Positions 1-64,000 of a DNA stretch of 64,000 nt are shown here, piece after piece; positions within the stretch are counted from its first letter, which is position 1, and every line of letters begins with the position of its first letter. This DNA comes from Turnera subulata (lineage: Eukaryota; Streptophyta; Magnoliopsida; Malpighiales; Passifloraceae), in assembly GCA_028386065.3 (NCBI GenBank), contig JAKUCV010005756.1:39029-103028 (forward strand). The letters run 5' to 3'. The notes under the pieces are model-generated. The model was not told the DNA's origin, did no database searches, and worked only from the letters and a program-made list of their open reading frames with translations. A program made the position numbers and the translations under genes.

Positions 1-48
1 AAGGTACCAAAGTACACTTGATGCCTTCAAGCATACCTGCAAAACAAA

Positions 49-267
49 TCAAAAGGATTTTGGTACCCAAATCTTTTTGGGTCCTTGATGGTTAGAAACA
101 TGCCGAATATAGACCTTATCTTGTGCCCAAGCTGCGAAATTATTGGCTTGGATGAAAATTCTTATCCTTTCCTTCTAATATGCGTAATTTGTCCCGTCAA
201 AGAACGGTGCACGGGTAGTGGATTGTCCTTCAGCGATTCCTGCATATAAATAACTTGAAGAAGCCAT
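49..267 (-). pseudogene. Internally deleted Copia gag remnant
   Basis: Read on the minus strand from an ATG at 267, it matches the first ~50 residues of the intact gag at 9667-11052 (the FDGTNYAY region of the N-terminal domain). It then jumps to the last ~30 residues, ending in the KKIWVPKS tail and a TGA at 49. The coiled coil and CCHC zinc knuckle are lost. A TGG to TAG change at the tryptophan after NYAY adds a premature stop. It cannot make a working capsid protein. The identification is direct from the comparison; loss of function is inferred. Confidence 0.85.
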
Positions 268-307
268 AGAAAGTTTCTCTCAAACGGTTAAGTCTTTCAG
301 AGAGTTA

Positions 308-320
308 GGCTCCGCTACCA
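308..320 (-). promoter_or_regulatory. Primer-binding site, TR-GAG copy 1
   Basis: On the minus strand this reads TGGTAGCGGAGCC, two bases downstream of the LTR end. The same 13-mer follows the LTRs of the Copia elements at 6554 and 22594. It resembles the methionine-tRNA type of plant primer sites (TGGTATCAGAGC) but is not identical, so the primer tRNA is not certain. Confidence 0.8.
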
Positions 321-322
321 AT

Positions 323-1967
323 TGTTAGAACAATAGCTCTACGCTAGAGGGGGGGGGGGGGTGAATAGCGTTTATCAGATTAAAACAAAATGAGCAGGAA
401 ATAATTGCGGAATTTAAAGATTGAAGGACACAAAGATTTTTATACTGGTTCACACACAACTAACTTGTGGCTAATCCAGTCCTTCAAGTCTCACTTGAAG
501 ATTTCACTATCTAGTGTTAAGCTTACGGGTGCTTAACAAACTGTTACAACCTAGGAATTCTAGTCACAAGAATCCTAAACCTGAGAGTTCAAGTCACATG
601 AACCTCAGCACTCTTGCTTGAAGATACCTCACTTCAAGACTTCTCATATAAGAAGATATACCCTCTTCCTACGAATCTCAATAAGGGAACTAACCTCCCT
701 CAAGGTGTATAAATACACAATTCAATCACTCAAACAAAGAACTCTCTCAAAGAGCAGATATGAGTATACAAGTAAGGCTCTAAAAGGCAACTCTCAAATC
801 CTCAAAAGGATATTGGCTCAATAATAATTTTGATGAATGTATGGAATGAATGCTTGAATGTTGAGAGTTGATTAATTGAATTAGAGCTGAAAATGCTTAA
901 TTTGTAGCTCTGAAAAGTCATGGAGCCGTTTGAAATCCACCCAAGAAAAAGCTTTAAACAAAACATAGTGGGTGCTAAAAGTTGTCAGCAATAACGGCCA
1001 TAACATCGATGTTTTAATACTCAACATCGATGTTTTGTCCAGCAAATTTGAATTTTTGGACTAACGGTAACTAAAACATCGATGTTCCCGAACCCAACAT
1101 CGATGTTATTTTGATTCTGTGAAAATGAGATGAAAACTGATTCTCGAAGAACATCGATGTTTAATTCATAACATCGATGTTATTTTGCTTCTGTGAAAAT
1201 GAGATGAAAACTGATTCTTGAAGAAAATCGATGTTTAATTCACAACATCGATGTTATTTTGCTTATGTGAAAAACGATTAAAGCTGACCATTGAAGAACA
1301 TCGATGTTATGAAATCCAACATCGATGTTTTGCTTATGTAAAGGATATTTTCAAATGCAACGGTCATGAGAACATCGATGTTTAGGATTCCAACATCGAT
1401 GTTATTTGCCTACTGCCAATTTCTGGAAAATTCTTTACAGGCAGGAACATCGATGTTTAGAAGGCAACATCGATGTTATTTTGGCTCGGCAAAAAGAAAT
1501 TGAAACTGACCAATATGGAACATCGATGTTACAAATGGGAACATCGATGTTATGACTAATTTTAAAAGCAACGGTCACTAGAACATCGATGTTTAGGATG
1601 CCAACATCGATGTTATTTGCCTACTGACTGTTTTGGAAATCTGTTGGAAGGCAGAACATCGATGTTTTAAAAACGTAACATCGATGTTATTGATTCAAAA
1701 AATAGTTTGGTGTTTATGTGATGCATGAGCAAATGTTATGTTATTTTGAGCCAATGTCCTAGAAGAGTTGAGTGTTATACCTTGTACAATTTATGAATCT
1801 AACTCTTCTTTCTTGGCTCTTCAATCTTGTGCTTATTCACTTTGTTCTTGAATGGTTTCTTTGACTTGAGGATTAATTTGCCTTCATTTCAATTCATTTC
1901 TTTTTGCTTCCTGAATAGTTTGTCAATATCAAAACCTATAAGAAGCAAGGAGGCATTAGTTCCAACA
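323..1967 (-). repeat. LTR of TR-GAG copy 1 (1645 bp)
   Basis: It starts TGTTAGAACA and ends TTCCAACA on the plus strand, with the primer site on one side and LINE sequence on the other. It aligns along its length with 11109-12486. It is about 177 bp longer than the copy 2 LTR (about 1468 bp), mostly because its palindrome array has ten pairs instead of eight. A run of 13 G at 349-361 is 7 G in copy 2. The insertion interrupts the LINE at 1968. Confidence 0.9.
1002..1688. repeat. Paired-palindrome array A (10 pairs)
   Basis: Ten pairs of the 12-bp perfect palindrome AACATCGATGTT start at 1002, 1075, 1150, 1226, 1297, 1371, 1446, 1519, 1582 and 1655. The two members of a pair are 8-10 nt apart (18-20 bp start to start in the tightest cases, usually 21). 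Pair-to-pair spacing is 63-76 bp, mostly 73-75. Nineteen of the 20 sites are exact. The DNA between pairs is only loosely conserved, with a shared TTTTGCTTCTG or GCCTACTGCCAA core. Confidence 0.97.
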
Positions 1968-4900
1968 ATGCCGCAGGGTGTGAGTTGGTTCGGCTCGGCA
2001 GTTTATGGCAATCTGAATCCGACAGTGCGGTCTTCTTTATGGCAGCATCTTCAGGCTCTGACGATCCCTGATGGTAGTCCTTGGATGCTTGTTGGTGACT
2101 TTAATGATTATGGCAGCCCTTCGGATACGGTTGGGGATCATTATTCGGCAGCACGGGCTCAGCTTTTTAATGAACGGTTAGATTCTCTTCAGTTTATGGA
2201 TCTTGGTTTTTCGGGGTCCTTCATTCACTTGGGTTCGTATGGTGGGAGGCGCTGTTGTCATGCGCACTCGTTTGGATAGGGCTGTTGCTACAGCTGAATG
2301 GCGAGAGCTATTTTCGGAGGCTTCTGTTCTTCATCTGCCGCGAGCTCATTCTGATCATCATCCATTGCTTGTTATGTTGGATGGTTTAGTGGGACCTCCG
2401 GTGAGGCGCCCTTTTCGGTTTGAAGTAGCATGGCTGTCTCATGCTCAGTATGGTCCTTTGGTACGCTCTTCTTGGGTGCACCAACCTTATAGGCTTCAGC
2501 AATCTTTGAAGAGGATTGAGGAGGTTTCTTTATCTTTTAATAAGAATGTCTTTGGTAACATTTTCCGGCGGAAAAGGTGGTTGCTTGCTAGGCTATCTGG
2601 TGTGCAACGTTCTCTTGCTTTGCAGTCGACTTTTGCATTGCTTCAGTTGGAGCGTACCCTTCAAGCTGAGTATAAGGCAATGTTGCAGCAAGAAGAGCTT
2701 CTCTGGTTTCAAAAGTCTCGTGAGAAATGGATTACTCAGGGGGATCGTTGTACTCGTTTCTATCATCTCTCTACTTTGCACCGGCGGAGGAGGAACAAGG
2801 TGGAGAGTTTGAAGGTAAATGGTGTTTGGTCGTCTGATCCTGTTGTGATCCGGCGTGAGGTTGCTGACTTTTATCATGATTTATTTGGTGCCTCTGTTGC
2901 CGTGGAGTGTTCCCCAGCTTATTTACGCCCTCGGCATGTTTTGAGTTTGAATGATCAGTTGGCTTTGCAGACTCCAGTGTTACGTGATGAGGTTTGGGAA
3001 GCGCTTCGTTGGATGGGTAATTATAAAGCCCCGGGGCCAGATGGGTTTTAGCCGGTGTTTTTTAAACACTTCTGGGACATGCTTGGGGGGGATCTGGTTT
3101 CCATGATTAGACATGCCTTTGATTCGGGATCCTTTGAGGCTTCTTTGGCGGCTACTTTGGTTGTTCTCATTCCTAAGGTGGCGGTACCTGAACGGATCAC
3201 AGAGTTCAGACCAATCAGTCTCTGTAATGTGTCTTATAAAGTTCTTACCATGGTGTTGGTTAATAGACTCCGCCCTCTCCTTGATTCTCTTATTAGTCCT
3301 TGTCAGGCTAGTTTTCTCCCCGGACGATGCACGCGGGATAATATTATTATTGCACAGGACCTTGCTAAGGCTTATGACTGTGTTAATTGGATCTTTCTCT
3401 GAGAATCTTTGGAGTTTTTTGGCTTCCCACAGGGGATTGTTGCTTTGATAATGCATTGTGTGAGTTCTGCCAAATTTTCTATTCTTTGGAATGGGGAGCA
3501 ACTGCCTTCTTTCCCAGGTCGCCGGGGTTTGCGGCAAGGGGACCCATTGTTGCCGTATCTCTTTGTGATCTGTATGGAGAGATTATCTCTTCTTATTGAG
3601 CATCGGGTGTCGAGTGGGGTTTGGCAGCCAGTCCGTGCTTCACAGAGTGGTTCGGCTTTCTCACATTTGCTTTTTGCGGATGATGTGTTATTATTTGCAG
3701 AAGCTACAGTGCAGCAGGCCGAGATGATTAAGGGGACCTTGGCAGAGTTTTGTGGCTTTTCGGGGAAGAAGATTAACGCCTTGAAGTCTCAACTTTATGT
3801 GGCGCCTTCTGTTAGTGATGGGGTGCGTCATGACTTGAGTACTTGTTTAAGGATGGCAGTGGTGGCAGATTTAGGACAGTATCTAGGTGTGCCTTTGTTG
3901 CACGGTCGGGTGAACAAGCGCACCTATCAACATGTGGTGGATAATGTGCAGAAACGTCTTTTGGCCTGGCAGTCTAAGCATCTCACGCATGCTGGTCGGT
4001 TGACATTGATACAATCCACGGTGTCTGCTCTGCCTCTTTACACTATGCAAGCGGCTTGGTTACCGGCAAGTTTTTGTGAAGCCATTGATCAGGTGACGCG
4101 ACATTTTCTATGGGCACGGGGTGAGTCAGCGGGAGTGCACTTGGTGTCTTGGGAGGTGGTTACTCGTCCCAAGTCTCGTGGCGGTTTGGGTATTAGAAGA
4201 GCACGTGAGAATAATATGGCTCTATTGGGTAAGGTGGGTTGGTCATTATTGCAGAATGAAGGGAAGCCTTGGTATCGTCTTCTCTGTGATAAGTATCTCG
4301 GTGCTGACTCTTTGTTCCAGCATGTTGCCTTGCCTTCTTCCTCTCCTTTTTGGAAGGGGGTGATGCGTAGCTTCCACGCCTTTCAAGGGGGTTTTAAATG
4401 GCGGGTTGGTTCTGGGGATCACATTTCTTTGTGGTTTGATCAGTGGGTGGCCAGTGGTCCTTTAGCGGAAGGTGTTGTGGCTGTGCCGGATGGGTTAGAT
4501 GATTTGGTTGTTTCTGATGTTATCGTGAATAGGGAGTGGGATTGCTCCCTCCTGCGGGGGTTGATTTCGGAGGATCTTGTTGCTCAGATCTTGGCTGTGC
4601 CTCTTTCTCGCTTTTGGTTATCACCTGATGCTTTATTTTGGATGTTTTCTCATAATGGTGTGTATTCTGCGAAGTCTGGTTATCTTTGGCTTACACAGGC
4701 AGTGGAGCAGGAGTTGGATGTTTCTTGGTCATGGATTTGGAAGCTTCCTTTGCCAGCGAAGCTTATTACGTTTTTGTTGCTAGTCCGCTGGCGGCGGTTG
4801 CTTACTGATGTTCGTCGGGTTAAGAATGGGATTGCGGGCTCTGATATGTGTGCTCGCTGTGGAGGGGCTAGTGAGGATATTGAGCACTTGTTTCGGCTGT

Positions 4901-5003
4901 GTCCTCACTCTCGAGCCATTTGGCGCTTGTGGTTTTTATGCAGATGTGGCGGATTTGTTTTTTGCTATGCCATTTCTTGAGTGGTTTGATGCTGGCGCCC
5001 GGG
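1968..5003 (+). pseudogene. Plant L1-type LINE ORF2: endonuclease and reverse transcriptase part
   Basis: ORF2 of a non-LTR retrotransposon, which nicks target DNA and reverse-transcribes its RNA there. Seen in order: the end of the EEP endonuclease (WMLVGDFND, then SDHHPLLV, about 1980-2390), a linker with FRFEVAW and the WITQGDRCTRFYH motif, the reverse transcriptase (YKAPGPDGF, FRPISLCN, RRGLRQGDPLLPYLF, and FADD near 3676), and a C-terminal zf-RVT domain (CARCGG...HLFRLCP, about 4840-4900). It is broken by a frameshift near 2235 and a CAG-to-TAG type stop at 3049. There is also a deletion of roughly 23 codons before the LAKAYD motif and a frameshift near 3400. The endonuclease start is missing because a TR-GAG element occupies that side. 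It continues at 13354. Confidence 0.93.
4999..5003 (+). repeat. Target-site duplication CCGGG (left)
   Basis: CCGGG immediately precedes the TGTTAGTGTAATATG start of the Copia LTR and recurs at 13354-13358 immediately after the other LTR end. It marks where the Copia element entered the LINE. Confidence 0.9.
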
Positions 5004-6552
5004 TGTTAGTGTAATATGCCCAAAAGCCAATCAATGGATGTATATTTTGAGTCATGTATACACATTAAGGTTATTCCAATAAGTATCGTTTATGAGATAG
5101 ACGCTTGCACATACTTATAACCCTAGAATATTTCATATTCTTAAATTGTCCCTAGTCGATTATTATTATGGATGGGTTGTAATAATAAATTAAGACTAGC
5201 GTATGTTGAGAATTGCATATGTGATATGAATTCTACATACGGGTACAAGTTAGAGAACTTGTGGACTGGACCGACCCACATGAGAACGCTACATGGAACG
5301 TTATATGTTTTGTCGATAGCGGTTCTTATAATGTATTGTCCTTAGACCTGTGATCATCAAGGTTCCCAACATGTGAGTCATATGCTTTGATATTATTCCT
5401 GGTCGTCCGTAACTGGATAGACGGAAGGGTAATCATTGGGTATATGATGAGTGTGTAGTGGGTTTTGTATGATCCAGAGGGGATTCGTCCAACCCATATA
5501 ACGGGTATATTATCGGAGTGTTTCTTGATAGAGTTGAACCGTAAATGCATGGCCATGCTCGGATAATGATATATAATATCATTGGTATCCGTTTTACCGG
5601 TTAACTCGAGGATCAAGAAACCGAGATTAAACATATACGAGATTGACATATTCCATGTCTCGTGTTTAATCTTGATAATAGGACGAAGGGACGATGACAT
5701 GTTCCGAGGCACGTGGAATCAGTATTGATCTTGTCGTTCGGGTGGCAATGATGTGTTGCTAGACGCCGCTCTTTGCTTATGATTGTAAAATGAGATTTTA
5801 CGATTATTGCCGAACGTACAAGTGCCTACAGGGTCACACACATACAGCCGTTGATTCGAGCAGGTGGTTGAACTGTGGTTGGACCATGGTTAAACCAAGG
5901 TGTGGTTGGATCGTGGTTGGACCAGGGTCATTTTGGGCTGGTTTGGTTCAATTATTGTCAGCATAATTAAGCCAAACTAGTGCTGTGATGAGTTGGTGTG
6001 TTTTGTACATTAGTGGGTAACATGATTATGTGGAGACATAATCATATTGCTTAATGGACCACCATGTTGGCCATTAAACCACTACTTTATGCCATTTGAT
6101 AGGGTTGAGTGATCTGATCACTTTTGCATCATCTTCCTCACTTGAGAGAGTTTTCAGAGCTTGAGAAGTGTTCTTGAGAGGTCTGAAAAAATTGAGAGCA
6201 AAACACACATATCTTTTTTGTGAAAGAAGAGTCAAAACACCACACACAAAAGCTCCCGGAAACCTGTTGCTAGCACACCAGTTCGGGAGAGCTCGGGTTG
6301 GAGTCGTGAGACGTTCTTCAACTGGTTACAGCGGTTCGTGTGGATACCGTAGAGGGGCGAGGCTTTTGTCTGGCTCTAGCTGATTCGGTTCTACAGTTGG
6401 GTGAAAGACCTCAACCGTTACAGGTATGAAAAATTGTTATTCGGTTTAGCTCCCTTCACATGGATCCTCCATGTGTATCCGGTATTTCCGCTGCGCATAC
6501 ATGTTGTATTTTTGTGCTTTTGATTGTCAATTGCATGAACCGGATACTCACA
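5004..6552 (+). repeat. 5' LTR of Copia-N (1549 bp)
   Basis: It begins TGTTAGTGTAATATGCCC and ends GGATACTCACA, directly followed by the primer site. The equivalent LTRs are 27601-28966 and the remnants 12867-13353 and 22119-22592. A 71-codon open frame at 6168-6383 recurs in the other copy (12969) but lies in LTR sequence and is not treated as a gene. Confidence 0.92.
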
Positions 6553-6553
6553 G

Positions 6554-6566
6554 TGGTAGCGGAGCC
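6554..6566 (+). promoter_or_regulatory. Primer-binding site of Copia-N
   Basis: TGGTAGCGGAGCC lies one base after the LTR end, identical to the sites at 22594 and (minus strand) 11106 and 320. It sets minus-strand DNA priming and shows the element runs left to right. Confidence 0.85.
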
Positions 6567-6841
6567 CCTTGTGAAGTCCTAAACCGAATTTTGTGTGTTC
6601 ATATGTTATATGTGATATAGCTTGAACATGCTAGGCATATGTGATATGTTGTTTTCAATTATGTATATGTGATATATGTATTGATGTTGGTGTTTGTCAA
6701 AAGAGTTTTGACAAAGAGGACTTGATTGGTATGTGATATCAATCAAGGAGTTCTTGGCAGTAAGTTGAAGGAGTTCGACTAGGAAAAACCGAGTGTCGGT
6801 TTGTGTTTTGAACGATTGTAGTTCAAGTTCCGCAGGCCCAG

Positions 6842-7485
6842 AACATCGATATTGGTAGGACTAACATCGATGTTCATGTGTTGATTAGCCTTTGCCGAGC
6901 CGAATTAACATCGACGTTGTGTGGACAACATCGATGTTCTAAGTAGGCTGGTTTTGGCCGAATCAAAATAACATCGATGTTGAGTTATCAACATCGATGT
7001 TGACATGAAAAGGCCTTGGCAGAACTCTCAAAACATCGATGTTTAAGAGTTAAACATCGATGTTTTTTGAGCTCGGCCAAATTGTTTTGAGTTCCAGAGC
7101 TCCAACAACATCGATGTTGTAATGTCCAACATCGATGTTCTTGAGTTCTAGAACCCAAACATCGATGTTTAAATGTTAAACATCGATGTTAAAAGGCTAC
7201 TGCGAAAACTTGAATTTTTCAGAAACTCATCAACATCGATGTTGAAAGTTCAACATTGATGTTATTGAGCTATTGCCAAAAGGTTTGGAGTTCAAGTTAC
7301 ACACAACATCGATGTTGTAATGTCCAACATCGATGTTATGGAGCTACTGCCAAAATTGTTTGGAGCTCGAGTTCTCACAACATCGATGTTGTAATGTCCA
7401 ACATCGATGTTATTGAGCTACTGCCAAAGAGTTGGGACAATTTGATTGTCACAACATCGATGTTCCAAATGGTAACATCGATGTT
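6842..7485. repeat. Paired-palindrome array B in the Copia-N leader (10 pairs)
   Basis: Ten pairs of AACATCGATGTT start at 6842, 6907, 6970, 7032, 7107, 7158, 7232, 7305, 7379 and 7453. Each pair has an 8-9 nt spacer. The last four intervals are 73-74 bp and the earlier ones 51-75 bp. Seventeen of 20 sites are exact; the others are AACATCGATaTT, AACATCGAcGTT and AACATtGATGTT. The inter-pair DNA carries GAGCTACTGCCAAA, which is also present between pairs in the TR-GAG LTR arrays. The array lies between the primer site and where gag should begin. Confidence 0.97.
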
Positions 7486-7498
7486 ATCATATAATTTT

Positions 7499-7532
7499 TG
7501 GGCCGGGGCTCCGCCCCGAGCCCTGGCAAGGG
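7499..7532 (+). repeat. GC-rich hairpin sequence abutting the assembly gap
   Basis: After the last palindrome pair the sequence turns abruptly to GGGCCGGGGCTCCGCCCCGA and then runs into the gap. GGGGC-TCC-GCCCC can fold on itself. Nothing similar follows array E in the sister element, so this may be the start of a further insertion. Its identity is unknown. Confidence 0.5.
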
Positions 7533-7953
7533 NNNNNNNNNNNNNNNNNNNNNNNNNNNNNNNNNNNNNNNNNNNNNNNNNNNNNNNNNNNNNNNNNNNN
7601 NNNNNNNNNNNNNNNNNNNNNNNNNNNNNNNNNNNNNNNNNNNNNNNNNNNNNNNNNNNNNNNNNNNNNNNNNNNNNNNNNNNNNNNNNNNNNNNNNNNN
7701 NNNNNNNNNNNNNNNNNNNNNNNNNNNNNNNNNNNNNNNNNNNNNNNNNNNNNNNNNNNNNNNNNNNNNNNNNNNNNNNNNNNNNNNNNNNNNNNNNNNN
7801 NNNNNNNNNNNNNNNNNNNNNNNNNNNNNNNNNNNNNNNNNNNNNNNNNNNNNNNNNNNNNNNNNNNNNNNNNNNNNNNNNNNNNNNNNNNNNNNNNNNN
7901 NNNNNNNNNNNNNNNNNNNNNNNNNNNNNNNNNNNNNNNNNNNNNNNNNNNNN
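7533..7953. other. Assembly gap (421 N)
   Basis: From the LTR alignment, the missing start of the TR-GAG copy 2 LTR (about 287 bp) should occupy the right part of this gap. That leaves roughly 130 bp of unknown leader or inserted DNA if the gap size is real. Confidence 1.
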
Positions 7954-9133
7954 GCTTGAAGATACCTCACTTCAAGACTTCTCACACAAGAAGATATACC
8001 CTCTTCTTGTGAATCTAACCAAGGGAACTAACCTCCCTCAAGGTGTATAACAACACAATAATCACTCAAACAAGAGGTCTCTCTCAAAGAGCAGATGTGA
8101 GTGTACAAATGAAGCTCTAAAAGGCAACTCTCAAATCCTCAATAGGATATTGGCTCAACAAAGATTGATTTGAATGTATGAGATGAATGCATGAATGTTG
8201 AGAGTTGATTCATTTTTAAACACAGCTAAAAATGCTCAATTTATAGCTTTGAAAAGTTATATAGCCGTTTTAAATCCACCCAAAAACAGCCTTAAACAAA
8301 ACATAGTGGGTGCTGAAAAAGTTGTCTGCTACAACGGCAAAACATCGATGTTTTAACTTTAAACATCGATGTTTTAGCCAGCAATTTTAAATTATTGCTC
8401 CAACGACTAGTAGAACATCGATGTTGCATTTTAGAACATCGATGTTTTCATACTCAACATCGATGTTCTTAAATTCAACATCGATGTTTTTTGGCTTCGC
8501 AAAAATATGATGAAAACGGAGTTATGCAAGAACATCGATGTTGAAAATAAAACATCGATGTTTTTTGGCTACTGCCAAATTTCATCTTGTTTGACAATTG
8601 TCAGAACATCGATGTTTTGAGTAGAACATCGATGTTTTTCCGCTTCTGCCAAATTTTGGAAAACATTGAAGAAATCACAACATCGATGTTTCAAATGACA
8701 ACATCGATGTTTTGACCAACGGTCACAAGAACATCGATGTTTAGGAAGCCAACATTGATGTTATTTGCCTACAGCCAAATTGTGAAAAACTTGGGAAAAC
8801 AGAACATCGATGTTTGTTGACAGAACATCGATGTTTTGGACTAAAAACACAACTTTATGCTTGAAAACATGCTTATAAATTGTATGATTGAAATGTGTTT
8901 TGTTTGAGCCAATGCCTAAGAGAAGTTGAGTGTTTTACCTTGTACAAATGGGTCCTAACTTCTCATGCTCTTCTTTTCACTTCAACTCTTGATCATATCT
9001 TCACTTGAATTCTTGATCACTTTGGTTGAGTACTTGTTTGCTTGATTTCTTTTTGCTTCATCATTGTTATGATCTTGGTTTGTCATTTATCAAAACCTGT
9101 AACGAATGAACCATGAAGACATAGGTTCTAACA
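7954..9133 (-). repeat. 3' LTR of TR-GAG copy 2 (start lost in gap)
   Basis: It matches 11396-12486 almost base for base and continues 90 bp further to GGTTCTAACA at 9133, where the polypurine tract begins. The first ~287 bp lie in the gap. Confidence 0.92.
8341..8835. repeat. Paired-palindrome array C (8 pairs)
   Basis: Eight pairs of AACATCGATGTT start at 8341, 8414, 8456, 8531, 8605, 8679, 8730 and 8803. Intervals are 73-75 bp except for 42 and 51, which look like deletions. Fifteen of 16 sites are exact; 8751 reads AACATtGATGTT. Between pairs TTTGGC-TACT-GCCAAA forms a further small hairpin (near 8564). Confidence 0.97.
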
Positions 9134-9504
9134 ATTTCCCCCTTTTTGATAATGACAAACACCTAGAAGTATATGCTACTGTTTATAACATAAAGATGAT
9201 TCCCCCTATGTTTTACAAACTATAATTCCCCCTATCTTGTTGCATATACTTCTTCCTATCTTCCCCCTTTTGACATTAGCAAAAAGAAATAATGATAAGA
9301 AGAGGTTGAGAAGTGCTTATGTAAGAAATAGGTGGAGCTTTGAACAAGTGCAACATATTATCTACACCTATACACTTCTATATATGCCAAAATAAAGAAT
9401 GTTAGAAAGCTTAGCTGAACATCGATGTTGTGATACTCAACATCGATGTATTGAGACTTCTGCTCAAATTTTGAAGTTCTTCATCATCCCTTTGTTCCCC
9501 CTAT
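9134..9504 (-). promoter_or_regulatory. Multiple polypurine tracts of TR-GAG copy 2
   Basis: On the minus strand, AAAAAGGGGGAAAT directly precedes the 3' LTR (9134-9148). Further GGGGGAA tracts occur at about 9200-9210, 9226-9236, 9261-9274 and 9494-9504. Polypurine tracts prime plus-strand DNA. Clusters of them upstream of the 3' LTR are a known Sirevirus trait, which supports the lineage call. Confidence 0.75.
9419..9450. repeat. Isolated palindrome pair inside TR-GAG copy 2
   Basis: AACATCGATGTT at 9419 and AACATCGATGTa at 9439, 8 nt apart. This single unit of the array motif lies in the internal region near the polypurine tracts, away from the LTR arrays. Confidence 0.9.
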
Positions 9505-9666
9505 CTTTTTGCCTAAATGAGGGGTACCTACAAAAACAACACTCATCCTTGCATTTCTACAAGAATTGATTAAGAACTTGGATGCTTCTTTGGTTATTTG
9601 CTTGGAGCATCCGCAATCAAGGTACCAAAGTACACTTGATGCCTTCAAGCATACCTGCAAAACAAA

Positions 9667-11052
9667 TCAAAGGGATTTTGGTACCCAAATCTTTTTGGGT
9701 CCTTGATGGTTAGGAACATAGTAGTGATGAGCCTTATCTTGTGCCCAATGTCTATGCCTAGTAAAACATACCGGGGCAATGTGTCCTATCCTATTACAAT
9801 AGTGACAAATAACATTAGGATTATGCATCCTCCTTGGTTGATAATAGTTGCTATTTTGATTATGTCTATGCATTCTAGTAAACTTGTTTTCCTTAGGTAT
9901 AACCCTGTTTTCCCTAGGTTGGGCTATGTGTGTCCTAGGTTTAGTGTAATGAGATTTTCCATTCCTACCATTGTAGGCATTCATTTTAGCATAATGAGAT
10001 TTTCCACTACTTACATTTGATCTTGCATTTTGAGCATGTGACCTTCTATGATGAGTATATGATCTTGTGTCATGAGCATGTGATCTAGTATGAAGAATAG
10101 AAGATGAAACACCATGTTTATGTGTCTTAGCATTGAGCACCACAGTTTTGACATCATTTGTCATATGAGATGCACCTAATCCTTCTTTTTGTGTTGGACT
10201 TCTTTGTTGTCCTAGGAGAAGATTAAGACTATCTCTACCATTAGTAAACTTCTCTAATGTTTTCTTCAAATCATCAACTTGATGCTTAAGAGATTCATTC
10301 TCTTTTCTCAATTCAACACAAGCACATACATTAGAAGAAATCTTCTCATTAAGTTCATTGCAAGACATACTAAGAGCATGCTTTTCCTTTTCAAGCTTAT
10401 CAATTTTACTTGATAACTCTTCCTTATCATTTGATAATTTCTCATTATCCTTTTCAAGCTTATCAATTTCACTAGATAACTTATCCTTATCATCTGATAA
10501 TAATTCTACATTATTTTCTAAGGTCTTGTTTTGTTTCTTTAAGTTCTTATTAACATTTGAGACAGAAATGAATTTACTATACAATTCACTAAATGCATCT
10601 TGCAGCTCTTCAAATGTATAATCATCATTCGAATAGGAAGTACTTACCTCTTCCAGAGATTCTTCATTTGCCATGCAACAGAGGTTGACAGTTTCATCTT
10701 GCTTGCTGTCGGTTTCCTCATAGATGACTCCCAGCATTTCCCACATCTCCTTGGCCGTTGCGCAGTGCGAGATCATTTGATAGTCATTCGGATTGACTGC
10801 ACCTTGGAGCATGTGTATTGCCTTGGAGTGGTTTTCGATTCTTTGGATGTCATCTTCGTTGTACCCTGCTTCCGTCCTTGTCGGAACTTGAACGCCATTC
10901 TTTATCGTTAGCCAAGCTGCAAAGTTATTGGCTTGGATGAAGATTCTCATCCTTTCCTTCCAATATGCGTAATTTGTCCCGTCAAAGAATGGTGCACGGG
11001 TAGTGGATTGTCCTTCAATGATTCCTGCATACAAATACCTTGAACAAGCCAT
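9667..11052 (-). CDS. Copia (Sirevirus-like) Gag protein, intact, 461 aa
   Basis: Capsid/nucleocapsid protein of the gag-only element, expected to build cytoplasmic virus-like particles that package element RNA. The N-terminus carries the FDGTNYAYWKERM signature of the DUF4219/UBN2 gag region (residues ~24-45). The rest of that capsid domain is short, ending near residue 115. Residues ~150-270 form a strong coiled coil with repeated SSKIDKLEKE-type heptads. A basic, histidine-rich stretch follows, then a CCHC zinc knuckle (CHYCNRIGHIAPVC, about residues 415-428), and the protein ends in KKIWVPKSL. No stop or frameshift interrupts it, and no pol follows. The start was chosen at the first ATG after the primer site, 42 nt inside it. 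Protease, integrase and polymerase would have to come from an autonomous relative. Confidence 0.9.
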   Translation of the reverse strand: MACSRYLYAGIIEGQSTTRAPFFDGTNYAYWKERMRIFIQANNFAAWLTIKNGVQVPTRTEAGYNEDDIQRIENHSKAIHMLQGAVNPNDYQMISHCATAKEMWEMLGVIYEETDSKQDETVNLCCMANEESLEEVSTSYSNDDYTFEELQDAFSELYSKFISVSNVNKNLKKQNKTLENNVELLSDDKDKLSSEIDKLEKDNEKLSNDKEELSSKIDKLEKEKHALSMSCNELNEKISSNVCACVELRKENESLKHQVDDLKKTLEKFTNGRDSLNLLLGQQRSPTQKEGLGASHMTNDVKTVVLNAKTHKHGVSSSILHTRSHAHDTRSYTHHRRSHAQNARSNVSSGKSHYAKMNAYNGRNGKSHYTKPRTHIAQPRENRVIPKENKFTRMHRHNQNSNYYQPRRMHNPNVICHYCNRIGHIAPVCFTRHRHWAQDKAHHYYVPNHQGPKKIWVPKSL

Positions 11053-11093
11053 GGAAATTTACCTCTCAAACGGTTAGGTCTTTCAGAGAGTTA

Positions 11094-11106
11094 GGCTCCG
11101 CTACCA
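11094..11106 (-). promoter_or_regulatory. Primer-binding site, TR-GAG copy 2
   Basis: The minus strand reads TGGTAGCGGAGCC two bases after the LTR end at 11109, identical to copy 1 and to both Copia elements with palindrome leaders. Confidence 0.85.
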
Positions 11107-11108
11107 AT

Positions 11109-12486
11109 TGTTAGAACAATAGCCCTGCGCTAGAGGGGGGGTGAATAGCGATAATCGAATAAAAACGAAATAAGCAGGAATTAAATGCGGAATTGAAAGA
11201 ATGAAGGACACAAGAAATTTATCCTGGTTCACACACACTCTACTAGTGTGGCTAATCCAGCCCTTCAAGTCTCACTTGAAGATTTCACTATCTACGTTAA
11301 GCTTACGGGTGCTTAACAAACCGTTACAACCTAGGAATTCTAGTCACAAGAATCCTAAACCTGAAAGTTCAAGTCACATGAACTTCAGCTCTCTTGCTTG
11401 AAGATACCTCACTTCAAGACTTCTCACACAAGAAGATATACCCTCTTCTTGTGAATCTAACCAAGGAAACTAACCTCCCTCAAGGTGTATAACAACACAA
11501 TAATCACTCAAACAAGAGGTCTCTCTCAAAGAGCAGATGTGAGTGTACAAATGAAGCTCTAAAAGGCAACTCTCAAATCCTCAATAGGATATTGGCTCAA
11601 CAAAGATTGATTTGAATGTATGAGAAGAATGCATGAATGTTGAGAGTTGATTCATTTTGAAACACAGCTAAAAATGCTCAATTTATAGCTTTGAAAAGTT
11701 ATATAGCCGTTTTAAATCCACCCAAAAACAGCCTTAAACAAAACATAGTGGGTGCTGAAAAAGTTGTCTGCTACAACGGCAAAACATCGATGTTTTAATT
11801 TTAAACATCGATGTTTTAGCCAGCAATTTTAAATTATTGCTCCAACGGCTAGTAGAACATCGATGTTGCATTTTAGAACATCGATGTTTTCATACTCAAC
11901 ATCGATGTTCTTAAATTCAACATCGATGTTTTTTGGCTTCGCAAAAATATGATGAAAACGGAGTTATGCAAGAACATCGATGTTGAAAATAAAACATCGA
12001 TGTTTTTTTGGCTACTGCCAAATTTCATCTTGTTTGACAATTGTCAGAACATCGATGTTTTGAGTAGAACATCGATGTTTTTCCGCTTCTGCCAAATTTT
12101 GGAAAACATTGAAGAAATCACAACATCGATGTTTCAAATGATAACATCGATGTTTTGACCAACGGTCACAAGAACATCGATGTTTAGGAAGCCAACATCG
12201 ATGTTATTTGCCTACAGCCAAATTGTGAAAAACTTGGGAAAACAGAACATCGATGTTTGTTGACAGAACATCGATGTTTTGGACTAGAAACACAACTTTA
12301 TGCTTGAAAACATGCTTATAAATTGTATGATTGAAATGTGTTTTGTTTGAGCCAATGCCTAAGAGAAGTTGAGTGTTTTACCTTGTACAAATGGGTCCTA
12401 ACTTCTCATGCTCTTCTTTGCACTTCAACTCTTGATCATATCTTCACTTGAATTCTTGATCACTTTGGTTGAGTACTTGTTTGCTT
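11109..12486 (-). repeat. 5' LTR of TR-GAG copy 2, outer 90 bp missing
   Basis: It starts TGTTAGAACA at the primer-site side and matches the other LTR up to GTTTGCTT at 12486. There it switches to Copia gag sequence without the last 90 bp (equivalent to 9044-9133). GCTT is shared by the LTR and by the Copia gag (GCTTACAAGAAGC) at this point, as expected for a microhomology deletion that removed the outer LTR end and the target duplication. Confidence 0.9.
11783..12278. repeat. Paired-palindrome array D (8 pairs)
   Basis: The LTR partner of array C: sixteen sites in eight pairs, all exact AACATCGATGTT, including the site that has decayed to AACATtGATGTT in array C. First pair 11783/11804, last pair 12246/12267. 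Confidence 0.97.
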
Positions 12487-12866
12487 AAGAAGCATCTAGA
12501 TGATGCATTGGATATAGGATGCCTCATGCTTGTTAACATGGAATCTGAGCTTCAGAAGCAACACGAGAACATGGGGGCGTTCGATATGATCGAACACCTT
12601 AAGATGCTCTTTGAGGAGCAAGCAAGGCATGAGAGGTACGAGACCTCTAAGGCATTGTTCCAATGCAGAATGGCTGAATCATCTCCTGTCAGACCTCATG
12701 TGTTTAAGATGATTGGATACATCGAAAGCCTTGAGGGTCTAGGGTTTCCTTTGCAGAAGGAATTGGCTGTTGACCTAGTCCTGCAATCGTTGCCGAATAG
12801 CTACGGTCAATTTGTCATGAACTTCAATATGAACCATCTTGACAAGTCCTTGTCCGAGTTGCTACT
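12487..12866 (+). pseudogene. Copia gag fragment of Copia-N
   Basis: An open frame matching the gag at 24197-24575 residue for residue over most of its length (KKHLDDA..., ELQKQHEN, IGYIESLEGLGFPLQKEL, FVMNFNMNH, KSLSELL). This is the UBN2-type capsid region. The fragment has no start codon of its own and no zinc knuckle. It is cut off by deletion on both sides: TR-GAG LTR on the left, 3' LTR on the right. Confidence 0.92.
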
Positions 12867-13353
12867 TTATGCCATTAAACCACTACTTTATGCCATTTGA
12901 TAGGGTTGAGTGATCTGATCACTTTTGCATCATCTTCCTCACTTGAGAGAGTTTTCAGAGCTTGAGAAGTGTTCTTGAGAGGTCTGAAAAAATTGAGAGC
13001 AAAACACACATATCTTCTTTGTGAAAGAAGAGTCAAAACACCACACACAAAAGCTCCCGGAAACCTGTTGCTAGCACACCAGTTCGGGAGAGCTCGGGTT
13101 GGAGTCGTGAGACGTTCTTCAACCGGTTACAACGGTTCGTGTGGATACCATAGAGGGGCGAGGCTTTTGTCTGGCTCTAGCTGATTCGGTTCTACAGTTG
13201 GGTGAAAGACCTCAACCGTTACAGGTATGAAAAATTGTTATTCGGTTTAGCTCCCTTCACATGGATCCTCCATGTGTATCCGGTATTTTCGCTGCGCATA
13301 CATGTTGTATTTTTGTGCTTTTGATTGTCAATTGCATGAACCGGATACTCACA
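12867..13353 (+). repeat. 3' LTR remnant of Copia-N
   Basis: It matches 6070-6552 of the 5' LTR and ends ACTCACA before the right CCGGG. About 1.06 kb of its upstream part is gone. At the join, the ~15-bp sequence CTACTTTATGCCATT appears twice (12862 and 12881) but once in the intact LTR, a templated repair footprint. Confidence 0.9.
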
Positions 13354-14117
13354 CCGGGGTGAGTGGCCGGGGCTGGATGCTACCCTTTTTGTAGTTCTGT
13401 ACTGAAAAATTTGGTGTGCATGTAATAGTGCAGTTTTTTATGGGGTGGTTGCTTTTCCTCCGGTGTTGTTGGTGGCTGGGCGCCGGTTGGAGTGTGAATA
13501 TGCTACTGCTTGGGGTTCTGGTCGGGCTTTAGCTGCGGGTGTGGGTGAGGTTTTGATTTCTTGGCACACACTGAGGGAGGGCTGGGTGAAGTTTAATGTT
13601 GATGGCAGCTCTTTGGGTAATCCGGGAGCTTCCGGTGCTGGGGGTGTCCTTCGGGATCATTGTGGTGCGTGATGTGGTGGATTCTCATGCTCTTTGGGGT
13701 TTGCTACAATCATGCTTGCGGAGTTGTTTGCCATTCTTCAGGGCCTTATGTTGGCTTGGGATTGGGGCTACCGTCGGGTGGTGGTGGAGTCGGACTCTCT
13801 TGAGGCTATCTCTTTGTTGAGCTTAGCTGTGTTGCCAGTTCATCCTTGCTATGCTTTGCTGGTTGATATCGCCGAGTTGCGTGCACGCGGATGGGAGTGT
13901 GAGTGTGTACATGTGCTGCCCCAATGGAACTTTTGTGCCGATTTCATGGCCAAACTTGGTGCTCGTCAAGTGGAGCGTGTGGTTAGCTGGCCTTCTCCTT
14001 CCCCTGGTCTTCGGCAACTCCTTGCAGCGGATGCTGCAGGTGTTGCCTTTGTTCGCCCGTGATTGCTAGCTTTGCTTTGTTTTCTGTCTTTTCTATTCCG
14101 TTGTACCAAAAAAAAAA
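13354..14117 (+). pseudogene. LINE ORF2 RNase H part and 3' end with A-tail
   Basis: It resumes the LINE interrupted at 5003, starting with the second copy of CCGGG. The RNase H domain (RVT_3 type, degrading RNA in RNA-DNA hybrids) shows WVKFNVDGSS with the first catalytic Asp (~13590), AELFAILQGL with the Glu, and VVVESDSLEA with the next Asp. The C-terminal VLPQWNFCADFMAKLG stretch follows. One frameshift lies near 13672-13694. A stop after VAFVRP ends the ORF near 14062. The 3' untranslated tail ends TTGTACC plus ten A residues at 14117, typical of plant L1-type LINEs. Confidence 0.92.
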
Positions 14118-14703
14118 GTATAATGATATCAAAATTAGGACAAATGGAATTATGGAGGGTAATTAGCCAAAGAGATGAGTCCAAGTAGAAGTTAGGTGTA
14201 GGGTAAAATATTTACTAGGGATAAATCCAGGTACGATAAAAAATGAATTTTACTGGATGGTAAATGACATTCACATAATTTATTTATGAACAAATTCAGG
14301 CTTATTCTTTATTTGTTTTTTTTTTCTTTCTTTCCCTGTGAAATACATATAATACCAAAAAGGAATACATCTCGAATAACCATATTTTAGGAGATAATTA
14401 ATAAGTTTTTTTTTATACTAATGATGTATCTGTGCATTATATTACTGAGTACAATATAAGATAGGCTCTAGTACAAGAGAAAGAAGACGTGTGATAGAAA
14501 ATGAAAAGAATATGAAATCAACAAACTATGGGGATGGAGTGAAGTTGAGAACTGCACGCTTCGGACAGTGCCGCAATTGCAGTGTCGCTGAAGATGCCAA
14601 GACTGCTCGACTACTGTATGGAGAGGAGGGGTGTGCCTGCTTGAACCACCAAATAGCCCTAGAATAATATCAGACATGCAGAAAATGGCAGGAAGGGACA
14701 CTT
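14118..14703. other. Unassigned intergenic DNA
   Basis: AT-rich sequence between the LINE tail and the solo LTR. A short open frame (minus, 14468-14701) has no recognisable domain. No gene or repeat boundary was identified. Confidence 0.5.
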
Positions 14704-15325
14704 TGTAACGACCCGGGTAAAATTTTCATGATTTTTACAAAGCTGCTTTGACTTTTACGGTGGTTAATAAAATTTTTATCGCGGTCAAACAAGAATTTTA
14801 TCAATCGAGTCAATTTTTATTATTCTTACTATTATCTTTATTGCTCTCAAAATTTTTATTATTATTGTTACCATTATTCTTATTATTTTCTAATCAACAT
14901 TAATAGTATTATTATTATTATTACCGTTGTTAATATTATTTTCCTAATCAACAAAAATAATAAAACACTTACAAATATTTTGGCCGGATATGTAAGTTAC
15001 ACATATATTACTAATTATAATTTTAAAAAAATTTAAATGTCGTAATTCTATGAATTCTATCGGACCGAGTTTTACCGAGGGTTTTTTTTCCGGGAATAAC
15101 CGAGCCTCGGAGTTTAATTCCGAGGGTTACTCTGGATTTCCGAGCCTCCTTTACAACTAACCGAGCCTCGATTTTCAGTTCTGCGACTTGGACGATGCTC
15201 AGTGGTATTAATCGAATTTTCCGAGCCCAAGTTGTATTTTCGGACTCGGGACGGAAAGACGACAGTACCCCTGCGATTCCGACATAAAATTGGGACCGGC
15301 CAAACGTGGCTTGCCACATGGCCAC

Positions 15326-15660
15326 TTTTCTTTTCTTTTCTTTCTTTTCCTTTCTTTTCTCCTTTCTTTTCTTTTCTTCTCCATTTTTCTTCTTCAGCCA
15401 CCGGCCCTCCCCTCTTTCTTTTCTTTCTCTTTCCCGAGACTTGTTGTCCCCTTCCTTTGTCTTCATCTTCTCTCCTCTTCTTTATTTTCTCTTCCCCTTC
15501 ACCGTTTCCTCCACGCCTCCCCTGCCAAACCCATCTTCTCCTTACTCTCCTCCTCTTCAATTCCTTTTCCTCCTCTGCCTTCCCCAAGCAAGCCGTTGCC
15601 TCTCCTCTCTCCCTCCCGTTTTCCTTTTTCCTCCTCGCCTGTGCCATCTCGGCCTCCTCC
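15326..15660 (+). repeat. Polypyrimidine tract in solo LTR
   Basis: Several hundred bases of nearly pure CTTTTC/CCTCTT sequence follow a GC-rich boundary. A GC-richer segment with spurious open frames in both strands comes after it. The Gypsy LTRs at 29274 and 35496 have the same layout with purines on this strand. Confidence 0.8.
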
Positions 15661-18361
15661 ACACACACACGCTGCCTTCACTGTCTGCGACTGACACCAC
15701 CTTCCTCCCCTATTCTTCTTCCTCTGCCTCCTCCTTCATCTTCCTCCACCCTTCTTCGCCGTTGCCACCAGATCACCTCCACCTGCTCCTTTCTCCTCCA
15801 CGCCACCACCGAGTCCAGCACAACACCGCACCACCTCTTCCATCTTCTTCCTTACGATGCTGCCGTCTCTTCCTCCTCGCTGTCCTCTACCTGTGTTCCG
15901 ACCAGAGGAACTGTGCTCGGGCCACCGTGGATTGAGGTCATCGCCGCTGTGGGTGCACCAACACGCCGACGCGCCTTCCCTTTCTCCTCTTCCGCTCGTG
16001 CTCCACGATCTGCTCTCCCATGAGCTCTTGTCCGCCATTTGCGCCCGATCTTCTCCCTCCTTGCCTCTGCTCAAGCCGCCGCCTCCTTGTGTGGTTGTGT
16101 CGGTAAGACCCGACGGCGCCCTCCTCCTCTTTTCTCCACAATTCCCCCTCCTCCTTTAATCGATCTCTGCCAGTTGCTAATTTGGTCTTTGTTGTTTTGT
16201 GCTTTTGGTTGTGGGTCTGTCCGATTGTAACCGGGTGTGTATTTGGGCGTTGCTCTGTTGGTTGTTTGGGTTGGTGGTCTGGCCGTGATGCCGTTGTGGG
16301 CATGGTGTTGGTGTTGGTGTTGGTGGGTGATTGGGTAGTGGTTCAGCTAGGTGGCTTGGGTGCGTTGATGCTTGATGAGCAGAGATGAGGACCATGGTGT
16401 TTTATGGACTGCGTGAACAGTACCGGCTGGAATCCGGCGAGGCTCCGACAGTCTCGGGAATTTTTTGGCGAGCCCGGAAAACGGACCTTAGGGTAAAACC
16501 CGAGCTTTGGACCTTTTGCATCATAAATCGAACCCGAACGATATTAAACGGACTCGGACATTAAACGATGAATAATTAACTTAATTAATAGTATTTAATG
16601 ATATTATTTTATGCAATTTAATTTATGCTTTATTTATGTTTTTATGCTTTTATTTTATTATGCTTCAATTCAAATTTATGCACTTATTTACTTTATGCTT
16701 TTATTTAATTTTCTGATTGGGCTATTAAAAGGCCCATAGTATTTAAATTTCCGTTTTAATTTTATTCACGTTTACCTGGACTCGTAAAAGGTCCATTGAA
16801 TTTAATTTTCGGTTTTATTTATTTTAATTGGGCTAATTATAATTAAAGGCCCATAATTTCTAATTTAATTAAGTCTTTTATTTATATAATTCGAAGTTGA
16901 TTTATTATTTTTTTCCGATGGACTAAACGCAAGTGAAGGTCCTCTGGGCTTAACTTCTTAATTATGTTATTACGCTTCTAATACGTTTAATTACCGTTCC
17001 TCTGGGCTAAATGATAATAGGCCCATACCTTATTTATTTATCAATTTGATTCTTATATAAATATTACTACTACCTATACTTTCATTGGCTAAATAATTAT
17101 AGATCTTAATTTATATTTTTGGCTATATATGTGAGTTTATTTTTGGGCTAAATTAATATTAGTTTCATATCAATTATTTCTACCGATTTTATTCTTACAT
17201 ATAACCCGTGCAAGATTATTTTAAGGCTTAATTATATTTTATTAATTTATTTATCAGAAATATTTTATTAACAGTAATAATACTTTGAAATATTAATAGT
17301 TATAATATTTCAGTCCAATGATCTTGTTATATATTAAATCTAACTACTTAGTATGTACAAGTTTTGAATTGTTATATTTTTAAATAACTGTTGTATTTTA
17401 TAACGAGCTATGGTATCGTTATTATTTTTATTCTATCTATAATTTTCGATTATATATGTATATATACTACAACATTGTTTTATACCATATATACCATATA
17501 TTAAATTCTTTTCGATGGTAATATTTCCTATTTGATAGTTATTATCAAATATAATATTCAAATATCATTTTCGCGTATTCATCGTTTTCACTATTTTATA
17601 ATCATTGGCTACTAAACAAATAGGTATTTATTACTATTTTAATCGAGTATAAGTACTTTATGGAATATTATATACTTAGTAATATGATTTCTTATATATG
17701 AATTAAACAACGTATTTATGAGTATGTATTTTCTTATCTTAAGCGACGTAAGGGCCAGGATATCGGCTTTGGCGCTCGGTTTTGGTTTTTGATTTAATCA
17801 AGTACATTTGATATAACCGTTGGATTAAATTAATTACCACCAAGTCGGATGAACTGTTGGTAATAAGATAATTGTTGAGATAATAAAATGAACAGATAAG
17901 CCGTCAAATAACAGTTAAACCGGTATCATGCATAAACATTTTTGTTGTGCATTATAAGTGATTATCGTGTTCCTATATATACATATAGGGTATCGGGGTT
18001 TGACCGGATAGCAGTTTCAGAGACACATCAGGTGAGGATGGATAAACCTTGATATGTGCCCGCAATACTGCGTATGTTTTGTTGTTTGATTGAACTGCTG
18101 AGATGATTATTGTTGGTTGTTTGACTGCTATGATGTCGTTGTTGTTGTTGATAAACTGTGTTGTTGGTTTATGAATATTGTGTTGAGATTAATGTTGAAC
18201 TGATAACTGTAGATAATTGAGGAAAGGATAATGAGTATTGGAAATGGAATTGGAATTGAATTTGAGATGATGATTTAATTGTCACGTGGAAAGTAGTGGT
18301 ACGACTAGATGGTTAGAGGCTAGTTCTGTGGTGTCATGGCCGGTTTGGTTTGGTTGATATT

Positions 18362-18403
18362 GGGATGTTGATCCCGGATTGTTGTTATTGGGATGTTGAT
18401 CCC
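18362..18403 (+). repeat. Two GGGATGTTGATCCC hairpin units
   Basis: GGGAT-GTTG-ATCCC at 18362 and 18390, 28 bp apart. The same small inverted repeat is multiplied in the other Gypsy LTRs (31525, 31551, 47888-47990 and others). Confidence 0.85.
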
Positions 18404-18623
18404 GGATTGTGTTTTGGCCTGGCATCCAGAATTAGTTAATGACCAGGTACGACCCTAGCTTGTCCAGTGACAGGGGCCCGGAAGATAAAATTTGGTAATA
18501 ATAATATATATTCTTTTGGTCTTGGCTCAGTCGTATTTTGGTGGAATCTTTGAGTTGTCTTTGCCTGTATTTTTTTCGAAAGTATTATGGTTGCCTGCAT
18601 ATCTCTGTTTATCCTTGGTCGGT

Positions 18624-18669
18624 GAGCACTTCGGACTCACCCCTCGCCTGCGGGGTTTCATCCCGTAGG
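18624..18669 (+). promoter_or_regulatory. Conserved LTR block with hairpin (copy 1 of 6)
   Basis: GAGCACTTCGGACTCACCCC followed by CCTGCGGG-GTTTCAT-CCCGTAGG, an 8-bp stem with one G-T pair. It is nearly invariant in six LTRs of the window whose other sequence has diverged. Its role is unknown; an RNA structure in R/U5 is one possibility. Confidence 0.75.
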
Positions 18670-18953
18670 AAGAGTTGTTTGTGGTACAGGAACGTACGGG
18701 GGCAGGCTGCTGTGTACCCTCGGGCAGGACTCGGATCTATTAACTTGCATTTGGAGTTTTGCATATGTTGTTTATAAGATTATAAATGCTTCCGATGTGC
18801 TATTGTTGTTGTTGTACCCATAGTCGGGTGACATGATATTATCTTTGGGCCGTTGGGCCGGGTTTTCCATTTGTATTTACTGTCTGTGCCACGTTTCGGC
18901 ACTGTTGTTTGGTAATTACTATTTGTTGGGTAAATTTGGGTCGGGATGTTTCA

Positions 18954-19110
18954 CACCTCACGAAAGACAATAGGTTAACCAGATGGACCAAAGCGTGGCA
19001 ACACCAATTGAGAGCCTTGCATGCCCGAAATGCGTGGAGCCAGAAAAAAGAAAGCCACTGACGTAGCCAGGATTGAATAGTCGGTGGGGCAATCCAATAC
19101 ACTCCCCACC
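18954..19110. other. Short intergenic stretch with hAT-end-like sequence
   Basis: Contains ACGTAGCCAGGATTGAATAG and GGTGGGGC, resembling the terminal motif of common plant hAT elements, but no second end was found. Nothing else is recognised here. Confidence 0.35.
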
Positions 19111-19738
19111 AATCACACAGTAAGTTTTTGATAATGGAGCATTCTTCATTAATTTAAACAGATCAAAAGATCTGAGATACATAATTGAAGATCTAGTAAA
19201 ACAAAAGCATGAGAAAAATTTAACCTAAGAATTCTTCTCAATCTACTACAAAGAAACACACAACGAGATCTATTTCCTTCAAAAGAGGATTTACAACAGC
19301 ACTCTGCTCTCGCGGGTGTCATAACCTGGTCTGTGCAATCACCAAGCCAACAGGTAAAGGCGATGCATATCTGTGGGGTGAAATATCCCTTTGTTGGCGA
19401 ATTTGTGCAGTAGACAAAGAATTGTTCTTGAGGTCGAATCTTCCTCCATGGCTTTTGGCTCCCATAGTTTTATTCGAATCACCAAAACGCTGACGGAGAA
19501 AATACACCCACAAAAAGTAGGACTAAACTCACAAAAAGTGAGACAAAACTCACAGACTAAACCCACAGAAAGTGAGAATAAAACAACAAAATAGAAAAAC
19601 AACAGAGAAAAAGCTAATTGGTGGGGGCTTACCGCCGAAAAAAAAGTCATCGGCGGCAGCCCCAATATGTAGATCTAGGGTTTTTTCTCTGAGAGAAAGG
19701 GAGAGTGGTAGTGACTGATCTAATCACACAATAAGTTT
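19111..19738 (-). mobile_element. Short LINE-derived insertion with 17-bp target duplications
   Basis: The direct repeats AATCACACAgTAAGTTT (19111) and AATCACACAaTAAGTTT (19722) flank 594 bp. Read on the minus strand, the insert starts with a leader-like region and a short frame beginning MEEDSTSRT. It ends CATTATCAAAAA, a short A-tail abutting the duplication. Long target duplications and a 3' A-tail mark target-primed reverse transcription. No reverse transcriptase remains, so this is an internally deleted LINE or a SINE-like derivative. Confidence 0.65.
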
Positions 19739-20651
19739 AAAAATATTAGAATGATATGGATATATTTTTTTTATGTAGATGCCATATCACCGCCCAATCC
19801 ATATATAACAAGAAAAGCTAAATAGTTTACTTTAAACCTTTAATCTTCATCCCAAGTAATTTTGCAAACTTCCCGTCGTAGATAAACATTAATTTTAAAG
19901 AAAAAATAAAAAAAATAAATCATTCCATTGAGCTATTAGTATATACTAGCTCACTTCCAGTGGATTTCACGGACTTGTTTACTAATTAATCTCCCGCACA
20001 AACAAAATAAAATAAAAAATGATTAAAATAGATTTAAAAAATAACAAAATATAAAATCAAAGAGGATGTTTAATTAAGAGAGATAAAATAACTTTAATAG
20101 TATACCAACATTCATACATATGTAAATCGAAATAAAACAAAGAAGCGAATTGAAATAAAACAAAGAAGGGAGTGAATGAGTGAATGATAGAGAAACTGTA
20201 TCACACACAGACAGAGACTGTATCTAGACCTTGTGTAGTGCAAATAGAAACAAGAAAGAGTTGTGAAAGAGAATGAATGAATAATAGAGAAATTGTATCA
20301 CAGACAGAGATTATTGTTTCACATACACAAACAGAGACTGTATCTGTATTTAAAGAGAGATGATGGAGAAGAAATATTTGAAAAGATACACGATAAGAAA
20401 TAAAGATAGGTTAGTTTTAAATAACAATATTATCTTATCAGTGATACAGTTTATCAATCTAAAGCTAATATAATTCTTATCATATCAATATTATCTTATT
20501 CGTTTAATTCCAATCTTATGTGTCAAAACCTGGTGAGGGTAAAGCTTTCACATGGCAATAAAGGAAGACCCAAAAAATACTATGTGTCAAAACCTGGTGA
20601 GGGATTCAGCTTTGTATATATATAATAGATTAGGTAAAGGCATCCAAATTT
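19739..20651. other. AT-rich intergenic DNA
   Basis: No gene is seen. There are loose repeats around GAAATTGTATCACAGACAGAGA (20160-20345). A 23-bp direct repeat (TATGTGTCAAAACCTGGTGA...) occurs at 20517 and 20581. Confidence 0.5.
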
Positions 20652-20656
20652 GCGAC
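20652..20656 (+). repeat. Target-site duplication GCGAC (left)
   Basis: Matches GCGAT at 51668-51672 with one transition; the two copies flank the LTR ends exactly. Confidence 0.75.
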
Positions 20657-21095
20657 TGTTGGGAAATTAGACATGTTCAACATATAAACAATCTATGCAC
20701 AACGGAAGAATTAAATAAATAGAAAAGAAGACTTATCTATGTCTATTAGATTGGAGCCCGTTAAAACGATTCTGGATCAGTTGTTCCTCTGGATCATTGG
20801 AGTATCGATGTTGGTCGGAGTTAAATCACTAGGATATTAATCACTAGAAAGTAACTCACAAGCCACAACCTACGAACCCTAAAGTTGTATGAAGATGGTT
20901 TTTGTTTTTTACTGGACAAACTAGAGAGAAGGAGAGAGAGAGAGCACACAGTGAAAGGAAAAACAACCCACGTTCTTTTTCTATTCTGCACACCTAGGAA
21001 TAAACTGACTAACAGTTTTTCCATAAAACAATATGGAACTGGGCTTTATCAAATAGGCCCAGACCATCATGGGTATACAACCCAATAAACCAATA
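20657..21095 (-). repeat. 3' LTR of the non-coding Copia-type element
   Basis: 439 bp, matching 51228-51667 throughout (TGTTGGGAAATTAGACATG... to ...CCCAATAAACCAATA). On the minus strand it follows the polypurine tract. Confidence 0.9.
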
Positions 21096-21104
21096 TCTCC
21101 CACT
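21096..21104 (-). promoter_or_regulatory. Polypurine tract
   Basis: The minus strand reads AGTGGGAGA directly before the LTR. The same Copia-type tract precedes the LTR at 27601. Confidence 0.8.
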
Positions 21105-22118
21105 CACACATGATGGACACTATCATCTACATCTTCGAAACATTTCATACGGGCAAATAAGTCGTGTGACCAACATACTAGTAAGAGCTCTTTATTGTAC
21201 ATCTGTTAGGAGTATACAATAGCTCAAGTAGAGAACTATATTGTACATCTATTAAGAATAGACAATAGCTCAAGTAGAGAAAGTATGTAAGCTCCCCAGA
21301 TACATTTTGTTGCATTCTTAGAGAAACACAGATCTCCATTCTCTATATGTATTCACAATTATATTTTACTGAAAAACATAAGTGGCCACATTGCGAACAC
21401 AAAGAAAAATACAACACTCAATGATTTTCCCTTTTACTCAAAACTCTACATCTTAACTCAGCTGCTTTTCTGACATATCCCAATTAGGTCGAATCACTCA
21501 TGGCCATTCAGAATACAGCTAAGATAGCAACACCAAACTAAGGTTTCAAGTAGTAGCAAAAGTTCCCTAAGGGCGCTTGTGAGAAATTATTAATAATTTC
21601 TCAAGGCTCACACAGTAAGGAAATGAGATCATATTTCCTACTCCTTAATCGATCACAAAGCACACATGGTATGAATTCATGTGTCACAGTATTTTCTCCA
21701 TCCCTTATTGGAGCATATGTCGTTAAATACTGTATAGGTAATAGTTCAAACACACCTAGTGTTCAACTTGGGTTCACCACTCTACCGTTTTACAACAGAA
21801 CCCTACCTAGCTTTTGAAGAGACAAGATAAAACCGTACTCCGTTTTATCTTCGGTCAATCATGACTGACCTCATCTTGAACAATATCAAGGCGACAATAT
21901 GTTTTAAGTCAGGCTCTTATAGAATAAGTACTCAACTTATTCTTGACTTAAAACTGTCTTACCCCTATGACACACTTAGTCATAGAGATGGTTATTCGTG
22001 TGAGAGAGCTAACCTGTCTGTTAGACATATCTTTTGATGAGCTCAGCACTAAGCCTCTCATCCCAGCATATGCACCTAGCATATGTCCACACATGTACAT
22101 AACATGTATTCCATATAA
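21105..22118 (-). other. Internal non-coding DNA of the 20657-51667 element (3' part)
   Basis: About 1 kb with only short accidental frames and no recognisable retroviral domain. TTGTACATCT...GACAATAGCTCAAGTAGAGAA occurs twice (21195-21285). It ends where the truncated Copia LTR begins. Confidence 0.7.
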
Positions 22119-22592
22119 TATGTTGGCCATTATCCCATTGTCTCTTAGCACTAATTGGGGGTAGAGTAATCAGATTACTCTTGACCCTTCTCACTCTCTC
22201 TTGCACTCTGAATTCTGGGTTTTTTAGAGCAAGAAACACACACACTTCTTCCTCTCTTCTTGGTGAAAGAAAGAGATACCATAAACATCACATATAGCTC
22301 TCGAAAATCCGTAGCTAGCACTACGGTTCAGGAGTGCTCGGGGGTTGGAAGTCGTGAGATGATTCTGGCTTTTGATTGACGGTTCTTGTCGATACCGTAG
22401 AGGAGCAGGATATCCTTCCGGCTCTAGCTGATTCGGTTCATCAGTTGGGTGAAAGACCTCAACCGTTACAGGTCTGTTCGTTTTTGTTATTCGGTTTAGC
22501 TACCCTTCACTTGGATCCTCCATGTGTATTTGGTTTTTCCGCTGTGTATGTTATTGCATTTGATTGTCAATTTGCATGCCCGGATACTTACA
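22119..22592 (+). repeat. 5' LTR remnant of Copia-E
   Basis: It matches 28500-28966 of the 3' LTR (TGTTGGCCATTATCCCATTG... to ...CGGATACTTACA). The upstream two thirds are deleted, so the promoter is probably lost. Confidence 0.9.
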
Positions 22593-22593
22593 G

Positions 22594-22606
22594 TGGTAGC
22601 GGAGCC
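22594..22606 (+). promoter_or_regulatory. Primer-binding site of Copia-E
   Basis: TGGTAGCGGAGCC one base after the LTR end, identical to 6554-6566. Confidence 0.85.
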
Positions 22607-22893
22607 TCTTGTGAAGTTCTAAACTGAATTATGTGTTCATATGTTATATGTGATATAGTATGAACATGCTAGTATATGTGTTATGCTGAATTCATTTGTA
22701 TATGTGATGTGCTAAATGAGTTATTGAACATGTTGATGTTGTGTTTTTGTTAAAAGTGTTTTGACAACAAGCACTTGATTGGTATGAGATATCAATCAAG
22801 ATGTTCATGGCAGTAAGTCGAAGAGTTCGACTAAGAAAAATCGAGTGTCGGTTTTTGTATAGAACGATTGTCGTTCTAGTACAGCTAGGCCAT

Positions 22894-23435
22894 AACATCG
22901 ATGTTGGTGAGACCAACATTGATGTTAGCATGAAGTTTAGCCTTGGCCGAACCTTCATAACATCGATTTTGTGTGACCAACATCGATGTTCTGATGAAGT
23001 TTAGCCTCGGCCGAACGTTCACAACATCAATGTTGTGTGACCAACATCGATGTTCTCATGCAAAACTCTCAAAAACATCGATGTTTAAGAGTTAAACATC
23101 GATGTTATTTGAGCTCAGCCAAATTGGTTTGAAGTTCCAGAACTCTCATAACATCGATGTTCAAGATTCCAACATCGATGTTCTTGAGTTCCAGAAGTTC
23201 AAACATCGATGTTAAAATGCTACTGCCAAAATTTTGAACTTTTGGAATTCTCAAAACATCGATGTTGAAAAGTTGAACATCGATGTTATTGAGCTACTGC
23301 CAAATAGTTTGGAGTTCAAGTTACTCAAAACATCGATGTTGAAGTGTTGAACATTGATGTTCTTAAGCCTCGGCCAAGTGGTTGGCGAGAATCAGATTCT
23401 CACAACATCGATGTTCACTGTTAGACATCGATGTT
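22894..23435. repeat. Paired-palindrome array E in the Copia-E leader
   Basis: Pairs start at 22894, 22959, 23023, 23074, 23150, 23255, 23329 and 23404, plus one unpaired site at 23202. Twelve of 17 sites are exact. Four of the five altered sites change or abut the central CpG (AACATtGATGTT twice, AACATCaATGTT, AACATCGATtTT); the fifth changes the first base. The array lies 300 bp after the primer site and 570 bp before gag. Confidence 0.96.
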
Positions 23436-24004
23436 CACTTGTAATTTTGGTGTTCAAACTTACAAACATCAATATATGATTCATCAAGAACATGCATGTA
23501 ATGTATTGGAATAATATGTTGATGAAAATATTAAGTTCTTCTTGTGTTGCCTTCCATGATAAGCACTCTTCATTGCTTAGATTAACACTTGGTAGGTTTT
23601 GCCAAAGCAAGGTGCCAATGTTTATCCTAGCAAGGTGCGACGCGATAATTGTAATATCGGAACTGCTTATTATGGTGTTGAAATTAACTAGGTCATCCTA
23701 ATAGGATTAAGACTTAGAGGCAAGGAGTTGAGCTAAGTCTATGAGATAGACAAGAACAAGTGTTGTTCACTCAACTATCCAAGAGTTACATGAGATGTAA
23801 TTGACAAGAGTTGTCTACCTAAATAACTATGAAGTAAGCGATCAGCCAAAGCTGACTTATCTAGTAGTAAAATATGGATCTTGGCCTACTTATATGATTG
23901 TCTCGATTTATATAGTAGGAGCATCATTTAACAGAATTCCTTGTTAAATGATTTTGTATGCATGACTCTTATTTGTGTGAGTTGATCATTGTTGTAGAAT
24001 TTCT

Positions 24005-25857
24005 ATGGCACAAAACACTAGCACAATGTCACTCGATCTATTCTTGAGAAGGAAAATTTGAAGGGGAATAACTTCCTAAAATGGTATCGCAACTTGAGGA
24101 TAGTCCTCAAACAAGAAAAGAAGTTGTATGTCCTCGAAGGGCCTGTTCTGGATGAACCGGCGCCTAGTGCTCCAAGGGCAGAAAGGGATGCTTACAAGAA
24201 GCACCTTGATGATACAATAGATGCAGCATGCCTTATGCTTGTTAACATGGATTCTGAGCTTCAGAAGCAACATGAGAATTTTGGTGCATTCGATATGATC
24301 GAACATCTGAAAATGCTTTTTGAAGAGCAAGCTAGGCATGAGAGGTATGAGACCTCTATGGCATTGTTCCAATGCAAGATGGCTGAGTCATCACCCGCAA
24401 AACCTCATGTGCTCAAAATGATTGGATACATTGAGAGCCTTGAGGGTCTTGGTTTTCCTCTGCAGAAGGAGTTGGCTGTTGATCTAGTCCAGCAATCGTT
24501 GCCGGATAGTTACAGCCAATTTGTCATGAACTTCAATATGAATCATCCTGACAAATCATTGTCTGAGTTGCTTAACATGTTGGGAACAGTTGAGCAACAA
24601 ATGAGGGCAAACAAATCCAACATTATGATGATTGGAAAAGGCAAAGGAAAGGGTAAAGTAAAGTTTAACAAGAAAAAGAAATGTGCTAAAAAGTTTGGTG
24701 CATGTGCATCTTCTTGTGATCATGTGCTGAAACCCAAGGCTGGTATTGCAAAGGAAGGACATTGTTTCCATTGCAATAAACCGGGCCATTGGAAGTGCAA
24801 CTGCCCTGTTTACCTTGAAGAGGTGAAGAAGCACAAGGCAAGTAAGACTTCCACTTCAGGTATCTTTGTTATAGAAGCTAATATCTCTATCTCTGCATCA
24901 TGGGTATTAGATACCGGATGTGGTTCTCACATTTGTGTAAATGTGCAGGAACTGAGAAAGAGTAGGAGATTGGCAAAGGGTGAGATAGACCTGAGCGTGG
25001 GAAATGGAGCAAGAGTTGCTGCATTAGCCGTAGAAACTTACTATCTTACCTTACCGAGTGGTTTGGTTTTAGAACTGGACAATTGTTATTATGTACCAAC
25101 CATAAGCAGGAATTTGATTTCTGTGTCTTGTCTTGACAAGAAAGGTTTTTCATTTGTAATAAAGGACAATTGTTGTTCTATTTATTTCAATGATGTTTAT
25201 TATGGTGATGCGTATTTAAGCAATGGTTTGTATGTTCTTAACCTAGAAACCGCAATCTATAACGTTAATACGAAGAAGGTTAGAATGAACGATTCTAATG
25301 AAACCTATCTTTGGCATTGTCGATTGGGCCATATAAACGAGACTCGTATATCTAAACTCCATAAAGATGGAATTTTAGACTCAATTGATTTTGAATCATT
25401 TGAGACATGTGAGTCATGTTTGTTAGGCAAGATGACGAAGGCTCCTTTTACCGGTAAAGGTGAAAGAGCTTCGGACTTGTTAGGTCTTATACATAGTGAT
25501 GTATGTGGACCGATGTTGACACAAGCTAGAGGTGGATTTCAATACTTCATTACATTTACTGACGATTTTAGTAGGTATGGCTATGTGTATCTAATGAGAC
25601 ACAAGTCAGAATCCTTTGAAAAGTTCAAAGAATTGAAGAATGAAGTACAAAATCAACTCGGCAAGAGCATTAAAATGCTTCGATCAGATCGAGGAGGTGA
25701 ATACTTAGGCCGAGAATTTCTTGATCATCTAAAGGAGTGTGGTATAGTATCACAGCTCACTCCACCGGGTACGCCTCAATGGAATGGTGTATCCGAAAGG
25801 AGGAATAGAACCTTGTTAGACATGGTTCGTTCGATGATGAGTCAAGCTGACCTTCCT
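24005..25857 (+). pseudogene. Copia gag-pol polyprotein, gag to integrase part
   Basis: The polyprotein supplies capsid, protease and integrase. Visible in order: the gag/UBN2 domain (NNFLKWYRNLRIVLK, EEQARHERYE, FVMNFNMNHPDKS), a CCHC knuckle (CFHCNKPGHWKCNC, ~24760), the protease active site (WVLDTGCGSH, ~24900), a GAG-pre-integrase zinc-binding region (HCRLGH...CESCLLGK, ~25315-25430), and the integrase core. The core's catalytic residues lie in HSDVCGP (D), RSDRGGEY (D) and NGVSERRNRT (E). The natural start is the ATG at 24005 (MAQNTSTMSL). A one-base deletion near 24033 then breaks the frame before the long open frame resumes at 24034, so translation from the normal start would fail. The reverse transcriptase falls in the gap. 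Confidence 0.93.
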
Positions 25858-26788
25858 NNNNNNNNNNNNNNNNNNNNNNNNNNNNNNNNNNNNNNNNNNN
25901 NNNNNNNNNNNNNNNNNNNNNNNNNNNNNNNNNNNNNNNNNNNNNNNNNNNNNNNNNNNNNNNNNNNNNNNNNNNNNNNNNNNNNNNNNNNNNNNNNNNN
26001 NNNNNNNNNNNNNNNNNNNNNNNNNNNNNNNNNNNNNNNNNNNNNNNNNNNNNNNNNNNNNNNNNNNNNNNNNNNNNNNNNNNNNNNNNNNNNNNNNNNN
26101 NNNNNNNNNNNNNNNNNNNNNNNNNNNNNNNNNNNNNNNNNNNNNNNNNNNNNNNNNNNNNNNNNNNNNNNNNNNNNNNNNNNNNNNNNNNNNNNNNNNN
26201 NNNNNNNNNNNNNNNNNNNNNNNNNNNNNNNNNNNNNNNNNNNNNNNNNNNNNNNNNNNNNNNNNNNNNNNNNNNNNNNNNNNNNNNNNNNNNNNNNNNN
26301 NNNNNNNNNNNNNNNNNNNNNNNNNNNNNNNNNNNNNNNNNNNNNNNNNNNNNNNNNNNNNNNNNNNNNNNNNNNNNNNNNNNNNNNNNNNNNNNNNNNN
26401 NNNNNNNNNNNNNNNNNNNNNNNNNNNNNNNNNNNNNNNNNNNNNNNNNNNNNNNNNNNNNNNNNNNNNNNNNNNNNNNNNNNNNNNNNNNNNNNNNNNN
26501 NNNNNNNNNNNNNNNNNNNNNNNNNNNNNNNNNNNNNNNNNNNNNNNNNNNNNNNNNNNNNNNNNNNNNNNNNNNNNNNNNNNNNNNNNNNNNNNNNNNN
26601 NNNNNNNNNNNNNNNNNNNNNNNNNNNNNNNNNNNNNNNNNNNNNNNNNNNNNNNNNNNNNNNNNNNNNNNNNNNNNNNNNNNNNNNNNNNNNNNNNNNN
26701 NNNNNNNNNNNNNNNNNNNNNNNNNNNNNNNNNNNNNNNNNNNNNNNNNNNNNNNNNNNNNNNNNNNNNNNNNNNNNNNNNNNNNNNN
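25858..26788. other. Assembly gap (931 N)
   Basis: It should contain the end of the integrase and nearly all of the reverse transcriptase. The true length is unknown, and normal Copia spacing would suggest more missing sequence than 931 bp. Confidence 1.
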
Positions 26789-27528
26789 AGGTTTAGCATG
26801 CAAGATTCCAAGAAAGGATTCTTGCCCTTGTCACATGGCGTAGCTCTCTCAAAGAATCAATGTCCTAGTACGACTAAGGAGAGAGAGCGGATGAGTAAGA
26901 TTCCTTATGCTTCTGCAATAGGATCTATCATGTATGCCATGCTATGTACTCGACCGGATGTCGCTTATGCTTTGAGTGTCACAAGCAGATACCAAGCTGA
27001 TCCCGGTAAGAGTCACTGGACAGCAGTTAAGAACATCCTTAAGTACTTGAGAAGGACTAAGGATGCATTCCTGGTTTACTGAAGCGTGGATGAGCTTGTT
27101 GTAAAGGGTTACACAGATGTTAGCTTCCAAACCGATAGGGATGATTTTAGATCGTAGTCAGGTTATGTGTTTTGTCTTGGAGGTGGTGCTGTATGCTGGA
27201 AGAGTTCAAAGCAAGAGACAGTTGTCGATTCTACAACCGAGGCTGGGTATATTGCTGCCTCAGATGCATCGAAAGAGGCTGTTTGGATCAAGAAGTTCGT
27301 AACTGAACTTGGGGTAGTTCCGAGCATTGAGAGTCTGATTGAGCTCTGTTGTGACAACAATGGGACAATCGCACAGGCTCAGGAACCTAGATACCACCAG
27401 AGATCCAAACATATTCTCCGACGCTATCATCTTATTAGAGAGATCATAGACAGAGGCGATGTCAGACCGTGCAGAGTTCCACCTGAGAACAATGTAGCAG
27501 ATCCGTTGACTAAGCCGCTCACACAATA
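26789..27528 (+). pseudogene. Copia pol C-terminus: end of RT and RNase H
   Basis: It begins near the end of the reverse transcriptase (MQDSKKGFLPL, YASAIGSIMYAMLCTRPDVAYA, WTAVKNILKYLRRTKD). It continues through RNase H (GYTDVSFQTD with the first Asp, VDSTTEAGYIAASDASKEAVW with Glu and Asp, TKHI/SKHI-type histidine motif) and ends NVADPLTKPLTQ. There are two in-frame stops. The TGA after FLVY (~27080) and the TAG in FRS-stop-SGYVF (~27156) are each consistent with a C-to-T change (CGA or CAG ancestors). The protein is therefore inactive as encoded here. Confidence 0.92.
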
Positions 27529-27588
27529 GAAGCATGATGGTCTTGCTGCGTCCATTGGTATTAGATACATGTATGATTGGCTTTAGTG

Positions 27589-27600
27589 CAAGTGGGAGAT
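27589..27600 (+). promoter_or_regulatory. Polypurine tract of Copia-E
   Basis: CAAGTGGGAGAT directly before the LTR start TGTAAGTG; standard Copia plus-strand primer. Confidence 0.88.
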
Positions 27601-28966
27601 TGTAAGTGTAATATGCCCAAAACCCAATCAATGGATGTTTATTTGTAATCATGTATACACATTAAGGTTATTCCAATAAATATCGTTTATGAGATAAACG
27701 CTTGCACATATTTATAACCCTAGAATATTTATATATTCTTAAATGTCCCTAGTCGATTATTATTATGGATGGGTTGTAATAATAAATTAAGACTAGCGTA
27801 TGTTGAGAATTATATGAGATATAATTACTCTTGGCTATTTCGTAAATGAGTAGACTTAGTGTAATCATTGGGTATATGATAAATGTGTAGTGGGTTTTGT
27901 ATGATCCAGAGGGGATTCGTCCAACCCATATAACGGGTATATTATCGGATGGTTTCTTGATAGAGTTGAACCGGAAATGCATGGCCATGCTCGGATTATG
28001 ATATGGTGATATCATAGGTATCTGTTTTACGCGGTTAACTCGAGGATCAAGAAACCGAGATTGAACATATGCGAGATTGACATATTCCATTTCTTGTGTT
28101 TAATCTTGATAATGGGACGAAGGGACGATGACATGTTTCCGAGGCATATTGAATCAGTACTGATCTTGTCGTTCGGGTAGCAATGATGTGTTGCTAGACG
28201 CCGCTCTTTGCTTATAATTGTAAAATGAGATTTTACAATTATTGTCGAACGTTACAAGTGCCTACAGGATCACACACATAGAATCGTTGATTCGAGTAGG
28301 TGGTTGAACCGTGGTTGGACCATGGTTTGACCAGGTGTGGTTGGATCACGGTTCGACCGTGGTTGGACTAGGGTCGTTTTGGGCTGGTTTGGTTCAGTTA
28401 TTGACAGAATTATTGGACCAAATTAGTGCTGTGATGAGTGTTTGTACATTAGTAGAGACATGGTTATGTGGAGACATAATCATAAAAGATAATGGGCCAA
28501 TATGTTGGCCATTATCCCATTGCCTCTTAGCACTAATTGGGGGTAGAGTAATCAGATTACTCTTGACCCTTCTTACTCTCTCTGAATTCTGGGTTTTTCA
28601 GAGCAAGAAACACACACACTTCTTCCTCTCTTCTTGGTGAAAGAAAGAGATACCATAAACACCACATATAGCTCTCGGAAATCCGTAGCTAGCACTAAGG
28701 TTCGGGAGTGCTCGGGGGTTGGAAATCGTGAGACGATTCTGGCTTTTGATTGACGGTTCGTGTGGATACTGTAGAGGAGCAGGATATCCTTCTGGCTCTA
28801 GCTGATTCAGTTCATCAGTTAGGTAAAAGACCTCAACCGTTTCAGGTATGTTCGTTTTTGTTATTCGGTTTAGCTACCCTTCACTTGGATCCTCCATGTG
28901 TATCCGGTTTTTCCGCTGCGTATGTTATCGCATTTGATTGTCAATTTGCATGCCCGGATACTTACA
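27601..28966 (+). repeat. 3' LTR of Copia-E (1366 bp)
   Basis: It begins TGTAAGTGTAATATGCCC and ends CCCGGATACTTACA. It is diverged from the Copia-N LTR by indels but clearly homologous. CTAAT follows and would be the right target duplication. Confidence 0.92.
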
Positions 28967-29273
28967 CTAATAGCCACACACATAGTGTAAGAAAGAGTTT
29001 CTTCCTCTTGCTCATAAGCTAGAGGTCACTCTCTACCTTTTACAGGCTCACCCTTTATGGTTTATCAGAGCACAAAATATCACACTAATCCAACATATTG
29101 AATTTTCATGCATTCAAAACTTTACAAATACCATCCTAAAAATTTCTCAACTTATGAGGTTTAATGATGATATTATTCTTACAATAGTCAATAATAAACT
29201 AGAACACATTGTATTAAAACAAATATAATCACATAAGTCCATAGAGGATGCCACATCATATATACAAGAATAA
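28967..29273 (-). other. Internal non-coding DNA of the 20657-51667 element
   Basis: About 300 bp between two insertions, without coding potential. The last five bases AATAA are the target duplication of the next element. Confidence 0.65.
29269..29273 (+). repeat. Target-site duplication AATAA (left)
   Basis: Identical to 38538-38542, immediately outside both LTR ends. Confidence 0.88.
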
Positions 29274-29556
29274 TGTAATAGCCCGGGTAAAAATTTGGTA
29301 TTTTTACCGGGACTGTAAAAGTCTCTATACAGTGATTTATCTTTGAATTTATTCTTGGGTAATTAATTCAAGGTAAATCGAGTGTGTTTTTTCAAAACCG
29401 AGATTTTTCCCGCACTCGAGATTTTTCCATGGATTTTACGGACCAAAGTTGGTATTTATCGGGTCCCGGAATCCTCAGAAAAATCATACCGGAAATAACT
29501 AAGGGGGTATGCAGTTATTTTCTGGTTCGGTCTGGACTCGCCCCATATGCAGCCAA

Positions 29557-29584
29557 CCTGCATAATTGAGCTCAATTATGCAGG
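29557..29584 (+). promoter_or_regulatory. 28-bp perfect palindrome upstream of LTR TATA box
   Basis: CCTGCATAATTGAG followed by its exact reverse complement. Its centre is 41 bp upstream of the TATAAAA at 29612. It is conserved exactly at 35780-35807 in the partner LTR. The position suggests a binding site in the U3 promoter (inference). Confidence 0.85.
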
Positions 29585-29611
29585 CGGCGCAGCCTTTCTC
29601 ATGTGCACCTG

Positions 29612-29618
29612 TATAAAA
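29612..29618 (+). promoter_or_regulatory. LTR TATA box of Gypsy-NA
   Basis: CTGTATAAAAC about 340 bp into the LTR, conserved at 35835-35841. Transcription would start in the following purine-rich segment. Confidence 0.7.
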
Positions 29619-29629
29619 CAAAACCAGAG

Positions 29630-29890
29630 GAAGGAAGCAGGAGAAGAGAAGAAGAAAGGAAGAAAAAAAAGAGAGAGAAAAGAAGAGAGGAAAAAAAAAA
29701 GAGAGAAAAAGGAAAGGAAAAAAAAAAGAGAAGAAAAGAAAAAAAAGAAAAAAAAAAGAGAAAACCGCAAAAAAACAGTGAGGAAAAAAAACAAGAAGAA
29801 AAAAAAACAAAAGGGGAAAAAATACAATACAGATATTGAAAAAAAAGGAAAAATAGAAAAAAAATAGAAAAAAAAGGGGGAAACCCGGAA
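29630..29890 (+). repeat. Polypurine (GA) tract in LTR
   Basis: About 260 bp of almost only A and G on this strand, including a long uninterrupted purine run between ~29640 and 29764. Repeated with length changes at 35851-36105. Confidence 0.9.
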
Positions 29891-31796
29891 GAGTTGAACA
29901 GTGCCGTCACCATTTCTTCCTCAGGTTACTGTGCACGCCGAGCCAGTCCACGCCGCCGTTCGCTGCACCACCGCCACTATGGCCTTCCTCTCGCCGTCGC
30001 CGACTTGTCCCCGTCGCCCCCGTGTTCTTCTGCCGCCGGACGCTCCAGCACGAGCCGCTGACCCAGCGGAGAACCCGCGGATCCAGCTTCTCCCACGCTC
30101 CTGCTCAGCCGCCGCGACGCCGCGCCCAGCTTCCGGCCTCCTTCGCGTCGCCTTCATCCGCCGCACGCCCTGCCTCGCTAGCTTCCCTTCCTCGCACTCT
30201 CGCCGCCCCTTTTTTTTTTTTAAAGTGGGCTGCTGTTTGGGTTGGGTTGGATGGGTTGGACCTTGGCTGGACATGGGCTCACTGTTCATGGCACAGTCCA
30301 GAATTAAAAAAAAAAAAGAAAAGAATATAAACAAGTATTTATAATTATTCTGGTATTTAATTTTGAAAAAATATATTTTCACCTTGAGAAAATTAGGGTC
30401 AGTTTAATTCTGGTATTTTGAAGAAAATATAAATATATATACTTTGATAAATAATTAAGTTATGTCTTGAAAAAACTAATATTATTTGGAAAAATATATG
30501 TACCATGAAAATAATTTCTAGAAATTTTATATATATATTATTTTTCCTGGAAAATAATTGTTTGGAAAAGTATTTTACCTTTGAAATATATATATGTATA
30601 TTAATAAATTCGTATTTATTTTCAGAAAATAAGTTTGTATGACTAATTTTTTTGGAAATATGGTTTTCTAAAGATAATAATATTTGGTAATTATATTTTG
30701 GCAAGTAATATATTTTATGGAAATAATTTTGGGAAAAATACATATATAAGATATACTTTTCAGGAAAAATTATGTTGTTTATTAATTTGGAAAAAGTATA
30801 TTATTTTATGAAATATTTTGATTTAATAGCTTTGAAAATATACTTTTGTAACCCTATATGCATGCGAAATATTTTCGGAAAAGGTATAATTATGATAAAG
30901 GATAATTTCATGATAATATATATAAAATCGAGATGTTTTACCGATGAGTTTAATTTACAATTTATGGCATCATAGCATACCGATTATGTGCATTTATGTG
31001 AACATGTTGTTTTGTTGTATAGGTTTTGATATCGGGCAGTTTCCCGAGGAGTCGGCTTTGGGCCAGTTATTGTCTTCAGAGTTGAGTAATCGGCTAAGGT
31101 GGGGATGGATTTCCTTTGATATGTGCCTATATTACTCGGTTGTTGTGTTTGATGATTGTTGGACTGTTGATTGTTGCATTTGCTGTGGTTTGATTCGGAA
31201 TGTTTATCCCAGTACCATGATTTGATTTTGGGATGTTTATCCCCGTGCATTGAGTTTTTGGATGTTTATCTCTGTGTCTTTTTGGTATAAAGAGTAATGG
31301 ATTAAATAATAAAATGTGATAAGGATGTCGATCCTTGGTTTTGGATTGGGATGTCTATTCCGGTGTTTTGGTTAGGGATGTTGGTCCCTGAGAATTGGTA
31401 TTTGGATGATGATGATATAATTGTCACGTGGTAAGTAGAGGTACGACCAGATGGTTAGAGACTGTTTTGTGGTGGCAATGATCTGGGTTACTTGTGATGG
31501 GCATGTTGATGCCGGTTTGATTGGGATGTTGATCCCTGAAATTTGTTATTGGGATGTTGATCCCGGGTTCTTTTTGATCTGTCACCAGGAATAGGTCGAT
31601 AACCTGGTACAACCCTAGCTTATCCGTGACGGGGCCCGGAAAGATAGAATTGGAAATTGGATTTTTGTTTAAGTCTTTTTGGGTCTTGGACCAGTTTTGG
31701 GTCGAGTCTTTTCGATTGGTATATTTTAGCTGTTGTGTCTGTTTTCGACCTTGAGTATTTTATAGTGTTGCATATTGATTGTCTATTCATGGTTGG

Positions 31797-31843
31797 TGGG
31801 CACTTCGGACACACCCCTCACCTGCGGGCTTTCATCCCGTAGG
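31797..31843 (+). promoter_or_regulatory. Conserved LTR hairpin block (copy 2 of 6)
   Basis: GGGCACTTCGGACACACCCC followed by CCTGCGGG-CTTTCAT-CCCGTAGG. Upstream (31205-31565) are several GGGATGTTNATCCC-type repeats. Confidence 0.75.
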
Positions 31844-32193
31844 TTGAGTTATTTGTGGTTCAGGTATGATACATTCCAGACAGGCTGCGGCGTTATCCCT
31901 CGGACAAGACTCAGATCCATTAGTTTGCATCAGGTTTTGCATATGATGATATTGAGATTAAATTGCTTCCGTTGTGCTATATTTTGGGTCCCCGGGCTCG
32001 GGTGACGTGTTTTTGGATATTGGGCCGAGGGGCCGGATTTATGTGTCGATGTCCCCGAGATCGGGTGACGTGTATTTGATGTTAGGCCAGTGGGCCGTTA
32101 TTTCTGATATTTACATTGTTTGTACCACGTGTCGGCACTGTTGTCCGGTAAATGCTGTGAGTTGGGTAATTAGAGGTCGGGTCGTTTCATTTT

Positions 32194-32208
32194 TGGTAGC
32201 GGAGCGGG
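32194..32208 (+). promoter_or_regulatory. Primer-binding site of Gypsy-NA
   Basis: TGGTAGCGGAGCGGG four bases after the LTR end. Confidence 0.8.
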
Positions 32209-32438
32209 CGGTAGGTCCTTGGGTGATTGTTTGCTTATTTGTTGTGCATAGATCGCTCCATATGTTTATTATTTTGCATTTTTTTCATTTAGTTAGTACA
32301 TGATGGATCCAGTCGAGGGACGCCAGCTTGCCACAGAACATTCACATAAGAGATAATTGATGCCATAAATATGTAGAAACATAAATATTATTAATATTAC
32401 TAATATTATTATTACATTGATATTATTATAAAAATTAT

Positions 32439-33122
32439 TCATTTCCTTGGTACAATGTTGACCCTGAAGCTATTGGGGTTATTGGTAATGTTGACCCTGA
32501 TGCTATCGTTCCACGAGAACCACATGCCGCCCATGTTGTTCTGGCCAGGAAGCTCGAACCGGCTTGCTGGAGGGAACCGAAGTGGGATGACACCGTGATC
32601 GTCTTCAGGCTGCCACTGGGTCTCCGTGAGAAGAACCATATTGGGCTTGTACTCGTCCTTCAGATCTTTCAAGGTACGGGAAAACTCCTGGGAACACCCA
32701 CCGATTCCTCTGCAGTTCCACACCAGTAGTCGGGCCTTTGGCCAAGTTTGGGGTAACCGAGTCACTCTGGGCATGCTCTGGGCAGTCATCGAGAGCTGGT
32801 AGTAGGTGCCTTGGTCCAGGAAATGGCAAGTGGGCTCTAGGTTGAATTCCTGAAGTCTTTTAGAAATGAAAAACATGACGGAATTAGCCGAGCCGCAGAA
32901 GGAGGTCCTCAGGGTGCTTTGGTCCCCTAGGAAGAACGTCTCTTCCATGGGAGTGACGAAGAACCTCGACGAGTAGAGATCGTCGACGAAGACCAGACGA
33001 GGCATCCTGCCAAGCTCGCTTGGTAGTTCCTCTGGACGTTCGTTGATCAGACTGTAGGCCAGCCGGTTTCTTCTTCCTAGGGAGGCACCTTCGACGAAAA
33101 AGACGGACGATGGAGCAGACAT
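32439..33122 (-). CDS. Reverse-strand ORF with LINE-endonuclease-like C-terminal half, 227 aa
   Basis: It is encoded against the direction of the host Gypsy element. Residues ~130-227 (KARLLVWNCRGIGG, a LKDLKDEYKPNMVLLTETQ stretch, GGMWFSWNDS) look like the N-terminal part of a plant LINE endonuclease/exonuclease-phosphatase domain. It is cut off before the catalytic core. Residues 1-125 are not recognised. The minus strand has CTATAAAAGG at 33240-33231, about 110 bp upstream of the ATG, a plausible TATA box. It may be a captured LINE fragment fused to other sequence, or an accidental open frame. No start context or intron evidence settles this. Confidence 0.45.
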   Translation of the reverse strand: MSAPSSVFFVEGASLGRRNRLAYSLINERPEELPSELGRMPRLVFVDDLYSSRFFVTPMEETFFLGDQSTLRTSFCGSANSVMFFISKRLQEFNLEPTCHFLDQGTYYQLSMTAQSMPRVTRLPQTWPKARLLVWNCRGIGGCSQEFSRTLKDLKDEYKPNMVLLTETQWQPEDDHGVIPLRFPPASRFELPGQNNMGGMWFSWNDSIRVNITNNPNSFRVNIVPRK

Positions 33123-33230
33123 CGCATTTTGGACGCGTTGGTGTTTTGTTTTTCTGAGTATTGTGGTTTCTTTTGCCTTAGCGTTTTGTTTACTTTAAGA
33201 TGCTTTATGGTTTCGTTTTCCATCGTTTTG

Positions 33231-33240
33231 CCTTTTATAG
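33231..33240 (-). promoter_or_regulatory. Candidate TATA box for the reverse-strand ORF
   Basis: CTATAAAAGG on the minus strand, about 110 bp before the ATG at 33122. It would leave a leader of roughly 80 nt. Prediction only. Confidence 0.4.
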
Positions 33241-34076
33241 AAAAAAAAGAAGAGATTTTCTGTTTTTCAAGGTATAGCCCCCACATGTTTTCGGAAAGTT
33301 TTAAATATTTTTCGGTGATGGGAAATGCAGATTCCCTTCACAAAACTCCAAACTGTTTTCATTCTTCAAGGTGTTGCTTTTTGAAAATTTTGTTGTTGCC
33401 TTATTTATTACTTCATCACTTTATATGTTTTTCGGGCTACAAACGCAAGTGTCTTTCAGCTCCTTTCCATCTCACAATTTTCTTTCGCCCTGGCTATCTT
33501 GGCGTTTTTTTATTTTTTTTCTATATTTTCTACATCTTTTATCACATGCATCCGCGACCGTTGTGGCTAGATTGATGGGACCATACCTCGAGTAGAGAGC
33601 ATGTGCGACAAGGTTACACCTGTTTGGACGTCGTGGAGAGATACGAGACCTGACAGACGTTTTTGGCTCATGCGGAGTTTGTGGACAAGTGGATAACGTC
33701 TCTATCGAGGGACATAGGACGTGCTCGTGATCATCGCCTTACGAGTTAACGGACGTCTTTTCACGAGGGAAATCGACGTCACCGTTAGCTGTGCATATTA
33801 CGTTTCTCGGGATCGAGGATGTTTACGACCGATATGAGCGTTGATCATGAAAATATGTTTTTGTTTTAACTTCTTTATGTTTTGGTTTTGTTAAACGAGT
33901 TTTGTTTTTAGCCTCTTTATGTTTGATTTTATATCCTTATTGTTGATTTTTGTTCTGCTTTGAGATGTTTTGTTTTTCTGTTTAACTTGAGATTTCGTAA
34001 CATAAAAGTTTTGATTTAAAAAGAAAGCTTGTTTTATCTATTTCATAACGGTTTTACAACGAAGAAGAAATACTCT

Positions 34077-34927
34077 CAAGGACGGATACACAGTGTAGTC
34101 ACCGTAGGCAGGTGACTACACTAGTTTCCAATAATAAAATATTTACCTACTAACTTTTAGCCCCAAAATTCTGACTTGCTTATTTTGCCTACACTGAGAT
34201 TTGAGTATCTTTCCAATATGAGCTGTAATTGGAGTAATTTTAATGTCTTTCATTACGAGTGTACTCTTTCTTTCTAGGAATATTACGAGTCTACCCTTAC
34301 TATAATTTTTCCTGCGCACTCATTAAAGGATTTATATCTTGGTAATTATCTGCTTGGTATGTGGCAAGTGGACTAACAAACGAATAAAACTGATGAGCAA
34401 ATTCTTTTAAATATTAACAAATGTTCTTATTCATTTATTTTTTAAAAGATTCATATTCATGCATATTCAATCTATAAGTCACCTCAAAAATTTATATATT
34501 CACAATTGTATTTTGTTATCCTCTTTTTTCCTTAAACTGTATGAAATAATATATTAACTAATAAAATGTGATTGTTTAATTTTTTTTCCCCAAATGTAAA
34601 AGTATATATGTTGAGAAAGATATATTTGATAGCATTGAAAAAAATTATCCAATATTTACAAAGGGAACATGTAGGGAACAATTGCTATATTTAATTTTTT
34701 ATATATATATCAACCAATTTTGAGGGTGAAATTTAGATATGAGACCTTGCCCCTATTACTTTTGCAACAATACAACTACAACCTCAAAGCTCATTAGTAA
34801 TTGTAATTTCTTCTAATTAATTTTAACATTTATAGTGTAATTTTTACATCTATTGAAAGGGTAAAATGATTGTTCATTGTTTAATTTCTTTTGCCTACAC
34901 TGGAAAATGTTTCTGGATCCGTCCCTG
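34077..34927. mobile_element. Non-autonomous hAT element (851 bp)
   Basis: The ends CAAGGACGGATACA and (reverse complement) CAGGGACGGATCCA are terminal inverted repeats of a common plant hAT type. AATACTCT (34069-34076) and AGTACTCT (34928-34935) are an 8-bp target duplication with one mismatch. A subterminal hairpin GTGTAGTCACC-GTAGGCA-GGTGACTACAC lies at 34093-34121. The AT-rich interior has no transposase. Confidence 0.82.
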
Positions 34928-34933
34928 AGTACT

Positions 34934-35311
34934 CTAAGGAGTTACTTGCTTCTCAAGGTCTTTTACAAGCTTCTGGATGTTTTTCATGTGAGGGAAGAGT
35001 TCCGCACACGCCAGTTCTATCTGCATCACTGCCGAGCTGACCTTTCTCAGTGAGACATTTAGCTGCATCAGTGTCTGCTGTGGAGTGCTGCTGTCAGCCG
35101 TTGCTTTGCCCTTCCGATCATCAGCTTCTTTGCCAGCACGCTTCTTTCGCTGTCTTGGGGAGACCACCATATCTTCCTTCAGACTGATGGTGTTTGTCTT
35201 GAACCACTTCTTGGGAGGTTCTTCATCGGAGCTTGTCGGGAAAGCAGTACCACCGATATAGCTATTATCCTCGGAGTCTGAGGTGGTTCTTGTTCTTAGT
35301 GGAGAGTCCAT
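34934..35311 (-). CDS. Reverse-strand hypothetical ORF, 125 aa
   Basis: It opens against the Gypsy-NA direction, just before its polypurine tract. I chose the internal ATG at 35311 (MDSPLRTRTTSD). A TATATAA-like sequence on the minus strand (35354-35345) lies between this ATG and the more distal one at 35407. The product has an acidic/serine-rich start, a basic KKRAGKEADDRKGK segment around residues 65-80 and a helical C-terminus (LRKVSSAVMQIELACAEL). No family is recognised. Its stop codon overlaps the hAT target duplication, so the insertion may have truncated or fused its end. Some Gypsy lineages carry extra reverse-strand ORFs at this position. Confidence 0.4.
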   Translation of the reverse strand: MDSPLRTRTTSDSEDNSYIGGTAFPTSSDEEPPKKWFKTNTISLKEDMVVSPRQRKKRAGKEADDRKGKATADSSTPQQTLMQLNVSLRKVSSAVMQIELACAELFPHMKNIQKLVKDLEKQVTP

Positions 35312-35480
35312 GGCTGAGAGTGAGTTCTTAGTTATGAGGATCGGTTTATATAAGCGGAGGAGATGTCGCTTAAGGGTATAAGCGGTATCTCGTGTTGAGT
35401 TAGACACCTGGTAGAGTATACCAGAAGCTTATCGTGGTAGGACCCATGGATAAGACGGAATTTCGAGGACGAAATTCTTT

Positions 35481-35495
35481 TTAAGGTGGGTAGAA
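35481..35495 (+). promoter_or_regulatory. Polypurine tract of Gypsy-NA
   Basis: TTAAGGTGGGTAGAA directly before the right LTR, preceded by GAGGACGAAATTC, a context typical of chromoviruses. Confidence 0.82.
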
Positions 35496-38400
35496 TGTAA
35501 CAGCCCGGGTAAAAATTTGGTATTTTTACCGGGACTGTAAAAGTCTTTATACAGTAATTTACCTTTGAATTTAATCTTGGGTAATTAATTCAAGGTAAAT
35601 CGAGTGTCGTTTTTCAAAACCAAGGTTTTTCCCTTGCTCGAGATTTTTCCGTCGATTTTACGGACCAAAGTTGGTATTTTTCGGGTCCCGGAATCCTCAG
35701 AAAAATCACACTGGAAAATAGCTAAGGGGGTATGCAGTTATTTTCTGGTCCGGTCTGGACTCGCCCCATATGCAGCCAACCTGCATAATTGAGCTCAATT
35801 ATGCAGGCGGCGCAGCCTTTCTTCTGTGCACCTGTATAAAACGAAACCAGAGGAAGGAAGCAGGAGAAGAGAAGAAGAAAGGAAGAAAAGAAAAAGAGAG
35901 AAAAGAAGAGAGGAAAAAAAAAAGGAGAGAAAAAGGAAAGGAAAAAAAAAGAAAAGAAAAAAAAAGAGAAAATCGGAAAAACAAGAGGAAAAAAAAAAGA
36001 AGAAAAAAAGAAAAGGAAAAAAAAATACAATACAGAAAATGAAAAAAAGAAAGGAAAAATAGAATGAAAAAAAAAAGAAAAAAAGGGGAAACCCAGAAGA
36101 GATGAGCAGTGCCGTCACCATTTCTTCCTCGGGTTACTGTGCACGCCGAGCCAGTCCACGCTGCCATTCGCAGCACCGCCGCCACCATGGCCTTCCTCTC
36201 GCCGTCGTCGACTTGTCCCCGTCGCACTGGTGTTCTTCCGCCGCCGGACGCTCCTGCACGAGTCGTTGACCCGGCAGAGAACCCGCGGATCCATCTTCTC
36301 CCACGCTCCTGCTCAGCCGCCGCGACGCCGCGCCCAGCTTCCGGCCTCCTTCGCGTCGCCTTCATCCGCCGCACGCCCTGCCTCGCTCGCTTTCCTTCCT
36401 CGCGCTCTCGTCGCCCCTGCTGTTGCTGCAACCCGCGAGGTGAGCCACGGGGTTACGTCGACCCGTTTCCTTCGGGCGGGTTGCGAACCTGGTTTTTTTT
36501 TAAGTGGGCTGCTGTTTGGGTTGGGTTGGACGGGTTGGACCTGGGCTGGGCATGGGCTCACTGTTCATGGCCCAGTCCAGAATTAAAAAAAAAAGAAAAG
36601 AATATAAACAAGTTTTTATAATTATTCTGGTATTTAATTTTGAAAAAAATATATATTTTTACCTTGACAAAATTATGGTCAGTTTAATTCTGGTATTTTG
36701 AGAAAAATATAAATATATATACTTTGATAAATAATTAAGTTATGTCTTGGAAAAACTAATATTATTTGGAAAAATATATGTACCATGAAAATAATTTCTG
36801 GAAATTATATATATATTATTTTCCCCCAAAAATTATGGTAATTGATTACTTTATAGAAATATGTATTTATGGTATACAAAAGTAATAGTTTTGAAAATAT
36901 ATAATTACTTTGATATATAATTGTTTGGAAAAGTATTTTACCTTTGAAATATATATATGTATATTTATAAATTCGTATTTATTTTCAGAAAATAAGTTTG
37001 TATGACTAATTTTTTTGGAAATATGGTTTTCTAAAGATAATAATATTTGGTAATTATATTTTGGGAAGTAAAATATTTTATGGAAATAATTTTGGGAAAA
37101 ATACATATATAAGATATACTTTTCAGGAAAAATTATGTTGTTTATTAATTTGGAAAAAGTATATTATTTTATGAAATATTTTGATTTAATAGCTTTGAAA
37201 ATATACTTTTGTAACCCTATATACATGCGAAATATTTTTGGAAAAGGTATAATTATGATAAAGGATAATTTCATGATAATATATATAAAATCGAGATGTT
37301 TTACCGATGAGTTTAATTTACAATTTATGGCATCATAGCATACCGATTATGTGCATTTATGTGAACATGTTGTTTTGTTGTATAGGTTTTGATATCGGGC
37401 AGTTTTCCGAGGATCTGACTTTGGACCAGTTATTGTCTTCAGAGTTGAGTAATCGGCTAAGGTGAGGGTGGATTTCCTTTGATATGTGCCTATATTACTC
37501 GGTTGTTGTGTTTGATGATTGTTGCATTTGCTGTGGTTTTATTCGGGATATTTATCCCAGCACCATGATTTGATTTTGGGATGTTTATCCCTGTGCATTG
37601 AGTTTTTGGATGTTTATCTCTGTGTCTTTTTGGTATAAAGAATAATGGATTAAATAATAAAATGTGATAAGGATGTCGATCCTTGGTTTTGGATTGGGAT
37701 GTCTATTCCGGTGTTTTGGTTAGGGATGTTGATCCCTGAGATTTGGTATTTGGATGATGAGGATATAATTGTCACGTGGTAAGTAGAGGTACGACCGGAT
37801 GGTTAGAGACTGTTTTGTGGTGACCATGATCTGGGTTACTTGTGATGGGCATGTTGATGCCGGTTTGATTGGGATGTTGATCCCTGAAATTTGTTATTGG
37901 GATGTTGATCCCGGGTTCTTTTTTATCTGGCACCAGGAACAGGTCGATAACCTAGTACGACCCTAGCTTATCCGTGACGGGGGCCGGAAAGATAAAATTG
38001 GAAATTGGATTTTTGTTTAAGTCTTCTTGGGTCTTGGACCAGTTTTGGGTCAAGTCTTTTGGATTGGAATATTTTGGCTGTTGTGCCTGTTTTCGACCTT
38101 TAGTATTTTATAGTGTTGCATATTGATTGTCTATCCATGGTTGGTGGGCACTTCGGACTCACCCCTCACCTGCGGGCTTTCATCCCGTAGGTTGAGTTAT
38201 TTATGGTTCAGGTGTGATACATTCCAGACAGACTGCGGCGTTATCCCTCGGACAGGACTCGGATCCATTAGTTTGCATCAGGTTTTGCATATGATGATAT
38301 TGAGATTTAATTGCTTCCGCTGTGCTATATTTTGGGTCCCCGGGCTCGGGTGACGTGTTTTTGGATATTGGGCCGTGAGGCCGGATTTATGTGTCGATGT

Positions 38401-38537
38401 CCCCGAGATCGGGTGACGTGTATTTGATGTTGGGCCATTGGGTCGTTATTTCTGATATTTACATTGTTTGTGCCACGTGTCGGCACTGTTGTCCGGTAAA
38501 TGCTGTGAGTTGGGTAATTAGAGGTCGGGTCGTTTCA
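35496..38537 (+). repeat. 3' LTR of Gypsy-NA (3042 bp)
   Basis: Same order of elements as the 5' LTR: palindrome 35780-35807, TATA 35835-35841, purine tract 35851-36105. The conserved hairpin block is at 38146-38191 and GGGATGTTGATCCC units at about 37725-37915. Its extra length comes from insertions near 36410-36490 and 36830-36910. Confidence 0.92.
38146..38191 (+). promoter_or_regulatory. Conserved LTR hairpin block (copy 3 of 6)
   Basis: GGGCACTTCGGACTCACCCC and CCTGCGGG-CTTTCAT-CCCGTAGG, differing from copy 2 at one base in the first part. Confidence 0.75.
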
Positions 38538-38730
38538 AATAATTCATGCTTTATATAATAAATAAAATAAATAGCTAACATCCTTCTAAGCACACAATCG
38601 AAAACCCATCAAAGTGCATCATCATTCATGCTTAAAAGAATAATTAACTATTGCATAATACTCAACAGTATAAAGCAATTTAAACTCCCACTAGGAATAA
38701 ACACTAAGTCTTTTCCTTAAGTGAGAAATA

Positions 38731-39690
38731 GATAATTAACACATAATTATCTAATTTTATTGAGAGCATTAATTTTACTCTAAAGATCAACACATAGTTG
38801 AATTTAAGAATAAAAATTAGTAATCAATTTACAAATAATTAACACATAATTATATGGTATTATTAAGTGCACAAATTTTTATTTAAGGATTTAATACATA
38901 GTTAGATCCAAAAATAAAATTAGCAATTAATTATTTTTTTAGGAACTCATTCTTTAATAATTCTCTTTTAAACTAGATAATTAACAGATAATTATCCATT
39001 ATTTTTGAAAGTACTTATTTTCATTTAAGATTTTATACATAATAAATTCTTAAATAAAACTAGCAATCAATAATTTATTGAAGAAACTTAGTCTTCAATA
39101 AAAATTTTTTGAAATAGGTAATTAACATATAATTATCCAACATTATCAAAAACAATTATTTTCCAATTGAGAATAACACATAGTTAATTCTTAAATAAAA
39201 AACTAGCAATGAAAAATTTATTAAAGAAACTAATTCTTTAAAGTTATTTTTCATAGATCAGATAATTAACAAATAATTATTTTAAATTTTATTTAAAGCA
39301 CTTGATTTTATTTATCATCTAATACATAGTTAGATTAAAATAAACATGCAATCAATTATAAATTAAAGAAACTTATTCTTTAAAATAATTATTATTTTTC
39401 ACAAACTAGATAATTAACATATAACTATTCAATATAATTGACTTGACTTTATTTTATTTAAAGTGTAACACATAGTTAGTTTAAATAAAAATAAACAAAC
39501 AATCAATCATAAATTAAAGAAACTTATTCTTTAATATTATTTTATACATACTAGATAATTGACATATAATTATCTAATATGATTGAAAGTACTTAATTTC
39601 ATTTACTATCTAACACATAGTTAGACTAAAATAAAACCGTACCGTCAAATCATAAATTAAAGAAATACGTCCTTTAATTTATTTTGTACA
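38731..39690. repeat. Degenerate ~143-bp tandem repeat, about seven units
   Basis: GATAATTAACATATAATTAT-type starts occur at 38731, 38833, 38976, 39117, 39261, 39409 and 39553, giving intervals of 102, 143, 141, 144, 148 and 144 bp. Each unit also has ACACATAGTTAGATT and AAATTAAAGAAACTTATTCT segments in fixed order. Confidence 0.88.
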
Positions 39691-39824
39691 AAACAATTGT
39701 TGTGAATAATAATATACAATCCATACAATCGAACCTATTAACTTAGCACACTAAATCCTTAATAGTCCATTAAGCTTATAAGAGCACAATAAATTTTCAA
39801 GCCCATACAAAATGAACATTAAAA

Positions 39825-39829
39825 ATTTT
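39825..39829 (+). repeat. Target-site duplication ATTTT (left)
   Basis: Identical to 50126-50130, directly outside the LTR ends of the chromovirus. Confidence 0.85.
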
Positions 39830-42510
39830 TGAAGCTCCCCAACCCGTATTTACCGGATACAGTAAACACGTGCCGAAACTATTCTTATTGATAGGGAATA
39901 CAGTACAACAACCCGAATTTACAATTGGAAAACAATACAATAACCGTCACCCCAACACGGGGACCATTATTTAGCAGTTCACAGCTCACATTATATAACA
40001 ACAACAGAGAAAAGAGGAAGCAACAGAGGCAGAGTGACAAACAACCTCAAAGTCATATGAACAAGCAAACATAGCAGCGGAATTATAATACAGCATCATA
40101 TGCAACAGAACAGCAGCGGAAGACTCTATGCACATGCAGCGGGGTATGGATCCGGGGTCAGGTGGAGAAGAAAGCAGCAGCCATCGAACGTCGTACCTGA
40201 ACTACGAAACAACTTAACCTCCGGGATGAAATCCCGCAGGTGAGGGGTGAGTCCGAAGTGCTCACCGACAAAAGATGAACAGAGATATGCAGGCAACCAT
40301 AATACTTTCAAAGTAAATACAAGCAAACACAACAAAAAGAATCTACCAAAATACAACTGAGCCAAGACCAAAAGAATATTTATTATTATTACCAATTTTA
40401 TCTTTCGGGCCCCTGTCACTGGACAAGCTAGGGTCGTACCTGGTTATTAACTAATTCCGGATGCTAGGCCAAAACACAATCTAGGATCAACATCACAATA
40501 TCCAAATCATTCGGGATCAACATTCCAATATTCAAATCATCCGGGATCAACATCCCCAACAACCAAACCAAACCGGCCATGGCACCACAGAACTAGCCTC
40601 TAACCATCTAGTCGTACCACTACTTTCCACGTGAAAATTAAATTATCATCTCAAGTTCAATTCCAATTTCAATACTCTAACCTCAATTACCTAACTTCCT
40701 ATTATCTCAAGTTATTCCACCGACTCAACCAATCATAAATCTCATAACACCAATTATTCACAGTTAACAGTTCAACAATTACTCACAAAATCCACAAGAC
40801 CAACAACACAATCCAGCAACATCAACAACAATATCCATAGCAATAAAATATCAATCAACAATCATCTCAGCAGTTCAATCAAATAACAAAACACACACAG
40901 AGTATTACGGACACATATCCAAGGTTATCCATCCTCACCTTAGCCGATTATCAATTTGGGAAATGCCCAACAGACTCCAAGTCCGGTTCCTCAAGTATCT
41001 GCTCGTTATCAACTCCTATATCAAACAAAATAATATGCACACATAAGGGATATGCAAATGTCATGCTAATACTGTATACCGAAAAATAAATACTGACTCG
41101 TCTCGGTCACTTTCCCGGGTTACTTCTCTATTATCATCATAATTCACCATTTATTTCCAGTGTCAAAAATTATACCATATTTATACCTATACCCGGATAT
41201 TATTCCGGTACAATACTTACTTTGATAATACCCTTTCCATATTTATTTTCCTCCAAAATAATTATTATTTAACATATATAATATACTTTTCCCAAAATCA
41301 TATTTCCCGAATATTATTTCCCCAAATTATTTCCCAAAATATTATTTCCACAAATTATATTTATTTTCGCAGAATTATAGTTTTCCCAGATTTTATTTTC
41401 TTTCCCAAAATTCCATAATAATCATATATATTTTCGCAAAATACTTCCATAATTTAATTTTCAAAATATCAACCATAAATATATATATCAGATTTTATTT
41501 ATTTTTTTCCTCTTTTTTTTTAATTCGGACTGGGCCCAAACAGTGCCAGATCAGGCCATCCACAGTGCCAGGCCCAGGCCCCAAACAGGAGCCCAGGAGC
41601 ATCCCATGTGCAGGCCTAGAGATCTGACCCAGCAGCCCAACCCACGCTCAACCACCCAGCCCAAGATCCATCTCGGACTACTCGGGTCAACCCGACCCTA
41701 ACCGGGTCGTCTTTAACCCGGGATGCAGACGGCGGCGCGATGAACGGGCGACGGACGAAGCGAGCACAAGGAGGAAAGCGGCACGAGGAGCAGAGGCGAC
41801 GCGAGGGAGGCCGACTACTGGTGCTGCAGTCGTCGGCAGCGAGGAGGCGGGTTGCACGAGTGGCGTCTCGTCGGTTCGTCTTCCACGGAGCAGTGGCGGC
41901 TAGCAGTCGCGACGGGAGGAGGAAGAGAGGAAGGAGGGGCGGCTGGTCGCGGTGGAGAAGGAGAAGAGGACGGCGGCGAGGTTGCAGGGAGAAGAAGAAG
42001 AGGTTGGTGGTGGCGGCGCTGTGGTGGTGGCTCACGGAAAGAGAAAGAAGGGAGGGTGATGACGTGGCAGCCGGTGGGTGGTGTGTTTGTGGTTTTTTTC
42101 TTTTTTTTTTCTGTATGGTTTTGTGGGTGAGTGTTGCACTAGTTTTGAATTTTGCAGAGGAAGGAACGAGAAAAAAAACTGGGCAGTGATATGTTGCAGA
42201 GGTTGCAGGGGAGTGAGGGGAGATGAAGACTGGAGTGCACTGGAATGGCATATTACACGGGTATAGGACATGCAAATCACTGGTATAGCACGGGCAAGGT
42301 ACTGTCTAAGCACGGGTCTCACAAGCAGTTCACGAGCTTCACAAAAAAAGGCGGCAGTAGCCTCCGTACTGTGCAGCTTGTGAGGCGTGTCCCGTCCGGA
42401 CCAGAAAATAACCATTACACCCCCTTGACTTTATTTCTAGTCCGATAACTCGAGGATAAACCTGACTTTTCTGAAGATTCCTGGACCCGAAAAATTCCAA
42501 CTTTGGTCCG
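39830..42510 (-). repeat. 3' LTR of the chromovirus, truncated
   Basis: It matches 47235-49963 with few differences and then joins directly to the pol 3' end at 42511. Open frames in its GC-rich part (41616-42275) are not considered genes. Minus-strand GGGAT-GTTG-ATCCC units lie at about 40490-40560. Confidence 0.92.
40218..40265 (-). promoter_or_regulatory. Conserved LTR hairpin block (copy 4 of 6)
   Basis: Reverse complement of the same block: CCTCCGGGATGAAATCCCGC then AGGTGAGGGGTGAGTCCGAA. Here the hairpin stem has one extra mismatch. Confidence 0.75.
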
Positions 42511-45391
42511 GCTACTGAGAACGCATGTGCTCCTCAACTTCCCATGTAGACTCGTTCGCAGAGTGCTTGCTCCACTTAACCTTTACCATCGGAATAACTC
42601 GGTTCCTCAACTGTCTGACCTCTCGGGCAAGAATCTATTCTGGCAACTCTGTATATGTAAGAACCTCTGATACCTCAACATCTGCTGTAGTAACCACGTG
42701 ACTCGGATTTTATCCGTACCTCCTCAACATGGAAACATGAAACATATCGTGAATCTGTGACAACTCCTTTGGTAAGGACAATCTGTACGCCAAGGGTCCA
42801 ACCCTTTCCACGATCTCATACGGCCCGATGTACCTGGGACTCAGCTTCCCTCTTTTCTCGATTCTGATAACACCCTTCCAAGGTGCAACTCGGAGAAAAA
42901 CTCTTTCTCCCACTTGGTACTCCATCTCACGACGATGCTTATCGGCATAACTCTTCTATTGGTCCTGTGCTGCTCTCATACTCTGCTTAACTACCTGAAT
43001 CTTATCCACTGTCTGCTTAACCAAATCTGGACCCATAATCAAACAGAGACCTTCTTCATCCCAACAAACTAGACTTCGGCATTTCTTTTCGTAAAGAGCT
43101 TCAAACGGTGGCATGCCAATACTGGAATGAAAACTGTTGTTGTAGGCGAACTCCACTAAGGACAAATACTGATCCCAACTCCCACTAAAATTAAGAGCAC
43201 AAGCCCTTAACATGTCCTCCAGTGTCTAAATAGTCCTCTCTGACTGTCTATCGGTCTGAGGATGAAATACGGTACTAAAACTCAGCTTCGTTCCCAAAGT
43301 TGCTTTCAGACTCTTCCAAAACCGCGATGTAAATCTCGGATCTCTGCCTGAGACTATGGACTTAGGGATTCCATGTAGTCTCACAATCTCTGTAACATAC
43401 TGCTTCGCCAACTTGTCTAGGGTGTCTGTCTGTCGGATGGGAAGAAAATGAGCTGATTTTGTAAGTCGGTCAATAATAACCCAGATGGCATCATGCTGTC
43501 TCCTAGTCAATGGTAGTCCAACCACAAAATCCATAATGATCTTCTCCCACTTCCACTCTGGCACTGTCAACGATCTCAACTTTCCTGCTGGAGCCTGATG
43601 CTCGGCTTTTACCTGCTGACAGGTGATGCACTTAGCAATATACTCGGCTACATCTTTCTTCGTACGCGGCCACCAAAAATGACTCCTCAAATTTTGATAC
43701 ATCTTGGTGCTTCCAGGGTGCATAGCATACAGCATCATATGTCCTTCTTCCAGAATCTGACTGCGTAGGTCACCAACATTGGGTACACATAGGCGTTTCC
43801 CCAGCATTAATGCACTATCCTCAGCTATGCGAAACTTGTCTTCTTTCCCACTACAAACTGCTTCCTTCAGCTTGATCAAGTCGGGATCTCCATCTTGTAG
43901 TTCCACAATCCAGCCTTTCAGGTTAGACTTGACTTCAATATGGGTCAACAAGGCTCATGTCTCGTCCACTGACAAATCAACTCTCATCTTCCTTAACTCG
44001 TTAAGAGAGGATACCGAGTAGGTCGTGGAAGCATCTTCTGGTTGTCTCCGGCTCAAAGCATCTGCTACAACATTAGCTTTTCCAGGGTGATACTCAATAG
44101 TACAACCATAATCATTCAGCAACTTAACCCAACGTCTCTGTCGTAGGTTAAGTTCCTTCTGAGTCATGATGTACTTGAGACTCTTATGATTTGTGAAAAT
44201 CTGGCATCTCTCTCCAAACAGAAAATGTCGCCAAATCTTCAAAGCAAGGATCACTGCGGCCATCTCTAGATCATGTGTCGGATAGTTCTTCTCATGTGGC
44301 CTCAATTGTCTCGTAGCATAAGTAATCACTCGGCCCTCTTGCATCAGAACTGCCCCCAAACCAAGACCTGAAGCATCACAAAACAGGACGTACTCCACTT
44401 TTGGCTTAGGTACTGTCAAAACTGGTGCTGATGTCAACTTCTTTTTCAGTTCATCAAAAATCTTCTGGCAGGCTTCACTCCATACAAAGGCTTGATCTTT
44501 CCTCAATAGCTTGGTCATAGGACTGGCTATTAAGGAAAAACCCTCGATGAATCTCCGGTAGTTTCCTGCAAGGCCAAGAAAACTTCTGACTTCGGGTACC
44601 GTCTTGGGTGGCTCCCATTCTAGAACAGCTTTCACTTTGGATGGGTTAACCTTAATCCCATCCCCAGATACAACATGTCCAAGGAATGCAACCTCTTCAA
44701 GACAAAACTCGCACTTGCTGAACTTGGCATACAACTGTTTCTCTCGCAGCCTCTATAGTACTACCCTCAGGTGCTCTTCATGTTCTTCCCTGCTCTTGGA
44801 GTATATCAGAATATCGTCGATGAAGACTACCACAAACTTGTCTAAGAACTCGTTCAGGACCAAGTGCATCAAGCACATGAAAGCTGCAGGTGCATTGGTC
44901 AAGCCGAAAGGAACCACTGTGAACTCAAAATGACCATACCGAGTACGGAAGGCTATCTTCGGTATGTCTTTCTCTGCAATCTTGACCTGATGGTAGCAAG
45001 ACCGAAGATCAATCTTGGAAAATACAGTAGCTCCCTATAACTGATCAAAGAGGTCATCAATCCTGGGAAGCGGGTACTTGTTGTTCACTGTCACTTTGTT
45101 CAGCTGTCGGTAGTCCACACACATTCGCAAACTGCCATCTTTCTTCTTAACAAACAGCACTGGTGATCCCCAAGGTGATGTACTAGGTTTGATAAATCCC
45201 TTTTCAAGCAGCTCATCTAACTGTTTCTTTAACTCCTGAAGTTCTATCGGAGCCATCCGATATGGTGCCATCGAGATAGGTGTCACTCCCGGCATCAGAT
45301 CGATGGTGTACTCAACTTCACTTTCAGGTGGAAATCCTGGTAGATCCTTTGGAAACTCCCTCACCACTGTGATGTCCCCCAAAACCAAAGT
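42511..45391 (-). pseudogene. Chromovirus pol: RT, RNase H, integrase, chromodomain
   Basis: Replication enzymes of the element. In minus-strand order: reverse transcriptase ([30 protein letters not shown], and the [11 protein letters not shown] active site near 44820) and RNase H ([36 protein letters not shown]). These are followed by the integrase (HPGSTKMYQNLR, CITCQQVK, WVIIDRLTKSAHF, QSERTI) and a chromodomain (KVKWSKHSANESTWEVEEHM, ~42550). The motif normally reading SDRDP reads SGRDP, so a catalytic aspartate of the integrase is lost. In-frame stops lie at 45035, 44753, 43955, 43226, 42956, 42710 and 42635. Each is explained by CAG, CAA or CGA changing to a stop. Confidence 0.93.
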
Positions 45392-47107
45392 CTAAACTTC
45401 TTTGCCTCTGACATGTGTCAGCAAGGCATCTGGACCAAGCAGCTTCATCCCAAAATCTTGATTGGCAGAGATACTACAGGTAACAGCAGCTCTCCCAATA
45501 CCTGTCAACAAAACTTGTCGCCCACCATCGGATGTCAACAGCACTTCCTTGGTTCGATAGTTTACCATAGCACTATACCTGGACAACCAATCCATCCCCA
45601 AGATGATATCGAAACCTCCCATGTTCATCACAACTAACCGTACGAGAAAAACCTCGCTGTCGTACGAAAGCGAAACGTCTCTACACACATGGGTTAACCT
45701 GACCACTATACCTGCAGGTAACCTAACCCTCATCGGACAAGTTAAACTCTCTTTCGTACAGTTATGTTGTGTTGCAAAACTTTGCACGAAAAATGAATGC
45801 GTAGCACCAGGATCAATCAAAGTATAAGCAATGCTACCAAAGACTGTAAAAGTACCTGCTATGACATCGGCATTCTCTGGATCCTCTTCAGTGATAATCA
45901 CAAATGCTCTCGGCACTGCTGCACTCTGATTCATGGCTGACTGGGTCCTAGCAGGAGCAGCTCTATGTCCTCGACCTCGGCCAACTCCAGAACCACTAGG
46001 AACACTGGCAACTGAAGCTTGCACTATCTGAGCAGGTTCCGTACCTCCAGATCTTCCCAACTTGGGACAAGAATATCGGTAGTGCCCAACTTCGTTACAC
46101 TCATAGCACCTCACCTGAGACAGAGGAGATCTTGGGCAAGTATTCCAAGATGAAGTCCCTCCAGACTGAGTCCAAGAACTGCCTCGGTTGTTGTAGGCGT
46201 TGTTGTTCCATCCACGTCCCTGACTCACTGGCATGAATTGGCTCTGTCCATATCCTGACCGGTTCGCTGGTGTCTGGAACCTCTTGTTCTGTCCCCCAAA
46301 ACTCTGTGCAGCTTGCCTCTTACGGATCTCCTGTTGCTCTCTCTCATTGCCCAGCCAGATAATCTCGACTCTCAAGGCATCTGATAGCATGTCCTGGTAA
46401 GTCTCGTAAACCTTGCACCCCATGACTGTCTGGATACCAGATCAAAGACCATCCCAGAAACGTTTACATCTGGCCTCCGGAGTAGATACAAACTCACTGG
46501 CGTAGATGGACAGGCGGTTGAACTTGTTCTCATACTCATTCACTGTCTGTTCTACCCCCTGTTGCAGTCCTGGAAACTCTCGTCTCAGCTGGTCTTGGTA
46601 CGCCTCAGAAACAAACTTCCTTTGGAACATCTCCATGAACTGGTTCCATGGCATAGTGATAGGTGTCGGCAGGTCCCTGGTTGTAGACTCCCACCAATCA
46701 ACGGCATCTCCTCTAAATATAGCAGCGGCATATCTGGCCCACTTGTCATTCCTGCATGTCAGTTTCAGCATAACCCTGTTCATATGTCTGAGCCACTGAT
46801 CAGCATCCTGTGGTGTAGTAACACCGGTGAAAATCTCTGCCCCAAGCTTCTCCAGCTTCATATACACTGGAACCTCGACTGGTCCTTGGTTTTCCTTTTC
46901 CCGAGCTTTCATAGCATCGATACGTGTATCCCTGGGATCTTGCCTTCGCAGAATCTGAGTTACCACGTTTAACATTTGCGTAGGGTCTCCCAAAGGAACA
47001 ATCGGAGGATGTTCCAAACCTCCCGCAACTTGCTGCGGTTGATCCACCGATACCTGATCGTCATCTAGGTGACCTCCAGTATGCTGATTCCCTCCAACCG
47101 GATCCAT
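45392..47107 (-). pseudogene. Chromovirus gag and protease
   Basis: Gag starts at the ATG at 47107 (MDPVGGNQHTGG), with a retrotransposon gag domain (GVTTPQDADQWLRHMNRVML, DAVDWWESTTR, FNRLSIYASEFV). A CCHC knuckle (CYECNEVGHYRYSC, ~46100) and the aspartic protease (LIDPGATHSFF, ~45820, then DIILGMDWLSRY) follow. A TGA at 46442-46444 (expected CGA) and a TAG at 45392-45394 (expected CAG) interrupt it. The length and order are normal for the family. Confidence 0.93.
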
Positions 47108-47216
47108 TCGTACCTATATGAGAATGTATATGTATGCATGTCATATCATGTTGTGACAAATCTTATGCACAAACAAACAATCATGCAATCACAGTTATGT
47201 CCCTAATGACCTACTA

Positions 47217-47231
47217 CCTGCTCCACTACCA
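47217..47231 (-). promoter_or_regulatory. Primer-binding site of the chromovirus
   Basis: The minus strand reads TGGTAGTGGAGCAGG, three bases inside the LTR end; a methionine-tRNA-like site. Confidence 0.8.
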
Positions 47232-47622
47232 AAATGAAGCGCCCTGACCCGTATTTACCGGATACAGTAAACACGTGCCGAAACTATTCTTATTGATAGG
47301 GAATACAGTACAACAACCCGAATTTACAACTAGAAAACAATACAACAACCGTCACCCCAACACGGGGACCATTATTTAGCAGTTCACAGCTCATATTATA
47401 TAACAACAATAGAGAAAAGAGCAAGCAATAGAGGCAGAGTGACAAACAGCCTCAAAGTAATATGAACAAGCAAACATAGCAGCGGAATTATAATACAGCT
47501 TCATATGCAACAGAACAGCAGCGGAAGACTCTATGCACATGTAGCAGGGTATGGATCCGGGGTCAGGTGGAGAAGAAAGCAGCAGCCATCGAACGTCGTA
47601 CCTGAACTACGAAACAACTTAA

Positions 47623-47670
47623 CCTACGGGATGAAACCCCGCAGGTGAGGGGTGAGTCCGAAGTGCTCAC
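47623..47670 (-). promoter_or_regulatory. Conserved LTR hairpin block (copy 5 of 6)
   Basis: CCTACGGG-ATGAAAC-CCCGCAGG followed by TGAGGGGTGAGTCCGAAGTG. Confidence 0.75.
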
Positions 47671-47883
47671 CGACAAATGATAAACAGTGATATGCAGGCA
47701 ACTATAATACTTTCGAAGTAAATACAGGCAAACACAACACAAAGAATCTACCAAAATACAACTGAGCCAAGACCAAAAGAATATTTATTATTATTACCAA
47801 TTTTATTTTTTGGGCCCCTGTCACTGGATAAGCTAGGGTCGTACCTGGTTATTCATTAATTCCGGATGCCAGGCCAAAACACA

Positions 47884-47997
47884 ATCCGGGATCAACATCC
47901 CAATATCCAAATCATCCGGGATCAACATCCCAATATCCAAATCATCCAGGATCAACATCCCAATATCCAAATCATCCGGGATCAACATCCCCAACTA
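47884..47997 (-). repeat. 30-bp tandem repeat with GGGAT-CAAC-ATCCC hairpins (4 units)
   Basis: The hairpin starts at 47888, 47918, 47948 and 47978. The third unit has CAGGAT in place of CGGGAT. The partner LTR has about three less regular units. Confidence 0.88.
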
Positions 47998-50130
47998 CCA
48001 AAACCAAACCAGCCATGGCACCACAGAACTAGCCTCTAACCATCTAGTCGTACCACTACTTTCCACGTGACAATTAAATCATCATCTCAAGTTCAATTCT
48101 AATTTTAATACTCTAACCTCAATTACCCAACTTCCTATTATCTCAAGTTATTCCACCGACTCAACCAATCATAAATCTCATAACACCAATTATTCACAGC
48201 AGTTCAACAATTACTCACAAAATCCACAAGACCAACAACACAATCCAGCAACATCAACAACAATATCCATAGCAATCAAATATCAATCAATAATCATCTC
48301 AACAGTTCAATCAAACAACAAAACACACACACAGTATTACGGGCACATATCCAAGGTTACCCATCCTCACCTTAGCCGATTATTAATTTTGGAAATGCCC
48401 AACTGACTCCAAGTCCGGTTCCTCAGGTATCTGCTCGTTATCAACTCCTATATCAAACAAAATAATATGCACACATAAGGGATATGCAAATGTCATGCTA
48501 ATACTGTATACCAAAAAATAAATACTGACTCGTCTCGGTCACTTCCCTGGGTTATTTCTCTATTATCATCATAATTCACCATTTATTTCTAGTGTCAAAA
48601 ATAATACCATACTTATACCTATACCCGAATATTATTCCGGTACAATACTTACTTTGATAATACCCTTTTTATATTTATTTTCCTCCAAAATAATTATTAT
48701 TTACCATATATAATATACTTTTCCCAAAATCATATTTCCAGAGTATTATTTCCCCAAATTATTTCCCAAAATATTATTTCCACAAATTATTTTTATTTTC
48801 CCAGAATTATAGTTTTTCCAGATTTTATTTTCTTTCCCAAAATTCCATAATAATCATATATATTTTCCCAAAATACTTCCATAATTTAATTTTCAAAATA
48901 TCAACCATAAATATATATATCAGATTTTAATTATCTTTTTTCCTCTTTTTTTTATCCGGACTGGGCCCAAACAGTGCCAGATCAGGCCATCCATAGTGCC
49001 AAGCCCTGGCCCCAAATAGGAGCCCAGGAGCAGCCCATGTGCAGGCCTAGAGATCCGGCCTAGCAGCCCAACCCACGCTCCAATACCACCCAGCCCAAGA
49101 TCCATCTCGGACTACTCGGGTCAACCCGACCCTAACCGGGTCGTCTTCAACCCGGGATGCTCACCTCACTGTGAGCTGTAGCGGCGGTGCGATGAACGGG
49201 CGACGGACGAAGCGAGCACAAGGAGGAAAGCGGCGCGAGGAGCAGAGGCGACGCGAGGGAGGCCGGCTACTGGTGCTGCAGTCGGCAGCGAGGAGGCGGG
49301 TGGCTCGGGTGGCATCTCGTCGGCTCGTCTTCCACAGAGCAGCGGCGGCTTGCAGTCGCGACGGGAGGAGGAAGAGAGGAAGAAGGGCGGCTGGTCGCGA
49401 TGGAGAAGGAGAAGAGGACAACGGCGAGGTTGCAGGGAGAAGAAGAAGAGGTTGGTGGTGGCGGCGCTATGGTGGTGGCTCACGGAAAGAGAAAGAAGGG
49501 GGGTGATGACGTGGCAGCCGGTGGGTGGTGTGTTTGTGGTTTCTTTTCTTCTGTTTTTTTTTCTGTATGGTTTTGTGGGTGAGTTTTGCACTGGTTTTGA
49601 ATTTTGCAGAGGAAGGAACGGAAAGAAAGAACTGGGCAGTGATATGTTGCAGAGGTTGCAGGGGAGTGAGGGGAGATGAAGACTGGTGTGCACTAGAATG
49701 GCATGAGACACGGGTATAGGACATGCAGATCACTGGTATAGTACAGGCAAGGTACTGGCTAAGCACGGGTCTCACAAGCAGTTCACGAGCTTCACAAGAA
49801 ATGGCGGCAGCAGCCTCCGTACTGTGCAGCTTGTGAGGCGTGTCCCGTCCAGAGCAGAAAATAACCATTATACCCCCTTAACTTTATTTCTGGTCCGATA
49901 ACTCGAGGATAAACCTGACTTTTCTAAAGATTCCTGGACCCGAAAAATTCCAACTTTAGTCCGTAAAATCCGCAGAAAAATCCCGAACGTGGGACAGGGC
50001 TCGGTTTCGGAATCCGATGTACAAGTTACCATAAATTAATTACCCAAGATTAATTTTAATGGTAAATAACGGTAAAATAAATTTTACGGTACCGGTAAAA
50101 ACGTAAAAATTACCCGGCTGTTACAATTTT

Positions 50131-51212
50131 AGGCCCAAAAATAGCTCGGCTCGGCCCAGCTTTGTCAAATACGGCTCAAATACAGTACGTATACAAAATA
50201 CGACGTGAAAATACGGCTCGTACACACTATACGGACTGGATACATACCCGGGTTCGGTTGGGTCAACCGGTTCAACCGCTGCCGACAACACAGTACCATT
50301 TTCATTTTAATTTTTTTCGTCATTTTCTTCCTTGGGAAAACGACGCCGCCGCCACCGCCTGTAGATGCTCCCACTGGAGCCTCCTACCGCCATCGGAGGA
50401 GGGACAACACTGCCACCACGTCGCCACAAAGGCTACCGCCTCAAGCCGCCACAGCTCGCGAACCGCCAAGAGCCGGTCCTCTCGGTCGCGAACCACCAGC
50501 GCCATCAAGTCGCCGTGTGTCGTTGGCCTGAGTCGGGGAAGACAGCAACGGACGCCACACACAGTAGCGCGACTCACGCGAGAACGAGCACAAAGCCCAG
50601 CCTCACTTCCGCTGCGAAGAACAGCCGTTCCCTGTCCAGATCCGCCGCTGAAACTCACTAGAGCGGGGAGGGAATGGGCGCGACCATGAGCAAATGAGAC
50701 GGGGCAGCCACGAAGACCACCGCACGCCGCTGCAGCCCTTGGTCCCGAGAGCACGAGCACAAAGCCACCGATACCTGCAAACAATCTCAAGCCTCAACCA
50801 CAAGACAACCACAAACAACACAAGCAGCACACACGCTGCCCTCGATGACCACTGCCATCGTCTCGGTTCGCAAGCCACAGCCCGCTGATCCTTTGCCTTA
50901 AGTCTCTGGTTTGGGCAATTATCGCAGGTTTATGATGCATTCATGGGTCACTGTTTGTGGGTTGCAGATGCACACAAACACCGATTTGTCTTACACCAAA
51001 AACGAATCTTTTTCCCTATAGACTGTTTATTCAATACAAAAACGTGAATACAATTACATAAATTGAATTCTCCTATGCACATATTAATCACTCAAATTAA
51101 TTGGGCATAACATAATAAAATAATAAAAACAATCCAGAGAAAACGTTTACACCATGCAATTGATTTTAAAGTTTACAGGAAAACAACAAAATCAATCAGG
51201 TAATAAAAACAA
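50131..51212 (-). other. Leader region of the 20657-51667 element
   Basis: The left 750 bp are GC-rich with overlapping open frames on both strands (for example minus 50320-50790, 156 codons, no domain). The right part is AT-rich. It lies between the primer site and the rest of the non-coding body, so the open frames are probably not genes. Confidence 0.55.
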
Positions 51213-51226
51213 GGGCTCCGTTACCA
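51213..51226 (-). promoter_or_regulatory. Primer-binding site of the non-coding Copia-type element
   Basis: The minus strand reads TGGTAACGGAGCCC one base from the LTR end, a variant of the TGGTAGCGGAGCC sites elsewhere in the window. Confidence 0.8.
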
Positions 51227-51227
51227 A

Positions 51228-51667
51228 TGTTGGGAAATTAGACATGTTCAACATATAAACAATATATGCACAGCGGAAGAATTAAATAAAAGAAAAGAAG
51301 ACTTATCTATCTCTATTAGATTGGAGCCCGTTAAACCGATTCTGGATCAGTTGTTCCTCTGGATCATCGGAGTGTCGATGTTGGTCGGGAGTTAAATCAC
51401 TAGGATATTAATCACTAGAAAGTAACTCACAAGCCACAACCTAAGAACCCCTAGAGTTGTATGAAGATGGTTTTTGTTTTTTACTAGACAAAACAGAGAG
51501 AAGGAGAGAGAGAGAGCATATAGTGAAAGGAAAAACAACCCACGTTCTTTTTCTGTTCTGCACACCTAAGAATAAACTGACTAACAGTTTTTTCATGAAA
51601 CAATATGGACTTGGACTTTACTAAATAGGCCCAGTCCATCATGGATGTACAACCCAATAAACCAATA
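51228..51667 (-). repeat. 5' LTR of the non-coding Copia-type element (440 bp)
   Basis: Pairs with 20657-21095; the differences are scattered substitutions. GCGAT follows at 51668. Confidence 0.9.
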
Positions 51668-51672
51668 GCGAT

Positions 51673-53289
51673 AAAAAAGTTAAGGCATCCAAATTCACAA
51701 TGAGAATTAATCTTAACTACTATTTTCATTTTCGGATATTAGTTTATACTCTTCCAATATTCCCTCATAGATCTTGGTTGCAATTAATTTTGGATTGTTA
51801 AGAGTACTTTCCAGAATGTCACCCTATTTTCTTTTTTTAAAAAAATATCACTCTACTATGATTGACTGTTAATTTGATTCATCAATAATATCATGTTTTG
51901 TGCCGATTTTGATATTTTTAGCTTTCAGTCTCCATCTGTTCCTTTCTTAAAACGAATTTTTTTATATATAAATATAATATCATTAAGGCTTAATGTGGAG
52001 TTTTAGAAATTATATATATATTCATGGCTTTGAATTATTTATTAAAAAAACACCGTATTCTGGTAATGCTTATAACCAATGGACGGTGACAGGGACGGAA
52101 TAATTAAAAACATTAAGATAAAAAAAATATAATAAGATCGATCAAACACAATCATAGATAAGGAAGGCCTTCCAATTTAACAGCATTATAAAAATAGAAT
52201 ACTCCCATATTTCAAAATTTTTCCAGTTATTTCGTCCATATTCAACCACAAATATGAAGAGAAAAATAGTAAATCAAAATATACCTAAATATATAGATAT
52301 ATGGCGGCCATCCTTCCTACAATTGTGATACAAAATAACCAAAAAAATGATTCAATATAACAATAGAAGAATTAATCCCTAAGGGCATGAAGGTACTTTT
52401 TCTTTATTGCTGATGTGTTGGGTTGACACCTATGATGGACACTAGGCATATACGTCCAAATCCTTAGGGATAATAAGCTGATTTTTTGGTATTAGGGATA
52501 AGCTGATTCATCTACTTAGTTTTATCTTGAAGAAAAAACTCGGCAGTATTTTTGAGAAAGAGGGATAAAGGGTTGAAAATGAGCAGAAGATGAAAACCGC
52601 ATAACTTTACACTGAAAATTGTTCTCCCACTCCTCTCCCAAAAGCTCTCCCAAAAATCCCTTTGTGACAGGAAACAATCTTCAAACATGAGAGGCTCTTA
52701 GGTGGTGGAGGAATACTATTTTACTAGTAATTATATTTCATGACCAAGAATGTTCAATTAAGGAATAGGAATTGATCCAGGCTCGTACTTTTATCCAGGT
52801 TGGTCCTACTGTTTTTTTTTTTATTTATTTTTTGGTTTCACATCCTGTTTTCGAAGCTTTACTCTAACTAATCCGGATTCGACTCGAGTCGCGCACTAGT
52901 CCTACATTATATGTTCAACATACCTAAGTTTTCCAACAATTTTAAAATCCTGTTCAACAGTTACTCTAATCTTGGCACATGGCTAACTCTAGTATTGTCA
53001 CATGGCTTCTTTATTATTTTAGAAATTTATGATATTGTAATGCATTTGTCTTTTGATAGTATTATATATTAATTGCAAAACTTTGAAAGTTATGTATTAG
53101 CAGAGACAGGGTTGCAGTCATATTTGGACTGTAAAGGGACCGTATTCTATGCATTTAGTAATGAATATGATTAAGAAAGGACTGAATTCAACATATTGAA
53201 TCCTAAATATTATTAGGTTTTGAGTACACAACAAAGGAGATAATCACGCAATGGAATAAAAAACGGAACCATCACAAGGTCCATGTGAA
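51673..53289. other. AT-rich intergenic DNA
   Basis: No gene or complete repeat is recognised. A weak inverted repeat (ATCCCTAAGG at 52373, CCTTAGGGAT at 52461) could be a decayed MITE. Confidence 0.5.
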
Positions 53290-54462
53290 ACGGGATAAAT
53301 CGAATAGATTTGATTTCACACCTGCTTTGGTCGAGTTCTTTCACTCAACTGATAAGCCAAATCAGCTAGAACGAACAATGATCCGTCTCTAAGATATCTG
53401 TGCCACCTCGATGAGGGCGGGAAGTGTATGCCAGTACGAGGGTGAGCATGGAGAAGAGCAGCTTCTGGCAGGCTTCTAGATAGAGGGACATATGAGTGAA
53501 CCGAATCCACGTCCGAATAGGAGAGATCTTGAAACTGTGTAGGAATGAGACTGCACAGTAGGGCGATTTCGTAATTATACAAGTATCGGACTATATGGTT
53601 AAGAATAGCTCTAATGAAGTGATTTCGAGGTTGTACAGGTATGAGACTATATAATTAAGAATAGCTTAAATGGATTGATGAGTACTAACTATATCAACAA
53701 GATGAACCTATCTTTTCGCTGCTCATTTCACAAAAACTCCAAAGTTAAATGTGCTTGACTTTGAATAATATTGGGATTGGTGGCCTCTTGGGAAGTTTTC
53801 CCTGGAAATGGTCAGTTATAGTATCCACACGAATTGACGAACACAACGAGAAATCGTCACACAATCTCTAATTCGAGCACACTCTTCACTCTCGTCTCAC
53901 AGTGCTAGCTGTCTCCAAAAACGAGGTAGCAGCTAGGGTCGTGTGTTTTTCTCTATGTCTGTCTAGCGTTAGCATTATAGACAATATATCAATAGTTGTA
54001 TTGATATATATAAAATCCTAGTTGTATTGGATTAACCCTAATCATATTTGGGTTGTATTTTCGGGCTTAATAATAAGTCTAATGCAGGCTTATTATTAAT
54101 AACGCGAAAACATATCTAATAATTAATCCAAACTCTTTTAGACTTATATCTCAATTCAACAGTGTTAAGTGTGCCATCCTATAGGTTCTAATCGCATTGG
54201 CAACAATTATAAATTCACATTTATAATTATAAACTATGAGTGATGTCTAGCAACACATCATTGCTACTCAAGTGCCAAGGTCAATATTGATTCCTCAAGC
54301 CTCATTAATGTGTCTTCGTCCCTTCGTCTTGTAATATCAAGATTAAACACGAGACATGGAAGGCGTCATTCTCGCATATGTTTAATCTATGGTATCTTGA
54401 TATCCGAGTTAACTGTCCACATTGATATCTCATATTAATCAACCTGAGCATGGCTATGTATT
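53290..54462 (-). repeat. Old antisense Copia LTR remnant, main part
   Basis: Stretches match the reverse complement of the 27601-28966 LTR family: TTCTTTCACTCAACTGAT near 53336, TATCCACACGAATTGACG near 53822, GTCTAGCAACACATCATTGC near 54245 and GAGCATGGC at 54448. About 400 bp (53400-53815) do not match and may be inserted. Confidence 0.65.
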
Positions 54463-54501
54463 TATACAAAATTTAGTTTGGGTGGCAAACCCCACCGTGG
54501 A

Positions 54502-55081
54502 ACGCTGCCAGAGCTGGGTGGCAAACCCCACCGTGGAAACCTAGAGCCGAGCATCCTCACTTGTTGCCACTGATAGCGATGCAGTAGAAGGCTTGAGAAG
54601 AAGAAGCCACCATAAGCAGCCCCTATATCCACCGTACGCCACCGTCGGAAAGGTTCAGGCCTAGAGAGCCGCATTCTGTTGCATCGTGATTGAAGTAAGA
54701 GACTCCCGGAGATCGATGACTCGCAGCCCAGGAGCGAATGAGGTGTTGGGGGTGCACACGACGGCAGCAGCAAAATCAGAGCACCTCTTAACCACAGTTG
54801 CAAGCCACTAGAGGGACCGGTGCTGTTAGCAAGTGTAGGGGGGCCATATCCACCCAGATGAGTTAGATCCAAATGGAATCCATCCAGATCCATGGAGGTT
54901 CCCATGAGCTAGCCCAGACGTGCCTTCGTTGGAGCAAGAGAAGGCCAGAAACAAAACCACTATGCACTCTGTTGGAGAGGGGGAGCTACTGGAAAGAACC
55001 CCTAATGTAGCCATCACCACTGTTCGTCGGCGGAGAAGGAGCAAAGGCGAGGTGGATCTGGAAGAGCTAACTCAAGGCACG
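54502..55081 (+). repeat. 580-bp inverted duplication, left arm
   Basis: The reverse complement of 60181-60760 with only scattered differences. Open frames appear on both strands (minus 54462-54905; plus 54920-55159) and in the partner arm, but no domain is recognised. Next to the arm, GGTGGCAAACCCCACCGTGG occurs twice (54481 and 54517). Confidence 0.9.
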
Positions 55082-55127
55082 TTCCAAGGACCTTTTGTTG
55101 GAATTAAGGGGCGCCAAACCATTAAAG

Positions 55128-55312
55128 CAGTGTTATCAAACCTGGACCGGCCCGGGTAGTCGAACCCAGTTAATCGTGACCCGGCTGGATTTCGTGTTTA
55201 TAATTCCTTTATTATTTTTCAGTTGAACCGCAGTTTGGCCATTATTTACCTGGGAAAACCGCGACCCGAAGGCCCGACCGGGTCAACCTCCGGTCCGGGT
55301 TTAATAACACAG
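55128..55312. mobile_element. hAT-type MITE (185 bp)
   Basis: The ends CAGTGTTATCAAACC and (reverse complement) CTGTGTTATTAAACC extend to ~23-bp terminal inverted repeats including GGACCGG. The flanks CCATTAAAG and CCATTAAG are an 8-bp target duplication with one extra A. No coding capacity. Confidence 0.85.
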
Positions 55313-55320
55313 CCATTAAG

Positions 55321-55526
55321 TTAAGAGTCATTTACGATATTTTACCATTACGTTATATAAGAAATAAAATCTAGAAGGGCCTGGGCTGGGCAGTCCACGT
55401 CATCTGGGGGCCTGTCTAGGACCCCTAAATGGACAAAAAATAAGAGTACATTCCCGTAAAAAGGACAAAAAATAGTACAGACCTTCAAACGATACTTTTC
55501 AAACTTATATGTCATTTACTCTTTTT
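55321..55526. other. Unassigned short stretch
   Basis: No gene is seen; it lies between the MITE and the second LTR fragment. Confidence 0.4.
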
Positions 55527-55705
55527 TTAATTTATTATTACAGCTCATCCACAATAATAATTGATTAGGGACATTTAAGAATATAAAATATTCTTGAGTT
55601 ATAAATATATTGAAATAATATACAAAAATATAAATAAATAAATATCCTGACACAGATATAATATAATCATTCAATGATTGATTTTTGGGTATTACATTAA
55701 TAAAT
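55527..55705 (-). repeat. Old antisense Copia LTR remnant, end piece
   Basis: It matches the reverse complement of the first ~180 bp of the Copia LTR (TTTATTATTACA, AATAATTGATTAGGGACA, TTTAAGAATATAAAATATTC, TTTTTGGGTATTACA). With 53290-54462 it is probably one LTR split by the insertion of 54463-55526. Confidence 0.65.
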
Positions 55706-56349
55706 ATATCATATGATATTTTGTAAGTTGTTTCTTTGGTAAGTGTCTTTTAATATGTCATATATCAATTAACGAACCTTGAAATTCATGTATTATAAAA
55801 TAGGAGGACTAGATGTTATGATCAGAGACGCGAACAATCCCCAATTCCTCTTAGCGCGATTCTTCTCCAATTCGTTTTACCACAATAATTCTAGTGGGTG
55901 CGAAATCGAATTGGGAATGAAAATGGCTAGGGTTGGGGAATATGCTAGTTGGTGGTAGAATCACGTAACATTATATTAGTTTATATTATAGCGAAGGAGA
56001 GATTCTTAAAAAATTAGGCAAATAAAAAAATATAAAATGGTAAAAGGAAGAAAGAGAATAATTAAATTGGTTAGGATGTAAGTGTAACCAACAATCGGGT
56101 GCCACTTGGTGTGGTAGATTATGTCTAAAAGTAGGATATTCCTTCTCCCATCTACAGGGAAAGAAATTTGGACGCAACTTCCACATCCACAAAATTAAAT
56201 TGGCCTTTAACTCTCCCATTTCGGCTGAAGATTCTGCAACCCATCACGGTAGCGGTCGAGCCTACCACCCAAAAATATACATTCATACGTAAAAACGCCA
56301 AAAAAGAAAAAAAATATATCCCTATCAAACTATCAACAAAGATAGTCAC
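55706..56349. other. AT-rich intergenic DNA
   Basis: No gene is recognised. The last five bases before the LTR, ATTAT (56350-56354), are the likely left target duplication of the next element. Confidence 0.5.
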
Positions 56350-56354
56350 ATTAT

Positions 56355-56724
56355 TGATATAAAACAAGAAATTTGGAACATAAATCTGGGAGTTCTTTAT
56401 TGAGAATGAAGTCTTTATTACAAGAGAGAAAATGAAGGAAAACTTTTTGAGAGAGAGAGCCCAATGTAAGAGTCCTCTTTAATGCCCTAATTTTGGGCTT
56501 ATATATTACAAACATTGGTTATTGCCTATTGGACAAAAGGGAGTTCCTTATCTCGTCAGGTGTCGCGTTGTGAGTGGCCAAGGTCGGATCTCGGGTGGAT
56601 AAGGGTGATGATGCTGGATCGTAGGCTGAAATCCTTTGGGCCTCAGGTTCTTGGACTTATTGGAGTTGGACTTGCAAATTGTCTTCATGGTAAAGGATTA
56701 AGCCCATTGGGCTATATTATATCA
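56355..56724 (-). repeat. 3' LTR (370 bp)
   Basis: It starts TGATATAAAACAAGAAATTT and ends GGGCTATATTATATCA, nearly identical to 61284-61653. Confidence 0.92.
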
Positions 56725-59700
56725 TTAGTCCCGCAAATGGTTGGGCACTTTGAGCACGAGCATTTGATAGTCGGCGATCCTTTGCATACTTCTTGCCAGT
56801 TGCTTTGGATGGGTTGCTTTAGGCTTTACATTCCTCAATGTGAGTTTCTACAATTCTCCATTGCTAGTTGTTGTCAAAGCAATTGGACGTCTTGATCCTT
56901 AGTCCCCATGTCGCTTGAACTTGGAGTTCCTACTTTTGAGGTGCTTCCTTTTCGAAGACAGATCATCTTGATAACTTTGTAGCATCTGGCTCTAGGTCCT
57001 CTTGTTATGTTGTAGGCTTTGCTTTTAGTGTCTTAGTGCGACTAAGATCATGACATCTTCTTGGTTGTTTATGAATTAAGGCTCAATAGGCCTTTACTTC
57101 ATTCTTCTAGTCCTCCTATTGATGTTCATTTCCCATCAGGTCCTCGTGACATTTTCGCAGTACCCAGCTCCAGTTCTTGGTGCTGCTCTCAGGTTCTACC
57201 TTCCTGGTATTTTGGTGTAGCTGAAATCCTGGAACTTCTATTTGGTACTTGTAGGATTTTCACGCTTTTTTTTATGAGTGTCACCAATCTCTTGGGCATT
57301 TGATCCTTCTTTTCCTCCCAGCTTTTGTGTTCAACCTCAGTTTTAGCTTCTTCCTTTAGCTTCTATGCTCAGACTCAGTTCCCAGCATTTGCACTTAGTT
57401 TCAGCTTCTTCCGTTATTTTATTTTAGTACCTCTTAGGTTTCCTGCTGGAAATCATTTAATATTGCTTCACTAAAGCTCCAATCGGGTTTTGATTCCCTT
57501 TGAGCAATTGTGGGTTCTTGAATCCTTCATGTCTTCACAAAAGAATTTTTGGACAGGTTCCAGCTTTGCAGGAACTTGGATAGGTTCTAGCTTTGCCAGA
57601 ACTTGGAGCAGGTTCTGACTTTGTAGAAACTTGGAGTAGCCTCTACATTTGCAATAGTTCTTTTTTGGCCTTTTTGGTTTCTTTCAGCACAAATTGTATT
57701 GTCGAGTAAGCTTCGTTTAGCTTATGTTCTTCGAGTACTTAATGACTTCCTTGTGATTTCCTTTTCTGCTTCCTGAGCTCCTGCAGCTAGATCCTGGCTT
57801 CTGGATCTGGTAATTGAGATCCTAGTCTTTTCTTCAGAACTTTCCCTTCTATTAACTTTTTTTGTGGTTTTGCAGTTTCTTCTTTGAGGTTCTTGACCGG
57901 TCACTACGCGCAGTTCCTGCACGAAGCTTCATTTGGAACTCCATGGACTCTTTTCCTTTTATGATGGCTTCATTAGCTTCTGTAATCAGTTCTTGTTTTC
58001 TGGATGCCAATGCTATTTTTATTTCTTTTATAATCTTGCTAGCTCCATATTTGGTTTCTTCCTTTTGAGTACCAGGAACTTCTTTTCTTTCTTTTTTTTA
58101 AGGCTATTCATGCAAATTTTAGGCTTTTCCAACCCACAATTTAGCCTTTATTGTCGGGTACCAACGACCCTTTTCTAGGCCGTTAAGTTTTGGGGAACAT
58201 CTGCCCACGTTTGGCCTTTTGTGCGGTTTTACAGGTTAACACCCTACGTGTAAGGCCTACGTGGGCCGTAAAGCCTTCTTGCGCTTTGCTATCTGCTTGA
58301 AACTATGCGGGCTTGTTTATTGTTGAATATGACTTCTTTTCTTGAGTGAGTTTATGAGGAGGTCCTGCTCTTCTGGACAAGCTTTTAGATTTGCTTAAGT
58401 ACGAGTCCGCCATTTTATGCCTTAGCCTTAGCCTTTTTGCTGTTTATGGCACCTTTATGGCCAGTGCATTTTGGCATTTGCAAAGTCATATGCAATTCAT
58501 GGGACCTCTTTCTTAAGCTTCATCCTTTCGCTTCCCTTTGATGAAGGACCTTGCCATAACTCTTTCTTTGTTAGAAGTCTTTGTTCTATGGCGCTAGCAT
58601 CTTTTCATTTTCCTTGGAATGTTGTGGGTTTCTTCTGAACCTTGGTTCCTCGACTTGACTTTTTGTTGTTGAAGTTTTTGTCTTGAATATTTTCCTCCTT
58701 CATGGAGCTTTATCATCTTTCTCGAGCATGTGGTTAATCTTGCATTGCGATTCTCCCCCATGTTGTGGTTCTTCTCTCCGACCTTCTTGCTTTAATTAAA
58801 GCAATTGGATTAGCCAGTTTGCTTTTGAAACATCTCTCCTTCCTTGAAGCTTTTCTCTCCCAACTTTCTTGCTTTAATTAAAGGATTCTTCATTTGAGGT
58901 GGATTTGAATTTTTTTCCTTGAGGATCTCGCCATGCAGGTCCTGTGATAACAGGTTTGCCTCCTCACTAGGTAGTTCGATTATTCGTCATGGAACTGGTT
59001 GTTCCTATTGGCTTTATTTGTTAAGGTTTCATTGAGTACTTGTTCTTCTTGGGAACTTCATTAGGCCTTTGTCATGCTGACATCTTATATTTTTGCAAGG
59101 GTTCTGTGTTCGCCATTGATTTTATGGGCAAAGTTTCTTTAGCTCCTCCATCACTCGTTCTCACTCTTATCAGTGTTGCTTTTGGCTTTATTTTAGCTGA
59201 CTTCGCTTCCACATGACTGCTCATGCCTCCGCATGGGTTGATTTTCGTCTGGACGGGCTATCTTTTCCTTTCTTTTCTTTGCTGGAAATGCTTTTCGCCT
59301 CCAAGAACTGTTTTCCTCCATAAGGACCGCTTTTGGATTCAACTCCTTGTTCCTTTTGGAAATGGTTCTTGCTTTTGGATTCAACTCCTTGTTCATTCGC
59401 TTTAGGAACTGCATTTTTCATCTTTGGGATTGATTGCTCCTGGGGTTGCTTGTACCTTCACAGGATCTGTTGGTTTTTCCTTTGCTTATTTTTGGAGTTG
59501 CTTTCTCCTAGGGTTGCTTCCACATCTTTCTCCCAGGGTTGCTTCCACATCCTCGTGAGTTACTTTTGCCTCCGCTTGAATTGCTTTCCAAGGACCTCGT
59601 AGGAATTCCTCGTCGAGTCCAGCACCTTGTTCTTTCTCGAACCCAATAATGCTCACAATACAAATATCTCACATGAAAATTCATATTCCATAAAAATTGT

Positions 59701-60180
59701 GGCAATTGTAATTTTTCAAATAATTAAATGAAGTATACTTACAATAATACATAAGATAATTAGAATCTTATTTGCAAGTAGTATAGTGTATTAAGTACAA
59801 ATAACCCTTTACATAATAGAATACCAGTAAATATTTTGCCTTAAGGTAGCAGGGCCTATATGCTTTGTGCAATTTTGGGCCGTTGAAATTTTTTATTCTG
59901 GGCTTCGGATACATCGTGTGTTGTCTAATGGGGTGTGAGTTCGTTGCAGGTCCTCCTGCTTTCCCTTTTTTTTCCTTTTCTTTATTTCACGTGCTCCCTA
60001 CTTTTGTTGCCCTCACTGTGCATGTTGCTTTTCTTCTCTTCCTTTTCCACGCGCTTTCTTCTTTTTCTCCTTTTGTGCACCATACTCGTCACCAGCCTCC
60101 ATGACTCCGGCACGGTGGGCGGCAAGGCGCGGATGGGCGGCCCTCTCTAGCATTCTGGAATCTCCTTTGAACAGCAACAA
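56725..60180 (-). other. Body of the 370-bp-LTR element
   Basis: It is T/C-rich on the plus strand. Short degenerate repeats include GGTTCTAGCTTTGCCAGAAC-like units around 57555-57660 and GGATTCAACTCCTTGTTC twice (59335 and 59377). Minus-strand open frames (for example 59193-59414) are short, lysine-rich and repetitive. No gene can be supported. Confidence 0.6.
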
Positions 60181-60760
60181 CGTGCCTTGAGTTAGCTCTT
60201 CCAGATCCACCTCGCCTTTGCTCCTTCTCCGCCGACGAACAGTGGTGATGGCTACATTAGGGGTTCTTTCCAGTAGCTCCCCCTCTCCAACAGAGTGCAT
60301 AGTGGTTTTGTTTCTGGCCTTCTCTTGCTCCAACGAAGGCACGTCTGGGCTAGCTCATGGGAACCTCCATGGATCTGGATGGATTCCATTTGGATCTAAC
60401 TCATCTGGGTGGATATGGCCCCCCTACACTTGCTAACAGCACCGGTCCCTCTAGTGGCTTGCAACTGTGGTTAGGAGGTGCTCTGATTTTGCTGCTGCCG
60501 TCGTGTGCACCCCCAGCACCTCATTCGCTCCTGGGCTGCGAGTCATCGATCTCCGGGAGTCTCTTACTTCAATCACGATGCAACAGAATGCGGCTCTCTA
60601 GGCCTGAACCTTTCCGACGGTGGCGTACGGTGGATATAGGGGCTGCTTATGGTGGCTTCTTCTTCTCAAGCCTTCTACTGCATCGCTATCAGTGGCAACA
60701 AGTGAGGATGCTCGGCTCTAGGTTTCCACGGTGGGGTTTGCCACCCAGCTCTGGCAGCGT
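60181..60760 (-). repeat. 580-bp inverted duplication, right arm
   Basis: Inverted partner of 54502-55081, located in the leader of the 370-bp-LTR element. The arms start and stop cleanly at the same bases (CGTGCC... to ...GGCAGCGT). Confidence 0.9.
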
Positions 60761-61265
60761 CCGTCGTGCTGCCTCTCTCCGTTTCTGCTCTTCTTTGGGT
60801 TGAGTGTTGGTTGCCGCATACGACTCGTATCTGCTCTAGATCTGGTCATGTTTATCCAGATCCGCTCCTCTTTAAGTCATTTGTGAGCATCAGCGGGATG
60901 GTTCTTGTCAGATCTACTCGCTCCTTCACCGTTTCCCTTTTCTTCTCCATAATAGGTTTCTGGTTCGGTTGTTTTTCTTCCCGCTTCTGTTTGTCTGTCA
61001 CAATCTGCTGCATTTAGTACACAAATGCAATTAGTTGGCTGCTTTAATAAATTTACCTTAGGTAAATAGATTTATTGCTTCCAAAATATGTTGAATCTGT
61101 TAGATCTGTTGGATTTGTGGACTGATCTGTTGATTGATGAACTGCATGTGTTTCTTGAACTTGATGTTTGATTTTTTTTTTGTTGGATTTGTCTGGTTTT
61201 GTTGTTTAATTGTGGAACAGGTTGTACAAGATAGAAAAATAGAAATTGTCGCTGTGATTTGTCGT
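60761..61265 (-). other. Leader of the 370-bp-LTR element
   Basis: Non-coding sequence between the inverted-duplication arm and the primer site, with GTTTGATTTTT-type T-rich runs; no gene. Confidence 0.55.
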
Positions 61266-61282
61266 TCCCGGCAACGGAACCA
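61266..61282 (-). promoter_or_regulatory. Primer-binding site, tRNA-Asp-like
   Basis: The minus strand reads TGGTTCCGTTGCCGGGA one base from the LTR. It resembles the tRNA-Asp type site TGGCGCCGTTGCCGGGGA, unlike the methionine-like sites elsewhere in the window. Confidence 0.65.
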
Positions 61283-61283
61283 A

Positions 61284-61653
61284 TGATATAAAACAAGAAA
61301 TTTGGAACATAAATCTGGGAGTTCTTTATTGAGAATGAAGTCTTTATTACAAGAGAGAAAATGAGGGAGAGCTTTTTGAGAGAGAGAGCCCAATGTAAGA
61401 GTCCTCTTTAATGCCCTAATTTTGGGCTTATATATTACAAACATTGGTTATTGCCTATTGGACAAAAGGGAGTTCCTTATCTCGTCAAGTGTCGCGTTGT
61501 GAGTGGCCAAGGTCGGATCTCGGGTGGATAAGGGTGATGATGCTGGATTGTAGGCTGAAATCCTTTGGGCCTCGGGTTCTTGGACTTATTGGAGTTGGAC
61601 TTGCAAATTGTCTTCATGGCAAAGGATTAAGCCCATTAGGCTATATTATATCA
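61284..61653 (-). repeat. 5' LTR (370 bp)
   Basis: Only a few substitutions separate it from 56355-56724 (for example CAAGTG for CAGGTG), so the insertion is relatively young. Confidence 0.92.
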
Positions 61654-61699
61654 ATTACATGTTACAGGTATTAGTGACACCCAACCTACAAAATATATA

Positions 61700-62143
61700 G
61701 GATTAATACCTTTTTCCATCCCTATATTTGTTAATTAGGATATTTTTTATCCCTCAGTTGTAAAACATACTAATATGATCTCGGTGTAAAATTTCTGGAT
61801 TATTTTTCATTTTTCTCCAAACAGAAATTGCTAGCATGCTAATTTTTCCAATGACACGTCAACAACTAAGCCCACATCAATTTAGATCTCCTCAACTCGA
61901 GCCACACTTGTCACCAGTCCGATTCCCCGGCCCTTTTTTCACCCACGGGTTGGGGTAAGTATGGCACGATGTGGGCCGGGTTGTAGATTTTCATTAAAAA
62001 TTGACACGTCAACATTTTATGACTTGGAATTGGGAAAAAAAATGAAAAATATCCCTATAATTCAGCATTGAAATTGAATTTGTAGGGATTAAAAAAAACA
62101 TCCTAATTGTCAAACCCATTCATGAAGAAAATGTTATTAGTCC
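61700..62143. mobile_element. MITE with long imperfect inverted arms, upstream of the host gene
   Basis: GGATTAATACC at 61700 and GTTATTAGTCC ending at 62143 are the inverted ends. The arms share TTAATTAGGATATTTTTTAT versus its inverted copy CATCCTAATTG, and TTTTTCATTTTT versus AATGAAAAATATCC, over about 130-150 bp. The TA-rich flanks (ATATA on both sides) prevent a clear target-duplication call. Superfamily uncertain, possibly Mutator-like. Confidence 0.65.
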
Positions 62144-62195
62144 ATATAATATATACCCAGACAAACAAAAACGTTAGGCAAAAAACGTTTAGAAT

Positions 62196-62240
62196 TAAAA
62201 AAAAAAGAAAAAGAAAAAGAAAAAGAAAAAGAAAAAGAAA
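62196..62240 (+). repeat. Microsatellite (GAAAAA)n
   Basis: A poly-A run followed by about six GAAAAA units, 300 bp upstream of the gene start. A T17 run lies at 62435-62451. Confidence 0.95.
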
Positions 62241-62478
62241 ACGTTCATAAATATCCTGCCATGGAATCGGAAATCCCCACGTAATATTCCCCCTAGGTGA
62301 TGACTATTCCTATGTGGCCATAATTTCAGAATCCAACAGACAAGCAACCTTGGTTCCACTGTTTGTTAAACCTTAAATTCTGTCATACATACACACATAC
62401 ATATGACAGAATAGTTTTCAAAACACACAACATATTTTTTTTTTTTTTTTTGATGCTAACGATGAAATGCACACAACA

Positions 62479-62486
62479 TATAAATA
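62479..62486 (+). promoter_or_regulatory. Predicted TATA box of the phosphatase-family gene
   Basis: TATAAATA ends 60 bp before the ATG at 62547. It predicts a transcription start near 62510 and a short leader. Confidence 0.6.
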
Positions 62487-62546
62487 CAGGCATATCGATG
62501 AGATTGAGAAGCAGGTTGTAGAGTAATTCCTCTGTCAAGAATTGCG

Positions 62547-62878
62547 ATGGCAGCCCCCATATCGTCTAGGGTTACTATGCCAATATTGTTCATCTTGTCA
62601 TTGCTTGCTTTCTTTACTTCATCTTCTTCACATTTGCTGCACCCTTCAGTTGTTGACTCCACAATCGAGCACCGCAACTATACAGCCATATCGAGCTTTC
62701 GGGTAGTCAATAGAAGGGCTCTGATTGACTGTCCTGACCCAAACCCTTATCTCCAAATCAATCTTAGCACCAAAAACCCTACTCTCTCCGATGAGGATTT
62801 CATTACCGTGACTGTTAGTGGAGTTCTACTTCCTTCAGATGATGATTGGATTGCCATGATATCACCTTCGGATTCCGA
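62547..62878 (+). CDS. Purple acid phosphatase-family protein, exon 1
   Basis: The first exon of a host gene. The product starts with a signal peptide: MAAPISSR, a hydrophobic stretch of about 15 residues, then a Ser-rich end, so it is probably secreted or vacuolar. CPDPNPYLQINLS, LSDEDFITVTVSG and DDDWIAMISPSDS are hallmarks of the N-terminal fibronectin-like domain of the long plant purple acid phosphatases (often annotated probable inactive). The metal-binding phosphatase domain lies beyond the window, so activity cannot be judged. The ATG at 62547 is preferred over the in-frame one at codon 11 because it gives the complete signal peptide. The exon ends GATTCCGA|GTAATT with two bases of a split codon. 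Confidence 0.9.
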
Positions 62879-62997
62879 GTAATTGACAGTCTCCTTAAGT
62901 TTTAATTTTTCTCCATTGTTTTCTTGGCTTGATCCATATATATGTTTTTATCATACGATGACCGGGTTCTTGGTGTGATTCTATATTTTCTCTGCAG

Positions 62998-63085
62998 TGT
63001 CTCTAGTTGCCCTCTGAATAAAGCTGAGTATGTACAGACGGGTGATCTTAGTACACTTCCGCTACTCTGCCACTATCCTGTTAAG
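62998..63085 (+). CDS. Purple acid phosphatase-family protein, exon 2
   Basis: Intron 1 (62879-62997, 119 bp) runs from GT to TCTGCAG. Joining GA to T restores an Asp codon and continues VSSCPLNKAEYVQTGDLSTL and PLLCHYPVK in frame for 29 codons, exactly as this family requires. It ends GTTAAG|GTAAAT at a donor site. Exon 3 is not seen before the LTR in the following intron or before the window end. Confidence 0.9.
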
Positions 63086-63634
63086 GTAAATGTAATCCTA
63101 CTTTATTAACTTCCTATGCTCATTTTGTCCTATCTATTCCCTGATTGAGATTTCTTTTTAATTTATCCATGACTGAAATTGCTTTTATTGTTAATTTTTT
63201 TAAAAAAGAGAACTGGAGAAACTTGCATTTAGGCGTTCAAACACTTGAAATTGAAAAAGCCCGCCCGAGAATGGTATCATAAAACAAAAAAAAAGTCCGT
63301 TGGTTTGGTTGAAACTTTCAAAACTGGTTGACTAGTATTTCGATTATGGACTTAATTATCGGAAAATATATTTTTGTTGAGATTGCAACAGATGAGAGAA
63401 GAAGATTTGAAGTGAGGGTGTAGAATATTGCATGCACGACTTATGCGTGATTTACTTGCCTTGCGTTGTTGAGATGTCCTTAGCTAAGGCCTAGCTGGTT
63501 CATCATCTTACTGCTTCTAATTAAGATGCACCATACATCTTAATTATGGATGACTATATTCAAGGGTTTAGGAAGAAAATTATCAACGCTAAAAATTAAA
63601 TCTCCATAAAGGGGTTGGAATTACAGAGATGTTT
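63086..63634 (+). other. Intron 2 of the phosphatase-family gene (5' part)
   Basis: It begins with the donor GTAAATG. It is AT-rich with no frame continuing the family after CHYPVK. It is interrupted at 63635 by a Gypsy LTR and continues past the window. Confidence 0.7.
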
Positions 63635-64000
63635 TGAGACGCCCCGACCCGAATTTACCGTACACAATAAACCCGAGCCGGAACTGTGACAACCCAACCC
63701 GAAATGACTCAGCATACTGTGTATAAAACGAATATCCGGGCTCGACAGCCCATAATAAAATCAACAATGAAATCTCAACCGGCCCAATGGCCCAACATTA
63801 ATAAAAACATGCACAGCGGAAGACTTTAAATAACTCACTAACACTGTATGCAACACATGCAATCTATGGATCCAAGCCCGTCCAAGGGAAACGTCGCAGC
63901 CTGTCTGGAATGAACCCAACCTGTAACACAAATAACTCATCCTACGGGATGAAAGCCCGCAGGTGAGGGGTGAGTCCGAAGTGCTCACGACAATGGAAAG
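63635..64000 (-). mobile_element. Gypsy LTR in intron 2 (runs off window)
   Basis: TGAGACGCCCCGACCCG matches the end of the chromovirus LTR at 47235 in antisense orientation. The conserved hairpin block (copy 6) is at 63941-63988: CCTACGGG-ATGAAAG-CCCGCAGG then TGAGGGGTGAGTCCGAAGTG. Whether this is a solo LTR or a complete element cannot be seen. Confidence 0.8.

Follow-up and report, generated by a model that had tools for sequence, protein, structure and literature searches.

Palindrome arrays and the elements that carry them

The 64,000-bp stretch of Turnera subulata DNA analysed here (the window) contains 80 exact copies of the 12-bp palindrome AACATCGATGTT, together with 11 copies bearing one mismatch and one bearing two, where arithmetic on base composition leads to an expectation of about 0.007 exact copies by chance. 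As originally predicted, these are gathered into five arrays, which hold 79 of the 80 exact copies; the remaining one, at 9418, is paired with a mismatched copy (Table 1). Three of the five arrays are found in long terminal repeats (LTRs), and the other two in the 5′ leader of a different family of elements. The arrays belong to two unrelated Ty1/copia families, A and B, between which no common sequence was detectable apart from the module itself. The original prediction missed both the two arrays lying outside LTRs, in family B, and the sharing of the module across element families.

Table 1. Features of the window (palindrome counts include sites with at most one mismatch)
Feature	Positions	Strand	Remarks
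LTR of A1	323-1967	-	starts TGTTGGAAC, ends CA, then ATTGG and primer-binding site; polyC 342-362
Array in U3 of A1 LTR	1002-1688	-	20 palindromes, one mismatched; Sirevirus-like LTR (1967 to 323)
5′ LTR of B2	5004-6552	+	target-site duplication CCGGG at 4999-5003 and 13354-13358
Array in B2 5′ leader	6842-7485	+	20 palindromes; downstream of primer-binding site 6554-6566
3′ LTR of A2 as sequenced	7954-9133	-	remainder inside N gap 7533-7953
TATA box CTATATAA of A2 3′ LTR	8257-8264	-	77 bp downstream of array
Array in U3 of A2 3′ LTR	8341-8835	-	16 palindromes; 298-792 bp into LTR
Five polypurine tracts AGGGGGAA of A2	9136-9502	-	starts 9136, 9200, 9226, 9261, 9495
Extra palindrome pair in A2 linker	9418-9450	-	copy at 9439 has one mismatch
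Gag-like ORF of A2	9667-11058	-	463 aa; copia-type gag match 24.8 bits, just below Pfam cut-off 27
5′ LTR of A2	11109-12486	-	first ~90 bp missing
Array in U3 of A2 5′ LTR	11783-12278	-	16 palindromes
Second, weaker dyad TTTGGC-N4-GCCAAA in spacer	12007-12022	.	16 bp from palindrome centre; perfect here, mostly degenerate elsewhere
Array in B1 5′ leader	22894-23435	+	17 palindromes; between primer-binding site 22594-22606 and gag
B1 ORF	24022-25857	+	copia-type gag, Pol beta-barrel, gag-pre-integrase and integrase-core domains; runs to N gap
3′ LTR of B1	27601-28966	+	AGTGGGAG-AT ahead of it

The arrays at 8341-8835 and 11783-12278 belong to the two LTRs of one element, A2 (99.1% identical), and are therefore not independent of each other. 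From its sequence features family A can be classed as Sirevirus-like, most of the Sirevirus characters that were tested being present. The Sirevirus linker is described as containing a polypurine octamer, AGGGGGAG or AGGGGGAA, in several identical copies, with the final one located 10 bp ahead of the 3′ LTR (PMC2829016). A2 likewise has a repeated polypurine tract in its linker, five copies of AGGGGGAA of which the terminal one, followed by AT, directly precedes the 3′ LTR, and the 3′ attachment AT/TG is seen as AGGGGGAA-AT-TGTTAGAAC at 9143-9125. The junction at the 5′ LTR is exactly CA/ATTGG, and the primer-binding site TAGCGGAGC agrees only partially with the expected TATCAGAGC, at seven of nine positions; the polyC integrase signal ACCCCCCCTCTAGCG (11128-11142) and the end of the LTR are some 20 bp apart; and the array starts within the interval, 200-400 bp into the LTR, that is characteristic of clusters of the Sirevirus repeated motif (RM), with a TATA box after it. 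An identical TATA box, CTATATAA, is present at 11699-11706 in the other A2 LTR, and in A1 none was found at the place where A2 has one. No pol was seen within A2, and its gag is 34% identical, over 98% of its length, to the putative tobacco gag Q9ZTG6.

The same 12-mer module is common to further unrelated families, in which its position and orientation differ. Sampled stretches from elsewhere in the genome add a short-LTR copia family (C) and one copy with a Ty3/gypsy-type gag (D). Classic copia elements average about 5.6 kb, with LTRs of about 0.56 kb and almost no linker (PMC2829016). Families B and C have copia domains and almost no linker, and the C copy L007 conforms to the classic copia pattern, with a 5′ LTR of about 563 bp, a total length of about 5.4 kb, and a last pol ORF that reaches the polypurine tract. 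Ty3/gypsy elements are characterised by a gag of Retrotrans_gag type and by a reverse transcriptase placed ahead of the integrase. Family D is provisionally assigned from one copy (L017), whose gag matches PF03732 (E=1.4e-6) and in which no pol was seen; PF03732 occurs in five of eight protein relatives, two of these also having PF19259, and we take relatives with these domains to be Ty3-type. In A2 the array precedes the TATA box, in C (L007) it follows TATA-like boxes, and in B and D it occupies the leader. Copies of family B were found through the palindrome, so that any without an array would have been missed, and in all seven with both leader flanks visible the array has the same position. 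Judged by an asymmetric spacer motif, the module is inverted relative to transcription between A and B. With positions as varied as these, the module could equally well act as an insulator or be targeted by a silencer.

Abundance and helical phasing

Across the assembly there are at least 76,101 exact copies of AACATCGATGTT, against 63 for the reversed-sequence control, and at least 31,037 exact pairs with a gap of 6-14 nt, against 15, all these genome-wide counts of 12-mer and pairs being lower bounds. With about 12 sites to an array, copies in this number would correspond to an estimated 6,000 arrays or so. This is a larger population than had been claimed, and a chance origin is rejected both on these figures and on the count in the window. 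A viral contig (L001) carries two GGGAACATCGATGTTCCC sites as a single pair rather than an array.

Within the window arrays, paired palindromes start 20-22 bp apart (a gap of 8-10 nt), in agreement with the original prediction. The predicted 74-bp recurrence is indeed the commonest repeat between pairs, but it is not the sole one, since distances of 52-55, 42-44 and 30-31 bp also recur. Taken by itself the window gives weak evidence of phasing: a phase-free scan has its maximum at 10.8-11.15 bp, not at 10.5 bp, and the chance probability is 0.009-0.04, varying with how events are grouped. When 12 further stretches are included, 251 successive distances no greater than 100 bp take values of 18-22, 30-32, 41-45, 51-55, 58 (one), 63 (one) and 73-76 bp and no others, with none at 23-29, 33-40 or 46-50 bp, and a free scan of 166 sampled distances gives a best period of 10.55 bp. 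Stretches L006-L017 were taken at matches to the pair pattern, so that pair spacing in them is selected, while inter-pair spacing is not. Eleven more stretches, each chosen for holding an odd spacing, gave a best period of 10.5 bp (n=180), and contained 11 distances of 23-29 bp and one each at 40, 46, 49, 56 and 70 bp. Out-of-phase spacings therefore exist but are rare: genome-wide, 98 exact pairs have a gap of 11-17 nt against the 31,037 with a gap of 6-14 nt, pairs with gaps of 11-14 nt entering both counts. Adjacent sites in the sampled arrays thus lie mostly at whole helical turns, with a best period of 10.5-10.6 bp, and the phasing proposed for the window, with its preference for particular spacings, holds in other copies, odd spacings aside.

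Conservation of palindromes relative to spacers

In the alignment of A1 with A2, identical columns amount to 190/191 in palindromes, 182/302 in spacers and 435/542 in flanks, and in that of B2 with B1 to 196/204, 228/345 and 231/277, respectively, the spacer values being possibly lowered because non-corresponding units may have been aligned with each other within arrays. Counting sites present in either sequence gives 191/192 and 196/204, gaps aside; sites without an aligned partner number 4 of 36 and 3 of 37. Palindromes have thus been kept while spacers diverged strongly, as had been proposed, and the two do not evolve alike. Between the two LTRs of A2, whose divergence dates only from insertion, there is no difference among the classes (palindromes 190/191, spacers 300/303, flanks 590/595). 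Palindromes were conserved relative to spacers in families B and C too. In a further comparison used for this, palindrome columns were limited to sites departing from the palindrome by one letter at most in each of the two sequences, a definition that raises their identity. Among 86 sites with one mismatch, the changes are concentrated at the outermost letters (37) and the central CpG (19).

Relation to known palindrome arrays

Palindrome arrays are familiar from Sirevirus LTRs as the RM, which were reported to be specific to Sireviruses and absent from classic copia (Bousios et al. 2010; PMC2829016), where their purpose was left open. The resemblance extends to perfect palindromes in many copies, diverged flanks, extra copies in the linker and, for family A, a cluster that begins 200-400 bp from the start of the LTR and upstream of the TATA box (PMC2829016). 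The RM has a CGG-CCG core in all elements but Tnd-1 of tobacco, and predicted CpG islands coincide with RM clusters, again with the exception of Tnd-1 (PMC2829016). AACATCGATGTT lacks that core and is present as well in two families of classic copia and in a single gypsy-like copy, where it lies in leaders or close to the end of the LTR; its copies are also paired and phased, and neither feature is mentioned in the consulted part of PMC2829016. Compared by description, Tnd-1 resembles the present arrays: its RM, ACAATCGATTGT, is a 12-bp palindrome with an ATCGAT core and without CGG-CCG (PMC2829016, Table 3), and its polypurine tracts have the last G replaced by A, like the AGGGGGAA of family A. 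ACAATCGATTGT departs from AACATCGATGTT at four symmetric positions, however, with eight copies reported in one element (PMC2829016), and it has no occurrence in the 64,000-bp window.

In maize, the OPIE-2/PREM-2 Sireviruses also have palindrome arrays in a variable region of the LTR that is a small-RNA hot spot (PMC10760457, PMC5311732), but the motif is a different one, CACCGGACTGTCCGGTG, and its second group of hosts is the Helitrons, not other LTR families. It is reported as the commonest motif in Helitron structured regions (5231 regions, 10.7%; PMC10760457), and is thus an earlier case of the same palindrome occurring in transposons of unrelated groups. The heat element of ONSEN and the W-boxes of EVADE are likewise LTR sites for host transcription factors (PMC12786077), with motifs other than AACATCGATGTT. 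The titles and abstract openings listed revealed no report of a motif common to LTR families, although a 2016 paper on Sirevirus palindromes may describe phasing. Relative to the text consulted, the phasing and the spread over LTR families are new. The original prediction therefore stands as regards conserved palindromes, phasing and copy number, but not as regards a sole 74-bp period or distinctness from Sirevirus motifs, given that three of the five arrays occupy the published RM position in a Sirevirus-like LTR and that Tnd-1 has the ATCGAT core.

Possible role of the arrays

The arrays are probably a cis-regulatory module, an enhancer of the retrotransposon whose palindromes, aligned along a single face of the helix, would serve a dimeric host protein. 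Even by itself, the spacing points towards a target of double-stranded DNA that is bound along a single face. A dimeric protein of the host would bind the palindromes cooperatively, the bound array would activate transcription of the element in the manner of an enhancer, and recombination or capture would have carried the module from one family to another, rather than its having originated separately in each. Because the same cassette is found in unrelated families at differing positions and orientations, the enhancer idea is directly testable. This would suggest that regulatory cassettes can pass between families of elements, and that much of the mobile DNA of a plant could be under the control of one factor. 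More tentatively, it is possible that in this plant one host factor drove unrelated LTR retrotransposons of both superfamilies to carry a helically phased palindrome platform as a swapped, portable enhancer cassette, the roughly 76,000 sites then forming one co-regulated network across the genome.

It is unlikely that the arrays act instead as hairpins in RNA or single-stranded DNA, the stems formed by pairs feeding small RNAs, or dimerising or packaging the element RNA. Such a role would be in keeping with the maize LTR clusters as small-RNA hot spots (PMC10760457, PMC5311732) and with the leader position of the B and D arrays, which would be transcribed; four window arrays, each compared with 30 shuffles, fold far more stably as RNA (z -11 to -17), so that the phasing is compatible with a role in RNA too. 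However, successive pairs do not base-pair with one another, and hairpins would not call for a 10.5-bp phase between them; of 78 one-mismatch sites that have a pair partner, just 4 are matched by the mirror-image change in that partner; and the A2 array lies upstream of the TATA box, although the RNA would contain the array again at its 3′ end.

Somewhat less probable again is a protein platform that represses or insulates, the host factor marking arrays for silencing or the arrays shielding the element. The 5′ leader of Drosophila gypsy contains Su(Hw) sites that shield that element, and both the leader position in B and D and the varying placement among families would suit such a function; yet a site used only for silencing should vanish from successful elements, and the palindromes are the part best conserved.

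It is very unlikely that the module is an ordinary Sirevirus RM that nesting or recombination has brought into other elements as a functionless passenger. The Sirevirus features of family A, with its array at the published position (PMC2829016), would fit this origin, but the palindromes of B and C are conserved relative to spacers as well, and the array keeps its place in the seven B copies, themselves found through the palindrome, that have both leader flanks. Neutral turnover of tandem repeats by slippage, unequal exchange or gene conversion is hardly credible: unit number does change rapidly, with 4 and 6 sites in the two LTRs of a single C element, but exchange would homogenise whole units, yet the spacers are strongly diverged and the 12-mers nearly identical, and sites remain whole helical turns apart, grounds on which pure tandem duplication is also rejected.

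Other motifs and discarded candidates

No plant factor for AACATCGATGTT was present among the matches listed. The 12-mer string does occur in two papers, one concerned with the glucocorticoid receptor and the other with protein-DNA modelling, but a glucocorticoid response element was dropped as a candidate because plants are not known to have such a receptor. MSA-like (mitosis-type) sites with at most one mismatch were considered as a basis for explanation and set aside as too few, five of the ten in the window lying in A arrays. No E2F sites were found inside arrays, and of four LTR or leader regions scanned, one (A1) contains a perfect three-part heat element.

The second dyad, which was picked post hoc in the window, occurs within three mismatches in 18 of 32 window spacers (null 0.27; A2 3′ LTR left out), at 14-16 bp from the palindrome centre in 16 of the 18 and at 21-23 bp in the other two. 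Of 48 long spacers in the other stretches, 11 contain it (null 0.47), divided as 6/7 in B, 3/27 in A, 1/12 in C and 1/2 in D, so that only B and a part of A show it strongly.

Palindrome-bearing elements

The window contains 80 exact copies and 11 one-mismatch copies of the palindrome AACATCGATGTT; the two sites of a pair lie 20–22 bp apart, start to start, and successive pairs are separated by 52–55, 42–44 or 30–31 bp. Genome-wide 12-mer and pair counts, taken over the 518.7-Mb assembly (7,125 contigs), are lower bounds: at least 76,101 exact 12-mers, against 63 for the reversed-sequence control, and at least 31,037 exact pairs with a 6–14 nt gap, against 15.

In the window the arrays belong to a Sirevirus-like family A (elements A1 and A2) and a classic copia family B (B1 and B2). 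A2 bears five polypurine tracts AGGGGGAA, junctions AT/TG and CA/ATTGG, and a polyC block close to the LTR end; its TATA box follows the array by 77 bp. In all of these A2 resembles Sireviruses, being matched by the signatures set out in PMC2829016, where the same terminal A of the tract is reported for Tnd-1 and ToRTL1. Its primer-binding site is identical to that of Sireviruses at 7 of 9 letters. Because it carries a gag-like ORF but no pol was found in it, A2 is non-autonomous. Cuscuta campestris is the source of 62 of the 76 protein matches listed for the family A gag. Further long ORFs beside the A1 LTR start (1803–3051) may belong to A1, and the family A array spacers include MSA-like (YCYAACGGYYA) sites at 11841–11851, 12158–12168 and 1356–1366.

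A2 is nested within B2. The B1 array lies between the primer-binding site and gag of an element with copia gag and integrase domains; the B2 array is also downstream of the primer-binding site, and past A2 only a gag fragment is left. This fragment is followed directly by the B LTR end (12487–13353), so a large internal part of B2 is deleted, quite apart from the A2 insertion. A GC-rich inverted sequence, GGGGCTCCGCCCC (7495–7532), adjoins the N gap downstream of the B2 array. Between A and B there was no significant protein similarity (best E 0.57), and no similarity below E=0.01 in non-coding DNA with palindromes masked.

Outside the window, 12 stretches (116,210 bp) were taken from the first-listed places of the genome-wide pair search and 11 more (55 kb) from places listing odd spacings. 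They added a short-LTR copia family C and a gypsy-like family D; three small arrays, one at the end of L007 and the others in L010, have no firm family assignment. Family C encodes gag-pol; in L007 its 5' LTR measures about 563 bp, and the array is downstream of TATA-like boxes and stops 40 bp short of the LTR end. The LTRs of one C element in L007 hold 4 (2653–2758) versus 6 (7367–7545) palindromes, so arrays change in length during a single round of transposition or after it. The family D gag, from one copy only, is PF03732. The primer-binding sites compared across all four families read either TGGTAGCAGAGC, which differs by one letter from the usual TGGTATCAGAGC, or TGGTAGCGGAGC, which differs by two.

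Coordinates of palindrome-bearing elements, arrays and primer-binding sites
Feature	Location	Position	Strand or remark
A1 LTR	window	1967 to 323	minus
A2 LTRs	window	9133 to N gap; 12486 to 11109	minus
B2 target-site duplication CCGGG	window	4999–5003; 13354–13358	plus-strand element
Family A arrays	L006, L010, L013–L016, L018, L020, L021, L023, L025, L027		
Family A arrays, further, in or beside linker	L015; L025	8741–9200 (L015)	
Family B arrays	L009, L013, L019, L022, L024, L026, L028		
Family C arrays	L007, L008, L011, L012		
Family D LTR-like repeats	L017	3142–3969; 7596–8402	
Family D array	L017	4094–4500	downstream of primer-binding site
Primer-binding sites compared	window; L007, L008, L010, L012, L015, L017, L022	6554, 11095, 22594 (window)	

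Sirevirus LTRs are described as carrying palindrome arrays, stated to be absent from classic elements, in the portion of PMC2829016 compared. In PMC10760457 the Sirevirus palindrome is also the commonest motif of structured Helitron regions in maize, and palindrome sharing beyond Sireviruses therefore has a precedent. Relative to the published text compared, the AACATCGATGTT motif, its count in this genome and its helical phasing are new, as is its occurrence in different copia families and in a gypsy-like copy.

Conservation and spacing

Palindromes are better conserved than their surroundings. Identity between A1 and A2 is 190/191 in palindromes, 182/302 in spacers and 435/542 in flanks, and between B2 and B1 196/204, 228/345 and 231/277, respectively; palindromes exceed both other classes in 41 of 41 alignable locus pairs, these pairs being non-independent and the palindrome class pre-selected. 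Between the two A2 LTRs, which record divergence only since insertion, the three classes are alike, with few changes in all, and so give no sign of mutationally cold palindromes. Long spacers inside one array are only somewhat more similar (0.74–0.80) than shuffled ones (0.68–0.71). One-mismatch sites are altered at the two outermost letters in 37 of 86 cases (13 of the 37 from L010) and by central CpG transitions in 19. The 13 L010 palindromes, altered at the last letter, may represent a subfamily with a variant site.

The evidence for phasing is weak from the window alone (P 0.009–0.04, varying with grouping; phase-free scan peak 10.8–11.15 bp) and strong once outside stretches are added. 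A scan from 8 to 14 bp gave a best period of 10.55 bp (n=166), or 10.60 bp without the pair distances (n=77). The window and L006–L017 together give 251 distances of at most 100 bp between successive sites, none of them at 23–29, 33–40, 46–50, 56–57, 59–62 or 64–72 bp. The 11 stretches chosen for odd spacing still gave 10.5 bp (n=180), with 11 distances of 23–29 bp and one each at 40, 46, 49, 56 and 70. Gaps of 11–17 nt occur in at least 98 exact pairs genome-wide, and 35 of the 50 plus-strand pairs listed in this class have edge gaps (11 nt in 21 pairs, 17 nt in 14).

A second motif, GCTACTGCCAAA, is common to A and B spacers at near-equal offset, with a sharing score of 18.3 against 14.4 for shuffled spacers (s.d. 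0.67; highest of 300, 17.6). With the orientation reversed the score is intermediate, 16.9. The motif falls within a degenerate dyad, TTTGGC-N4-GCCAAA, which mostly lies 15 bp from a palindrome centre. Allowing 3 mismatches, the dyad is present in 18 of 32 window spacers (null 0.27); outside the window, chiefly in family B, it is present in 11 of 48 (null 0.47), each time at 15 bp. The module is inverted between the families, A being read on the minus and B on the plus strand.

Proposed function of the arrays

Helical spacing over diverged sequence, the symmetry of the 12-mers and their varied positions and directions suggest that the arrays are probably enhancers, to which a dimeric protein would bind cooperatively; the outcome of such putative binding could be activation, repression or insulation. 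That the arrays act instead through RNA structure seems unlikely, even with their strong predicted folding (z −11 to −17) and the small-RNA hot spots reported, in the portion of the literature compared, at maize Sirevirus palindromes.

Other elements

A LINE-type ORF (RVT_1, zf-RVT) adjoins the B2 insertion at 3403–4980, and Ty3/gypsy-looking gag/pol ORFs without the palindrome, identified by eye, occupy 43226–46441 on the minus strand. An IMG/VR contig (L001, 6502–6540) has an operator-like pair of GGGAACATCGATGTTCCC sites at a distance of 22 bp.
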